NCBI RefSeq assembly: GCF_949628265.1
Contig: NC_088789.1
Location: forward strand, 23,243,883-23,307,882
DNA: 64,000 nucleotides
DNA from: Cloeon dipterum
Taxonomy: Eukaryota > Arthropoda > Insecta > Ephemeroptera > Baetidae
Reading direction: 5' to 3'
Position 1 is the first letter of the stretch, and every line of letters begins with the position of its first letter. A model generated the notes under the pieces. That model was not told the origin of the DNA and ran no database searches. It was given only the letters and a program-made list of their open reading frames with translations. Below are positions 1-64,000 of this stretch, piece by piece. The translations under genes and the position numbers were made by a program.

Positions 1-558
1 TTAAAAAAAATCATATTTTGATTATCCAATAAAAATTATCCATGATTTTAAAAAAAGGCCAATACACCCGGCGGACAACCCCACAAAACATCCGAGTTTC
101 TTAAAAAAAACGATTGATAAAGGGGGAAAATAAAATTATGAGCATTGTTGATAACTTAAGAATTTGGTCAAATTGTTAGTTTTTTTATATTTATTCTACA
201 ATTTATTCAAATGAAGCCCTTTCCACTATTAAAATTCAAATTTTGCCATTTTTCAATTTGACCATATATTTTCTTGGTAGATTTTGATTTTTCTCTTTGA
301 GATCTATAAAACGGTGCATGACAATTTTTGATGTTGTGAAATAAAATTAAGATTTTAAGTAGTAAAACAGTCCTCACTCAATTTGCTTTAAAAGGTTTGT
401 TCAAAATGTGCGGTTTTTGCAAACACCTTTAAAAAGCATTTTCAATATTTTAAAATAAAAACAAATGCGTCATGTTTAAAGATTTTCAGTAAATATCCTC
501 AATTTCATAATTTTAATAAAAATCATCTGTATTGAAAACAAACAAAAAAGGGTCTTAC
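1..558. other. AT-rich presumed intron of the arylsulfatase gene
   Basis: No exon is visible. Because the first arylsulfatase exon ends with a donor at 558 reading leftward, this stretch should be intron 1 of that minus-strand gene. It contains one copy of a dispersed repeat core (about 255-335, minus orientation). Confidence 0.5.
255..335 (-). repeat. Dispersed repeat core, copy 1
   Basis: On the minus strand this reads as a degenerate copy of a core that recurs at about 1400, 7330, 26760, 32020 and 41000. Shared landmarks in order are a CACCGTT-like block, AGATCTC, an AAATC block, CAAGAAAATAT and AATTTGAATTT. It is probably an old nonautonomous transposable element; no open reading frame or tRNA-like head is visible. 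Confidence 0.5.
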
Positions 559-666
559 CAGGTCATCTGCCAAAATGAAGACAATGTGAGGTCTGTTTGG
601 GGCGCAGCGAGCCGAGAGAAGGCTGCACGCGAGCACCAGCACCACCAACAACGGGCCCGACGACAT
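559..666 (-). CDS. Arylsulfatase-like enzyme, first exon only
   Basis: Minus-strand exon of 36 codons starting at the ATG at 666 and ending in a GTAAGA donor at 558. It encodes a signal peptide (MSSGPLLVVLVLACSLLSA) followed by NRPHIVFILADDL. The R-P-H-I-V-F-I-L-A-D-D-L stretch is the characteristic N-terminal beta strand and metal-binding Asp pair of animal arylsulfatases, closest in style to arylsulfatase B, which are lysosomal or secreted sulfate-ester hydrolases. The catalytic C-x-P-S-R motif that is converted to formylglycine would lie in exons beyond the left edge, so activity cannot be judged. The next gene begins 1.5 kb to the right on the opposite strand. Confidence 0.8.
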
Positions 667-2095
667 GACTAATAAAATTTGCGGCTGTGAAAGGTGTGCG
701 TCTGCAAGCCAGGGAGCGTAAGATGCGCTTGAAATCGCGGGGGGCGAGGGGAGCTGCCAAGGTGACCAAAAGTGGGATTGTATGTATCTTTCTTTCCTCT
801 TCGGTAATTCCTGTTCCTTGATTTACGACACTCGCGAAAGAGACGCACTCCGTTTTTTATTCAACAGATTAAGTTTTATCGAAAACAATGTGCTACTTGT
901 TTGCAGGAGTGGTCTGGTTTTTTGTAATCGTGTGTACACCATTTTTAATACTCCGCAACCATAGAAGAATTTTCTGATAACAATTTACGCACATGGGAAT
1001 GTCCTGTCGCTGTGCTCTAAGTTCGTTTATTTAAATTCTTTGATTATGTATACATACACGCGAGATAACTGAATATGAGTGTGCAATGCCAGTTCGACGA
1101 TCCTAAAGAAAGGTTTACAATCACGACAATACAGTAAAATAAACCCCATTAAATTTTGCATTGTTGGTGGGAGAGCAATTTGGCCGTGGAATCAATTAAA
1201 GAGGAATAATACTGGAAAAGCCTGGAAAATGCTTGTTGCCAATGCATAAACTCGTCCCTTAGGATTCAGTTAAAGCCTAAATTGACCTAAAGAGCGCTGT
1301 AATTTTTTGAGAAAATTGGCTGGAAAGTTACCGTGCTTTTCAAATGGCAATGGCTGTCTCCTTACTTGAAATCCGATTTAATTTCAAAACCAAGAGTTTC
1401 CCCAATAAGTGGCATACACCGTTGGACAGATCTCGACGAGAGGAATCGGAATATGCCAAGAAAATATGTTCGAGCACTGTAAATTTTGGAGGAAATTAGC
1501 AAAATTTGAATTTGTATTGTAGGGAGGTCATTTTTTTATTATTGCAAATTGTTGAACAAATTGTTTATCGGTCAATTGTTTGAGGCATCCGACAATTTAA
1601 ATAATTTTTAATTGTTGCCCAGTATCATTCCACTTTAAAATTTTAACTCGTCGTTAGAGTTGATTATTGACAACAAGCGAAGTTAATTTGAAATGTTAGC
1701 CACAATAATTAGTGGTTGATTGAATTGTTACTTTTAAAATACTAATATCCTGTTACGATGAAGAATAATAATAATTATTGTTGATTTGGACCATAAATGT
1801 TGGTGTACACGTTAAATGGGAAAATATTAGGAATTTAAAAAAATATATAATTAATTCTCTCTTCACCCCTTCGAGCTATTTATGAATACCTTTATAAATT
1901 GTACGCTAGTGAAATTCCTTTTGTAAATTTGAAGTGATTAAATGAGTGCCACTGCATTAAAATTAGGACCAAGTAACTGTTAATTTTCAAAGGTTGACAA
2001 ATTTCTAGGAAAATTAAACGGTTTGCCTCTTCTCGATCCAACCAACGGAGTGCAAATTATGAGATTAAATAAATCCACAGGTGAAATAAATCACG
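667..2095. other. Intergenic stretch between divergent genes
   Basis: It separates the arylsulfatase start (minus) from the gene at 2168 (plus), so it holds both promoters. The small open frame at 782-964 shows no splice context or recognisable residues. A dispersed repeat copy lies at about 1215-1565. Confidence 0.5.
1215..1565 (+). repeat. Dispersed repeat, long copy 2
   Basis: This copy aligns by eye over its length with 7185-7505: shared blocks include GATTCAGTT, AAATTGACC, a CATACACCGTTGGA-like block, AGATCTCGACGAG, GGAATC and ACTGTAAATTTTGGAG, followed by AATTTGAATTT. The strongest part is about 1400-1520, which is also found at four other sites in the window. Confidence 0.6.
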
Positions 2096-2099
2096 TTTT

Positions 2100-2108
2100 T
2101 ATATAAGA
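2100..2108 (+). promoter_or_regulatory. TATA box of the 2.2 kb gene
   Basis: TTATATAAG lies about 65 bp upstream of the ATG at 2168, a distance that suits a TATA element with a short 5' leader. Confidence 0.45.
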
Positions 2109-2167
2109 AGACAGTGTTCGCAGCAAGATTAGCATAAAACTTGGAGTCAATTTTCTCAGAAATTTAA

Positions 2168-2864
2168 ATGGCAAACAAAACCTTGGTAAATTTTTTCTCG
2201 TGTTTAGCAAATAAGGTACTTTAGTATTAGTAGTAGCACTTTAAAACCAAGATTATTCAATTTAACTCGAATATTTACTAGGCGTGGCCAACGATGTGCG
2301 GCTTGAAAGGGAAATTTGCCTTTAAGCAAATGAACTGCACCAATATTTTCAGGAAACAAACATTGTACGAAATTAAAAACAAAACTTTGGCGCCGAATTT
2401 CATTGAAGTAAGAACCTAAATTAATTTCAGCTCTGAATTGATTTTGTGGAAAGACATATGAATACTTATTTTCCTAAATGAATATTATTTATTACGCACC
2501 TTCTTTGAGCCCTATAGAGCATTAAATCACTTCAAACCACCGTCAGCAACTATATTCTGAACTCTCTATCTACTCCGTTTCTGGAAGCTTCACGTGAGCA
2601 CACGATGCCTTCTTTGTAAGTCTTTTAGAATGTTATATAAAATGGTAAAAAAAATTAAAATGCGTCTTAAATTATGTTGAAATGTTTCTTAAAAGCATTT
2701 ATGATCAAAATGTCTTATTGTCAGACATAAAATTAATAGGTGAGAGGGCAAGAGAAATGAAACCCGATGAAGCAGACCAAATTCTTCACAATCCGCCCGT
2801 GCATTTACCAATAATTAAAAAAACATCATTGTCAAAAGATAAAAAAACACACACTGTACTTTGA
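2168..2864 (+). CDS. Small four-exon protein of unknown function
   Basis: Exons 2168-2185, 2282-2407, 2518-2615 and 2696-2864 join in frame (phases 0, 0 and 2) and give 136 residues ending at a TGA. All three introns have GT/AG ends and are 80-110 bp. The first exon encodes MANKTL; exon 2 is basic with two Cys; exon 3 gives SIKSLQTTVSNYILNSLSTP, predicted helical; exon 4 gives IYDQNVLLSDIKLIGERARE followed by a basic tail rich in Lys. I do not recognise a family. There is no clear signal peptide or membrane segment, so a cytoplasmic or nuclear protein is likely. The good splice chain and the TATA box at 2100 argue that it is real. Several AATAAA signals follow in an AAAT microsatellite at 2944-2965. 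The acceptor of exon 3 could also be a few bases upstream, but that frame ends quickly. Confidence 0.55.
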
Positions 2865-2943
2865 TTTCCTCCCTCCATATAGTAGTTTCCCCCTAACCTA
2901 GTTTCGAGGACGACCTGAATCGACACCGTTGAAGAATATTGTG

Positions 2944-2965
2944 AATAAATAAATAAATAAATAAA
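2944..2965. repeat. AAAT microsatellite with overlapping AATAAA signals
   Basis: Five to six AAAT units just downstream of the small gene; each junction forms AATAAA, so it probably serves as the poly(A) signal. Confidence 0.6.
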
Positions 2966-5900
2966 AGATATGATTTTTTTTCAATTAAGTTGCACAATTT
3001 TTTCCGGCAGTGCCTTCTGAGCTGAAAGAATGTGCACGCAGACCGACAAGATCGTAAGAAGAAACGGTAAATTTGTGTTTTTATTTCTCAAATGACAACA
3101 AATAAATATAATGAGGGTAGAGATGTCATTCACGAGATTTAATGCGGCGGCTTAGCCGAATCTTTTGCCAGTTTCACCGGTGACTGGCGCAGCTGACAAT
3201 ATTTTAAACGTGAAGTTTGATAGTGCTCGAAGGGCCGCAATACATTTTTCTCCTGTTCTTTTTAATTTTTGACCCATTTTCACCAGCGGCTGGCGTGGCT
3301 GTCGCAGCTTAACCAGATTCACGGCGGCTGGTGGCCAAATTTTGCCAGGTGGCGCAGCGCGCCTAGCTGACAGTGAGAACTCATTTTATGGGGGGCGATC
3401 TTTGACAAATTAAATTTGTTATATAGAAATAGAAAAAAAAATCCCCAATAATTGCGGTAAAAAAATCGAGCCTTTTGCATTGAATAAAATCTGCAAAATT
3501 ATTTTTCTGATTAGAATATTGAAAACCGGCAGCAACAACTATGCCAAAGCAATATCCGGGCTCGTCAATGATTGACAATACATATATACAAAGTTGCTAT
3601 GTCATTGTCTCAACTTACAAAGCTCTAATTTATTTTTCCGTGTCCGGCCGTCTTTCAAAATTTTTCTATAGGGTTCCGACTTCCTATATATTTATGCGTG
3701 AAGCTGCACTCGACCTTCACGCTTTGTTATAACGTTTTTTTTATTGCATGCCAACTGTCAAATATGAAACGGTCGCTCAGTCGATCAGTGGGGAATCCTT
3801 CGCTGCACTTATAACTTATAACAGATAAAAATGTTTCCAGAAAGTTGTGAGTAAGAGATAGATTATCAAGTCATCAAATAACACTTCCATAATTTTAAAT
3901 GAGTTGTATTATTTATGAACAGCAAGTTTGTTGTCTGGGACAAAATGACATAATATCCTGTGTGCATGTTTGAATGCACCGATTAGGAGGTGAATGGCTT
4001 TGAAAATTCGGCGCAGTTTATCGCTTGATGGCCATGTAACGTTGGGAGCGAGCGAGGATCCGTCGAAGCGACAGCCACCATGCAGGCCGACTGCGGGCGG
4101 CGCCGAGAGTTCTTTCCCAGCTGCCTAACAGCGAAGGTCGTGTCTCTGTTGTGAGTTAATTTGGTTTCTAAACTACGTCTTTTTGCGGCAGGACACAGTT
4201 TCAGAACAAAAGCGAAAAACTTGTCCTGTTTACCCTAGTTTACACTATTGTTTTCAATTTCAACATATTTTACAACCAATTAATTTACCACGTGTATAAT
4301 TTGTTTAGGACGAGCAATTTAGTTATTCTAGATTTATTTGTAAATTTTCAGTTCTAATTTGTTTAATTTAATTCTTCCTGAGATAAAATATAAAGATTAT
4401 TTTTCTTTTAAATTGTAGGTCAAAATCCAATTCAGATCATGTAACCTAAATTAATTTTCGTCGGCACATGCAGATTAGAAATAATTATCTTATAACTTTT
4501 CACTATCTCTGATTTACGAACACGCTGTTGTAAATCAGAGGCTGGCAATCAAGAGCGTGATCGTGATAATTTCTTTTGTTTGATAGCCCCTCTTGGTTTC
4601 TCTTACGACTTGTTACTTAACTTTTAAGAAAATCATATATATCATACAAATTAAAATAGCCGATTTTTATCTTTCGACTATTACGAGACTTGAGCGATAG
4701 CCAGTTCTCAAGTGTGCTGATCAGTCGTGAATTGGTGTCCATTGTACGTGTCGACATGACGGTAGCTGCTGACCACGGACTCGAAAACGAATGCAAATAG
4801 CACGTGGCCGCTAATAGGTATCAGCTAATGAGAAAGCGATAATTTTTTAGATGAACCGAAAATTCGTCCAAAACAAGTACACGCACATATTATGCAAACA
4901 AATTGCGTGTGTTATCCCATTCTCGATCCAGTTTTATCTGAAAATTGTACAAACTATAATTTTATTTTCTTATATGACACAATATTTATTGTAGCCTTTC
5001 CTTCAATCAAATCATAAGCAAACTGAACTAAAATTACAAAAGCTACTATTTCAATAATCAGAGCTATATTTTAGTTGAAGATTTTTAGTCTTTCTTGCAT
5101 TTTCTTCTTCTTTATTTGTATAATATTTAGAGAGCTCAATTCATGACGATCCAGGTCCTTGACAAATAAAAAACAAAATCGGTCAGAAGGTCACAATGGG
5201 CTCCTCTGGCGGCCACTCGGGCCCCGTGTTATCCTCTCGGTGCTTTTATTGGGACTCGGTGAAGTCGGTGAGCTCATAGTCCACGGGATGTGCTGAGCAA
5301 ATAGGGTTCTATATGAAAAATTAAAAATAATTTACAATTGGCAGCAGGGAAACCACTGCCCTTGGAGACCTTGGGAATTATTTTTTTTAAATATTGGAGT
5401 TTTGCTTACCATTCTCAAGATTTTTAATTATTTATAAAATTATTGTTGAGGGAAAGCGTTCTGGCTATCAAAGTATCTAGTTCAGTTTAAATTCTAATAA
5501 AAAAGGCAATTTTAAAAACCGTTATTTGTTATTTTTGTAACGCAGCAAATTAAATTAATCAAGTAAAGCGTTGGTATATTTGAGGATAATTTAAGGATTA
5601 ATTTGACTTGCACCATATGAGTTTTGTCATTCTGCCATTTATTTTTATTGGAAAAGAAGGGAAAAAGAAAATAGAATTTTTTACCTCAATCGATATAGTT
5701 TTTATTTTTTAATGCATTGAAATTTTAACAAATTTTTTATACGTTATTTTTTGTTGGAAAAGGTATTTTTATTTTGGGCAATTCAATGACTTTGATAAAA
5801 CAAAAATTTGATTATTTGAAAAATTTTTCGTTGGAATGGTTGCTGATATTCTTCCCTTTCATCTGGAAACTTGTATCAGGAACTGTAATAAAAAATGGAA

Positions 5901-6290
5901 CAAATTAGAATCATGTAAATCGCTAAGAACTATATCGAATAAAAGATAAATTATTTATGAGTTTAAAATTCCAAAACAAAAATTTAGTTAAGTTAGATTT
6001 GATAACCATTTTGAATAGTTTTCCAGTTTTTTGCGAAATTTACAACAATTAAAATAATTGACAGCTATGAATAAATCACGCTGATTGATATGACCTTTGA
6101 CCACAGGCCCGTCTGATGACAATTGGAGAGATAAGTGTCGGGTGGCTGCTTTGCTTCTTATTCTCTTTGCTCGCGCGGCAAGCAAGTGCGTTTGTTGAAT
6201 TCTGTTTGCGCTGAGTCTGCGGCTTGCGAAGGCTGTGCGGAGCAAACGGCAGTGCTCATCATGGGGAGTTGAGCGCCGGACGCGTCACTT
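2966..6290. other. Long intergenic stretch with a GC patch and a possible orphan exon
   Basis: Mostly AT-rich and without convincing genes. About 3140-3375 holds three degenerate GC-rich blocks sharing a core like GGCTGGCG and GCGCAGCTGACA, spaced by AT-rich sequence, origin unknown. At 4080-4150 an ATG in good context (GCCACCATG) opens a 71-base frame ending in a GTGAGT donor within a GC-rich island; I found no partner exon that continues it in frame, so it may be a noncoding leader exon or an alternative promoter for the gene at 6.4 kb. Confidence 0.4.
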
Positions 6291-6411
6291 CGATTGCTCT
6301 CTTCCGCGCGGAATAATGATTGGATTCCGTCGCTGCTGAGAAACCACGGCCAGTGACCCGTTTGGAAATTAATTGTTCAAATATAGGGGAGTTTCGATTA
6401 CTGTCCTCAAG

Positions 6412-9400
6412 ATGCTTATCAAAGTGAGTCAATACTTTTTCGTCTGTTTGTTTGTGTTTTTATCCGGCGCGTTAGGAAATTTTTTCAGTTGTTTACAGCG
6501 TTTTTCTGTCTTTATTCCGGTATTTAGAGTGAGCGAGCGATACCACTGCGGGCGCAGCAGCTGCCCCGACCCAACAGTGTGAACCGAGACTGGCTAGCCA
6601 ATATGTCCGAGTCGGACCAGCGGAAGGTCTCAAACCCCCTGCTAGGAGCCAACTGCAGATCAGAGGCCGCCATGAGTGACAACACCTTCGTCGCCTACTA
6701 CCACGGAGGAGAGATCGGCAAGCAGAAAAATGGTGAGTCTAGAAAATCACGTGGGAATGAAAAATTATTTAATTTCAATTTTTTTGGCACCTATTGGTAA
6801 AGTGGACCTGTAATAAAAAATTGTGAATTCCTGTCATTGCCAAAAAACTCTTTATAAATTTCCCCAAGTTCACACAGTTTAACTTCCTAAAATATCAGCT
6901 GCAATGAAAGTTTGCATGCTAATCAAGCGGGGAGCACTGTCTCCCCATTGAAAATCGTGCTTTTTTTTCGGCAGTTCATAAACTTTGCTCATATTTCGCA
7001 CACCGTTTGATCCATCACGATAAGTGAAACCAAAAGCAAGCGATAAAAGAACACCGATTAAAGCCATTAAATTTATCGAGAATTTGGGGGAAAAAAACTT
7101 AATTGTTATTAAGTCCTGATTGGATTATTTGCACATTCCACAAAAAACTAAATATATAAATTTAAGAGACTTTCTCTGCAAGATATGGAAAATCATTGTT
7201 GCTTGTTGTTTTCTAAAGGGATTCAGTTTAAGACAAAATTGACCTTGGAAAAGCTGTAAATGATTGATAAAAGGGGCTATTAAGTTAAGCGTGCTCTTAA
7301 TGAGTATCTTGTTTTGTTTCACAACAATGCGTTTCCTCAAAAGGTGTCATACACGCCATTGGATCGATCTCGACCAGAGGAATCAAAATCAAAGCCAATT
7401 AAATATGGTACTGTAAATTTTGGAGAAAATCGGCACAATTTGAATTTTCACTGTATAGCAAGGTTCCTGTTCAATTATTGCACATCATAGAACATATTGT
7501 CATGACTTAACTGTTTATTGTTGACAACAATTATGTCAGTTTTCAATTGTAGTCTTCTATCAATCTACTTTCTTTTCTTACTAAATCTAAGCAATACAAA
7601 TGGTTTTGTTTATTGTTTTCCTGTATAGGTCCACTTTAATCTTTATTTTTTTATCTCATTGACTTGTTTTATTTTAGTTTTTTGCAACACCGTTTTTTGT
7701 GGAGACGCTCAAGACTATTTTTGTTTGATTTATTTTGTGTGAGAGCTAGCTGCGATTAGCAGGCGAGCAAGCATTAGTAGATAATTCGTCAAGATTGGCT
7801 TTTCTGTAATACCTAATCAATATTAATAAAGATAATGGGTGATTTTCTGAAACCTTAATTCAGGACTGGAAATTTTTGAGAAAATAATGTCAAATCCCAC
7901 GTGTATACACAATGCAGCGGCTGTTTCAGCCCCGCAGACCTTGGATCAGCAGTACTTTACCTTCAAAACAAAATTTTACGACAGGTATCAAGGACGATAA
8001 AAAATTCAAATTGCAATCATGGAGTTTTTTTCTAATTTAATCGCGCAATAAATTATTTTCCCTACATTTAACATGAAAAATTAGTACCTATCTCGCTTTG
8101 AAGAAGTTCTGTTTGAAGCCTTAATTGGGTTTAGGGACTGAGGAATAAATGTAAACTAATTTAACTTCAATTGAAAAATTTTAAAAGCGTTCTGTGCTTC
8201 TGCCCTCATTGGCATCTATCAACAATTTTGTAAAAATGTCCTGTGTGTCTTTTCTTGAATATATGATTTCTTTTTTATAGCTAAAGTGTTTGAAAATTTC
8301 GCCTGGTAACCTTGTTACAGATTATTTGCAAAAACACAATTTATTATCACTAGAGTAAAACAAGTCCAATTAAAATGCATCGAGCAAAGTGCAAACAACG
8401 AGGAAGTGAGCAATAACATTCAATGTTGCCGCGCCGCTCGTAGTCTTATGTAAAGTAGTGCGTCTATCGGATGTCACTGCCGTGAGTGTGTGAAAACAAC
8501 ATAATATGTTTACGGTAGAATATAAAATATATCAAATGCAAATCACGCAGCATAGAGACGCAACTTAATCCCCGGCGCAGAGAGGCGCACAGTCGGCGTC
8601 GGCGGCGCCTCGTGACTTTTTGCAATAATTTTGCTAGGCAGTTTAGCCGCGGCCGCGAGCCAAACTCCCGACTCGACTGACTGAGTTCGAGTGAGATCTC
8701 TGCGCGAGATAATAGAGCAACGAGCACAAAAGATTCACGATCGTAGCGACACCTAACGAGATGATTGAGTAAAAATTGAAGGATGCTGCGGGTCAGCTGT
8801 TTGTTGTTGTCCTCCAATCACCCACTCGTGAATAATCTGGGAAATGAGCAGTAGCTTAGTCAGTGATTGTTGAGAAACTCGATCTTGGACGCAGAGATAA
8901 TTTTAGAAAACAGTTAATATGTGACAATTTCAAAGTCGTTTTCAACTCGTAGTTCTTTAAAAAAGGTAATTTTGCAACAACAGTTTTATTTTTACCAGCG
9001 AGCCAAAGAGCGCCTCTCGTTGATTTATGCTTATTGACACTATCGCCTTGGAACCGTTTGTTTGCCTCAGCGCCGCGTGTGTGCATTGCAAATTAAGAGA
9101 GCGAGCCTCGAGCCTCGAGCCGACACGAATCGATAAAGAAATTCTGTTGGTGTGTCGCAGGTAGCGTGAAAATGAGGGGTGCACGCAGGGTGATTGCCTT
9201 TTGCCTGCTGACCGCGGCGATCCCGATGACGCTGGTCATCCTGCCACTCTATCTACGCAACAGCGTCTTCGCTCAGAAGTTCTACTCGTACCACGAGTCG
9301 GACTTGGCCACTGTCGAGGAGGGAATTTCCACTATTTTCTGTCAGGTAAATATTTATTTATATTTGGAATCAAAGGTTAAAATGGTAACTAGGATTTATT

Positions 9401-12400
9401 TATTAAAAGTAAATCCTATAAATAATATGAAAATAACATTACAATTTATTGAATATTTTTAAATTACATTTCAATCTTGATGTGAAAATGATAAAGCAGA
9501 ACTGTTGCCCTTCTTAAGGGACGCATATAATCTGCAGAATTTCTCATAAAATCAACTATTTTTATACGTTTAAATTTTTAAATTTAGAATTATTCTTTTA
9601 AAGGTGCAAAAATGCACATGGTTTTAAGATCAGGAATTTTAATGGAGCATTTCTTACCTTAAAGTGACATTTAAACTACTTCATATTTCGGGGGGGGGGG
9701 GGAGGGATTATACAAAATCTAAAGCCAATAATGAGTTATCCTTTTCTAGAAACAAATAAATTTACTTTGCTCCAAAAGAGCGTCATTTTTTATGAAATCG
9801 CAATAATTCACAGTTCACACACAAGTTGTCAGTTGCCATCCACAGAGATGTTGATATACATAATATGCAAATGATAATAATTGATCTTGATTACAGGGTC
9901 AAATTATTCGAGCTGAAAAAGGAAGATTTTCTGCACACCAGTTGATAGGGGAGCCAGGGATATCTGAAGAGCGAAGAACTATGGTGCTGGAGCGCAAAAT
10001 GTCTATCCCTGACGACAGGCTGGAGTACTGGGGCTTCCATCTGCTGCCAAAATCATTTTTAACCATCAAAGTTTGTGCAGGGTAAGAAATTTTTAAATAT
10101 GAACTCTGGATTTTTTAAACGAAGGATTTGACTAGAAGTTTTGTGCTTTTTATGAAGTAAACGAATTGTTTTACCTCTCGTTTTAAAAACGTTCCTTCAA
10201 TTCAAATTTATTAGGCTAATTACCAAGAAACAGATCGTTCTAAAATTGTATTTTTGTTATTTAATTTGAAGTCATTATTTATCCAATTAAAATATTAAAT
10301 TGTAATTATGGTTATCAGGTAAACTTGTAGTTTGTTAAAATAAACCGTAGTCTTTATTTAAGGTTTCGTTAGTTTCCAATCGTTATGGACGATCAATGAA
10401 GGTGTTTAATTAAGGTGTCAAAAACCATCTAAATCAGCTCAGACACAGTAAATTTTTCGTTCCAGTTAATTATTTCACTCTTGTGCGCTCTCACTCTGAA
10501 ACCCGTGGCTTGGCTTCTGTGACGAAACTGAAACGTGGAAGTTTCAACACACGACATTTCAGTATGAAATAGGATGTAGCAAAGCCCGGAAAATGAATGA
10601 CGTGCATTGCTGGGAACCAGAATATTGCAAAATAAATTTCAATATTAACTTAATTTCTAGTAGAAACGAACCAAATAGATTTTGCTCAATTTATGCATTT
10701 TGGAATCTTTAGAATATTTATTATTAAAAATTAATAACGTGTTATATTATTCATCTATAAATTGCAGTTTGGAACTGAAATTGAAATAATCAACTTGACA
10801 TAGACCACATCACTTTTAAAAAAATATTTTCGTCAGGGATGTAAGAATGTATGTAAAAAAAATGCCAATAGAATACAAATCGTGTAATTTTTGCTTAAAT
10901 AAAGTATTAATAACCGTATAAATCAGCTCAGAATGAGTAAAAAAAACATCATATTTTGCAAAAAAAGTTATAACGAAAAGCAAGAATAAACCATTTTGCG
11001 AAACAACGTCTAAAAGTCATGATTAAAATATCTATTAAATTAAGAACCCATTTCTAGCTCCCCTGGCGCGCGGCTGTTGGTTGTTCGCGGAGAGAAGAAT
11101 CTCGAGCTGTGCGGCCTGCTGCAGCCGCCGGCGTCCGCGGAGGTCGCGAAGCCGCCCCTCGTGGACAACGGCGAGATCACCTTCGAGGAACACCACGAGG
11201 AGGCGGCAGCCAGGGATCAGGACGAGGAGGAAAACACCGCCGCGGAGGTGACAGACGATCCTTTGGAAGAAAACTCGACGGCGCCAGAGCACAGGCACCG
11301 ACACGAGCGGAGCAGGATGAACAAAGTGAAGCGCGACTCGCCGCTCGAGCAGCCGACGACGATGAGGACGAAATTCAAACATATGTCCGAGGTGGCTCAC
11401 TTTGAGGGAGCCATCGAGCACGGCGGAAATACCAACTGGAACGTCACCGAGCCTGAAGACGGCGGCTCGTCCGTCTCCAGCTTCGAGTCTGGTCTCTTGA
11501 CGTGTTTCCAGGTACAGTCTGCAAAATATTTTGTTGAGAAATGGACGAGATTCAGCTTTGTTTGATTAATTTGCAATGATTAATTCAAGTTAAAATCCGA
11601 ATGTTCGCGCGGAAAGTTGCCAGGACCGGTGGGAAATGTTATAAAATATAGAAAAATTCGTAATCGAGCTGGAAATATTTTGTTTGCTTGTGCAGTCAGA
11701 TATCAGATTTGCGGGGGCAGATATCAGGTCGTGCTGAAGGTCGGGAAAAGATAAGGGTAAAAATCGTCGACGAGTATCGCCAAATGTCCTCGAAATTAGT
11801 GAAAAATCCTTAAAAACCTGGCTGGGAACGGATCTCAGGTCGCGGGGTACCCTGAAAAAGGTCATAAGGGTACCACAGGTCAAAGCCTCGTCCGATACGT
11901 GTCCGATGAGGGGTCGTGATCGATGATCGGATGAGCGGCCGAATTTTAACAAAAAGAAAACCATTTTCGCCTGGTGGGAACCGCCATTCGAGCCCCGTTC
12001 GGAAAATAACGCGAATTTTCAATTTCCTTTGTTATCCTTATGGAGACAAAAGTGCTAAACTTCAAAATCAATCTTGTCCTTGGATTTTTATTAGATCAGC
12101 GCGTATTTGGTCTCAAAATGATTCTAGATAAATTGCGTGAATGTAAGTTCTTTGGAGTTTGTCCAGTTTTTCCCCCCAATCACAAGATATAGCAAATTTT
12201 GGCTGAAAAAAATCGTAAAAATTCAAAAAAAGGTCCAATTTTGGAAATCTACACACGGTCAGCAGACGCGTCTTACTGATGGGCATCAATTGCGGCTCCG
12301 TCCAACCCATAGGGCTCTGCCCGGGCCCCGAAAAACACAGTTGGCGTTGGCAAGTGTCACAAATTGCGTTTTTTTTTTACTTAAAAAATTAGAAACTTGG

Positions 12401-12934
12401 CTCCTATTAATCGTTCTAAGGATACCCAAAGTTCTTCAGATTCGCTGTATTATTCTGTGTATTTTTAAAAATTATTTTAGCATAGCAAAACTTTAATGGA
12501 ATTCAACAAAATTTCTATTCAACAAACATTAATTTCTGTTTCAGGGTAAGACGCTGTTCCAAAGAGGCTTTGAAGCGAGTGGCAAGCTGTGCGATGAAGA
12601 CGTCTGGACGGGCTCGATGGTCCTCAGCCAGACGGTGCGGACGCAGGGCCACTACTACTACGTCTTCTACTCAGACAACGACCTCGACATCAACCACATC
12701 AAGGCCCTGTTCCAAATCAACGCCACAAAGCCGGACTTCTCGTTAGCTAGTCACAGCTGCTACAACTCGACCGAGTGCAAATTCTCGAGGTCGTTTTTCG
12801 GCGGCGATGGCACGGTTTTCCTGGAAGCGGAATCAGAACTCGAAGTTGAGTCGACGTGCGAGCCGCGGATCGCGGTGTACCTCATGTTCCCTGTGTGTGC
12901 CATGGTGTTTGTGCTCATCTTTGGTCTCTTATAG
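6412..12934 (+). CDS. APD1-4/DUF4792-like membrane protein with two membrane segments
   Basis: Exons 6412-6423, 6528-6732, 9161-9345, 9897-10081, 11058-11511 and 12545-12934 join in frame to 476 residues. A cytosolic N-terminus (RAQQLPRPNSVNRDWLANM) leads to a membrane segment at about 82-104 after KMRGARRVIAFC, a lumenal part containing YWGFHLLPKS and an acidic, poorly conserved insert in exon 5 with several NxS/T sequons, four Cys in the last exon, and a C-terminal membrane helix ending the protein. The layout and the RRVIAFC and EYWGF stretches match insect proteins that I recall carrying the N-terminal and middle domains named after plant APD1-4 E3 ligases (DUF4792/DUF4793); no RING follows here. 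An internal start at 6603 or at 9172 (after a GC-rich possible second promoter at 8560-8800) is possible. Function is unknown; an endomembrane role is inferred from topology. Confidence 0.65.
7185..7505 (+). repeat. Dispersed repeat, long copy 3
   Basis: Direct-orientation relative of 1215-1565 lying in the large intron before the membrane exon of the APD-like gene. The core at about 7330-7450 has the CATACACGCCATTGGA, GATCTCGACCAGAGGAATC and GGTACTGTAAATTTTGGAG blocks. Confidence 0.6.
8560..8800. promoter_or_regulatory. GC-rich island, possible internal promoter of the APD-like gene
   Basis: A sharply GC-rich block with many CpG in an AT-rich intron, 370-600 bp ahead of the exon that carries the alternative start at 9172. 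Open frames across it are arginine-rich and look like composition artefacts. Confidence 0.3.
9690..9703. repeat. Poly-G run
   Basis: About 13 consecutive G within an intron of the APD-like gene; likely length-variable. Confidence 0.7.
10450..10945 (-). pseudogene. Promoter and exon-1 relic of cluster family A inside an intron
   Basis: The minus strand of this stretch aligns with the 5' region of gene A2 (15180-15700, plus) and, over its proximal part, with that of A1. Shared blocks include the GAAATAATTAACTG and AAACTTCCACGTTTCAGTTT runs, GAATGACG, and the distal CAAGTTGATTATTTCA and AAAAGTGATGTGGTCTA blocks. The exon-1 counterpart reads ACGGGTTTCAGA where A1 and A2 have ATGGGTTTCAGA, so the start codon is gone, although the donor is kept. 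No coding exon 2 is found to the left. It lies in the 976-bp intron of the APD-like gene. Confidence 0.75.
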
Positions 12935-13505
12935 ACCATGTCCTGCTGACAATGACAATCTTTTGATAACTTCTGGTCGATTTTGCTGAACTGTATGATC
13001 CGCTAACAATCAAACGACTTTAAAAATATTCCTCGCTCATAGCTAATAATTTTGAGAACTTTATACAAGGAGTTCAAAGACTGACAAACGATTACCAATC
13101 TTTTATCATAACTACAATGGAGATTTTTTTAATAAAAGCATGGATTTGTCGGGTAGTTAATGCACCGAGGGTAATTGATCTTACGGACACTAAGCAGAGA
13201 TGATTAAAAACATTGTTGCGTTTGGTTGGTCCCTGTAAAAGGGATTAAAACCAATTGTATATTTTTACAATTTTTTAATAAGTCATTTAAGGTTTCAATA
13301 TATCATGAGATGAATTTGTTGATTTAGGCGATTCCCGCGATTGTGTTCTAATGCTGACGTTGGCAATTTAAATAAAATTACGAATCTTAAAAATAAAATT
13401 GCTTCAAATTTAATTCTGGTTTCTAATTTTTTTCACTCAAACCAATAAAAAATTCTTACATTTGACTCTCTTGGATTGCAAAAAAGAGATCATTAAGACG
13501 AAAAT
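12935..13505. other. 3' flank of the APD-like gene
   Basis: AT-rich with AATAAA signals around 13132 and 13370; no gene seen. Confidence 0.5.
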
Positions 13506-13509
13506 TGTT

Positions 13510-13695
13510 TCCGTCTGTTTTTAAATTTATTTTATCTTTTGCGATCTTTTACGAGTACACACTTATCAAGAAACCCGTGATGTTGGCTCTCTGCTGATGA
13601 AAATATAGTTATAGTAGAAAGCCTGGAGGGACACGCTTGCTGGTGATCATTACTATCAGAAACAAGATTTCTTGGGGCCTATAGTGACCATTTCA
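13510..13695 (-). pseudogene. Decayed 5' end of an A3-like gene
   Basis: The minus strand matches the upstream region and first exon of gene A3 (16855-17040): the AGCTGAAATGGTCAC, TAGGCCCCAA, AGTAATGATCACCAG and CTCCAGGCT blocks occur in the same order, followed by GAGCCAACATC. Where A3 has ATGGTTTTCTGG then GTGAGT, this copy has ACGGGTTTCTTG then ATAAGT, so both the start and the donor are lost, and similarity stops in the intron before exon 2. It marks the outer end of the left arm of the long inverted repeat. Confidence 0.7.
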
Positions 13696-14155
13696 GCTAG
13701 GGAAAAGAAAAACCACTTAGGGGACTGCGAAAACTTTTGTAAATCATTAAAGCTGAGCTAGAAAAAGAAACCGCAATTAACGAGGGAAATGCATATATTT
13801 TCTTTATTTTTTACGTTTCTTCTCCAATCCGAATTTTGCAAAAGATCACTACAAACTATTTATCATTGCATATATACTGTTTATTAATCATTATAAGTCA
13901 ATTTTTTTAAATAATGTAAAGAGTAAATTTTACGCTACACACAGATCAGTATCAAAATTACTTGGATTTTAGAAAAAAATAAAAAATGAAAAGCAAAATG
14001 TGTGTTTCTTATCATTTTTGGTGTCATTTTATTTGTTAAGATTTTGAACAGAGGCCTGGTTTTCGCACAATCCACAATATTTTATTTTAATTGGTGATTC
14101 GAGCGTTTAGATTAATTCATTTGCTTCTTCCTGATGATTGAATTACAAGCAATTA

Positions 14156-14816
14156 TTAATTTCCCTCCGAGGAGCCGCCTTGTCCACCATGTTTTCCGGG
14201 ACGACCACGACCTCCAGGACCGCCACCACCACCTCCTCCTCCTCCTCCTCCTCCACCTCCTCCTCCACCACCTCCATTGACACCGGAGTCAACAGGATAG
14301 TCGTATGCATAATTTGGATAATTTGGGTCAGAGGGCGTCGATTGAGATCCTTGTCGTCCCTTCACGTTAGCGTTTTGTGCCTTCTTCTTGCCTTTCGATT
14401 TATTTTTTAGCTGTGCACTGCCTGCTCCTTGGTTGGATCCAGCGGAATTACTCGCTTTAGCTCTGCAAAAGGAAATTAAATATGAAAAATATATATTTTC
14501 CTGCTTCAATTCTCACTTCTGAGCTGCCTGTCCGCCTAGCTGCTGCTGCTGTGGCTTTTTTTGGCCTTTGTTAGGTTTTTTATTCACGGCAGCGCTTTCC
14601 ATCATTGGGGCCGGGCGTGCACCTACCTTTTCTCCTCCGCTAGCCAGACCCTTATTCTCTTCATCATCCCCGTCATCCCTGCCTTTGGTTGTTTGCAGCG
14701 AGCAGACGACGCAAAGCGCAAGAAGCACGAATGCTGGTTTCACCTTAAGGAATAATACGAAATTTGTCATTGCAGTTAATTATTTCACTCTCGAGCGCTC
14801 TCACTCTGAAACCCAT
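14156..14816 (-). CDS. Secreted basic poly-Gly protein A1
   Basis: Minus-strand exons 14816-14805, 14743-14517 and 14462-14156 join in phases 0 and 2 to 181 residues. Exon 1 encodes only MGFR; exon 2 resumes the signal peptide (VKPAFVLLALCVVCSLQ), then an acidic DDGDDEEN stretch, the motif GARPAPMME and a Lys/Gln-rich run. Exon 3 is basic, has NYAYDYP, then about 19 consecutive Gly and ends GGQGGSSEGN. The start is chosen by the exact parallel with A2 and a TATA box at 14864-14871; a competing ATG at 14770 would read through the intron. No known family; an extracellular structural or adhesive role is inferred from composition only. Its poly-Gly run replaces the GGP/GGR repeats of its inverted sister A2. 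Poly(A) signal near 14030. Confidence 0.8.
14220..14276 (-). repeat. Poly-glycine codon repeat in A1
   Basis: Runs of GGA/GGT/GGC codons on the minus strand (CCTCCTCC on the plus strand) encoding roughly 19 consecutive Gly. Likely to vary in length between alleles. Confidence 0.8.
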
Positions 14817-14863
14817 GGTTCGGCTTCTGTGATGAAACTGAAACGTGGAAGTTTCAACTCATG

Positions 14864-14871
14864 ATTTTATA
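14864..14871 (-). promoter_or_regulatory. TATA box of A1
   Basis: TATAAAAT on the minus strand, about 50 bp before the ATG of exon 1. The surrounding 200 bp are conserved in A2 and in the intronic relic at 10.5 kb. Confidence 0.55.
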
Positions 14872-15647
14872 GTATGCAACAGGATGTAGCGATGTCTGGA
14901 AAATGAATCACGCGCAAAGCTAGATTCCAGAACATTTTGCGAAATAACCTTCAATCGAACAGTTGGTGGTGGGAACAAACCAAATTGATAATGCCTTCTA
15001 GAGTCTTTGAAACAATATTAAGAAATAATAACTTACTTTTTAGAGAGCGCTACAAAATCGCTTGAAACATACCTAAGGATTTTTCTCTATAAATTTTAGA
15101 AAAATACTGGCTGGCTTTACTCTGTGTGGAAAATTAAATATGGATTAGTGAAAATTATATAAGGAAAAATCAAATGATACTGTTTCTGAGTTGATTTTTA
15201 CAGCTGTTGACACTTTATTTAAGCCAAAATACAAAGTTTTTTTTATTCTATTGGCAATTTTTGTGAAAATGCTTACATTCTTGTCAAAACTTATTTTAAA
15301 AGTGATGTAGTCTATAATAAGTTGATTATTTCAGTTTCAGTTCCAAGCTGCAAAATTATATCAAATCATATTTTCACATTACAGATGAGTATTGATTATT
15401 TATTTAAATGTATTAATGTAGTTTTTATTCTAGAAAGATTCTAGAAGATTCTAAAAAGCATAAAGTTAGGCATTATCGATTTGGTTCGTGCCTACCACCA
15501 AATTATGTTCAACTGAAATTTATTTCGCAGTGTTCTGGTTTCCAGCTCTGCGCGTCATTCATTTTCCGGGCATCGCTACATCCTGTTCGATACTGGAAAT
15601 TCGTGCTTTGAATCTTCCAGGTTCAGTTTCATCACAGAAGCCGAACC

Positions 15648-16409
15648 ATGGGTTTCAGAGTGAGCACTCGAGAGTAAAATAATTAACTGCAATAACAAAT
15701 TTCGTATTATTCCTTAAGGTGAAACCAGCATTTGTGCTTCTTGCGCTTTGCGTCGTCTGCTCGCTGCAAACAACCAAAGGCAAGGATGACGGGGATGATG
15801 AAGAGAATAAAGGTCTGGAGAGCGGTGGAGGAAAGGTGGGTGCACGCCCGGCCCCAATAATGGAAAGCGCTGCCGTGAATAAAAAAACTAATAATGTCAA
15901 CAACAAAGGCCAAAAAAAGCAGCAACAGCAGCAAGGGCAAAAGACAGCTCAGAAGTAAGAATTTAAACAGTAAATAAATGCAGTTTTCATGTTTATTTTC
16001 CTTTTGTAGAACTAAAGCGCGTAATTCCGCTGGAACCAACAAAGGAAGCGGTACGCAGGCAAAAAAGAATTTGAAAAGCAAGAAGTCACAAAATGCTAAG
16101 ATAACGGGACGACAAGGATTGGAACAGACGGATAATCAGACGCCCTCGGAAACAAATTATGGATCCGACAACACTGGTGACTATGGTGTCTATGATGCAG
16201 AGGTAGGAGGAGATGGTAGCGGTCCTAGCGGTCCTGGAGGCCCTGGAGGTCGTGAAGGTCCTGGAGGTCCTGGAGGTCGTGGAGGCCCTGGAGGTCCTGG
16301 AGGTCGTGAAGGTCCTGGGGGTCGAGGAGGCCCTGGAGGTCGTGAAGGTCCTGGAGGTCGTGGTCGTGGTGGAAATGGTGGACAAGGCAGCTCCTCAGAG
16401 GAAAATTAA
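15648..16409 (+). CDS. Secreted basic GGP/GGR-repeat protein A2
   Basis: Exons 15648-15659, 15719-15954 and 16010-16409 (phases 0 and 2) give 215 residues. Exon 1 is MGFR; exon 2 carries the hydrophobic core of the signal peptide, an acidic DDGDDEEN stretch, GARPAPIME and a Lys/Gln/Asn-rich run; exon 3 is Lys-rich, then acidic with Tyr, then about 17 Gly-Gly-x units (GGP, GGR) and ends GGQGSSSEEN. Without exon 1 there is no ATG: the codon that is ATG in A1 near the acceptor reads ATA here, which confirms the mini-exon model. Collagen-like spacing is absent (the unit is G-G-x rather than G-x-y). Divergent from A1, about 830 bp apart. Poly(A) signal AATAAA near 16533. Confidence 0.8.
16213..16372 (+). 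repeat. GGP/GGR coding minisatellite in A2
   Basis: Tandem 9-base-like units reading GGTCCTGGA, GGCCCTGGA and GGTCGTGAA or GGTCGTGGA, encoding Gly-Pro-Gly and Gly-Arg-Glu/Gly variants. The antisense strand is also open and gives a Ser/Thr/Arg repeat that I regard as a shadow. Confidence 0.8.
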
Positions 16410-16974
16410 TAATTGCTGATAATTAAAACACACCAGGAAAAAGCAAATGGATGAATCAATATGAGCGCATATTAAAACAATTATACATATGTGGATTGTG
16501 CAAAAACCAGGCCTCTGTTCAAAAGCTTAACAAATAAAATAACACCAACAATGATAATAGAAACACACATTTTGATTTTAATTTTCTCTAAAATATAAAA
16601 TATTTTGATAATGCTCAGTGTAGCGTGAAATTTATTTTCTAGATTATTTAAAATATCTTTTTGACATATAGATAGATGAATAAACAGTATCATGCAATTA
16701 ATAGCTTTGCGGTGAACTTTTTCAAAATTTTAATTGGAGAAGAAAATTAAAAATTATAAAATATTCCATACTTTCTTTCGGTATCTAATTTTTAGTTATG
16801 GATGCTTGATTAATTAAAGGTTTTCACAGACCCCAAGCTGGTTTTCCATTACACCAGCTGAAATGGTCACAATAGGCCCCAACACATCCTGTTTCTGACA
16901 GTAATGATCACCAGAAATCACGTCCCACCAGCCTCCAGGCTATCTATTGTATCTTCACCAGCGGAGCCAACATC

Positions 16975-17658
16975 ATGGTTTTCTGGGTGAGTGTGCACTC
17001 GTATCATAACGCAAAACAGCCTCAAATAAAATTAAATTAAAAAAAAAGATGAAAGAAGCTTTCATCTTTCTCGCACTCCTGGTGGTTTGTCTCACGAAGG
17101 CGACTGCTGATGTCAACGATGACGGTGGCGAAGAAAAAACAGAACTGATGTCTGGAGCTGAAAAGGTTGACGCACGACCTGCTCCTTTGATGGCAAATAA
17201 TGCCGCTGCTCGATCAAACAACAACCAAAACCTTAGCGGAAGGCAGGGCAGAAAGCAGCAACGAAAAAATTCCAAGTAACAGAGGGTTTCAATAATTTGT
17301 GCGAATTTTTAAGTAAAAATTGTGTTTAAACAGCTATCAGAATCAGGCGGCGCGAAGTGGTGCGAACCAAAAGGCAAAAAGAAATGGACAGCAGACTAAT
17401 TCAAAGAACAATAAGTCAAGTAAGCAGCAGGCTCGCGGAAGGTCCAATCAGTCTCAACGGTCTCGTGGCGCAGGATCAAACAATAAATCACAACGGCAAG
17501 CTTCCAATGATACAACAGGCGGCACATATGAAGAATACGCGTATGCTGCGTATGACACCAATAATAATGACTATAACACTCAAAATACGAACAATCGAGG
17601 ACGTGGCAAGGGGCACAAGAAACGCAGAAATCGCCAGAGCAGCTCTGAATATAACTAA
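16975..17658 (+). CDS. Secreted basic Asn/Arg-rich protein A3
   Basis: Exons 16975-16986, 17049-17275 and 17334-17658 (phases 0 and 2) give 187 residues. Exon 1 encodes MVFW; exon 2 continues MKEAFIFLALLVVCLTKATA, then an acidic stretch, DARPAPLMA and a basic Asn/Gln run; exon 3 is Ser/Asn/Gln/Arg-rich, carries YAYAAYDT, a NNN/DYN run and a basic GRGKGHKKRRNRQ before the terminal SSSEYN. Same exon phases and same order of blocks as A1 and A2, but no Gly repeat. The ATG at 17049 could start translation alone, but the conserved mini-exon and GTGAGT donor favour 16975. A decayed counterpart of its 5' end lies at 13510-13695. Confidence 0.78.
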
Positions 17659-18181
17659 ATAAAAAATCTCCATTGGTTGAAATCACGAAAAACCTCAAAA
17701 TTAAATTGTAGTAATTCGGAAATTTATACAAATAAAATATGGTCGAGAGCTGAATTGCAATGTTTGATTTTATAAGCTACCACAGAGATATATTATTTCC
17801 AAAACTTAAAAACTGAAAAGTGATAGAGAATTTTGAGGTAGCATAAACTAGTTGCAAAGGCTTGAATGAATTATGTTTCAGCGATGTTAATCTTTCATAG
17901 TGATGAACGCTGCTTGATTTTTAACTTCTTCATGACCAAATAAGTCACGGCTGAAAACGTGATTGCGGCTTGGCTAATTCTTCTAAAAATTTGAATAATG
18001 AGGTGTATAATATCAATATCGTAAAATATCCAGCACATTAAATTCTGCCAGCGGAGCATTTCATCGGAAAACCGTGGCGAACTTCCTTTCCGGCGTCAAG
18101 GACAATGCAAACGGTGCGTACGTGCAGGCCTCGAAACCTCGCATCACAACAGTGGTGTTGCTGGAAGCTGGAAACACCATC

Positions 18182-19064
18182 ATGAAACTGATAGTGAGCG
18201 TTCATACTGGAAAAATTATAGATTTTTAAAAATAAAAAATTCTAAGGTGTTTCTAGCTGTTCTGTGCGCACTCACATTCGTGGTGCTGGCCCAGAATAAC
18301 AACAATAAAGGCAAGAAAAATAAGGGTGGAAAACAGGACGGTGGCGGAAAAAACAACAAAGGGGGCAAGCAGGCGCAATCGAACAAAAAGGATCAGAAAA
18401 ATGAAGCACAGAAGAAGGCAGCAAAGCATTCTGGTAAATCCGGCGGCTCACAATCAGCCAGATTCGGTTACTACGCAGCCTACGACGATTACGGACGAGA
18501 CGAAGATTATTTGGCTCAATCACCTGACGAGTACGGAGATGGAAAAGGAGGGCATCATGACTCATCTTCAGAGTAAGTTCAAATTTAAAATTTTAATCCG
18601 CAGAGGGGTTTCTAAAAACTTTTTGCAGAGAAGCTATCTATAAGGTTTACGACGACATGAATTACGATGATGAGAACTGCGATGGCTTCAACTACTACAG
18701 CAATGGACCGCAAATGATGTGGGCATTCTTCTTCCCGATCTCGATGATGCCTGGGTATTACCCTTACGGTGGTGGCTACATGATGAGTCCCTACGGCAGT
18801 CCCTTCGGCAGCCCTATTATGGCCGTCATGCCACCGCCGTTCGGTCGTCCACCTATGCCGCCGCCAGCGGCGTACGGGCGGTTTGACTATGATGAATATG
18901 ATAATTATGGGTCACAGAAGAAAATCAAGAGTGGAAAAGTGGGGAAATCAGACCAAAAGAAGAAGAATCCTGCTTCAGCACAGGAACTAAAAAGGAAACC
19001 AACACCTTTCACAACCACAACAACCAAGAAGGCAGCGAAGAAAAATAATGGCAAAAAAGGATAA
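18182..19064 (+). CDS. Secreted Lys/Gly and Met/Pro/Tyr-rich protein B
   Basis: Exons 18182-18193, 18247-18572 and 18629-19064 (phases 0 and 2) give 257 residues. Exon 1 is MKLI; exon 2 begins VFLAVLCALTFVVLAQ, then a KGGK/NNKGGK basic block, YYAAYDDYG and ends at SSSE. Exon 3 adds a part not present in family A: two acidic Tyr stretches, MMWAFFFPISMMPGYYPYGG, a Met/Pro/Gly/Tyr-rich middle with SPFGSP and PPMPPP, then a basic tail with a Thr cluster and AAKKNNGKKG. The YAAYD and SSSE landmarks at the end of exon 2 match the end of family A proteins, so B looks like a family A protein with an extra domain. Secreted structural role inferred from composition. AATAAA near 19092. Confidence 0.75.
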
Positions 19065-20440
19065 ATTGTAACTGCTGTGCTATTGAATATTAATAAATGA
19101 AATTGGTTTCGATTTGTTTGATACTGAGTTGAATTTTTATTTAAAAACCTCTACTATAATGTCAAGCCAAATAAATATTAATTACAATGATCGTGAAAGG
19201 ATTTTATTTCGTGCTGGAATGAGAATGGTTTTTCCAAACTCAATTTAGTTTAATAAACAAACAATGAAGAAAGAATAGCAATAAAATAAAAAAATGTTTC
19301 CAACACGAACACTTAAAAATAGGCTTTGCAGTTTTTTCCTTTTTGGGATCACGCATCATAAGAGACTTGGAAATTTTATTTTTTCTAGAAATCATTTGCT
19401 TTATTTCATGACTTTCAATTTCAGTTTCTTTTTTGCCAATTGACAGCTAAAAAGTCGGTCACAGAGATTAAATTTTTGGATGTGTTAATATTTGACTTTG
19501 CTGGACACTTTTCGTGTATCTCAAGCTTCTGATGAAATAAAATTAAACGTAAAGGATCAGCAAACACTTTTATTTAAAGATGACGGTCTGCTTGTTTCAG
19601 AGCAAGCAGATTTATATTTGTATGGAAGAACACGTACGTCAAATAATATATTAACAGCTTAAGGAGAAAATCAAAATACCTAATAATTTAAATTTTTTGT
19701 CTGGCTTTGAGAGGTTAAAATAGTCGAGATTAGTCAGATTTGGCCAAAACAGTCAGTTGCAGTCAATTTCACTACCTCAAGATTTGAACAGAAATTGAAT
19801 TTACATGACTGTCTATAGTTAGAATTAAACGACAACTTCCGATAACTCATATTATTATTTTTATTAAGCATAGCCCGTAGGCCATGAGGCCCAATATCCC
19901 CACCAAGCCGAGTGGCTTGGGTCCATTGTGGTCATCTTTTCGCCTCTTCGCATATCGAGATCTTTTTATTGGTTCCTATAAAGCCGCTGGATAGGTGCAA
20001 AAAACGGAAAGTGCGGTGAGTTAGCACTGGTGCGCATTCGAGCATTTCTATAGTTTCCAAAACTAACTACCTTTAGCCATCTCTGACTTGGAGCAGCCAG
20101 TAGATCCTCGAAATGCTCAAATGTGTCTTCCAATACCCGGAATCTCCTATAAGAATGCCAATTGGCTTTAAATAAATAATTAAATTAAGTCGAAAAATTT
20201 CCCACGTCTTATAATTTCTCTGAGATTTAAAAAAGTACAAAATTAGGTTAATTGTTTTCGCAGCATTATAAAATAAAATGTTTTCATCAAAAGTTTTCGC
20301 AGCTTCAGATATTCCGTCAGAGAACAAAGCGGAAACAGACGCCATTATTTGAAATGCAACGCGGACCAATAGCGTTTTCCCAGGACGAACGCATCCTGTG
20401 CCCTCATTCCGAATATTGAAATGTGTTGTGCAGAGAACGA
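19065..20440. other. Gene-poor stretch with a possible retroelement tail
   Basis: No convincing gene. On the minus strand about 20000-19855 reads as a GC-rich segment ending in GGGCTATGCTTAATAAAAAT with repeated AAT, similar in style to the 3' tail of non-LTR retroelements; I cannot name a family. Confidence 0.35.
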
Positions 20441-20476
20441 CATTGATATTGAGATATTGTCCTGCTGCGCAAAACA

Positions 20477-20864
20477 ATGAGGCCTACAACAATTGTAAGT
20501 CTTGCTTTTGCTCAATTATTTTGCGAGATATTAAAAACTATCATCAAAGGTGATTTTTCTCACGGTCACCCTGGTGGTGCTCCTCTGCTACGCTGAAGCC
20601 AAGAACAAGAAGTCAAGTCGCGAGCTGAGTGCAAATAAGGACTCGTCGGCAACCTCAAAAATACCGGGCAGTGTTACTCCAGATTTGAAAACAAAAAGAG
20701 GACGGAAGAAGGCGAGGATTGCGGCAAAGCTGGCGAAGCTTCAAAGATCGAGTGATCCTAACAAAATTGCTGAGTGGAAACAAAAGAGAGCGGAAAAAAT
20801 TGCCGAGAGAAAGCGTAAACAAGCGGAAGAAGAAATGAAGAAGATGGGCATCACCAAAGCATAA
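20477..20864 (+). CDS. Secreted short Lys/Arg-rich protein C
   Basis: Exons 20477-20494 and 20550-20864 (phase 0) give 110 residues. Exon 1 is MRPTTI, exon 2 resumes VIFLTVTLVVLLCYAEAKNK. The mature part is strongly basic, first Ser/Asn/Thr-rich, then a probable helix rich in Lys/Arg/Ala/Glu (AEWKQKRAEKIAERKRKQAE) and ends KKMGITKA. It shares the first-exon architecture with its neighbours but lacks the RPAP and SSSE landmarks and has no third exon. No known family. Convertase-like basic pairs are abundant, so processing to peptides is possible but unproven. Confidence 0.7.
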
Positions 20865-21256
20865 ATTGCAGCTTGTTTGCAATAATATTTGTGTGCAATA
20901 TTCCTGGATTAATTAAAATGTTTGAGATTAGGTATTACGTCATTTCTTTTGTATCCTTAAATAGTTTTGCACTAACTGTATTTAGGTGTCAAATGAGCTG
21001 TTTATTTTATCTAGATCTGCATGAAGCAAATTTATAACATTATTTCAAGCAGTTAATATAATTTTGGGCTTCTATATAAGAATTGAAAAAGCCCAAGGGA
21101 TTTTCATTTGATTTGTCAATACCACATGCAGATCTTCAGCTATATATGAATTACATTTTCAAGAAAGAAACTAGATTCTGCTTACAAGGAAACCCTGGGT
21201 ATGTTCTGCCCGGCGAATCAGAATACTCGCCGCCAATTTTTAGTATTAAGTGCAGT

Positions 21257-21815
21257 AAGAAACGAGCACCAATTCGTCCTGGTAGCGGAAAAATTGCGCA
21301 ACTTTCAACAAACAAACGCGAATTTCCTTGTTGCAAGAAAAGGGCAACAATCCATTCGACAATGAAAATTTGGGTATTTGTTGAGTGATGCGCAAATTTA
21401 CCGCGACCAGGACGAATTCTTCTGTCTAGCATAGTTTACGAATAACAGAGCTGCAAAGATTTTCCAAGTGTCCACGTGGTAAAACAAAAATATTATCGAA
21501 AGCGCCAAAATGTTTGGTTTTTTAAAAATCACAAGAATTTTTCGAAACGTTATGGTACTTTAAAACATTAGGGAAATTTGAAAAATTATTAAATTTTTTT
21601 AAAATAATGGTGTTACTTTTTGAAAAATGCTTGGATTTAAAAAAAACATTTTTGGAATCTGCACTTCATGCCAATTAAAAAAATGTGCATTTGACCATTT
21701 TCGGACACTTTCGATAATATTTTGGTTTTAAAACGTGGACACTTGGAAAATCATTGCAGCTCTGTTATTCGTAAAATATGCTGGATAGAAGAATTTAAAT
21801 TCGTGCTCGTTTCTT
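21257..21815. mobile_element. Outer MITE with long terminal inverted repeats
   Basis: Left arm AAGAAACGAGCACC at 21257 pairs with GTGCTCGTTTCTT ending at 21815; inside, the TTCTTCT..AGCATA, TTTACGAATAACAGAG, CTGCAAAG, TTTTCCAAGTGTCCACG and ATATTATCGAAAG blocks repeat inverted at both ends. The left arm is interrupted by the inner MITE at 21275-21414. No transposase frame, so a nonautonomous DNA element; superfamily not assigned. Confidence 0.7.
21275..21414. mobile_element. Inner MITE, copy 1 (140 bp)
   Basis: Starts CGTCCTGGTAGCGG and ends CCGCGACCAGGACG, with AATT on both sides, and is nearly palindromic over the outer 40 bp. The same element, also 140 bp and also flanked by AATT, is at 42366-42505. 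AATT is either the target duplication or part of the inverted repeat. Confidence 0.75.
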
Positions 21816-22283
21816 TCTTCGCATATCAGGGCCGGTGTAAAGTGAAAATCATTTGCTGTATAGTTTTAATCTTGATTATTCTAACTGAGAGGGGCTGGAA
21901 CAGAGAGATATTTTTCTATGCAAATTTATTCAAAATGAAATTACGGATATTACATTGCAAGTGTCACCAGATATTTTTTTATGAGTGTTTTTTAGTATGG
22001 TATTGGAACGGATATCAAATAGTTAAATATTTTAAGCCATTTTACCACGAGAGCAGCAGTAATTTTAACTGCAACAACAATCAATATTTTATTGTTAAAT
22101 TCGATTCTCGACCGCGTTATGTTAAAAGATAAATGGTTCCCACGAATCTCCCATAGTCCAGTCCTTGTTTCGGGACACGTCATTTCACATCATTAAAACT
22201 GTTGACAAAAGTAAACATTTTGATGGAACGACCGTTTTATTTTTTTAATCCTGCTTTTGTTCAAAGCTCGGAGCTGTCGAAGC

Positions 22284-23189
22284 ATGGCAGCAGCAAAGGT
22301 GTGTGTATCATATTTTCTACTGTGTGGTGTTTTATATCTCATGGGGATAAATTGACCTTATTTAGTTGATAATATTTTCTCAAAAACTGTAGAACTTATA
22401 ACAGTTTGCAGTCATACAATAATGTTCCTATTAATTTAAAATTTTCAAAGCAAAAACTGTATAACATTGAAAGGTCATGGAATGCACTTTTAAAGATTCC
22501 CTTTATTTTTTAATGAAAACGACGAGCGAGCAATGTTCAGCAAAAAGGATAAATATTTGCAAAACATACTCACCTTCTAACGGCTTCCATGATAATACAA
22601 TTTTATAAAATTTATTGTTCTTAAAACTGTAATTATCGGGCTATATAATAAAAAATATCGCAATCATCATAGCATAACTTATTTTCAGCTGTTGGCGCTC
22701 TTGGTAGTTGCAGTTTGCGTGCACACTGCTGTTCTCCGGGAAGATCAGAATAAAAAGGAAATAAGCATTCAAGAAATTCGTCCCGCTCCCGTCGGAAATG
22801 TTGGAGTGAATAACAAAAATTCACTCAGAGCAAAACCCCAGGCCGCCAAGAAGAGCAAAAAACAGGCACCAAAACTTCCGAGCAAAAAACTGACGAAGAA
22901 CAAACCCAAGAACAATAATGGACAGAAAAAAGAAGCAAAAACCACAACTACAAAATTTGTGAAAAGCACCAAACGGCCAGCTAAAGACTTGACTGTGAGA
23001 ACAGGGAAAACAAAACCTGTCGCCGTAACTGCAGCTCTTGTCACAATCACCACAATCCCCCCAATCACCGAAGAACCATTAATAACTCTTGATCCTGTTA
23101 TGATGCAAGTCCAAGAAGACAGTTTAGGTCAATCAGGGATAGAAGGATTTAATGTGATACCTGGTGATTTATTATTTGGCCCTTCCTAA
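22284..23189 (+). CDS. Secreted Lys/Thr-rich protein D
   Basis: Exons 22284-22298 and 22689-23189 (phase 0, intron 390 bp) give 171 residues. Exon 1 is MAAAK, exon 2 resumes LLALLVVAVCVHTAVL. The mature protein has EIRPAPVGN, matching the RPAP landmark of family A, then a long Lys/Pro/Ala/Asn-rich basic part (KKSKKQAPKLPSKKLTKNK), a Thr-rich part (TTTT, TITTIPPITEEP) with possible O-glycosylation, and an acidic hydrophobic C-terminus ending LLFGPS. No known family. The gene has no counterpart in the second copy of the surrounding duplication; only its last bases with the AATAAA signal remain there (27830). Confidence 0.72.
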
Positions 23190-24380
23190 TATGGACTCAT
23201 TTTAAATCTTCTTTCTAACATTTTTAACATTGAAAAATTTCTCACTCGATCGTATGAAAGTGTAAAGCTTTATTTGAATAAAACTTGAATTTTTAAAAAT
23301 CCAATTTTGTGCCTATAAATATTAAATGACCAATAACTTCATTTAAATATAAGAGCTTGCAAGCGATATTAAAAGTATATAATATCAGAGACCATTTTAC
23401 ACCTCTTTGGTGATAACAATTAGCTACACTTAAAAGTAGTAGCAATAAAAGAAAAATAAACAATCCTGAGTTACATAATGACACATCAAATTAAATTTTC
23501 AAGAAACTTTGCTTACACATGATAGGAATAAGTTGTGGCACACACTTTATTCAGATATAAATACACTTATAGTTACGGATGTTTGTCTTTAAATTAACTT
23601 TATGGCGCAGAGCAATTTAGCCACATGCCTTGCCACATCCAGAAAATAAATGGAATACAAAATAGACAATAAAAGAGGTTTTAAATAAGCTTTATAACTG
23701 CTGAAGATCAAATTTACTTTAAAAAAAGAACTGTTGAAAATGCATGAAATTGCTGAGCACGCTAATTTATTTCCAATATCTTTCAATGTTTTCAGTAAGA
23801 AATTCGTTATTTTATCTCCTGTAGAACCTCAACCCACTCGCCGCAACAAATATTTAAAAGCTGTCGTTTCACGTACATTATCTTCTTAAAATCATTAAAG
23901 CTGGTTTTTTATAATGCGTGAATTTTCAGTCATAACTTATTCAATATTACATAACGGTTTTCCTTAAAAATATATAAAAATCTAATGGGGTGGAGTAAAG
24001 ATTTAAATTTAAACTTTTTTCAGTTTCATGTCAATTGCCATGATTTTTTATATAATTTTCAATATCCTTTCTACATCCAATGCCAATTTTTGCAAAATAA
24101 GCGATTACTAAAATAGTAAAATGGAAAGCCTTAAAAAATGTTTAATTAAAATAATAATAAAAAGCATATCAGTAATCTTAAACAGTTTTTGTCTCAATAC
24201 TACTGAAACTTCGATTTAAAAAAGAAGAAATTTTTCAATTGATAATATTTTAATTTTGCTGGTGGCCGTTTTGACACAAGTTTCCTATTCCTCGCGCTAG
24301 TTGCTGGGCAGGAAATGAAATGACGTATCGCGGAAAATGATTCTAAAGCGCGCAGATGAATTTTCACTGTTTAGAGTGAA
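23190..24380. other. Intergenic stretch within duplication copy 1
   Basis: AT-rich, no gene seen. It matches 27830-28795 closely, which shows that the homology between the copies extends well beyond coding DNA. A TGACGT-containing promoter block of E1 lies at about 24310-24345. Confidence 0.55.
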
Positions 24381-24391
24381 AGTTGCTCAAC

Positions 24392-25780
24392 ATGGGGCTT
24401 CGATGGGTAACAAATTTCAAAAGTCACACCAAAACCTCACATTTCTAATTTTTTTTTCTTTCATTGCAGCAAATAATACTTCTAGTTACATGCTTGTTGC
24501 TAGTGGCAATTGATGCTGGTCGCAAGTCAAAATCACAATCTAGCAGTAGAGGTGTTGGTAAAGCGTCACGCTTGTCCGCGCTAAACACGGCCAGAAACAA
24601 TAAAAACGTGAAGCAGAACTCGGCGGTCAAAGATGCAGTTTCCAAGTTCAAGAATGGCAGAAAAAATAAGATAAACGGCAATAACAACCAAGTCATCGGT
24701 AATCAAAATAGAGTCAGCGGAAATCAAAACGGCTTGAACCCTGCCAACCTGAACCAGCCCACCATTTTAAGGCAGAATCAGGGCCAGCTCAACGCCCAAA
24801 ACCGACCTCCGAGCCCTAACAACCTTCAACAGAATCCTCAGAGCAACCCTGGCGCCCAGCAAGTTAATCAGCAGTACCAGGCCCCCCTTCAGTCAGGCTA
24901 CCCTGCTCAGGGTGGGCAGTACCCAATGCCAGGGCAAATGCCTCAGCAGGGCCAAATGGGGCCACCGCAAGGAGGGTGGCCACCACAAGGAGGGTGGCCA
25001 CCTAATTCTTACCCGCAGCCACCGCCGCCGGGTTTTGGACAACAGCAAGCGCCGAGCGGCAGCAAGAGTGGAGGCCTGTTTGGACCAATTTTGCCTGTTC
25101 TTGACATCGTCTCGGGAGTGAGACTGGCCGGTGAAGCTGGAAAAGCATTGATGGGGATGAAAGGTATTATAAAATAATAAGATATAGATTTGGTAAATGA
25201 TAATTTTAAAATCATCATCATCATAGGAAAACCTAGAACTCGTCAAGATTCACAAGGTTCCAGGAAATCTGCAACAAACGGAACGATCCTTGATAGCAAT
25301 GCGACCGTTACCAACTCATCAGATGGAATGTTCCCGATGTTTCCAGAACAATTATTCAACGCCTCATTTCCTCTATTCAACAACTCAAACGACTCGAACG
25401 GCAGCATGCCTATGACTTTCAATCAGTTTTATCCAGTAGCTCCTAATGGAAATGTATCTGGGTATCAACCTGAAGCTCAATTCCTGCCATCTCCTGGAAT
25501 GTTTAATCCGTACAATCCGTTTCAAAATCCGAACATGTCGTTCCCTTACGGTATGCCCTATCCGAATGCTATGCCGTACCCTTACATGAATCCATTCTAT
25601 CGCAACAACCTTAATGCGCAAAACGAAAGCGTTGTATCAATCCCAACCACTGATCCCGCAGGAAATTTGACTAATATGTCTGATATGGTGGCAATGGAAA
25701 ATAAGGAAAATAACAGCTCAGTGGATATTGCTGATGGAGAAATTCCCAAAACAGGCGTCGTTTACAAATCTGGTGTGTGA
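24392..25780 (+). CDS. Secreted Pro/Gln/Gly-rich plus Asn-glycan-type protein E1
   Basis: Exons 24392-24406, 24470-25163 and 25227-25780 (phases 0 and 1) give 420 residues. Exon 1 is MGLRW; exon 2 resumes QIILLVTCLLLVAIDAG, then a basic Ser/Lys/Asn part, an NQN-rich part, one [19 protein letters not shown]-type repeat, and a more ordinary hydrophobic stretch VLDIVSGVRLAGEAGKAL. Exon 3 encodes a separate Asn/Ser/Pro/Tyr/Met-rich domain with 14 NxS/T sequons in about 184 residues and FNPYNPF and MPYPNAMPYPY repeats. The splice from AAAG to GAAAACC is preferred because copy E2 shows the same sites; reading on in the intron hits a stop after GIIK. Secreted adhesive or structural glycoprotein is inferred. 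Paralog E2 lies 4.4 kb downstream. Confidence 0.78.
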
Positions 25781-26070
25781 GAAGGACGACACATGCACAT
25801 ATTTTTGGTTTTTAATGTGGTAGTAATATGTAATTTTGAGTTTGGAAATAAAAGGAATATTGGTCTACAAAAATTTGAAATTGTTTTCTAATGCCTTTAA
25901 CGATTAGTGGGGAAATTTTGCAAAATTTCGATCTATAATACAGATTTTATACATCAGAGCGGATGCTCCCCATGGGCATCATCATGTGTACGTGACGCTC
26001 AAAACGTGAAGCAAAATTTATGGGAAGCCATATGTTTGTCGGCTCCAGTCTCCAGTTGCAGTCGATAAAA

Positions 26071-26511
26071 ATGGGCAAAATTTGGGTCGCACAATTTCAT
26101 AACCAAGGATTATTTTACAGCGATAATATATTTAAATTCCAGACCATTTTCATCATTGGAATATTGATTTCCTCCGAGACTTATGGAAAGGCTTTGCCAC
26201 AAAACTCGCTTCTCAACCTTTTTGGATTCTCTGGCAACAATAATGGCGGCTGGAACCCGTCGTCTCTGTTGAAATCCACTGATGATGCGAACAAAAAGAG
26301 TGCAGATCAAGCCAAACACTTTTCCTCCATTGCCAATGGCTTAAGCGGACTGTTGCAAGACGCCGCTAAAAACGTCAAGTATTTCAGCCAACTTTTAAAT
26401 ACGACGCAAGCACCTCCCACCTCCCCTAAGGATCCGCTGATCGCTGGACTGGAGATGCTCTCTGGGATGTTTATCAAGAAAAATTTTAACGGAGAAGATT
26501 TAAAAAACTAG
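26071..26511 (+). CDS. Small secreted protein F1
   Basis: Exons 26071-26085 and 26143-26511 (phase 0) give 127 residues: MGKIW, then TIFIIGILISSETYGKA as signal peptide, LLNLFGFSGN, an Asn/Gly patch, a probable amphipathic helix region (SADQAKHFSSIANGLSGLLQ), LLNTTQAPPTSPKDP and a hydrophobic LIAGLEMLSGMFIKK end. No Cys. The donor GTCGCA is weak, and the 57-bp intron has no stop in frame, so a retained-intron product that disrupts the signal peptide is possible; in F2 the same intron contains a stop. Unlike the neighbours it is not strongly basic or repetitive. Function unknown. Confidence 0.72.
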   Translation: MGKIWVAQFHNQGLFYSDNIFKFQTIFIIGILISSETYGKALPQNSLLNLFGFSGNNNGGWNPSSLLKSTDDANKKSADQAKHFSSIANGLSGLLQDAAKNVKYFSQLLNTTQAPPTSPKDPLIAGLEMLSGMFIKKNFNGEDLKN

Positions 26512-26754
26512 CAGTTATAATAATAAAATTTTATCCAATATCTAATTTAAACTTAAAAATAAATTGGGAGAAAATTTTACATATGTGCATAGCATTTTTA
26601 TTACGTTAAGTTTGATCAATAATCAAGAAATACATATTTTGTAGAGTCAACTCTTACAATGATATAATTGTTAGCTACACTAATCAGTTGATCAAATTTC
26701 TAATTTTTCCTAGAATGTGCAAGAATCAAAAGTGCCGTTTTAATTTAAGTTACC

Positions 26755-26885
26755 TCTTTTCTCCAAAATTTGCATATAGCGCTTGACCATATTTTCTAGG
26801 CAGATTTCGATTTCACTCCTCGAGATCTGCTCAACGGGTGTGAGACCCATTTTGGGGAAACTCTTTGTTGAGAAAATAAAATATT
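26755..26885 (-). repeat. Dispersed repeat core, copy 4
   Basis: Minus-strand copy with AGAGTTTCCCCAA, a CACACCCGTTGAGCAGATCTC block and GCAAATTTTGGAG. It sits 3' of F1 and is duplicated with it (copy 5 at 32015). Confidence 0.6.
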
Positions 26886-27059
26886 TATTCAAGCATGGAG
26901 ACAGCTATTGGAATTTGTTTGTTTAATCTCACATTTAGTCATAATGCATCATGGTATAATATCTCACAGGTCACTTACAAAGTGGAAGCTTGTGAGAATG
27001 GGCGACACTTCTGTTAAACGTGCAATCAAGACTCTATTCGAGTAACACAGCCGAAGTGA

Positions 27060-27655
27060 CTAGGAAATGATATTAAAATGACATCACAATACACGTTAAA
27101 ATCTTGCCATCACATACACCTTACAAAGGGAAGGAAACTGCGCCGCCGAACAGTCTTTGAGCGCGGGTTGCATATCGTTCCACATTTTCACCACACGATA
27201 ATCCAACACAAACACACTTTTGCCGAGATCGGTGCGGGCGGGTGGCTGCTGCAGCCGAGGATGCAGCGGGTCATTGCACGCGTCCCAAGATGATTCATGT
27301 CATCGCGTTGTAGTCAGTCACTGCTGTGAGGCACTTATTGAAGAACAAGATATCTTTGTTGGCGAGCTGCGCCGGTACAGAGAGGAGGTTTTGCTGATGC
27401 GGTGGCCATGAATAAAGTGCAGCGCCATATTCTGCACTCTGACCAGTTTCTCGATGTTTATCTTCGTCAATGGGTGCCACGCTGGTGTCCCGTAGAACAG
27501 CTTCGACTTAACGAGTGAGAGGTAGGCTATCCTTTTCACTTGTTGAGAGCAGCCGCGCAGGTTGAGAGCTGCAAAGCCGAGGTTTGCGTCGCTTTATTAT
27601 TGCGCTGGACATCGACGTGGTGGTTCCAGCGCAGGTCCCTCGAAAGATGCACACC
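27060..27655 (-). mobile_element. 5'-truncated, decayed LINE (reverse transcriptase C-terminus)
   Basis: Minus-strand frames read, in order, VHLSRDLRWNHHVDVQRNN, AYLSLVKSKLFYGTPAWHP, KLVRVQNMALHFIHGHRIS, LANKDILFFNKCLTAVTDYN and DYRVVKMWNDMQPALKD ending in a stop near 27097. These are the conserved end-of-reverse-transcriptase and thumb region blocks of CR1/Jockey-group non-LTR retrotransposons. The frame changes at least twice and stops interrupt it, so it is dead. Its 5' truncation point coincides with the start of duplication copy 2. Confidence 0.8.
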
Positions 27656-28807
27656 ATTTTAACCAATTTTACCACGACAGCAGCAATAATTTTAACTGTA
27701 ACATCAAGCAATATTTTACTGTTAAAATCGAGTCTTGACCGCGTTTTGTTAAAAGATAAATGGTTCCAAAGTCAAGTCCTTGGTTCGGGACACACGTCAT
27801 TCACATCATTAATACTGTTGACAAAAGTGTAAAGCTTTATTTGAATAAAACTTGATATTTTTAAATCCTATTTTGGGCATATAAATTTTAAATTACAAAT
27901 TACCAATCAATTCATTTAAATATAAGGGCTTGCAAGCGATATTAATAGTTTATTTCAGAGTCTTTTTTATCTCTGTAATGATTACAATTATAGCAGCCCT
28001 AAAAAGCAGTAACAATAAAAGAAAGAAAAAATATATCCTGTTTTCCTGTTACATAGTTGACTAATTTACTGAAATTTTCGTAAAACTTTGCTTGCATATA
28101 TGATAAGAATTAGTTGTGGCACATTCTTTATTCTGTGGCGGGTACATTTATTAAAATAATTTTTTTAAAAATTATCTTTTCGTGGTTTTGCAGGGCTTGC
28201 TTTGCTATGGCTTGCCACGTCCTGAAAATTAATTAAGACGATAAAAAGAGGTTTTAAATCAACTTGATAACAAATGAAGATCAACTTTTCTTTAAAAAAA
28301 ATATTGAAATGCACGAAATTGCTGATGAGCACACAAATTCATTTCCAATCAATTTCAACATTTTAAGCGAAGAATTTGTTATTTAATCTCCTGTAGAACC
28401 TCAACTCACTCGTCGCAAAAATTTTATTGGTTTTCCATAAAAATATAAAAAAATTAAAGGTGAAATAAAGTTCTGTAAAATATTTTATATTTTTTTAAGT
28501 TTGATATCAATTGAAGCGATTTTTGTGTGATTTTAAATTTATTTTCAACATCCAACGACTAATTTTGCAAAATGAGCCTTGAAAAATGCTCAATTAAAAG
28601 CATATCAGTCATAAAAAAGTTGGTGTCTCAATACTACTGGATTTAAATATGAGGAGATAGTTCAATTAATAATATTTTACTTAAGCTGGTGACCGTATCG
28701 ACGCAAGTTGCGCTAGTTGGGCAGGATATGAATGACGTACGTAGAGCGATAAAGGATTATAAAGCGCGCAGATGAATTGTATCTGTTAAGAGTGAGAGTC
28801 GCTCAAC

Positions 28808-30989
28808 ATGAGGCTACGATGGGTAAAAAATTTCAATAGTAACACCAATACCTCACATTTCTGATTTTTTCCATTAATTTCAGCAAATAATTCTTCTCGT
28901 CGCGTGCTTGTTGCTGGTGACAATTGATGCTGGTCGCGGCTCAAGCTCAAGCTCAAGCTCAAAATCAAAATCACAATCTAGCAGCGGAGGTGCTGGTAAA
29001 ACGTCACGCTTGCCCGCGCAAAACACGGCCAAAAGCAAAAGCGTGAAGTCGGCGGTCAAAGATTTAGTTTCCAAGATCAAGGGTGGCAGCAAAAGTAAGA
29101 TAAATGGCAATAACAAGCAAATCAACTCTGCACCAAGCAGCTTGGACCCTGCCAACCTGAACCAGCCCACCGTTGTAAGGCAGAATCAGGGCCAGCTCAA
29201 TGCCCAAAGCCGACCTCCGAACCCTAGCAACCTTCAGAGTCCTCAGAGCAACCCTGGCGCCCAGCAAGTTAATCAGCAGTACCAGGCCCCCGTCCAGTCA
29301 GGCTACCCTGCTCAGAGTTGGCAGAACCCCAAGCCAGGGCAATTGCCTCATCAGGGCCAAATGGGGCCACCGCCGCAAGGAGGGTGGGTCTATCCTGGCA
29401 ATCCGCAACCTAATTCTTATCCACAGCCACCGCCAGGTGTCGGACAACAAGCGCCGAGCGGCAGCAAGAGTGGAGGCCTGTTTGATCAGCAGCACCAGGT
29501 TCCTCCCCAGTCAGGCTACCCTGCGCAGGGTTGGCAGAACCCCGTGCCAGGGCAAATACCTCAGCAGGGCCAAATGGGGCCACCGCAAGGAGTGTGGCCA
29601 CCAAATTCTTACCTCCCGCCACCGCCGCCGGGTTTTGTACAACAGCCGAGCGGCAGCAAGAGTGTAGGCCTGTTTGATCAGCAGCACCAGGTTCCCCCCC
29701 AGTCAGGCTACCCTACGCAGGGTGGGCAAATACCTCAGCAGGGTCAAATGGGGCCACCGCAAGGAGCGTGGCCACCAAATTCTTATCCGCAGCCACCACC
29801 ACCAGGTTTTGGACAACAGAGTCCTCAGAGCTACCCTGGCGCCCAGCAAGTTAATCAGCAGTACCAGGCCCCCCGCCAGGACGGCTACCCTGCTCAGGGT
29901 TGGCAGAACCCCGTGCCAGGGCAAATGCCTCAGCAGGGCCAAATGGGACAACCGCAAGGAGGATCCTATCCTGGCTATCCGCAACCAAATTCTTACCCAC
30001 AGCCACCACCGGGTGTCGGACAACAGCAGCACCTCGTTCCCCCCCAGTCAAGCTACCCTGGCTACCCTGTTCAGGGTGGGCAGTACCCCATGCCAGGGCA
30101 AATACCTCAGCAGGGCCAAATGGGGCAACCGCAAGGAGGGTGGCCACCAAATTCTTACCTGCCACCACCGCCGCCGGGTTATGTACAACAGCCGAGCGGC
30201 AGCAAGAGTGGAGGCCTGTTTGGACCAATTGTGCCTGTTCTTGACATCGTCTCGGGAGCGAGACTGGCCGGTGACGTTGGAAAAGCATTGATGATAGGTA
30301 TTAAAAAATAATGAGATATAGATTTAGTAAATATTAATTTTAAAATCATCCCCATAGGAAAACCTAGAACACGTTTCGATCTAAAAGTTTCCAGGACACC
30401 TGCAACAAACGAAACGATCCTTGATAGCAATGCGACCGTTTCCAACTCATCAGAACAATTATTCAACGACTCATTTCCTCTAATCAATGGAAATATGTCT
30501 GGGTACCAATCTGCAGCTCAACTCTTGCCACCTCCTGGAATGATTAACCCGTTATATCCTATTGAAAATGAGAATATGACGTCCCCTGACGGCATGCCCT
30601 ACCAGTATGCAATGCAGTACCCTTACATAAATCCATTCTTTCGCAACAACTCAAACGAATCAAACGACACCATGCCTATGCCTTTCAATCCGTTTTATCC
30701 AGAAGCCCCTAGTGGAAATATGTCTGGGTACCAATCTGCAGATCATCTCCTGCCACCTCCTGGAATGCTAAATCCGTTATATCCGATAGAAAATGAGAAC
30801 ATGACGTCTCCTGACGGCATGCCCTATCCGTATGCAATGCAGTACCCTTACATAAATCCATTCCTTCGCAACAACACCAATGTGCAAAACGATAGCGTTA
30901 CGTCAATCCCAACGGCTGATTTCGCAGGAAATTTGACAAATTTGTCTGATATGAAACTGGATGATCTTGCGGGAATGAAGAATAAGTAA
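28808..30989 (+). CDS. Secreted Pro/Gln/Gly-repeat protein E2
   Basis: Exons 28808-28822, 28884-30297 and 30358-30989 (phases 0 and 1) give 686 residues. Exon 1 is MRLRW; exon 2 resumes [17 protein letters not shown], a Ser/Lys basic part, then five tandem units of about 57-71 residues around [20 protein letters not shown] with SGSKSGGLF joints, and the same [18 protein letters not shown] end as E1. Exon 3 has the sequon-rich domain with its [23 protein letters not shown] unit present twice, versus once in E1. An AAG-TAA replaces AAG-GAA of E1, shortening the C-terminus by 24 codons; the lost part is still open downstream. TATAAAG at about 28758 with GAATGACGTACG upstream. Likely the same function as E1, with repeat number under fast change. 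Confidence 0.8.
29271..30216 (+). repeat. Five coding tandem repeats in E2
   Basis: Units begin at about 29271, 29484, 29675, 29853 and 30024 and run 171-213 bases. Each codes a [14 protein letters not shown]-like start, QQGQMG, PQGG, [14 protein letters not shown]; the joint SGSKSGGLF occurs after units 1, 2 and 5. E1 has a single unit. Confidence 0.8.
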
Positions 30990-31334
30990 AATAACAGCTC
31001 AGTGGAGATTGCTGATGGAGAAACTCCCAAAACAGGCGTCGTTTACAAATCTGATTAGTCAGAAGTACGACAAATGCCCATATTTTGGTTTGTAATATGG
31101 TTGTAATAAATTTGAGTGGGTAATAAAAGGAACGTCTACCAAAAATACAATTTGTTTTTAATGCTTTTAATGAGTAATGGTGAAATGACGAAATAATAGA
31201 GATTTTATCAATCAGAGAGCGGATGCTTTCCCATGGGCATCATCATGTGTACGTGACGCTCAAAACGTGACGCAAAATTTCTGGAAAGCCGTATGTTTGT
31301 TGGCTCCACTCTCCGCAGTTGCAGTCGATCAAAA

Positions 31335-31775
31335 ATGGGCAAAATTTGGGTAGTATAATTCTATAACCAAAATATATTTTACAGCGATAATATATTTATA
31401 TTCCAGACCATTTTTATCATTAGCATATTGATTTCCTCCGGGACATATGGAAAGGCTATGCCACAAAATTCGCTTCTCAACCTTTTTGGATTCGCTGGCA
31501 ACAGTAATGGCGGCTGGAACCCATTGTCTCTGTTGAAATTCGCTGATGATGCGAATAAAAACAGTGCAGATCAAGCCAAACACTTTGCCTCCATTGCGAA
31601 TGGCATAAGCGGACTGTTGCAAGACGCCGCTAAAAACGTCGAGCAAATCGGCCAACTTCTAAATACGACGCAAGCACCTCCCACCTCCCCTAAGGATCCG
31701 CTGATCGCTGGACTGGAGATGCTCTCTGGGATGTTTATCAAGAAAAATTTTAATGGAGAAGATTTAAAAAATTAG
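31335..31775 (+). CDS. Small secreted protein F2
   Basis: Exons 31335-31349 and 31407-31775 (phase 0) give 127 residues, the same length as F1, with about 15 differences that all fall in the first two thirds. The last 37 residues (from LLNTTQAPPTSP) are identical and the DNA there differs at about two silent sites. The donor is GTAGTA and intron retention meets a stop. Signal peptide TIFIISILISSGTYGKA. Function unknown. Confidence 0.75.
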
Positions 31776-32549
31776 CCGTTAAAATAATCAACTTCTATCC
31801 AATCAAATTTAAACTTAAAAATAAAGTGGGAGAAAATTTTCCATAAACGTACATTTTTTATTCTAGTTCGATCAATAATCAAGAAATACATATTTTGTAG
31901 AGATAACTCTTACAATGATATAATTGTTAGCTACACTAATCAGTTGATCAAATTGCTAATTTTTACAATTTTTCCTAAATTGTGCAAGAATAAAAAATAC
32001 AGATAAAATTAAAAATGTGTCCACTTTCCTCCAAAATGTATAGCACATGACCATATTTTCTAGGCAGATTTTCACTTCTCGAGATCTACTAAACGGGTAT
32101 GTGACACATTTCGGGGAATCTCTTTGTTGAGAAATAATAAAAAAATTCAGTAGGGAGACAGCCCTTACCAATTGAAAAACTTTGCAGCTCTCAAAGGTTT
32201 ACAGTTATAAATTAATTAATTTAATCTTGGATTTAAATGTATCCCGATTTTGCAATGTCAATCCTCTATAAAACCATTTTTGCGAATCTCTCTAAAAGTT
32301 GGGATGCGAATTATTTGCCATTTATCCTACATAGCAATAATTTTTCAAAATTGGTGCGTGTTTGCACTGAAACAGTAATCATGCCAACAAAGCAACAGTT
32401 GATGACGCTGACATTACTTGCGTGCTTTTATAAACGTAGATTTATATACTTGTGTGAGTTTGAATTTGCTGGACAGTTTTTTTCGTGAAAATTTGAATGA
32501 AAAACACATATAGGAAAGCACAAACTCTGGAACTTTATTTCAGAACATT
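31776..32549. other. 3' flank of F2 and end of duplication copy 2
   Basis: Contains a dispersed repeat core at about 32015-32130. An open frame at 32384-32488 begins MPTKQQLMTLTLLACF, which resembles a signal peptide, but nothing follows it. Confidence 0.4.
32015..32130 (-). repeat. Dispersed repeat core, copy 5
   Basis: The duplicated counterpart of copy 4 in the 3' flank of F2, same minus orientation. Confidence 0.55.
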
Positions 32550-33036
32550 TTAATTGAATGGGAGACCTTTTCTGATTTTATTCTCAACCACCTTCAACTG
32601 GCCGTAAGTGATGTTGACCGGCACATTCTTGAAATCAGTTCCAGAAGAACAAAGCGAGTTGATACCGACGATTTTACACAGCATCTTATTGACGGCTGAC
32701 ACGAATCCACCGCCCTCTCGCGAGGACTTGTCGTCGCGGCCGAAAATGGCCTTGAATATTGTCGACAGCAAATCTCCAGCAGTGGTGACCAGGGTGGTAT
32801 CCAGAGCCGGGTTTCCAGTTAATGTGAAATCCCCAGACGCGTTTTTTCCTCCGATGGTAACATTTTTGGCATTGATTAGCTCGATTTCAGAGCTTATCCT
32901 GCGAGGATTCCTGCTTAGAGCCGGGCAGGCTACGCAGAGTAGCACCAAGAAAATCTAGTTTCAGCAGATGTTGGGGTTTCATATCTGCATAAAATACAAT
33001 TCGAAAATTTACCAGGGAATTCCTGTTGGCAGCCAT
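32550..33036 (-). CDS. Secreted two-Cys protein G
   Basis: Minus-strand exons 33036-33013 and 32954-32550 (phase 0, intron 58 bp) give 142 residues. Exon 1 encodes MAANRNSL; exon 2 resumes IFLVLLCVACPALSRNPRR. The mature part has an NVTIGGKNASGDF region with sequons, TAGDLLSTIFKAIFGR, SSREGGGFVSAVNKMLC, a second Cys after IVGINSL, then NVPVNITYGQLKVVENKIRK. It is clearly a paralog of I on the opposite strand 1.3 kb away: SREGGGF/PREGGGF and VPVNxTYGxLK are shared, as is the promoter. A second ATG lies directly upstream (33039) in frame. No known family. Confidence 0.78.
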
Positions 33037-33562
33037 CATCCAAGCGGCTCCAGTTCAGAATGTTTCAGAGTGAATCTCGCGCGACTATGAAATCGTCGAC
33101 GGGATGCGCGCCGCCAGTATATCACGGTCAGTGTTATTATCTAGGGCAGGTTGCACAAGAGGACCTAACTAAATTTGAAGGCAATTTCATCATTCCTACC
33201 AGTTTCACTGATGGCATTTTAAATTCGCAAAACACATTATTTATATACTATGTTTTTTTTTAAATGGCAACTTGTCACTCGAATTTTAGAAAGACACGTT
33301 TCTGCAAAGTTAAGTTAAGAACTGTGTGTTTGCAGAGGCTTTAAATACTGATGATCGATTAAATTTCAATTCTTAAAAGGTTTACACGCAATTTTCACTT
33401 CTGAATTTTTTATTTCGTAGTTATGCAACATGCTTTACTTAAGTGCGGAGCAGGTTGCATAACAATCGTATTTCCAGGCGTTCGCTCAGAAAATTGGAGA
33501 GAGTAGCAACGTTCGTGGCAAAACCAGAAAGCTAGCATTTCCGAAGCGGCACCGGTGGGAAA
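33037..33562. promoter_or_regulatory. Divergent promoter region between G and H
   Basis: About 60-75 bp before the G start (minus strand) lies CGCGCATCCC followed by GACGATTTCATAGTCGCGCG; nearly the same block is found before gene I at about 34244-34275 (CGCGCATCCC, GACGATTTCATGGTCGCGCG). This conserved block is the best cis-element candidate of the G/I pair. Confidence 0.5.
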
Positions 33563-34093
33563 ATGACGCGCAGCTTGGTCCTTTTGGCAGTAAATAAATT
33601 AAAACATGCTTTACTTCGGAATTTTTTAATTTAATGTGTGTTTTCAAATCTTACATTTAGGCGTTGGCAGTATTAATTCAAGGGATATTAACCAAGAGTG
33701 CGAGAAAAAATGAAGAAAAGACGGGAAATGACACGAAGAATGAAAAATTCATTGGCCTCGACTTGGATCCGGAAATCGAACAACAAGCCTCACTCGGAGA
33801 AGAGACTAGGAAGGACGCAAAGGCGGTTTTTGGCATGATTTCGGAGGAGGTTGGACTACCATTTTTCTCTTTTCCAGCGTATTTATTTTATAATTTAAAA
33901 TTTCACGTTGTAAATTTAATTCAACTTCAGAATTGATTTAATTTCTGATGTTGTAAAATCGCTGCTTGGTTTTGGAGGGAAGAAACAGAAGCCAGTTGGA
34001 GACGAGGAAGTCGACGTCTCCGAGTCGTCTGCTAAGAAACAACAACTGGACAGATTAAAGTCCCAAAAACAGCAGGCTCCTAAAGCCACCTAA
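33563..34093 (+). CDS. Secreted Lys-rich protein H (3' exon uncertain)
   Basis: Exon 1 33563-33589 encodes MTRSLVLLA; exon 2 from 33661 resumes ALAVLIQGILTKSARKNEEK and gives a charged Lys/Glu/Asp-rich stretch, IGLDLDPEIEQQASLGEE and KAVFGMISEE before a GTTGGA donor at 33850. A third exon about 33932-34093 reads ISDVVKSLLGFGGKKQKPV, SESSAKKQQLDRLKSQ and ends APKAT. The acceptor CTTCAG fits, but the phases do not match (exon 2 ends phase 0; exon 3 needs phase 2), so either a splice site is misread, a sequence error exists or the gene has been damaged; an unspliced reading would stop at 33936. Charged secreted protein of unknown role. Confidence 0.55.
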
Positions 34094-34314
34094 TGTGAAA
34101 CTTGAATATTTTTGGCTAAATTAAAACGCCATCAGTGATGCTGGCAACAATGACAAATAAAAGCTGTGCCTTTGAATTTCCAACTGACAAACCTAGCTGC
34201 TCTTCCTGCGTGATAATAACCCTGGTGGTGATACTCTCCACGCGCATCCCACCGACGATTTCATGGTCGCGCGAAATTTGCATCGAAACAGTCTGAACCA
34301 GAGCAGCGTGGACG

Positions 34315-34792
34315 ATGGCCGCCGCTAAAGTTTTCCTGGTAAATTTCCGTATGCTGCAGAGTATAAAAATCATAATTTGAAAAACCCCAGGTTTTCTTGG
34401 TGCTGGCCTTGGTCACCTGCCCGGCCCTGAGTCGCCGTCCGAGACCGGGTTTGAACGCGGACGCTGAGTTGACTAAAAATTCCTCCAAGATTGGCGGCGC
34501 GTCCGAGGACTTCAGTCTTGAGTCAGGCTTCTTTGGCACGCTCGGATCCTTAGCGTCGTCGCTTTTCCGGTCCATTTTCGGAGGATCCGCCAGTCCCAGA
34601 GAGGGTGGCGGATTTTTGTCCACTATCGGAGGCTTGCTGTGCAACCTCCTGGGAGGAATTTTAGGCTCGATTTGCGCCTCTAATCCGGATGGAACTGATA
34701 GCATGGACGTGCCTGTCAATCTCACCTACGGAGAGTTGAAGGAGGCCGCGGATATAATCAGAAAAAATATTTCTCTTAATACTATTGATTGA
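34315..34792 (+). CDS. Secreted two-Cys protein I
   Basis: Exons 34315-34338 and 34391-34792 (phase 0, intron 52 bp) give 141 residues. Exon 1 is MAAAKVFL; exon 2 resumes VFLVLALVTCPALSRRPRPG. The mature protein has EDFSLESGFFGTLGSLASSL, FRSIFGG, SPREGGGFLSTIGGLLC, LGGILGSIC and VPVNLTYGELKEAADIIRKN. Same plan and spacing as G, including the two Cys in a hydrophobic region, which suggests one disulfide or a dimer bond. AATAAA at about 34801. Confidence 0.78.
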
Positions 34793-34996
34793 AATTTTCA
34801 AAATAAAAATCAGACCAGAAAATGCTTGTTTTAATTACTCTACAGACCTTATTATTTTATAAAAATTGGTCAATAAACATTCTAAAATTTCGCCATGGGG
34901 AATCCAGCATCACCAGTCACCTTGATGACGTGACCAGCGTCACTTTTCCGCTCCACATTTTCCATTTCCCATTCGAATCGAAGCTCCCATGTTACC

Positions 34997-36274
34997 ATGC
35001 GAATGTCAAATAATAATGGTTGCTCCCACAAGGTACGACAATTAAAAACAGTTTTAACTGAGTTTCATTTAGAATATTCTCAGGTATGCTTGGTGATTCT
35101 TTTGCTAGTGCTTATTGGTGCCTGGGGAAATCCAGCCAAGAAGAAGAATGCACAAAAGAAAATGGCAACAACTCGACCACCGTTTAAGTTATTCCAACAA
35201 ATCGGTCAGATTTTCAATCCAATCACGTGGCTTCAACAGCAAGAAAAACTGGTTAGTGCATTTAATTATTAATAATCTCAAAACACAGAACACGCCTCAG
35301 AGTGTAGAGGGTGCTATTTAGTTTTATTCAAAGAAACTTATTGGATTTTTTTATTTTAAAGGTTCTGAGCATTGTATTGAATGCAGAATTTTAGAAAAAG
35401 TTGAATTTTTAACTTTAAAAGGAACAGAATCCGTCAGATAAACATGTTTCATGAAATTTTAAGTCATTAATACGTTGCTTAAAATTGCCTAGAAACATTT
35501 AATTTTATTTTCAATTATAACGAAAGTGTAATTTAAAATTTCCCCTCATTTTTTATTTTCAGTTGCAATTTTAAATCCAAAAATTTATTATTTTGGTTGC
35601 TGCTGCGAAAACATTAGTTTTGTATACGAAAATTCGATTCTTTGAGTGTATATTTAGCCTGTAATATAGAGGAGTTTCTGTTTTTCTAGTTGAAAAAAAT
35701 CATCAGATCTCTTAAAATTAATTCGAAATGTGCGTCATGTGTTCCAATCTATTTTTGGTATAAATTTTGGCCTGGGTAAATTTGTGTTGTGGTATTATTT
35801 TTAAACTCACATAGGTTGCTAAGGGTGGTGTGAGGTGTGCAATGCATTAGAATTTCGATTAACATTATTTTCGATTATACATATATAAATACAAAATTTC
35901 TTCAGATATCGAAAATGGTGGCTGATTATCCGGACGACGAGTCAGTGGACAGTCCCCTCGTCGCGGAGTACATCGACCCACAAACGGGTCGAAAGGTACG
36001 CTACACCACCGGCAGCACCAGCATTGACAACACCGTGACCAGCTTTTTCGGCGCCCTCACGCAGATCATGGACAACATGTTCAAAACGTTCGTCACGCCG
36101 GCCATGAACGGGACGATTTGGGACGACACGCCACGTCCGAACGGCAGCGGTGGCCTCTCCAATTTCCTCAGCTCCTTCTTCTGCCAAATTTTCCTGGGGC
36201 TGCTCAGCCCTAACTACAACGGCAACCGATGCTCGATTTACAAGAATAGCACCGTGAACCCTATTTCTGGTTGA
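34997..36274 (+). CDS. Secreted two-Cys protein J with an extra exon
   Basis: Exons 34997-35032, 35084-35251 and 35906-36274 (phase 0 at both introns, 51 and 654 bp) give 190 residues. Exon 1 is MRMSNNNGCSHK, the longest first exon of the cluster; exon 2 resumes VCLVILLLVLIGAWGNPAKK and a basic then hydrophobic FNPITWLQQQEKL. Exon 3 has ISKMVADYPDDESVDSPLV, SIDNTVTSFFGALTQIMD, GSGGLSNFLSSFFCQIF and a second Cys near the end followed by an NST sequon. The FFGAL..GGLSxFLxxxxC pattern recalls G and I, so a distant relation is likely. The 51-bp first intron is open in frame, so an unspliced reading cannot be excluded. A second ATG at 35003 is in frame. Confidence 0.68.
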
Positions 36275-36683
36275 ACTTATTACAAGCGCCATCCAATTTT
36301 ACTGTTGCATCATCTCCCTCGGTTTATCTAATTATAATAAAAATCGTGTAATCGTCTGACAATTGATATTTTACGTATATATAATTTTTATTTAATATCT
36401 TACATAATTTTACTTTCTAAGATCTCGTACAATAGATGATATAAGAGAATTGGCTTTGTAAAACTATATATATATATTTTTTTAATTTGTTTAAATTAAA
36501 TTATTTCAACATTTTAAAATTTAAATTTATATCTTTTAAATAAGTTAAAATAAAAGAAATAAATTATTTTTAATAATAATAATTTTAAATAAAATTTTAA
36601 TGTGCATCCTGACAAATTAAATATATTTTTTTGCAGCAAAAATTATTATAACAATTTTTATTATTTGTAGTAGATTTGTTTTA

Positions 36684-36840
36684 TTAATAAACAACATTGA
36701 CTAGTTTGCTAAAAGTTCTCACTTTAAAAAAGGACATCTCTCCCGTGTGCCTCCAACTTTTGTGAGACGGCGGTCCTCTCCCGCCGCTGGCCACTCTGCT
36801 TCGCCGGTTGTCATCTCGCTGCTCCCGCTGCTGCTGCCAG
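36684..36840 (-). CDS. Possible terminal exon of an unknown minus-strand gene
   Basis: On the minus strand a good acceptor (CAGTTTTTTAG) precedes an open frame reading WQQQREQRDDNRRSRVASGG, RGPPSHKSW and FFKVRTFSKLVNVVY then TAA. The first two thirds are distinctly GC-rich against AT-rich surroundings, as expected of an exon. No upstream exon ending in phase 2 was found. Confidence 0.3.
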
Positions 36841-36977
36841 CTAAAAAACTGATTTCTTATCATTCCTTGTACATAAGTTAAGGGCTCCTCTAAAAATGCG
36901 CAATTTTCAAATCAACAAAAGTTGACTTTCATTGATTCCCTTTTGAAAATGTAATTAATTACTTTGCAAAATTGTAG

Positions 36978-37640
36978 CTAAAATACAAATTTAGCTGTCA
37001 TATTTCCATTTTTGGTTTCTTCCAATATCTCATTTTCCTTTTCATAATTTTTCGATAATGTATGGACATATGTATCTTTGTATGGCATTAGATATTGCCA
37101 GATTAATTTTTGTGAATTGAAAATCAAGACAATTGTGACGCCTTCCTTGTAGGGAGTTGCTCCAGAAGGTAAAATATAACTACAAATAGCTTCCATTGTT
37201 GGAAAACCGATCAAAAGATAATTTTGGGCTGGAAAATTACAACCAAACAAGGACCTTGTATCAAAAAATGTAGTAAAAGAATCACACACGGTTCCTCAAC
37301 AGGTCTTAAATGGTTCCAATCATTGATCAAATATTAAACTTTAATTTGAATTTTTGATATTTAAAATTGGGAAAGCTTTTAAAAATTGGTTGATCGCCTT
37401 ATTTGATACCATTTTTAATTCGCGTGTTTCCACGAGAGATTTGATACCATTCAGCATTTTTTTAACACCATCTAGTTTTTTGGTATGTAGAGGTGTCAAA
37501 GTAACTAAATTTAATGCTGTTTTTCGGAAAATCGGGGAGAAATCTGGAGTGAAACTCTTGGCGTTCACAAAAGCGAGAATATCTCGAGTTCTTAGGGTAC
37601 TAGATAGAACATTAAACCGTGTAACAAAAGATGCCCAATA
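36978..37640 (-). other. Two unexplained minus-strand frames
   Basis: One frame reads TRFNVLSSTLRTRDILAF, DFSPIFRKTALNLVTLTP and ends LNIKNSN; the next reads GCNFPAQNYLLIGFPTMEA, SYILPSGATPYKEG and LIWQYLMPYKDTYVHT. The composition is like ordinary protein, not low-complexity, but no family is recognised and no splice joins them. A decayed gene or an old mobile element is possible. Confidence 0.25.
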
Positions 37641-38561
37641 AGACAGCCAACATTATTTCCTAATTTGAGTAATTTTCAAAGTTATTCTATGTTTTTTAAT
37701 AGGAAAATTCTTGTATTTTTTATATTCAATAAATTATGTATGAAATGAAATGTTTCCCTAAGTGTGTGGAACATGCCTGGGAATTTTAAAGTTTTTGAGA
37801 CATGGAGGGCCAAAGGTATTTTTTAGTTCAGTTTAAAAGAAAGAAAATCAACACTGTACGATCGGTCGATTTTGGTCTGTGGACCATGCTAGACTAGATC
37901 ACCCCTGAGGTCAGAAAATACCATCAGAACAGGTAAGAAATCACACCCTTGCACCATGGAAGCCCTCAAACCATCGATATCATCCAGTTTGGATTTGTGC
38001 CCATTTAACCGACGCCTGACGGGCTCTGTTTTTGTTGAATTATAATTGGTTTTAATTTTGGCTCTCCTTCACCAGGATTTATTTTTTAACCAATAACAAT
38101 TGTCAAGATTAAATTCGTATAAAAAATAAATTTCGAAAAAAATGATTTTATAAATTAAAAATTCTAGTCCAATTGCAAAATAAGACGCAGTATGTGGAAA
38201 AGATTAAACCACGTGTGTTTTAAACCCGATCAAATCGAAAGAAATCATCGTCAACGTCATTGCGGGTCAGTAGCACGGACATAAATCGGCATTGGCGAAC
38301 ATGAAGTTATGAGAGCACCGCGAGAATCATATCGGTCATTGGAAGGCTTCCCGCTCGTCGAATTGCCGTGTTTTTCACCAAGAGTGTCAGTTTTATAATC
38401 TGCACGGCGCGCTGGTGACGTCAGGTCTTATCGCGGGCCTCAAGCAGTCGGCTCTTTTGCAGTCTTCATCTGCACTTGAGGCAGGTGCATGCGTCGCCCT
38501 CCGCCCGCCACCGACCGAAACCGACACTGCGATCTGACCCGATCCGCCCCTGACCCCCGCC

Positions 38562-41500
38562 ATGTCGCTCGTCTACTCAGGACTGTCGGCCGGAATCGCC
38601 TTCGGGGTCGTCTCCGGCGCCTTGTTTCTTATCGGAAATACTTTTTACGCAAGGTAATCGTCCCTTTCCTGATTATATTTTGACATTGAACTAGTTTTAG
38701 TTATTTTAAAAAGGGCGCTTTAATGAACACAGTAATTTAAAGTTTTTTTCAGTTTAGCAGACTGATCAATAATTTAATTTAATAATTTTCCTTCTTATGT
38801 ATGGAATGAATTTTTGTTTTGAAAACAAATTAAACTGCAAATTAACTTGTTACATAATTTTTTAAATTAGCAAATAGAAATAATACTGATATCTCTCTCA
38901 GATCAAGTGATCGAATAATCACTAGCACCCTTTTGCACCGAACGAGTACACTTCGAACATTATTTTGAATTAGGGCTCTTGATCCTACTTATCACACTCT
39001 TTTTATCATCATTTCTCTCTCCGGTACATTAAGCGTTGTTAGGGTGATTATCAATTTTCTGAGATAAGCTCTATTCTTGTGGATCAGATAAAATAACAAA
39101 AATAGAAAACAGATCTTACGCAATTTTTATTAAATGCTGCTTACTAGCTGAGCATATATTATAATTAAGACCTTAAAACGACTTTATTTGCTATTGAAAA
39201 AGCGCAAACAACTTTTACTGATAGTAGAGGAGAGTCCAGCTGACCTTGAAGATTACGAAACAGTCTGGCGCATCTCTCCTCTCCGTCTTGATTAAAATTG
39301 TGGTGGACCCAAACTGGGTTGATGGAATTAAATGATTGTAGGCTCACGACACGGTGCCAAAAGTAATTATTTGCGATGAGCCTCATCGTGACTAACACTG
39401 CACATTTAGGGGGCTGCTTCATGCAGGCCAGGAAAAAAAACACGAGTGAGTTTTACTTTTGTTTCTACATCTTATAAAAATCATTAAAATATTTTGTGGT
39501 GAGTTTAAATGTAAATATTAAAAATTTTTAACAACTAAATGACCCAATAAGAGTGGTTGCGTGATCTAATTTAGGACTAAATTCATTTGGATGAGAATTT
39601 AATTTTTTTTAAAAATAATATTTCTGTTGATAATGTTTATCGTACAGCTTTTCATGGTTGTTGATGGTCAAATCAGACTACCAAACCCTTTTACTCGTAT
39701 AATATAAAAAAACGAATAATTTAAATATCGAAATGATGAGTAAAGATGAATATTGTTGGCTCTATAGTGGTGGCAAAATATATTTTCTGTCAAAAATTTG
39801 TGTATTTTTCTTGAACTTTGATTATTAATTGGTGGTGAAAATATATAGTAAAGATAATTCTCAGAATTAAACTTCCTGGGCGGCTGTTGCGTTCCTCTCA
39901 AGCCTAGTCAACAATCAAAACAGAGCACCAAAACACCAATATCACAAAACAATTGAGTTTATCTACGGTAGCGATTTTATCAGACAACATTAGAGTACGA
40001 CTTAATTAAAATTTTTGTTTCTTAATAAGAGGCAGCTTTTGGGACAGTGATAAAAGCTTTTTTAAGCAGTCGAGTAAATGATACATACTTGTAAGTAGTG
40101 AAGAATCACAATACGTGCATTTAAAATTATCAGTTTCTTCAGGATGAAAACCTTTATAAGATTAGGAATTAATGATAGCCATGAAAGGACATCTTTACAA
40201 TTTGTATTATTTCAATCAAATTTAGAAATTGAAGGTGTTTCATAAAATTTGGGATCAAAAAGGAAAGAGGATGCCTAAAATAAGTATGTGTTAATTAGAA
40301 ATTGTGATCTTGTGCGTGACCTTGCGCTAAATTAAAAAACTCTCTACGAAATTCCACCTATTGGCGTTTGAAAGGGAAACAATTATTATTGTCCCACAAC
40401 AGTTAAAATGCAAGGCTATGCCACGGCAATTAAAATTAATGCATCGAAATACTCGGAATTCAATCAGCACGACCTTTGATTAATCTGCGAGCAGTGCGTG
40501 CGTGCCATTGGGGAGCAGATATTGCGGGCGGGCGCCAAGGTGCATCGTGGCGTGGGTGGTGGCGCCGCTGCCGCCGCGATAAAAGCAAAAATGGGCCTTC
40601 ATTCCACATACGTGCATGCGAGTGCGTATTTTTTTTAATTAAGTGCCACTCACTCGCGCACTATATTCGGGGCGACGACGAGCCAATCGAAAGAGTTGGC
40701 TGGCGCATGTCACGCCTGATGGCTCTCCTGCGGCAAATAATCAACTGCATCCACTCAGTCTGATGCCACATTGCCGCCGGCGAATTGCTGCTCTGGCAGA
40801 GAGGCTGGCCCCTCGTTTTGCTTTAGTTTCGTTTGTTTGTGTCCATTTGGAGCAGTCTGGATGTCGTCTAAGCCCGAGAAGCTGAGGAGGTCAGTGCACT
40901 CTCTGTTATTTTTTTTCTTTCTAAAAAGATGAGGGAACATCTTAATTGCAGGATGTCCGAAATCAGTCGAGTGAAGGTATATTTTGCAATGAAGAGATTT
41001 AAATTTTTATAGAGTTCCCCCAAGAAGTTTCTGAAATTATTGGATAGATCTCGACGAGAATGGGCAAGCGCTGAAAATTTAGGAGAAAATGGACTAAATT
41101 TGAATTACAACCATTTGTTTTAGTGCTCACCTTAGAACTAATAGTCAAAAGTTATTAACTGCTTTCTGCAGCCAATGATTCTACAAACTCTTTAGCTGTT
41201 TCCTTGAAGAACCAACTTTGAATTGAATTCTGACTTTAGTTTTAGTTTATAAAAATTGTAAATTTATTGATTCTATTAATCTTTTTTTGGAAAAAAATGA
41301 AGTTTATAAAAATTTATATTTCATTTTTAATTTTTTAAATCGGGACTGTAGCGTTTGCTTTGAAAAAATTTATCAAATATTGCCAAATAATTTATCTACT
41401 ACATTTTCCCCGCATTTCCTGCGTTCATTTTGAAAATAAATAACATCTCCAAAATTGAGTACAATTTAAACAACAATTAATTAGGCACTGCGTAAGCCTA

Positions 41501-44500
41501 TTGCAAATCATGAACTTTAAGTTGAATAAATCATTCATATAAAACGGTTACAAATTTTGTGGAAAAATTTCAACCTTTGATGAATGAAAGAAACACCAAA
41601 TTTTAAAATTTTGATAATATTTTTTCAATTAGATCGTGGGAAAATTCTCAAGAACCGATCCCGCAATCAAGTGTTTGCAGAGTTCAAAAGCGTTTTAAAA
41701 GTTCAATGAAATAGTTCTTATGGCTCATCAAACGGGGTCTGTATTTTGCACCTTTCAAATAATTATCACTATCGATCTAATTCGCAACAACAACGAGAGC
41801 TCCTCCGCACCTGTTACTTTCCAGATGTAGGCCACGCACATGACGGTGCGTTTGACAGTGTCAGATGACTCTAAATTACATTATGCAAATTACGGCGTGT
41901 AAATGCGCTTTATGGTCGTAGAATTTCGCGTAAAGGTGCGCTGCACTTGCTAGTCGAGCGCATTTCCAATTTAGGTTGGTCTGGACGGAAGTTCATCTGG
42001 GAGCGGTCCCTTCTATAACACAATGACCGTTTCCGGCTCTCCATAAACACACACACACACACACACTCGCACGCCGCGGCAGAGCACAGGCAGCAGAGAC
42101 GCGAGCGTGCGTTTCAATTAACATGCAGCGCGCATTATAATCACTAGCTCCGTCTCATCGTCTCTCTCTCATTAATGCATGGTGTCTGCCTATTGTTGGC
42201 TCTCGAAGCAACACCCCGATTATCTCTATTGAGGAGTGACTCGGATACTAAAAATTCCGCCCGAATGTAATGGAAAATATCCAAAACTGTTCTCTCCACG
42301 CATATTTTATGGTTTTAATTTGATGATATTTTTTCATCCATTGTGGGGACATCAAAAGAGAAATTCGTCCTGGTCCCGGCAAAATTGCGTAACTTTCAAC
42401 AACCAAACGCGAATTTCCTTGTTACAAGAAAAGGTCAACAATCAATTCGACAATGAAAATTTGGGTGTTTGTTGAACGTTGCGCAATTTTTCCGGGACCA
42501 GGACGAATTCGAAATTACGGAAAATACAAATTAACTGCTTTTCAAAGAGATCCCTCTAACCTCTAACTCCTCAATACTAGGGCAAAATATTTCTGAGACA
42601 CAATTTAGTCGACAGAGGCCGTTTGAGATTTTTAAATTATTTATTTGAATCATTTCTGGTTCAAGGTTTGCCAATTTTTCAATGCACAAAATGCACATTT
42701 GCGCAAAAAAACAGCTGGAAACACACCAGTTTTGAGGTTTTCCGCATTTTTCTCAATTTAATTCCAAAAAAGTCACATTTCGCGACAATAAGTAAGAAAT
42801 ATTTTGGAAAATTACGATGAGTGTTGAAATTTTTGGTGTTTTGGTGAAACCATGAGTGGCTTTTTAACTGATTTGTAAAAATCCCTTTTTTTGGTCATCC
42901 ATCATGAGAATTTTTGATCTAAAAAAGAATAATATGTTCCGGCAAAATGCGCAAAATTTCAGAAAAACCCGCAAAAAACAGTTTTTTTCCGGAAAGAGTG
43001 GGATTTTGCGAACCCTGATCTGGCTCAGAAGCCTAAATATACGTGATTTGTGCTCATTAGAAGGTTAAAAATCAATTTAGAAAAACAAAAAATAATTTAT
43101 GCTCGATGTTTTTTTTATTTTTTATAAGATTAAATTTTTTCTTGGTGGTCCGTCCGTGGCTTTTTGCATTATAAGGTTTGAGATTGACTCGCAGATAGAA
43201 GTGAAGAATTTGCTTTACAGTAGGTGACTCGGCCCCAGAGAAAATTTAAAACAAAGGTGAGATCTTTAAAACGGTCAACCACCTTTAATTTAAAATTCAA
43301 ATTTAGTAAAAACGAATCGAATTTTAATATTTATTTCGTCAGTTGGCCGAGGCTGCGTTTGTCATGGAAACGCGATTTTTCTCGATAAAAAATGGAATAA
43401 AAACATGCCTCATGCTCTGATTAAAATTATAAATTCTAAATCGTACCTGCGACTTGATCAGATTTGAATTTAAGCTTGTTAGAGTGAATTCCTTTACAAG
43501 TTGAGGTAAATTATACAAAATTCTAATTAACGAACGAAGAAAAAAGTATTTTTATTTAAAAAGTTGTGCGTAATTTTCAAATTATTGACGTGCTTCGATT
43601 TGTTTGGGGGGAAATGAAGATTGTATCGGCCGCGATGGGAGAAAATTACGAGTCAGTGACTCCTGCTTGCATCCTGATGGCCATATCCGCGCACACGCGG
43701 ATAGCTGGCAGCTTTTTTACTGTGGCCATCAATTAGTCTCACACTCCTCCTGACCAAGACGTAGCAGCAGCAAAAAATAAATCCACTGCTTCTTGTCCTT
43801 GACAGACGCAAAAGCCGGTGTGTGTTTCATCAGGTGCGAGGAAACCCGGCGGGAAAAAATAGAGGAACTTTTTTATAGCACGAAATAGATAAACTTTTCC
43901 TCCTTGGATAACGGAATAGTTAATCGCGCCGAGATTTCATCACAGACGAGGAAATTGTTCCAATGTCTGCGAGGATATGCGCGTGCATAGCCTGATCCGA
44001 ACGAACGCAAGCGGTACACCTTGAAATGTAAAGGTCAGCAACCAGCATTTTTGGGATAAATTTAGAGCAGCAGCAGCATTCAAGTTTGGCCTTAGCTTCA
44101 ATAACGAGATTTTGCGCCGACGTCATTGAGCTATTCACTCGCACACGATATTGGCGCATAATGTGCGTGGCGAAAATTGAGTAGTAATTACGATTGACCT
44201 AACAATGACCGACATATTGCTAAATTTTTAACCAAAACCCTGCAGCACACATTATGAAATATTAACAGAGCAATTTTATATATTGGCGAACTTCATGGAA
44301 AAACTGGTAAAATGTTTTGCAGCAAAATCGAATTGAAATTTATTAAAAAAAATAGGGAAAATATCATTTTCAAACAAAAATTTGCACTCTTTTACGTTTG
44401 TTGTATCTAGTGTATTAAATTGAAGTAAACTTTCCGATTTACCAGTTCGCGCGGAAAGTTGCGAAGATCAATTAAGAATTATTTTAAAGCTTTTTAAAGA

Positions 44501-47500
44501 TCCCTTAAAGATTTTAATGGCCCACTGACTTCAACTTTTGTCGGCACTTTGAAAAATTGAAAACGCTTGTTGGCATTTAACTGTCGGTAATTGTTATATT
44601 ATAATTATTAATTAATTAATTAATTATTATTATAGTTTTTTGATTCAAAACACCTATGTATGATTTATAGTTTTTACTCAACAATCTGTCCCTGTCCCAA
44701 CAGTTCGTTTCACTTTGCCCAATTTTTAAATTTTCACTCACTGACCGTGGAAGCAAATAGAAAAATTCCACCTAAAATGGAAAAAAGTTTCCTTCTTTTA
44801 TTTTAAAATTGTTCTAAGATTAATGTTAGAAATAACTTATTCAGATGATAGCATTATTTTATGCTTCCATGGAATTTGACGCCCAGAAAAAATTCCCAGC
44901 CTTAATTGAGGTTGATGAAAAATGATGAATAAAATTCCAATTGAATCCAAAAAGGAATTTATCAAGTATAGACTAGACTGGTAGAGTAATTTTTTTATTA
45001 ATTTTAAAAATAATCTGGAGAGTCTATTTTAGTTCAGAAAAGGCACAACTGAAAACGTGAAAAAATGTGTTTCTGAAATTTTTTGCCGATTAAGAATTTT
45101 GAATTACAATTTTTAGAAATTACTAGCAGGCTAAGCATCAAATAAAAATGCCATATGATTTAAAAAAATCTTTTGAATGAAGAATGATCATTCGCTCCAC
45201 TGATTCCAGGAAAACACGATAATCGGTTACCATGCGCATTATAAATATGAGCAATTTATTATAATTCACACCATATATATTAATTACTGATCAATGACCT
45301 GTCAAGGAGCAGAGCAGAGCAAAAACCACAACGAGTGTACAACACGCATATAGACAATTACATTAAGCCGTCCATTGCCTGGGTCAACAGCGGAACAAGT
45401 CGCATGACGCAATCGCAGTATGGTGCAGCAGTGAAAGTGAGAAGTTAACGCAGCTTTAATTTAGCAGGCCATTGTTTAGCTAGCTAGGTAGCAACCTAGT
45501 GCCGGGCACTTATTATTATATTATTTAACAACATAGAAAGCAGCTGATTGTGAGCGAGAGGAGAAAGCCGCCGCGGCCGCCGCGACGAGGAATTATCGCG
45601 ACTAAGCCCATGCCATAGTGCATGACAGAGGCGCGTGCGAATTTGCTGCACGAGGGAAATGGAATGGCTGGCTGCAAGCGGCTCTTTCGTTCCTCTCGCG
45701 GCCGGAGCAGTTTGCCTTCAGTACTCCTCTCGCGAGCAAGTCCGCCTCGTCTGGGCCCTCCACGGTCAGACACACACTTGAACGGGTTCGCCGACTGCTG
45801 TCAAAGGGTGCACAGTGCGTGTTCAGTGCGTTTGCGGAAAAAGTGAGATTTTTGCGGAGCAGCAGTGAATGGTGGCTGCGTTTAATTTTGAGCTTTTATT
45901 TGTGTTTCTCGGCTGACTGCGACTTATTATTTTGAAAATTTTAAATAACCAAATTTTATTGGATTTTTTTTAAATGATTTCGATACCATTAATTAATACC
46001 ATTTTATTTATAGTGTTCTAATACTTACAATACGCTCTCTTTTTGATTCATCAATTTAATTTTTTCCTTTTTTCTTAATATTTTAAGTGACTGAACGCGG
46101 ATAAGAATGTATTTAAATGTTTTTAATTATGTTGCGTGGTAAAGGGATGATTTGTAAAATTGATTAAATGAAACTAAATTTCCAATTCTATAATTCTCAA
46201 GGAAATTCAGGGAGTAACAAATAGAACGGAATTAAAATTGTTAGGATGTTAAATAGGAAAAAAATCCCTAAAAAAAATCAGTTTACAATTTTTGTTTGAT
46301 CAATTTGGAAACAAATTTAAAAATGGAGCAGAGGGGCTGCGATGAATGCAGCAGTCTTATTTTCTCTGCAAAATTTGTTAAATTAATTAATTAAAATGAA
46401 AATTTCTAGTACGTTTCATTTAAATATTCATTTTTTTTCATTTTTCGCTACAAAATTATACATAAAATATTTCAAACTCTGGCCTCTTTCCCCCTCATCG
46501 TAAATTATATTTATTTGGTAATAGATTTTTCCACACACTGAAACGCTAATCAGCAAAAAGGTCACGGGTACAAGCACGTTGGAAAACAGTGCCTTTTGAT
46601 AAAAAAAAAGAATTACGACTTATCCCAACCACGCAATATCAGCGGCCCTGAAACGGGGGCAAATCATTTGTACAAACAAGTCGCTTTACAGCCGAGTGGA
46701 AATCCCCAGAGAAGAGAAATACAAATATCAGCGCCTATGTACATATTTTTTTTTGCTAAATGTGTTACAAAATAAATAATATTAATGCAGGAAAGTGACT
46801 GCGGCGGCAGTGTCTCAACGCATGCAGTAGCAGGAAGTGAAACTTCGCACGCATACACCGACAAAATACATTATTCAAAACGCTGCTTGTGAAAGAGAAC
46901 CATGGGCAGCTACATTTACGCAGTGCGTGATTTCGGAACCGAAGGCGACATGGGTCTATTCGTCACCCTGTTCGTCGCGTGCTTCATCGAGGTGATGCTG
47001 ATCAAAGCGATCACAGAAATCGCGTCGGCGAGCATTGCCTCCTCTGCAACGCAGGTACACCACACTTCCTTGTTTATTTACCACGATAAAAATAACTTCC
47101 TCCAGTTTGGATTAAAAACTGGATCGCTCTACAGGACGTGATAATATATTTATGATTATTTTTTTTTAAATTTCCGCAAGATTTATTTTGGTTTGATTTT
47201 TGTCTGAGAAGTGACGAATAAAGGGACTCATTTTTATTGGTGCTGTGAAATATTGACATGTCATTTTCAACTTTCTAAAGAGATAAAATGCAATAAAAGG
47301 TGAATGGCGTAGCAGAGCATAAACTATATTGATAAATTAAGTATGTTTGCTGCTGCTGCTGCACAGGATATCCAGGGAAAATGACGTTCAGTATCGGAGA
47401 TTGTTGAAAGTGATTCAACCGTTGAAATAAATTGCGTCGCAATATAAACTGATCAAAGGAATAAAGCAAATTTTATCTTAAAGGGTTATACTCGTTAAAA

Positions 47501-50500
47501 AAATTCAATCAAAACAGCTCTAAGAATTTTGTACGTAATTTAAATTTAAAAACAAATTGCTAATAGTCATTCTATTATTTTTTACAACATAGAGCAGAGG
47601 ATTTGAAATTTGTAAAATGAAGCGCTGGCCTTGATCTGAGGGTTTAACGTATAATTTACGTTCTGAAAATAAAATATAAATAAAATATCAGTCAACTTGA
47701 AAAGATTTGTTCTCCTCTGAGCCTCTGACCTACACTTTTTCAGGAAATGGATTTAAAAAATGTTTGAAATATCTGTCGTTATAAAAAAACAGACCATTTC
47801 TGGGTTTTTCCAGAAATAACTGGCTGTGGAAAAACCAGAGTCAATTGAGTGAACCTGTTTAGCCGCTTTCACATTTTGAGGAAACACGCAGCCTTAAAGA
47901 ACTGGATTGTTAATTTTAAAGTTTTCCCAAGGCAATTTTGAAAGAATGATTTCTTTATTAATCACAAAAAGTGTACAAGAGACAAAATAAATTATTCAAG
48001 GCAAGGGTTAAAGAACACAGAGCTGGGATAAAAACATTTTTCATTCGAGAAAATTTCAAAACTTTTGATTCCCACACAGCATTTCAATGGTTTTGTTGCA
48101 CATTGTCAGTTACTTCACTTGTTATCTGTCTTAGCCTAGAAAAATTACAAATCAGCTTTATTTTAACAAAGGAAGTTTTACTAGGTCTTATCATAATATT
48201 ATGTTAACAATATTCTGCTTGTTTTTTTTTAATTTTTGCAACTCAACTACTGTGTACAAAACCTTGCGGATGAGATTTTTATGCTTCATCATCAGACGCT
48301 ATACACACATTCAATTTAAAAGGAATCTCTGCGTAATTTAAATCGGGGAAATGTTCCCCAGGGTTTGGCAAATGGCGGACAGTTGACAAAAAGACTATCC
48401 AGTAACGTGTTTTTCTAGTTATTCTCCTATTTTTAAAGAAATAAACAATGAAACGTTCATGACTAATATTTGATAAATATTTTCCATACATTTAAATGAA
48501 TTAAAAAAGCTCCGTTGCCTAAATTAAAAATAAATATCCATCATTAAGTTTTAAGAATAGCAAATATTTTGTACAATGATGCGTATTATGCTAAGAGCAC
48601 GAACAAAAAATGCAGAAATTCCCATCTTTCAGAAAGCGACATTTTCATGCTATTATGGTTTTCTGGAAAAAACCAGTTGTCGAAAAAAAGATCAGACGGT
48701 CACCTACTTCAAAATATGTTTTTACATATCTGGTGCAAAATCATCAGATTGCTTTGACTGTAATTTTAATTTGCATTATATTATTTTTATTTATGACCCT
48801 TAAATTGTGATTTCACTCAATTAAAAAAAATGCCGTCTATTTAAACAATTTAATTTTCTTCAATTCTTAATCATCCGATCATTTGATATTTTAAAATTTT
48901 AACTGAACCAGTTTGATTGTTCATCTAAAAACAAATTGATTTTGCTCTCGGGAAAATGAATCTAATTATATTTTGTCTTGTGTTTCAGTAAAAGCCGGCG
49001 CCGGGTGCGTCCGGAAAGGCGACAGCACGGATCGCCGAAACGAAAGCCGGCAGAGACGTGTCCATGCACCGGCGGCGAGGAAGCGGGTGCCCTCGAACGG
49101 AGGTCGTCGCGCGCTCACGCCAGCCTGCGATGCTCCCTGTGCGGCGGGGTGGTGTGTCGCGCCTGCAGCAGGGTGGTGCGACCTTCGGCCCGCATCCGAC
49201 TCTGCGACACTTGCTATCAGCACAGGTGCGCGCATACGCTGCGTTTTCCTTTTTTATTGTTATTTGAAAAAGAAAGTGTGTCTGCTGCGCTTGCACGCGA
49301 CCTTGGCCAATTGCGCAACATTTTATCGCGCAGCTGTTTGCACGATGACGTGCCAGAATTTCCGGGTTTTTGGCTCGCTCAATCAACCAATTAGGAGAAA
49401 ATTTATTTCCTAATTTTCGGAATTGTAACAGTTTATTGGAAATTTGATTATGTTAATGCAAATCATAGCATTGACCTCTAAATGAAAAAAAAAATAAAAA
49501 TGGTTTTCTCAGAGGTGAAAAAGGTATTTTTTACTTTGGAGTGAATTCTATGTTCAATTTATGGAAATATTCATCCCATGAGTTGTTATAATTTTTGCAA
49601 CCTTTCGAAGATGTATTAGAAGGTCAAAAATCTTTTATAAAAAGGGTCAAAATTATTTCATGCCGAAAATATCAAAAGCTTTGAGAAGAAATCAAGATAT
49701 TTGGTTTTTGTCCAGTTTGGTGACTCTTTTGGTACAAATTTGTGTGTGTTGGAATTTTCATAGTTTGATCCCCTTCAAATTAATGAAAAATTATCCAAAA
49801 TTAAAAATACTAACTCTCATGAGAATTTGTTACGGATAAAAACAATGAAATCATTTCCTGGATTTTTATTCAAGGCAAAATGAAGAATATTAAGGTCCAA
49901 AACATTCAATGAAACCGACTCTTTTGGTCTAGATTACCGATATAAATTCCCTTGACTTCCTTACACGAATTAAAATTTAGTATATTCACATTAACCTTAA
50001 CTCTCGTCGGATTCCAGAGAGCTGACTCATCCCGGTGGAGAGTGGTTCTACCAGCAGCTGCAAACTAAATTTCATGATGTGATACCTTCCTCCTCCAGTG
50101 AAAGCTGTAAGCAATTAGTCATGTAATAGATATTCCCAATTTTGTAATAATCGCGTGCGCAGTAAACGAGGCGAAAATTGCCGCCAGCATCGATGCTAGT
50201 CTTGAAGTTAGGGAATTTGTAGAGCGGCTCACGGAAAATATTGTCGGAGGATCCATTGATGACGTCACTGTCGAACCACTCTCCAGCCAAATCGAATGTA
50301 AATGACCTGATTTAAATTTTTTAAATTTTATTACAATAAATTTTTATTCTAGACGAACAATTGTGTTCAGAATTCCATCCACAAGTGAAGGATGTTCTCA
50401 CACGTTTGTCCCAGGCGTTACAAATCGCAATCACAGGTAATTTTTAAATAGTTTAACTTTTCCAAACAGCCTCTAAAAATTTAATTTCCAGACTTATCTA

Positions 50501-53500
50501 CAGTAAAATTGGCCATTGGTGAATCTCCAAGCGAAATTCACGTTCAGCTGAAGAAATTAGTATCTGACATGAGGGCTAAAGCGCTTGAGCTGCCTCTCCT
50601 GGAAATGGACACGTTCCTCGAACAGGTAAACACTAATTATTTTGGGCTGCAGCGAGATATCAGAATAAGGTTAATTCAAGGGCGTGATCGCGAGCAAATA
50701 GACAACTTTTATTGCTCTTGAGTCATTATTTGCCAAACAAAAAAGGCGGAGCGAAATTGTGTTCGTATCAGCAGCAGTCGTGAGCTGTATTCAAACACAA
50801 CTAGTGTTTTGTCTCCGCAGGCTCTTGAGGCGTGTGTCACGCAATTGTTCTTTTTTTAAGCAGCGTTAGGGTTTAGTGTTGCTGAATTTAAATTGTTTTT
50901 AAAACATCAGGAAGGGGCCAGCCCTCTGAAGAAAAAGTCGCCGATTGACTTCAACAAAAGGAGTTACGAAGAGCTCTTGAGCACTGCTATAATTAATAAG
51001 GTAAGATCCAATTAATTAGTAAGTTTATTTACTGAAGAATAATAATTTGTAAATGGCTACTCAGATCTGAATGAATTTGCTCAGAATTAAACAATTCTTC
51101 TCATTTAACCTGTGTGCGAATTTCTTTATTTTTTGTTTTTAAATTAAATTTATTGGTGTGAAAGCATACCCTAGGAGGCTATTACAAGGTACTAAAGAAG
51201 GATTTTCTTCTATCAGTAGAGTGCTATTAGAATAATTTTTCTGACCTAATTTTAATGCATTTTTTAATTTCAAAAACAGGTCGTAGAAAACTCACAGTGT
51301 GCATTGATGGAGGAGCATCTGAAAACCCCTTCATGCAACAACTGCGGCAAGAATAAAAACTTTGTCAGTGAGTAGATAAAAATAATACCTTTTACCCAGA
51401 GAAAAGTGTGCGATTATTGAATTAAAGGCACTGGAGGTATGTGCTCACGGCATCTAACTCGATTTAAACAGCTCAAGCGCCTTTAATGCTATTAAATTGA
51501 AGCCTGCAGCGTTCGCCAAACGCGAGCGGCACTGCGCCAAATCCATTCGATCAGATGGAAACATTTTTCTTATACGTCCCGGTCACCATCATTGTTACAA
51601 TTTTCGTCCTTATCATTACAGCATGCATTAAAATCGGCGTTAACAATGAAGCAAAAATCACATCCGAACGGCAAGCGGCCACCCAACCGAAGAACACAGC
51701 CGATTCAGAGGTAGGAAAATTGTTTCTGCAATTTTTCATTTGCTTAAACATTAAATTCAGGAGGACGACAGCGACGCTTGGAGCTCCACCGACGAGGATT
51801 CGGCTGCCAGTGAGAGCACCGAGGCCAGTCCGAAGAAAAGGTGCACCCACAAGCACAGCAGTGACTTTGCACAGTTTTTGGAAGGACTCAAACACAGCAA
51901 TAGGGTCCCTTTTCCTGAACTAGGGGCTGATATTGTCGAAGGTAGCTAATTTTCTGTATTTATTGTTCTTGTAAATTTTTTAAGACTCTATATTTATTAA
52001 AAACCAAAATTTCTGTCACTTTTTTACATCAAAATTAAAAAATATTTGAATCTTATAATGCAATTTAAGATTAAAATAAATGAGGTTAAATTTGTTCACT
52101 TTTTTCTCTAGAAATTACAAATATCGTCATATCTCTCTTGTCAATTTTATGCACTATTTTTATCCAGACGTAATTGCCATTATCTAAAATGGCCAAGAAA
52201 TTTATCTCTTTCCCTTATTTATATATTTAATCTAATATTTAACATATAAAACAATAAATTTAATGGTTCTTATATGCTCTGTGTGCTCTAAAAGGAGAGC
52301 AAATATTTATTGTGATATCTATATACAGGCACAGTTCAAGAGACGTTACTTGACGAAACAGCGCGCACGACTTTGTACCTTGTCAACAGCGACTCTCGCA
52401 AATCCTCCCTTTCGTCTGCTTCGTGGGAGGAAAACTGGCTTTTCCAGAAAAAGAGATTGAATTTCCGCTCCACTAACAGGGTAAATATTTTCCAGCCATA
52501 CCTTAATTTAAATTTTTAAATATTTTCCACCAACAGAATGGGGGCATGGGCCGGGTTCCGATGCTAGTGCCGAATCCAAAATTTGAGCACAGGCACATCC
52601 GGGCCAAAATCGGCGACACAGACGCCGACCAGCTTTCCTCGGACCTTTCCGATTACGAGAGCTACATGAGCAGGTGAATTTTTTTTCATTGTCCTATTCC
52701 CCCTTTGAAAATAAACAAAAATTCTAACAAATTCAAAGGGATGAGGAATCGACGAGTCTCGACAATGAGCCTGCCTCTCTCGAGTCAACAGGCAGACAGG
52801 AAGCGGACTCGAAACTGCCACCTGACTTGATCGAAGCGACTAACCAGGAAATGCAGGGAGCCGTTGTAGGGGCCACCCTTATTCTGGCTCCGCCCTCCGT
52901 CAACGGCGCCGAGAGCAACGAGTTCGACCAGCAGGAAGGGGAATATTTGGAAGACTTTGCTTCCGTTGGCCACAGGAGTTTCAACAACAGTTTGCATGGA
53001 GACTCCAACGACAGCAGGTACAATTATTAATGAAAAGTAGAATTGAACGGTTTTTTATTAGTACTTTTGGATTATTCAGCATGCCCGGTTCACCTACGAG
53101 CGAGTCAATTTCCAAGGCGAAAAGCGTGCCTGATATTCTGGAGTCGACAAAAAGTGCTATTTCATCGACAAAAGGTGCCAAAGAAGAGCTTGATGACCGA
53201 TTGTGCAAGCCACCCATGCCAGGTATAATTTAAATAAATACTTAATTTTCAAGCATTTTAAGCCAGTCATGATAAAATTAAATTAACTATTATCCTCGTA
53301 ATCGAACGAAATTCCCTAAAAATAAAAGATAACTTATTAACTTTTGATCTTCCACTGGAATCTCATTTTGATTGATTCCTGTATTCTATTCTTTAATCTC
53401 AATTCAATCTCAAATAAATTGTTTTCAGCAAGAGTTAAAATAATTGTCCCTACTTCTGTAATGAACATTTATTTCGTATTTTAGAACTGTCAATAGTTGA

Positions 53501-56500
53501 ATAAAATTTTAGTCAATCAGATATAGAATTGAAATGTAGTTGACTGCTAGAGAGACTGACTAAATTATTTCACGCTTCGCACTCTCTGCGTGCACACATT
53601 CATGAACTATCTGAGCGAATACTTGGGATATAACAAGAATAAAATTTATAATACGAATTTTCGCTTCCTCAGGTTTCTAGGTTTTTTTTAATAACTGTCC
53701 CAATTCTTCAACCATTAACCCCTCAAAAACAATAGCAATTCGTCCACGCAACCGTCTAAATTTTTACTGAAATTTTTCCAACGAAAAAAATCAATAAAAC
53801 AGAAAGGAAAACTCGTGAAACGTTAATGCGCTTCAAAAATGAGTCTAAAAAGCCTAAAACCGCGTCAAAATTCTGCCAAATTCTATCAGACCTGTATTCT
53901 TGTGAGAAAAATATTTAAATATTTTTCTCATAATTCTTTTATTGAAAATCCTTCGGACCCTCTCAGTAATATTTAAACTGCAAAACGAAATCCATTTTAA
54001 ATTCTTATAAATCCTCCTTGCATTTATTTTTATTTTGCTATTATAGCTCCAATCTTTTGTTTTGACAGGTACAATCGCTGAACGCGAGCATCTGAAATGG
54101 CAGCACGCGCGCCCAATTGCAAATAACCCTTATTCCGAGGAGAATATCGCCAAGAGATTGCACGACAGAAAAAAAGTATCATCTGCATTCAATATGCCGA
54201 TCACGACCAACCACTCAAACATCCCGGTCGAGTGAGTATATTGAAATACGCTGATGCATCACGAGAGTACTATAAATGCATGCACTTAATTAATCTGAGA
54301 CGCGGATTTCTATTATCTTGAGTGCGCGCACTGAGATAATAAATTCAGAAGTGTTCATTACGCACATAGTGAATTTTCCATGAGCTGTCACAATCGGCGG
54401 TGATTTTTTTTCAGGCCACCACCACCAATCTCCACTTCAGAGCCAGAAGAGAATTTGAGAATCGTGTGCACGGGACAAAACGTAAAGGACATCAAAAAGT
54501 AAGTGAAAATTGGAATGAATCGTTAAATTTAATCTTCTAATTTCATTCGAAATGTATTACAAGAAATTCTTGAGATTAAAAATCAATTTTATGGTACTTG
54601 AGATTATGTTTAAAATAGTGATTATTAAATTTTATGAAGATGAATTCGAACCATTAAAAATCTTATATAATGTTAGAGTTTATATCTATATTACAAAGTT
54701 ACACGTTTGGATTGTTTTTATCGTGGTTTAAATATATTAATTATTTTATTGCCCAATAATTTTTAATCGACTAAAAAAAGGGGAATTTATAAATTCATTT
54801 CTTCGCACAAACTAAATATTAAAAGAGACTTCAATTTTTCATGAACCTTTTTTTGCACAATTGGTATAATATTTGATTTCCCTTGCTTTAAAAATATTTG
54901 AATAGAATCGATTTCAGTAAATCTCAAATATCACTATCTGTTATAGCTTTTAGATTTTAAGTGGATAATTTTGAACAGATTAGCTTTACGCTGATTATAT
55001 TTCAGATACACTCGAGATTACTACATAAATCTGCAAGAGAATATCCACTCAGCGCCCGCGGAAATGGAGCCGAGCACCGTAAGTGAAATATAGGCAATAC
55101 TCGTAGTTATTTTCGTTTGCTTGCCACCTTATTGCATGGGTAGTTTGCTAGTCACCAAAGTACACTGTGTATTGCAGACTGTTGATGATGAAACTAAGGG
55201 GCTAGGGTTGCGGCTGCAGGTTAAGCCTGGTGAAGAAGGGTGCATGACTGAGTTGTATTTTGAGTCTCTGCCAAGCCTGCGCCGGGCGGCCAGCGTGCGA
55301 GCTAGAAAGATTGATAGGATCCACCACCAAACTGGAAGCTTGAGGGAGAAGCAACGCATTAACCTTGCAAACTATTACTAGTTTTGTTGATTGTACACTT
55401 GGGCACTTCTTGTAATTAATAAATAACTAGTATGTTTAGCTTTCACGTCCGTCCTTTTCCTTTCTGTACGTTTTTTACACTCGGTCGAATTGTCCTGGGG
55501 GGTTTGCAGGACGAGAACCTGAGCAGCACCGCCGCCACTAACAGTGAGCCGGTGTCGCTCAACGGCAGCACCGACGACCTCCTCAGCGGAATCGAGAGCA
55601 TGCCCATGCCGTCCGTCAAGGAGTTGAAAAAGCACTTTGACGTCGCCGCCCCGCAAATCACGCAGGTGAGAAATTCAAATTTTCAGACTTTACTCTCGTC
55701 TTATTTAATTGATACTGGTTTTTTACAAGGTGAAAACGATATTTTTATGTTTTAACAAGTGAATAATACAAGATATTGATTATGCCTAAACTTAAGGAAT
55801 GAAATACCATGATTTAAAGTATCTTGTCTAAAGTATTTACTTTCTACTTTGAATAAAATTTGAAATTTTATGAAACTATTTGATTAACTTGTAATTCAAA
55901 ATTAAATTTGTACTCTCAACCAACTATTCAATTAATCTGGTCATGAAATTTAGAGGTGAATTAAAAAAAAATTAACTGGCAAGACCAGCATTGTAATGAA
56001 TCAGACAAATCTGCATTGACTTTAAAGGCTGGGGAAAGATAGAATTGCTAAAAAATATTTTGGATTTTGCTTGCTTCTAGCTTAAAACATATTAAATTTT
56101 AAAAATCTAGTTTTCCCAATATTTTCATAATTTAAGTATATTTTGCTGAATAAAAAACTTGAATTTAAAAAAAAATCAATTTTATTGTATTTGTCTTACT
56201 CTCTATTGTTTAATATTCGCCTTTTTGGAAGGTCAAAATAGGGAAAAATCGATAAAATTCAACAACATAATAATTGTGGTGATATTTTCCGCTTTGAATA
56301 TTTTTTTTATCCTTTTTTGTATTTTCGAAAAGCTTCATTTTACCATTCAAGTATATAAGACATTTTAAATTTGTTTAAATTACATAGAGAACGGATTAAA
56401 TAGTCAATGCTGGTAATGTTTTCTATATTTTTAATATTTTATTTTTTCCAAATATTTTTGTTTTGCACCAATAATAATAATTAAAACTTTAGCTAGTAAT

Positions 56501-57172
56501 TATATTGATTTAAGCAAGTTCAAGCAAATTTTTTTATTTATTGATTATAAATTTATATTATTGATTGCTACTTTATTATACCAAATTGATTTTAACCAGT
56601 TATTTTGAACTCTACATAATATTTTAATTTCCCTTTAAGAATCAATACCTGGAATTATTTTAACGCGAAATCATCTCCATTTATTGTAACTTTTGTGGAA
56701 ATTTTCCAACTGCACGATTGATCTTGTTAACATCCTGTTTAAATTAAATCTTACTTTCCAAAAAATAGCGTAGAAATAATAAATTTGCTTTTTTAACAGA
56801 GAAAATTGAGAGGAAGCGCAAAAGGATTTGACAAGGAAGTTATCATCATAGAAAATCCAGCTCCACCAGCGCCAGTAAGTTGATATTATTCATAAAAAAC
56901 CAATCTCATTAATTCAAACAGGAATACCCATGAGGCAGCACTTACGTAAAAACAATTATTCAAATCAAAACCTCAGGAAAATATTAATCATTAAAATTAT
57001 TTCGGTATTTCAGGTGCACAGTTTGACAGGTAGGAATTTGTCAAACGGAGTGCGAGCGAGTCTGCAAGCCGGCGACGTGGTGGACGCGCCCAAGCCCGCC
57101 GAGCGCCACAGAGCCAATCTGGAGTTTTGGCGGCAACAACAAACGCCGGTGCCTGCACCACGACGGAAGTGA
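38562..57172 (+). CDS. Membrane-anchored exophilin/MyRIP-like protein, long isoform
   Basis: Eighteen exons join in frame to 789 residues: 38562-38653, 48989-49225, 50018-50106, 50163-50297, 50353-50436, 50492-50625, 50911-51000, 51280-51367, 52329-52480, 52537-52673, 52739-53017, 53080-53222, 54069-54231, 54415-54498, 55006-55078, 55510-55665, 56800-56874 and 57014-57172. Residues 9-28 form a membrane segment; Cys 79/82/87/90/103/106 make a C-x2-C-x4-C-x2-C-x12-C-x2-C zinc finger; GEWFY at 117-121 follows, like the WF element after the zinc finger in Rab27 effectors of the exophilin group (Slp, melanophilin, MyRIP). Further motifs are SWEENWLFQKK, MLVPNPKFEH, SDLSDYESY, TIAEREHLKWQ, NNPYS and VHSLTGRNLS, ending VPAPRRK. 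The N-terminal Rab-binding helix is not seen. Family name is tentative; the gene model is firm. Intron 1 is about 10 kb. Confidence 0.65.
38663..40860. other. First intron, left part
   Basis: AT-rich intronic sequence; the short frames at 39165-39443 and 39668-39901 (minus) have no splice or family support. Confidence 0.45.
40861..40976 (+). CDS. Possible alternative first exons (MSSKPEKLR)
   Basis: An ATG at 40861 opens MSSKPEKLR and ends at 40889 with a GTCAGT donor in phase 2, exactly the phase needed to join the zinc-finger exon at 48989. Alternatively it joins a 25-base mini-exon at 40952-40976 (MSEISRVK) ending in phase 0, which suits the acceptors at 50911 or 51761. A GC-rich stretch with CpG at 40470-40860 could be the promoter. 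This would give a soluble isoform. Confidence 0.4.
41000..41110 (+). repeat. Dispersed repeat core, copy 6
   Basis: Contains GAGTTCCCCCAAGAAG, ATTGGATAGATCTCGACGAG and AATTTAGGAGAAAATGGA, followed by AATTTGAATT, in the order of the other copies. Confidence 0.55.
42047..42066. repeat. AC dinucleotide microsatellite
   Basis: About ten AC units within the long intron, next to a GC-rich stretch. Confidence 0.8.
42366..42505. mobile_element. Inner MITE, copy 2 (140 bp)
   Basis: Begins CGTCCTGGTCCCGG and ends CCGGGACCAGGACG, flanked by AATT at both ends; same length and sequence type as 21275-21414. Nearly perfect terminal inverted repeats, no coding capacity. Confidence 0.8.
42650..43016. mobile_element. 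Probable degraded hAT-like MITE
   Basis: Shares a GTTTGCCAATTTT/GCTTGCCAATTTT block, a GCGCAAAAA block, a TTTTCCGCATTTTT block and the terminal GAACCCTG with the element at 61981-62331. The CAGGGTT end is not found, so it is truncated or diverged. Confidence 0.4.
44605..44628. repeat. ATTA microsatellite
   Basis: Five to six TTAA/ATTA units in the long intron. Confidence 0.7.
45540..45860. promoter_or_regulatory. CpG-rich block, possible internal promoter
   Basis: GC-rich island in AT-rich intron ending near a GTGAGA donor (TGCGGAAAAAGTGAGA). Open frames on both strands here are likely composition effects. It may be a noncoding first exon and promoter of one isoform of the Rab-effector-like gene. 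Confidence 0.3.
46902..47054 (+). CDS. Alternative first exon with membrane segment (MGSYIY)
   Basis: 51 codons from an ATG in good context (ACCATGGGC) to a GTACAC donor in phase 0. It reads MGSYIYAVRDFGTEGDMG, then LFVTLFVACFIEVMLIKAI, a membrane helix, then a small Ala/Ser-rich end. Phase 0 cannot join the zinc-finger exon (that join gives TAA) but fits the acceptors at 50911 and 51761, so it would define a membrane-anchored isoform without the zinc finger. Confidence 0.5.
51555..51941 (+). CDS. Alternative first exon with membrane segment (METFFL) and exon 51761
   Basis: Exon 51555-51710 opens METFFLYVPVTIIVTIFVLI, a membrane helix, and ends in phase 0 at GTAGGA; exon 51761-51941 follows in phase 0 with an acidic SDAWSSTDEDSAASES, then FAQFLEGLKHSNRVPF, and ends in phase 1, the phase required by the acceptor at 52329. 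The long isoform reaches 52329 from 51367, also phase 1, so these two exons form a self-contained alternative start. An upstream block with GC-rich sequence at 51500-51540 could be its promoter. Confidence 0.55.
55178..55381 (+). CDS. Possible alternative last exon
   Basis: After the acceptor GTATTGCAG a phase-0 frame reads TVDDETKGLGLRLQVKPGEE, YFESLPSLRRAASVRARK and ends NLANYY with TAG. It would follow the exon ending at 55078 and terminate the protein before the C-terminal VHSLTGR part. AATAAATAA lies 35 bp downstream. Confidence 0.45.
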   Translation, partial: TVDDETKGLGLRLQVKPGEEGCMTELYFESLPSLRRAASVRARKIDRIHHQTGSLREKQRINLANYY

Positions 57173-57465
57173 ATTTCCTGACCCGGCATCGCCAAATCGA
57201 GTTAAGATTGTGTAAATTTTGTATTTAAACCCATACAAAATTGTACGCCGTTTAGCCGTTAACTGACGACACATGTGATATTTGAAATGTTGGAATATCT
57301 AAACTGATAATTATTATACGTTCCAAATGGCCAACTTAATTAATAATAAAGGCAATGTGTGCCAAACTAATTTCTTGAGTGTTTATTAAAAGCAAAACTC
57401 AGTTATATAAAATATTGCTAAATAATAAGCAGAGTCGGCGTTCCAAGGAACTTACTTTTTTGATT
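57173..57465. other. Convergent 3' ends
   Basis: The Rab-effector-like gene (plus) and adenosine kinase (minus) end tail to tail with under 300 bp between stops; AATAAA for the plus gene is near 57344. Confidence 0.6.
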
Positions 57466-59962
<2,497 letters not shown>

Positions 59963-60682
59963 GTTGTAGGACGCTGCGGTTGACCTTTCTCAAAACCAAA
60001 AGCAAATTTACAGCAGCAGAGGGTAGATAGGGTGTGTTATCAGTTTTGCGACTGACAGCTGGAAAAAGCAGAAATAACGTTGAGATTCGCACGATTATAG
60101 TGTTTATTTAAGGATTGAGTTTATATGTAAAAGTAAAACCACCAATGTTAACATACACCAACACCACTGACACAGTTATTTTTAAAATCGGACGGCTACT
60201 ATATTAAAAATTAAATCATAACTCACTTGCAGCAAACGTTGCCAACTAGGACTGACAAAAACCGTGTGAAAATAAAAAGCAGCTCTAGTTTGTCATGTCC
60301 AAGGTGCCCTCTTTGGTTCGTGTGCTTTTGATTAAAAATAAAAAAATCAGTCTCACAGTCAGCACAGCATGCTAGGCTTCTATGCTATGCTTCTAATTCC
60401 GCCTTCGGCCGAGTCCCTTGTCGGTGTATCGGCGTGTCTTTCGTTTTCCTTTGTTGCATGAAGGGGAGCGCGAGAGTGGGGATACGCGAGGAGCGGGATT
60501 CGCAGCTGAACGGAGAGACACCTGGCGGAGGTCGGGCCAACCGTAATTGGCAAAAGCCTTAAAAATCCAAACTGTCATGCCGGACGAACGAAAGTAAAGC
60601 CAGTTACGACGTTCGTAATTAGTGGATTTTGTGCGTTCACGTAAAATTATCGTCTAGCATCGGCGCGAAAAAGTGGGATGCT
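59963..60682. promoter_or_regulatory. Shared promoter region of AdK and msl-1
   Basis: The two genes are head to head with about 720 bp between start codons. The part at 60390-60620 is GC-richer with CpG. No TATA box is obvious for either gene. Confidence 0.5.
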
Positions 60683-63421
60683 ATGAAACTAAGCGGCACC
60701 ATCATCGCCAAAGGTCTGGAAATGCCGAAGACTCTTTTAAATGGGATTTCAATGGTCGAGTCGGTTGAAGTGGATGGCACACCGATGGTCCCGATGGTTC
60801 ACGTTCTTCAAGACCACCTTAGCAATAGTTTGCAGGTTCGGTTCGATCGCCGATAGTGCGATTTCCTTCTTTAGTTTGCTGTCAAAACAGTAAATTCGCG
60901 ACCGATTCGATCAGTCACCATTTGGTACGAAAATCTTCTGTTCATTCGGCTTGTTTACGTTTTTTTCGTGAGAGTGAAGTGTCAAGGTCTGCAATTTGTT
61001 TGACCTTGAGGCCGAGTGACGTGCAAATCGTTGCTAAATTTCGCACGCGCGTGCCACTTTTAATTACAGGAGAAGAATATGACGATTAAAGAGGAGCGTT
61101 ACTCGTGCGACTTCGATCATATGTACACAAGCACCAACATCCACGACAATGGAGAAGTGCGGCACATCAAAGCTATGTCCCTCCTGCACCTCGACGTCAT
61201 CCAACACCAGTCCGAGGAACTTGTCAGAAAGGACAAAATCATATCTGCACTCAAGATGGAGAATGAAATGGTAATTTTCTTCCAAACTTGAAGAATTCGC
61301 GTTGCAAAAACGATCGTTTCAGCTTCAACAAAGAGTCGAGCGCATGGAGAGACGGGTCAGTCTGAACCACAAAGCCAAAGTACCAGAAGTTGTCCCGACG
61401 ACAACAGGGTCTGCGTGCTCTCCGAACGAAACAGCAGAAGTGTCTCCTCCCGTTGCCACCCCGTCAGCTCAGCTCACCGTGTCTCCTGCGTCCTCAAACC
61501 TGCAGGCTGCTGTCCTCGAAAAGACTTTGATGAAGACTGAGGACACGACGCAGCAGCCGCTGAGTCCTCGCGCCATCAGCGCGAAAGGCTGCGCGACACC
61601 TCAGGCAACTCAGCAAGCGGTGAAAACGTCTGCAGTGACGCAGGAGAGACCTACTCGGAGTTGTCGCAATTCAACTGTGGCAACGGCTGAAGGCAGCCCT
61701 GCTAAACGGTATTCCTACTTGAAGTAGAAATGGAATAATGTTTATGTCTCTTAGAAAGGTTTGGAAATTAATTATTACATTTTTTTAATTCAAATTAATA
61801 CTAACTTCGTGGTTGCGATGTTTTTCTCATTAAAGTGGATTTGTACAGGACAAGAATTGAAATTATTTTAATTGATCAAATTCGTATTTTGAAAAAATAT
61901 CTCATTAATGTGCAAAATACCAAGTAACAGATTAATTTAAGAATTTACCAAATTTATTGAAAAAATGATCAGATTGTCAACAGGGTTCTTAAAAACCTGG
62001 GTTTTTTACATTTTGCCCGACCCACCTGGGTTTTATCGGGGGGTAATATGTTTTTTTTTTGTTTTAAGGTTATTTTAGATTTGCTTTTTTAAGAAACGAA
62101 TCATTCATTACCCATACCCAAGGCTTGCCAATTTTGCTATGCGCAAAAATGAAGCATTACCTTTTTTACGTTAAAAAAACAGCCAAACATTTTTTTTATT
62201 TTTCCGCATTTTTTCAATTTTTATTTTGAAAATATTGGAGCCTTTGGTAAATTAGTGGGTTTTTTAGCCTGAAAAAAAAACCGCAAAAACCTGGGGCGTT
62301 TAAAACCGGGTGGGGAAAATTTGAAACCCTGTTTGTCAATGATTTTTTTGCTTAATTTTGATTCCTCTCATCAGTCGTAGTGATCTATCCTACAGTGTGA
62401 GAATTTTAAGAGTTGTTGCTATTCTTGAAAGGCTAGGTTTTTTATTATAGCTCAGGTAATTCATTTATTTTAAAGTTCAGACTATTTTGCTAAATAAAAT
62501 ACAATACATATTTTTTAAAGAGTTAGATAAAAACATATCTTTTCTGGCCACAACGGAAATATTTCGCTTTTCATTCAATTTCTAACCATTATGTTTCACA
62601 GTCCCGCGCAAAGTGGCGAATCTGCAATGAAGTCTGCTGAGAATACAGAAATGCTGGCAAGACGGTCAAAACCGTGCTTGACGAGAAGAAAAGCTAGCGA
62701 ATCGACAGGTAATCGTATTCTTTTACGTTAAATACACTAATTTGTAACCAAAACCTGCAGAGGGCTCAACCGCAAAGACACGGAGCGCGCCCATAGCCAC
62801 GAAAAAGAGACTGTATGTGCCAGGCACACCTGATATGAGTCTGTGGGACATCATAAATAGTCCAGAGAAGAAGGTTAAAAGCGAAAAAGTCGTAAATAAT
62901 AACAGCACAACGAATCAGCCGCAGGAATTAAGCCAAATTGAACTAGAGGTGAAGAATTTGGGAATGTCCTGTGCATCATTGTTACTCATGACAAAAAAAT
63001 CAGGTTCCGACGTGGAGGATAAAACACTACACAAGCTGCTACTCAATGGAAGGCACAGAAAATCTTGACGACGAGGTGTTCTTGAAAAGACACCAGCGTC
63101 TCGAGCTTGATGAAAAGAGAAGAAAAAGGTTTGTGTGAAATCCTGTTATTTCAAAAGAAATTAATTTTGCCTCTTTAGGTGGGACATCCAGAGATTGAGA
63201 GAACAGCGCCAGTACGAAAAGCTCAAACAAAAGCAATTTTCTCAAATACAAGCTGCACCCATCCCGACCAATAGAAGGTCGAAGCAGGCGAGCAAAGAGG
63301 CGCCAACTGTCCAGGAACCAGAGGCCCTTTGGCCAAGCATCGAAAGTATTCAGTTCATTGAAGTCACAAAATATTTACCTTTGGTTGCATTTGGCTCTCC
63401 TGTACCGCACATAACTGCAAG
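60683..63421 (+). CDS. msl-1: MSL1-type protein (PEHE domain), partial at 3' end
   Basis: Exons 60683-60835, 61070-61270, 61323-61708, 62602-62708, 62761-62948, 63004-63128 and 63179-63421 join in frame to 467 residues, with a donor at 63422 leading out of the visible model. Exon 2-3 encodes the coiled coil SLLHLDVIQHQSEELVRKDK and QRVERMERRVSL, which in MSL1 dimerises and binds MSL2. A low-complexity Pro/Ser/Thr/Gln part follows, then VPGTPDMSLWDI, and from residue 346 the PEHE domain: VPTWRIKHYTSCYSMEGTEN, LDDEVFLKRHQRLELDEKRR and WDIQRLREQRQYEKLKQKQ. In flies MSL1 scaffolds MOF and MSL3 for H4K16 acetylation; outside flies it serves in the general MSL complex. The 55-bp intron 62949-63003 is open in one frame but splicing is required to restore the domain. 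The last exon(s) are not found. Confidence 0.9.
61981..62331. mobile_element. hAT-like MITE in an msl-1 intron
   Basis: Starts CAGGGTTCTTAAAAACC and ends TTTGAAACCCTG; flanks are ATTGTCAA and TTTGTCAA, an 8-bp target duplication with one mismatch. CAGGG termini with 8-bp duplications are typical of the hAT superfamily. 351 bp, no transposase. Confidence 0.75.
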
Positions 63422-64000
63422 GTGAGGCTTAATTATGATATAATTTTATCAGATTTAGATATTTTTAATGTGTAGTCAGTTTATTAGAATTTGCAGCGCA
63501 CCTTTGAATATTCTTGAATAAGTTTGTTTTCTGTCTATTCATTTTGAAGGAACATTTTAAAAGGTGATTTGTTTATTATGGAAAATGATTTTTTATTCAA
63601 TTTTGGTGGAAGTTTCTTTAATTGTGTTTTGAGTGATTTCTGGACAATTGGACAAACTTTGAAGGTTAATCCATCTACTGCAAAAAAAATCAATTTAATG
63701 CAGGCCCTGTATCTTTTAAAAAACTAAATCGCACCTCAATAAACTACACATTCTCACAAAAATTATTTTCAAAACTATTAAATTTTTTAATTTTGTAGCA
63801 ATTTGACACAATTTTTTTTGTCCAAAAGAAGGAGCTGAGAAATATAGTAGGAAAATATCCTCAAATCATTGACGAGCTTAGAGCCTTTCCTAAAGCTGGA
63901 AGAGGAATACATCAAAATATTTGTCTCTATGATTAAAGTTAATCACTGTCAATGAAGTTGTTAATATTATTTCTTTTGAGAAATTTTAATCGCGGTTGTG
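63422..64000. other. Right edge, presumed msl-1 intron
   Basis: AT-rich, no exon that continues the PEHE protein was recognised; the final exon may lie here undetected or beyond the window. Confidence 0.4.

Follow-up and report, generated by a model that had tools for sequence, protein, structure and literature searches.

In insect cuticle genes, the signal peptide is commonly divided by an early intron. PMC1626468 describes an intron in phase 0 around codon 5 of the signal peptide as typical of Drosophila cuticle genes. Among the intron-bearing CPR genes of An. gambiae, 86% are interrupted in the signal-peptide region, and the first exons measure 3–36 nt with a median of 12, as given in the relevant parts of PMC2259329. 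The present analysis deals with a window of 64,000 nucleotides from the mayfly Cloeon dipterum (contig NC_088789.1, positions 23,243,883 to 23,307,882), in which about fourteen secreted-protein gene models (A1–3, B, C, D, E1/2, F1/2, G, H, I and J) occupy positions 14,156–36,274. The cluster is real and consists of locally duplicated orphan secreted proteins that are mostly basic and cysteine-poor. Its unifying feature, the tiny exon 1, is nothing new and is ordinary in insect cuticle-type genes. As a whole, the locus is best explained, at a probability of roughly 0.65, as a compact orphan cluster with standard insect secreted-gene architecture that underwent local growth and decay and supplies co-secreted extracellular material.

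Gene models, duplicates and decayed copies

Each gene has a first exon of 4–12 codons and a short phase-0 intron within the signal peptide, after which the mature part is spread over one or two further exons. Gene A1 (14156..14816, minus strand; exon 1 14805-14816, MGFR; exon 2 14517-14743; exon 3 14156-14462) specifies a secreted, Gly/Lys/Gln-rich product of 181 aa, with TATAAA at -55 and TCAGT at -25 relative to the ATG. Its inverted duplicate A2 (15648..16409, plus strand; exons 15648-15659, 15719-15954 and 16010-16409, stop included) encodes 215 aa with GGPGGRE-type repeats. Apart from G, the following models also lie on the plus strand. They begin with A3 (16975..17658; exons 16975-16986, MVFW, 17049-17275 and 17334-17658), B (18182..19064; exons 18182-18193, MKLI, 18247-18572 and 18629-19064; 257 aa), the small and very basic C (20477..20864; exons 20477-20494, MRPTTI, and 20550-20864; 110 aa) and the Lys-rich D (22284..23189; exons 22284-22298, MAAAK, unproven, and 22689-23189). 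E1 (24392..25780; exons 24392-24406, MGLRW, 24470-25163 and 25227-25780) encodes a Pro/Gln/Gly/Asn-rich chain of 420 aa, and its tandem duplicate E2 (28808..30989; exons 28808-28822, MRLRW, 28884-30297 and 30358-30989) reaches 686 aa with expanded internal repeats. F1 (26071..26511; exons 26071-26085, MGKIW, and 26143-26511) has a weak donor, GTCGCA, and a reading frame that stays open across the intron; its counterpart F2 (31335..31775; exons 31335-31349, MGKIW, and 31407-31775) encodes 127 aa. The two-Cys protein of G (32550..33039, minus strand; exons 33013-33039, MMAANRNSL, and 32550-32954; 143 aa) is a paralogue of I (34315..34792; exons 34315-34338, MAAAKVFL, and 34391-34792; 141 aa). 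H (33563..34093; exons 33563-33589, MTRSLVLLA, 33661-33878 and 33931-34093) encodes 135 aa, and J (34997..36274; exons 34997-35032, MRMSNNNGCSHK, 35084-35251 and 35906-36274, stop included) a two-Cys protein of 190 aa.

A1/A2, E1/E2, F1/F2 and G/I are duplicate pairs, which reduces the 14 genes to about ten independent units. Across these four pairs dN/dS is 0.40-0.84, while A2/A3 are too diverged for an estimate. Decayed copies are also present. A0 (13473..13722, minus strand) is a decayed inverted copy of the A3 promoter and exon 1 whose start codon reads ACG; its homology to A3 weakens around intron 1/exon 2, where one comparison loses the match at the counterpart of 17036 and a gapped local alignment reaches 17079. 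The remnant of a second D gene (27656..27896, plus strand) has kept its flanks and lost its coding body. The cluster grew locally, by inverted duplication around A, tandem duplication of D-E-F and inverted duplication of G/I, and some copies (A0, the second D) decayed. Of the interpretation in the first-pass annotation, what holds up is a secreted orphan cluster, loosely constrained and locally confined, whose turnover runs through duplication and decay; the duplications, decayed copies and dN/dS values fit it.

With signal cleavage sites placed by eye, six of ten mature parts have no cysteine, one has one and three have two, so that a venom-like character is not indicated; the pI exceeds 9 in eight of the ten. 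The A–E products are low-complexity chains rich in Gly, Lys, Asn, Pro and Gln, and those of F–J are amphipathic-looking and either two-Cys or Cys-free. A Pfam scan of 11 proteins (A1, A3, B, C, D, E1, F2, G, H, I and J; A2, E2 and F1 were left aside) returned no family over the cut-off and no chitin-binding, chorion or other structural domain; C scored 21 bits against clathrin light chain, just below the 22-bit cut-off. Six other frames of the window yielded only sub-threshold FYVE/PHF5 matches. Likewise, there was no NCBIfam match over the cut-off for four proteins, no Rfam match at gathering scores and no tRNA in the tRNA search. PDB searches gave chance-level matches for I (E 0.73 and 0.81) and none for a G/I profile.

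Searches of the C. dipterum genome with A2, B, C, D, E1, F2, G, H and J revealed no convincing relative outside the cluster. C, H and J each matched only themselves, E1 found E1/E2 alone, and the weak off-locus matches were those of D (E 0.026, a zinc-finger-like frame) and F (E 0.93). In a large protein collection, I, B and F retrieved C. dipterum proteins only; that search relies on 5-residue words in common, and "orphan" is to be understood as lacking a match at this level of sensitivity. Additionally, the cluster genes go unnamed in the term-matched Cloeon passages of PMC7250882, PMC11491810, PMC11597413 and PMC5479533.

The micro first exon and its controls

Exon 1 has 4 codons in A1, A2, A3 and B, 5 in D, E1, E2, F1 and F2, 6 in C, 8 in I, 9 in G and H, and 12 in J. 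The intron that follows is in phase 0 in 14/14 models, by construction, and the hydrophobic signal core comes next. The exon-1/exon-2 joins quoted in the first-pass annotation are all present, and its description of 4–12 codons followed by a phase-0 intron extends to H and J. A first intron of 51-71 nt with a GTR donor occurs in 12 of the 14 models. An ATG, 3-12 open codons, a GTR donor and a 50-72 nt intron were found in 12/14 models vs 19/458 sampled sites, a comparison to be read in the light of the cluster models having been picked by searching for the micro-exon pattern itself. With a stricter GTRAG donor, the counts were 5/14 models vs 0/429 control sites. The control sites had an AG plus an open frame and were sampled outside the cluster, with no hydrophobic core required. 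A loose search (introns of 45-450 nt, GTR) was satisfied at 259/458 random sites, and since intron 1 of D measures 390 nt, exon 1 of that gene is unproven. The proposed pattern therefore goes beyond chance (12/14 vs 19/458), but exon 1 of D and the poor GTCGCA donor of F1 are weak points in it.

Annotated C. dipterum proteins, which are gene predictions by other groups, bear on several joins. P0001 contains MAAAKIFL/VFLVLALV and is 95% identical to I over its full length. The F1 join is supported by MGKIW/(I or N)IF, which occurs in both P0003 and P0004, and P0003 is 93% identical to F2. P0002, which comes from the same assembly and can be rebuilt exactly out of window exons, contains both MVFW/MKEAFIFL of A3 and MKLI/VFLAVL of B; it leaves A3 exon 2 early, at 17242, and fuses A3 exons 1-2 to B via a GC-AG intron. 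Given this A3-B fusion model, gene boundaries may differ from the present models.

The cuticle genes of the same genome have this architecture in common with the cluster. Of the 25 CPR loci that could be read, 24 have a split signal; this control covers 30 of 94 matches, many of them tandem copies, judged by eye with exon 1 itself unlocated. Five of the 30 (L003, L010, L012, L013 and L021) lacked a readable core, and the one readable locus not counted as split, L011, was ambiguous. A second control with peritrophin genes (PF01607; 30 of 125 matches used) was mixed: 14 loci in 9 distinct genes had a core in the domain frame, and by eye three of these genes had an in-frame Met, four clearly had none and two were ambiguous. 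A micro exon 1 with a phase-0 signal intron, which is common in CPR genes and not defining for them, is found in the cluster models. The micro-exon is thus a general insect secreted-gene feature and no family signature, and it is therefore unfit for inferring common descent.

Proposed common ancestry and secretion sites, and promoter words

It had been proposed that a single ancestor kept its 5' module while the mature domains were replaced. The modules themselves make this improbable. Each was defined as 150 nt upstream, exon 1 and 50 nt of intron (E2 and F1 were set aside as near-duplicates), and the 66 pairs of 12 modules gave a median z of 0.14. Pairs above z 2.5 were those within families (A1/A2/A3 and G/I) plus an isolated A1-I pair at z 5.0. 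A conserved 5' module uniting the cluster is thus not supported, as modules of different families are unlike and unrelated CPR genes have the same signal split; moreover, the W, R and K residues at exon-1 ends would fit donor-site constraint. On the other side stand A0, a detached copy of the A3 promoter and exon 1, the P0002 link of A3 first exons to B, and the word AGCGGA. Over the 160 nt that lead up to the ATG in ten family units, AGCGGA was enriched at 9.5e-6 among 1,099 words, and in an 8-mer search CATTTCAG with one mismatch reached 1.1e-6 among 1,879 words; both nominally survive the count of words tested against a background that was not promoter-matched. GC-matched nulls were applied to the hexamer, whose presence in 5/10 family-unit promoters was equalled or beaten by the best word in 6/300 null sets. 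AGCGGA is a weak hint of a common 5' element, counter to the reading preferred here, and does not amount to a module. A related and equally doubtful idea is that the signal-splitting intron acts as a swap point, at which promoter, start codon and first signal part could be relocated to adjacent exons or joined to them by splicing. Traces that would fit such a point are A0, with homology that weakens around the signal intron, and the annotated A3-to-B GC-AG transcript model. If A3-B-type chimeras are translated, the cluster would show the birth of secreted genes through 5'-module capture still in progress.

Of the remaining alternatives, an eggshell (chorion) cluster of follicle-cell secreted proteins under a common chorion-type promoter element is unlikely, though less so than shared ancestry. 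In passages of PMC4639761, TCACGT is called specific to the chorion and indispensable for chorion expression in the silkmoth. The word precedes the ATG by 57-84 nt in A3, F1, F2 and J, and B has it at -225, against a background of 0.098 per 250 nt; in silkmoth chorion genes, too, exon 1 is minor and exon 2 major (same passages). However, the TCACGT/TGACGT counts, though suggestive, were post hoc with nine motifs examined, the word is close upstream in only 3/10 family units (A3, F and J), and the N-terminal extension of P0003 (F) appears to read through the TCACGT site as coding. The chorion domain is also absent from the Pfam scan of ten proteins. A venom, silk or salivary effector cluster expressed in one gland is very improbable: the low-complexity Gly/Pro/Gln repeats of A2 and E favour it, but ten mature parts hold 0-2 Cys each, and no such Pfam domain was found. 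Mayfly nymphs are not known to be venomous or silk-spinning.

The mature parts were said to be mostly unrelatable by sequence, which is only partly true. Whole-sequence shuffles (without the near-duplicates A1, E2 and F1, and with H truncated) scored G-I at 28.5, A2-A3 at 9.5, I-J at 6.4, A2-D at 6.2 and A3-B at 5.0. Local-composition shuffles (full H; A1, E1, E2 and F1 left out) gave 23.6 for G-I, 4.6 for I-J, 4.3 for A2-A3, 3.6 (2/500) for A2-D and 1.2 (74/500) for A3-B. Accordingly, the claim fails for G-I, A2-A3 and I-J, which exceed both shuffle types; A2-D is borderline, and A3-B does not rise above local composition. Whole-sequence shuffles related E, F and H neither to one another nor to G, I or J. 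In single comparisons, A3 vs B by BLASTP gave E 0.04 and G/I vs J by profile E 0.0024 with a probability of 12%; F had no profile match to G/I. B as A3 plus one exon was rejected, since A3-B falls to 1.2 once local composition is kept, and a segment common to H and E, first suspected, was unsupported by whole-sequence shuffles.

The proposed extracellular material and the known systems

The cluster proteins are most likely extracellular structural proteins of cuticle, eggshell or a gland secretion. They would be co-secreted as components of one such material, in which weak sequence constraint would permit fast divergence. Some of these genes could also be neighbours by coincidence and serve different tissues. 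With C. dipterum being a paleopteran model insect, the locus is a clean example of an orphan cluster whose role in cuticle, eggshell or secretion is directly checkable, as stage and tissue RNA-seq of C. dipterum is public, including ovary according to passages of PMC7250882.

Comparison with the known systems is as follows. The silkmoth chorion locus (PMC4639761) resembles the present one in its clustered, duplicated secreted genes, its exon pattern (exon 1 minor, exon 2 major), and TCACGT before some genes; it differs in that the mayfly cluster has no chorion domain, no divergent A/B pair series and an exon 1 below ~50 nt. The insect CPR genes of An. gambiae (PMC2259329) and Drosophila (PMC2793513) likewise form tandem arrays, encode small secreted proteins, and have an exon 1 of few codons and an intron within the signal peptide, often in phase 0, whereas their R&R consensus (PF00379) was not found in the 11 scanned cluster proteins. 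The protein searches with I, B and F gave no relatives outside C. dipterum, and the Drosophila codon-5 class (PMC1626468), which the cluster matches in intron position and phase, is itself defined by gene structure and not by descent.

Micro first exons of the cluster genes

The window occupies C4:23,243,883-23,307,882 in a genome that comprises 190.1 Mb in 10 contigs. In all 14 rebuilt models of the secreted-protein cluster (A1 to J; 14,156-36,274), exon 1 consists of 4-12 codons and ends in phase 0, and the signal-peptide core opens exon 2. Intron 1 measures 51-71 nt in 13 of them and 390 nt in D. Against a chance control of AG-plus-open-frame sites sampled outside the cluster, an ATG opening a run of 3-12 codons, followed by a 50-72-nt intron with a GTR donor, was found at 12 of 14 cluster genes and 19 of 458 outside sites; for the stricter GTRAG donor, the counts were 5/14 and 0/429. 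Furthermore, the A3, B, F and I exon joins are present in public annotated proteins. The micro first exons proposed in the first-pass annotation are thus real as a class, but exon 1 of D is unproven and that of F1 is weak.

Along its entire length, the gene I model is 95% identical to 'Hypothetical predicted protein [Cloeon dipterum]' (P0001); for B, 'uncharacterized protein LOC135942457 [Cloeon dipterum]' is a 100% match. In P0003, an annotated F homologue, the F frame is prolonged upstream with the MGKIW/IIF join retained. Exons 16975-16986, 17049-17242, 18034-18193, 18247-18572 and 18629-19064 yield the exact sequence of the annotated protein P0002, in which A3 is connected to B by a 791-nt GC-AG intron. 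LOC135942457 (16975-19064) fuses A3 exons 1-2 with B across this intron, representing either a read-through or chimeric transcript or an annotation merger. P0001, P0003 and a further F homologue, P0004, are all encoded on one 89,756-bp contig, which would belong to the earlier CLODIP2 assembly, to judge from excerpts of PMC7250882 and, for the name, PMC11491810. The annotated proteins on this contig diverge from those of the window by 5% (I) and 7% (F2), large values within one species, which may reflect fast evolution or cryptic species. P0004 differs from F2 by 14% over 69% of F2 and may be the F1 counterpart.

Small families, duplication and decay

It had also been proposed that a conserved 5' module is shared across the cluster, with freely replaced mature parts. 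When 12 genes were compared over 150 nt upstream, exon 1 and 50 nt of intron, the median z of the 66 pairs was 0.14. High values lie within families (A1-A2 91, G-I 39, A2-A3 5.9, A1-A3 5.3), apart from the isolated between-family pair A1-I (5.0). Among mature parts, G-I, A2-A3 and I-J stand above both whole-sequence and local-composition shuffles, and A2-D is borderline (2/500 local-composition shuffles). Therefore, the cluster is a mix of a few small families with several singleton genes and has no common module. The A3-B mature-part similarity is accounted for by composition. Among hexamers, AGCGGA occurs in the 160 nt before the ATG in 5 of 10 family units, duplicates being merged (A3, B, C, F, J); its enrichment was equalled or exceeded in 6 of 300 GC-matched null sets, which gives a weak hint of shared regulation.

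Self-comparison revealed an inverted duplication (13,520-14,996 with 15,468-17,036; 74-81% identity), a D-E-F tandem duplication (22,029-26,905 with 27,656-32,162; 74-83%) and a G/I inverted duplication (70%). The left arm of the first carries A0, a copy of the A3 promoter and exon 1 with an ACG start codon and no intact gene. The body of the second D copy is gone: at 27656-27896 about 1 kb is missing and the flanks join at a short common AAAG, as in microhomology deletion. Internal repeats are expanded in E2. The dN/dS ratios of four duplicate pairs (A1/A2 0.54, E1/E2 0.84, F1/F2 0.47, G/I 0.40; A2/A3 could not be estimated) argue that the duplicated genes are coding and loosely constrained.

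Two copies of a 149-bp repeat (21271-21419, between C and D, and 42362-42510) are 90% identical; the repeat also matches inversely at 73%, in the manner of a foldback (MITE-type) element. In the interval that separates F1 from the second D-E-F copy, an open frame (27318-27593, minus strand) reads by eye as a non-LTR retrotransposon fragment, and a Pfam scan of this frame gave no match.

Confinement and character of the products

When A2, B, C, D, E1, F2, G, H and J were searched against their own genome, there was no match beyond the cluster except weak ones for D (a zinc-finger-like frame, E 0.026) and F (E 0.93). Searches with I, B and F among 5.8 billion proteins found no homologue outside C. 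dipterum. A Pfam scan of 11 cluster proteins gave no family at its cut-off; the nearest match, C with clathrin light chain (21 versus a 22-bit cut-off), probably reflects coiled-coil resemblance. The orphan secreted-protein cluster is real. PF16041 (APD1-4 middle domain; E 5e-16) marks the flanking gene at 12533-12934 as E3-ligase-like; it is not one of the secreted members of the cluster.

Ten mature parts, with signal cleavage sites placed by eye, contain 0-2 Cys each, and eight have a pI above 9 (exceptions F2, 6.8, and I, 4.9). High proportions of Gly, Lys, Asn, Pro or Gln mark A-E, and E1 bears 14 N-glycosylation sequons. Taken with a gene structure like that of cuticle genes, this composition suggests that the products may be extracellular structural or matrix proteins. 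Public tissue data exist for the species. A TCACGT motif stands a short way upstream of A3, F and J; this post hoc count hints at a chorion-type promoter, but in one annotated F protein the motif seems to be read as coding.

Split signal peptides in cuticle-type genes

Reading the micro-exon as a signature unifying the cluster went too far. According to the consulted part of PMC2259329, 86% of intron-bearing Anopheles genes for cuticular proteins with the R&R consensus (CPR) have an intron in the signal-peptide region, which leaves them a first exon of 3-36 nt (median and mode 12). In the C. dipterum genome, 30 of 94 CPR matches were examined and the signal core was readable at 25; at 24 of these, the 12 codons before the core hold no in-frame Met and the core is met by an in-phase AG, just as the cluster genes have it, the split being judged by eye from the exon 2 side with exon 1 itself not located. 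Peritrophin-type control genes were mixed. The micro-exon architecture is thus ordinary: most intron-bearing CPR genes of Anopheles and nearly all readable CPR loci of this mayfly split the signal peptide as the cluster genes do.
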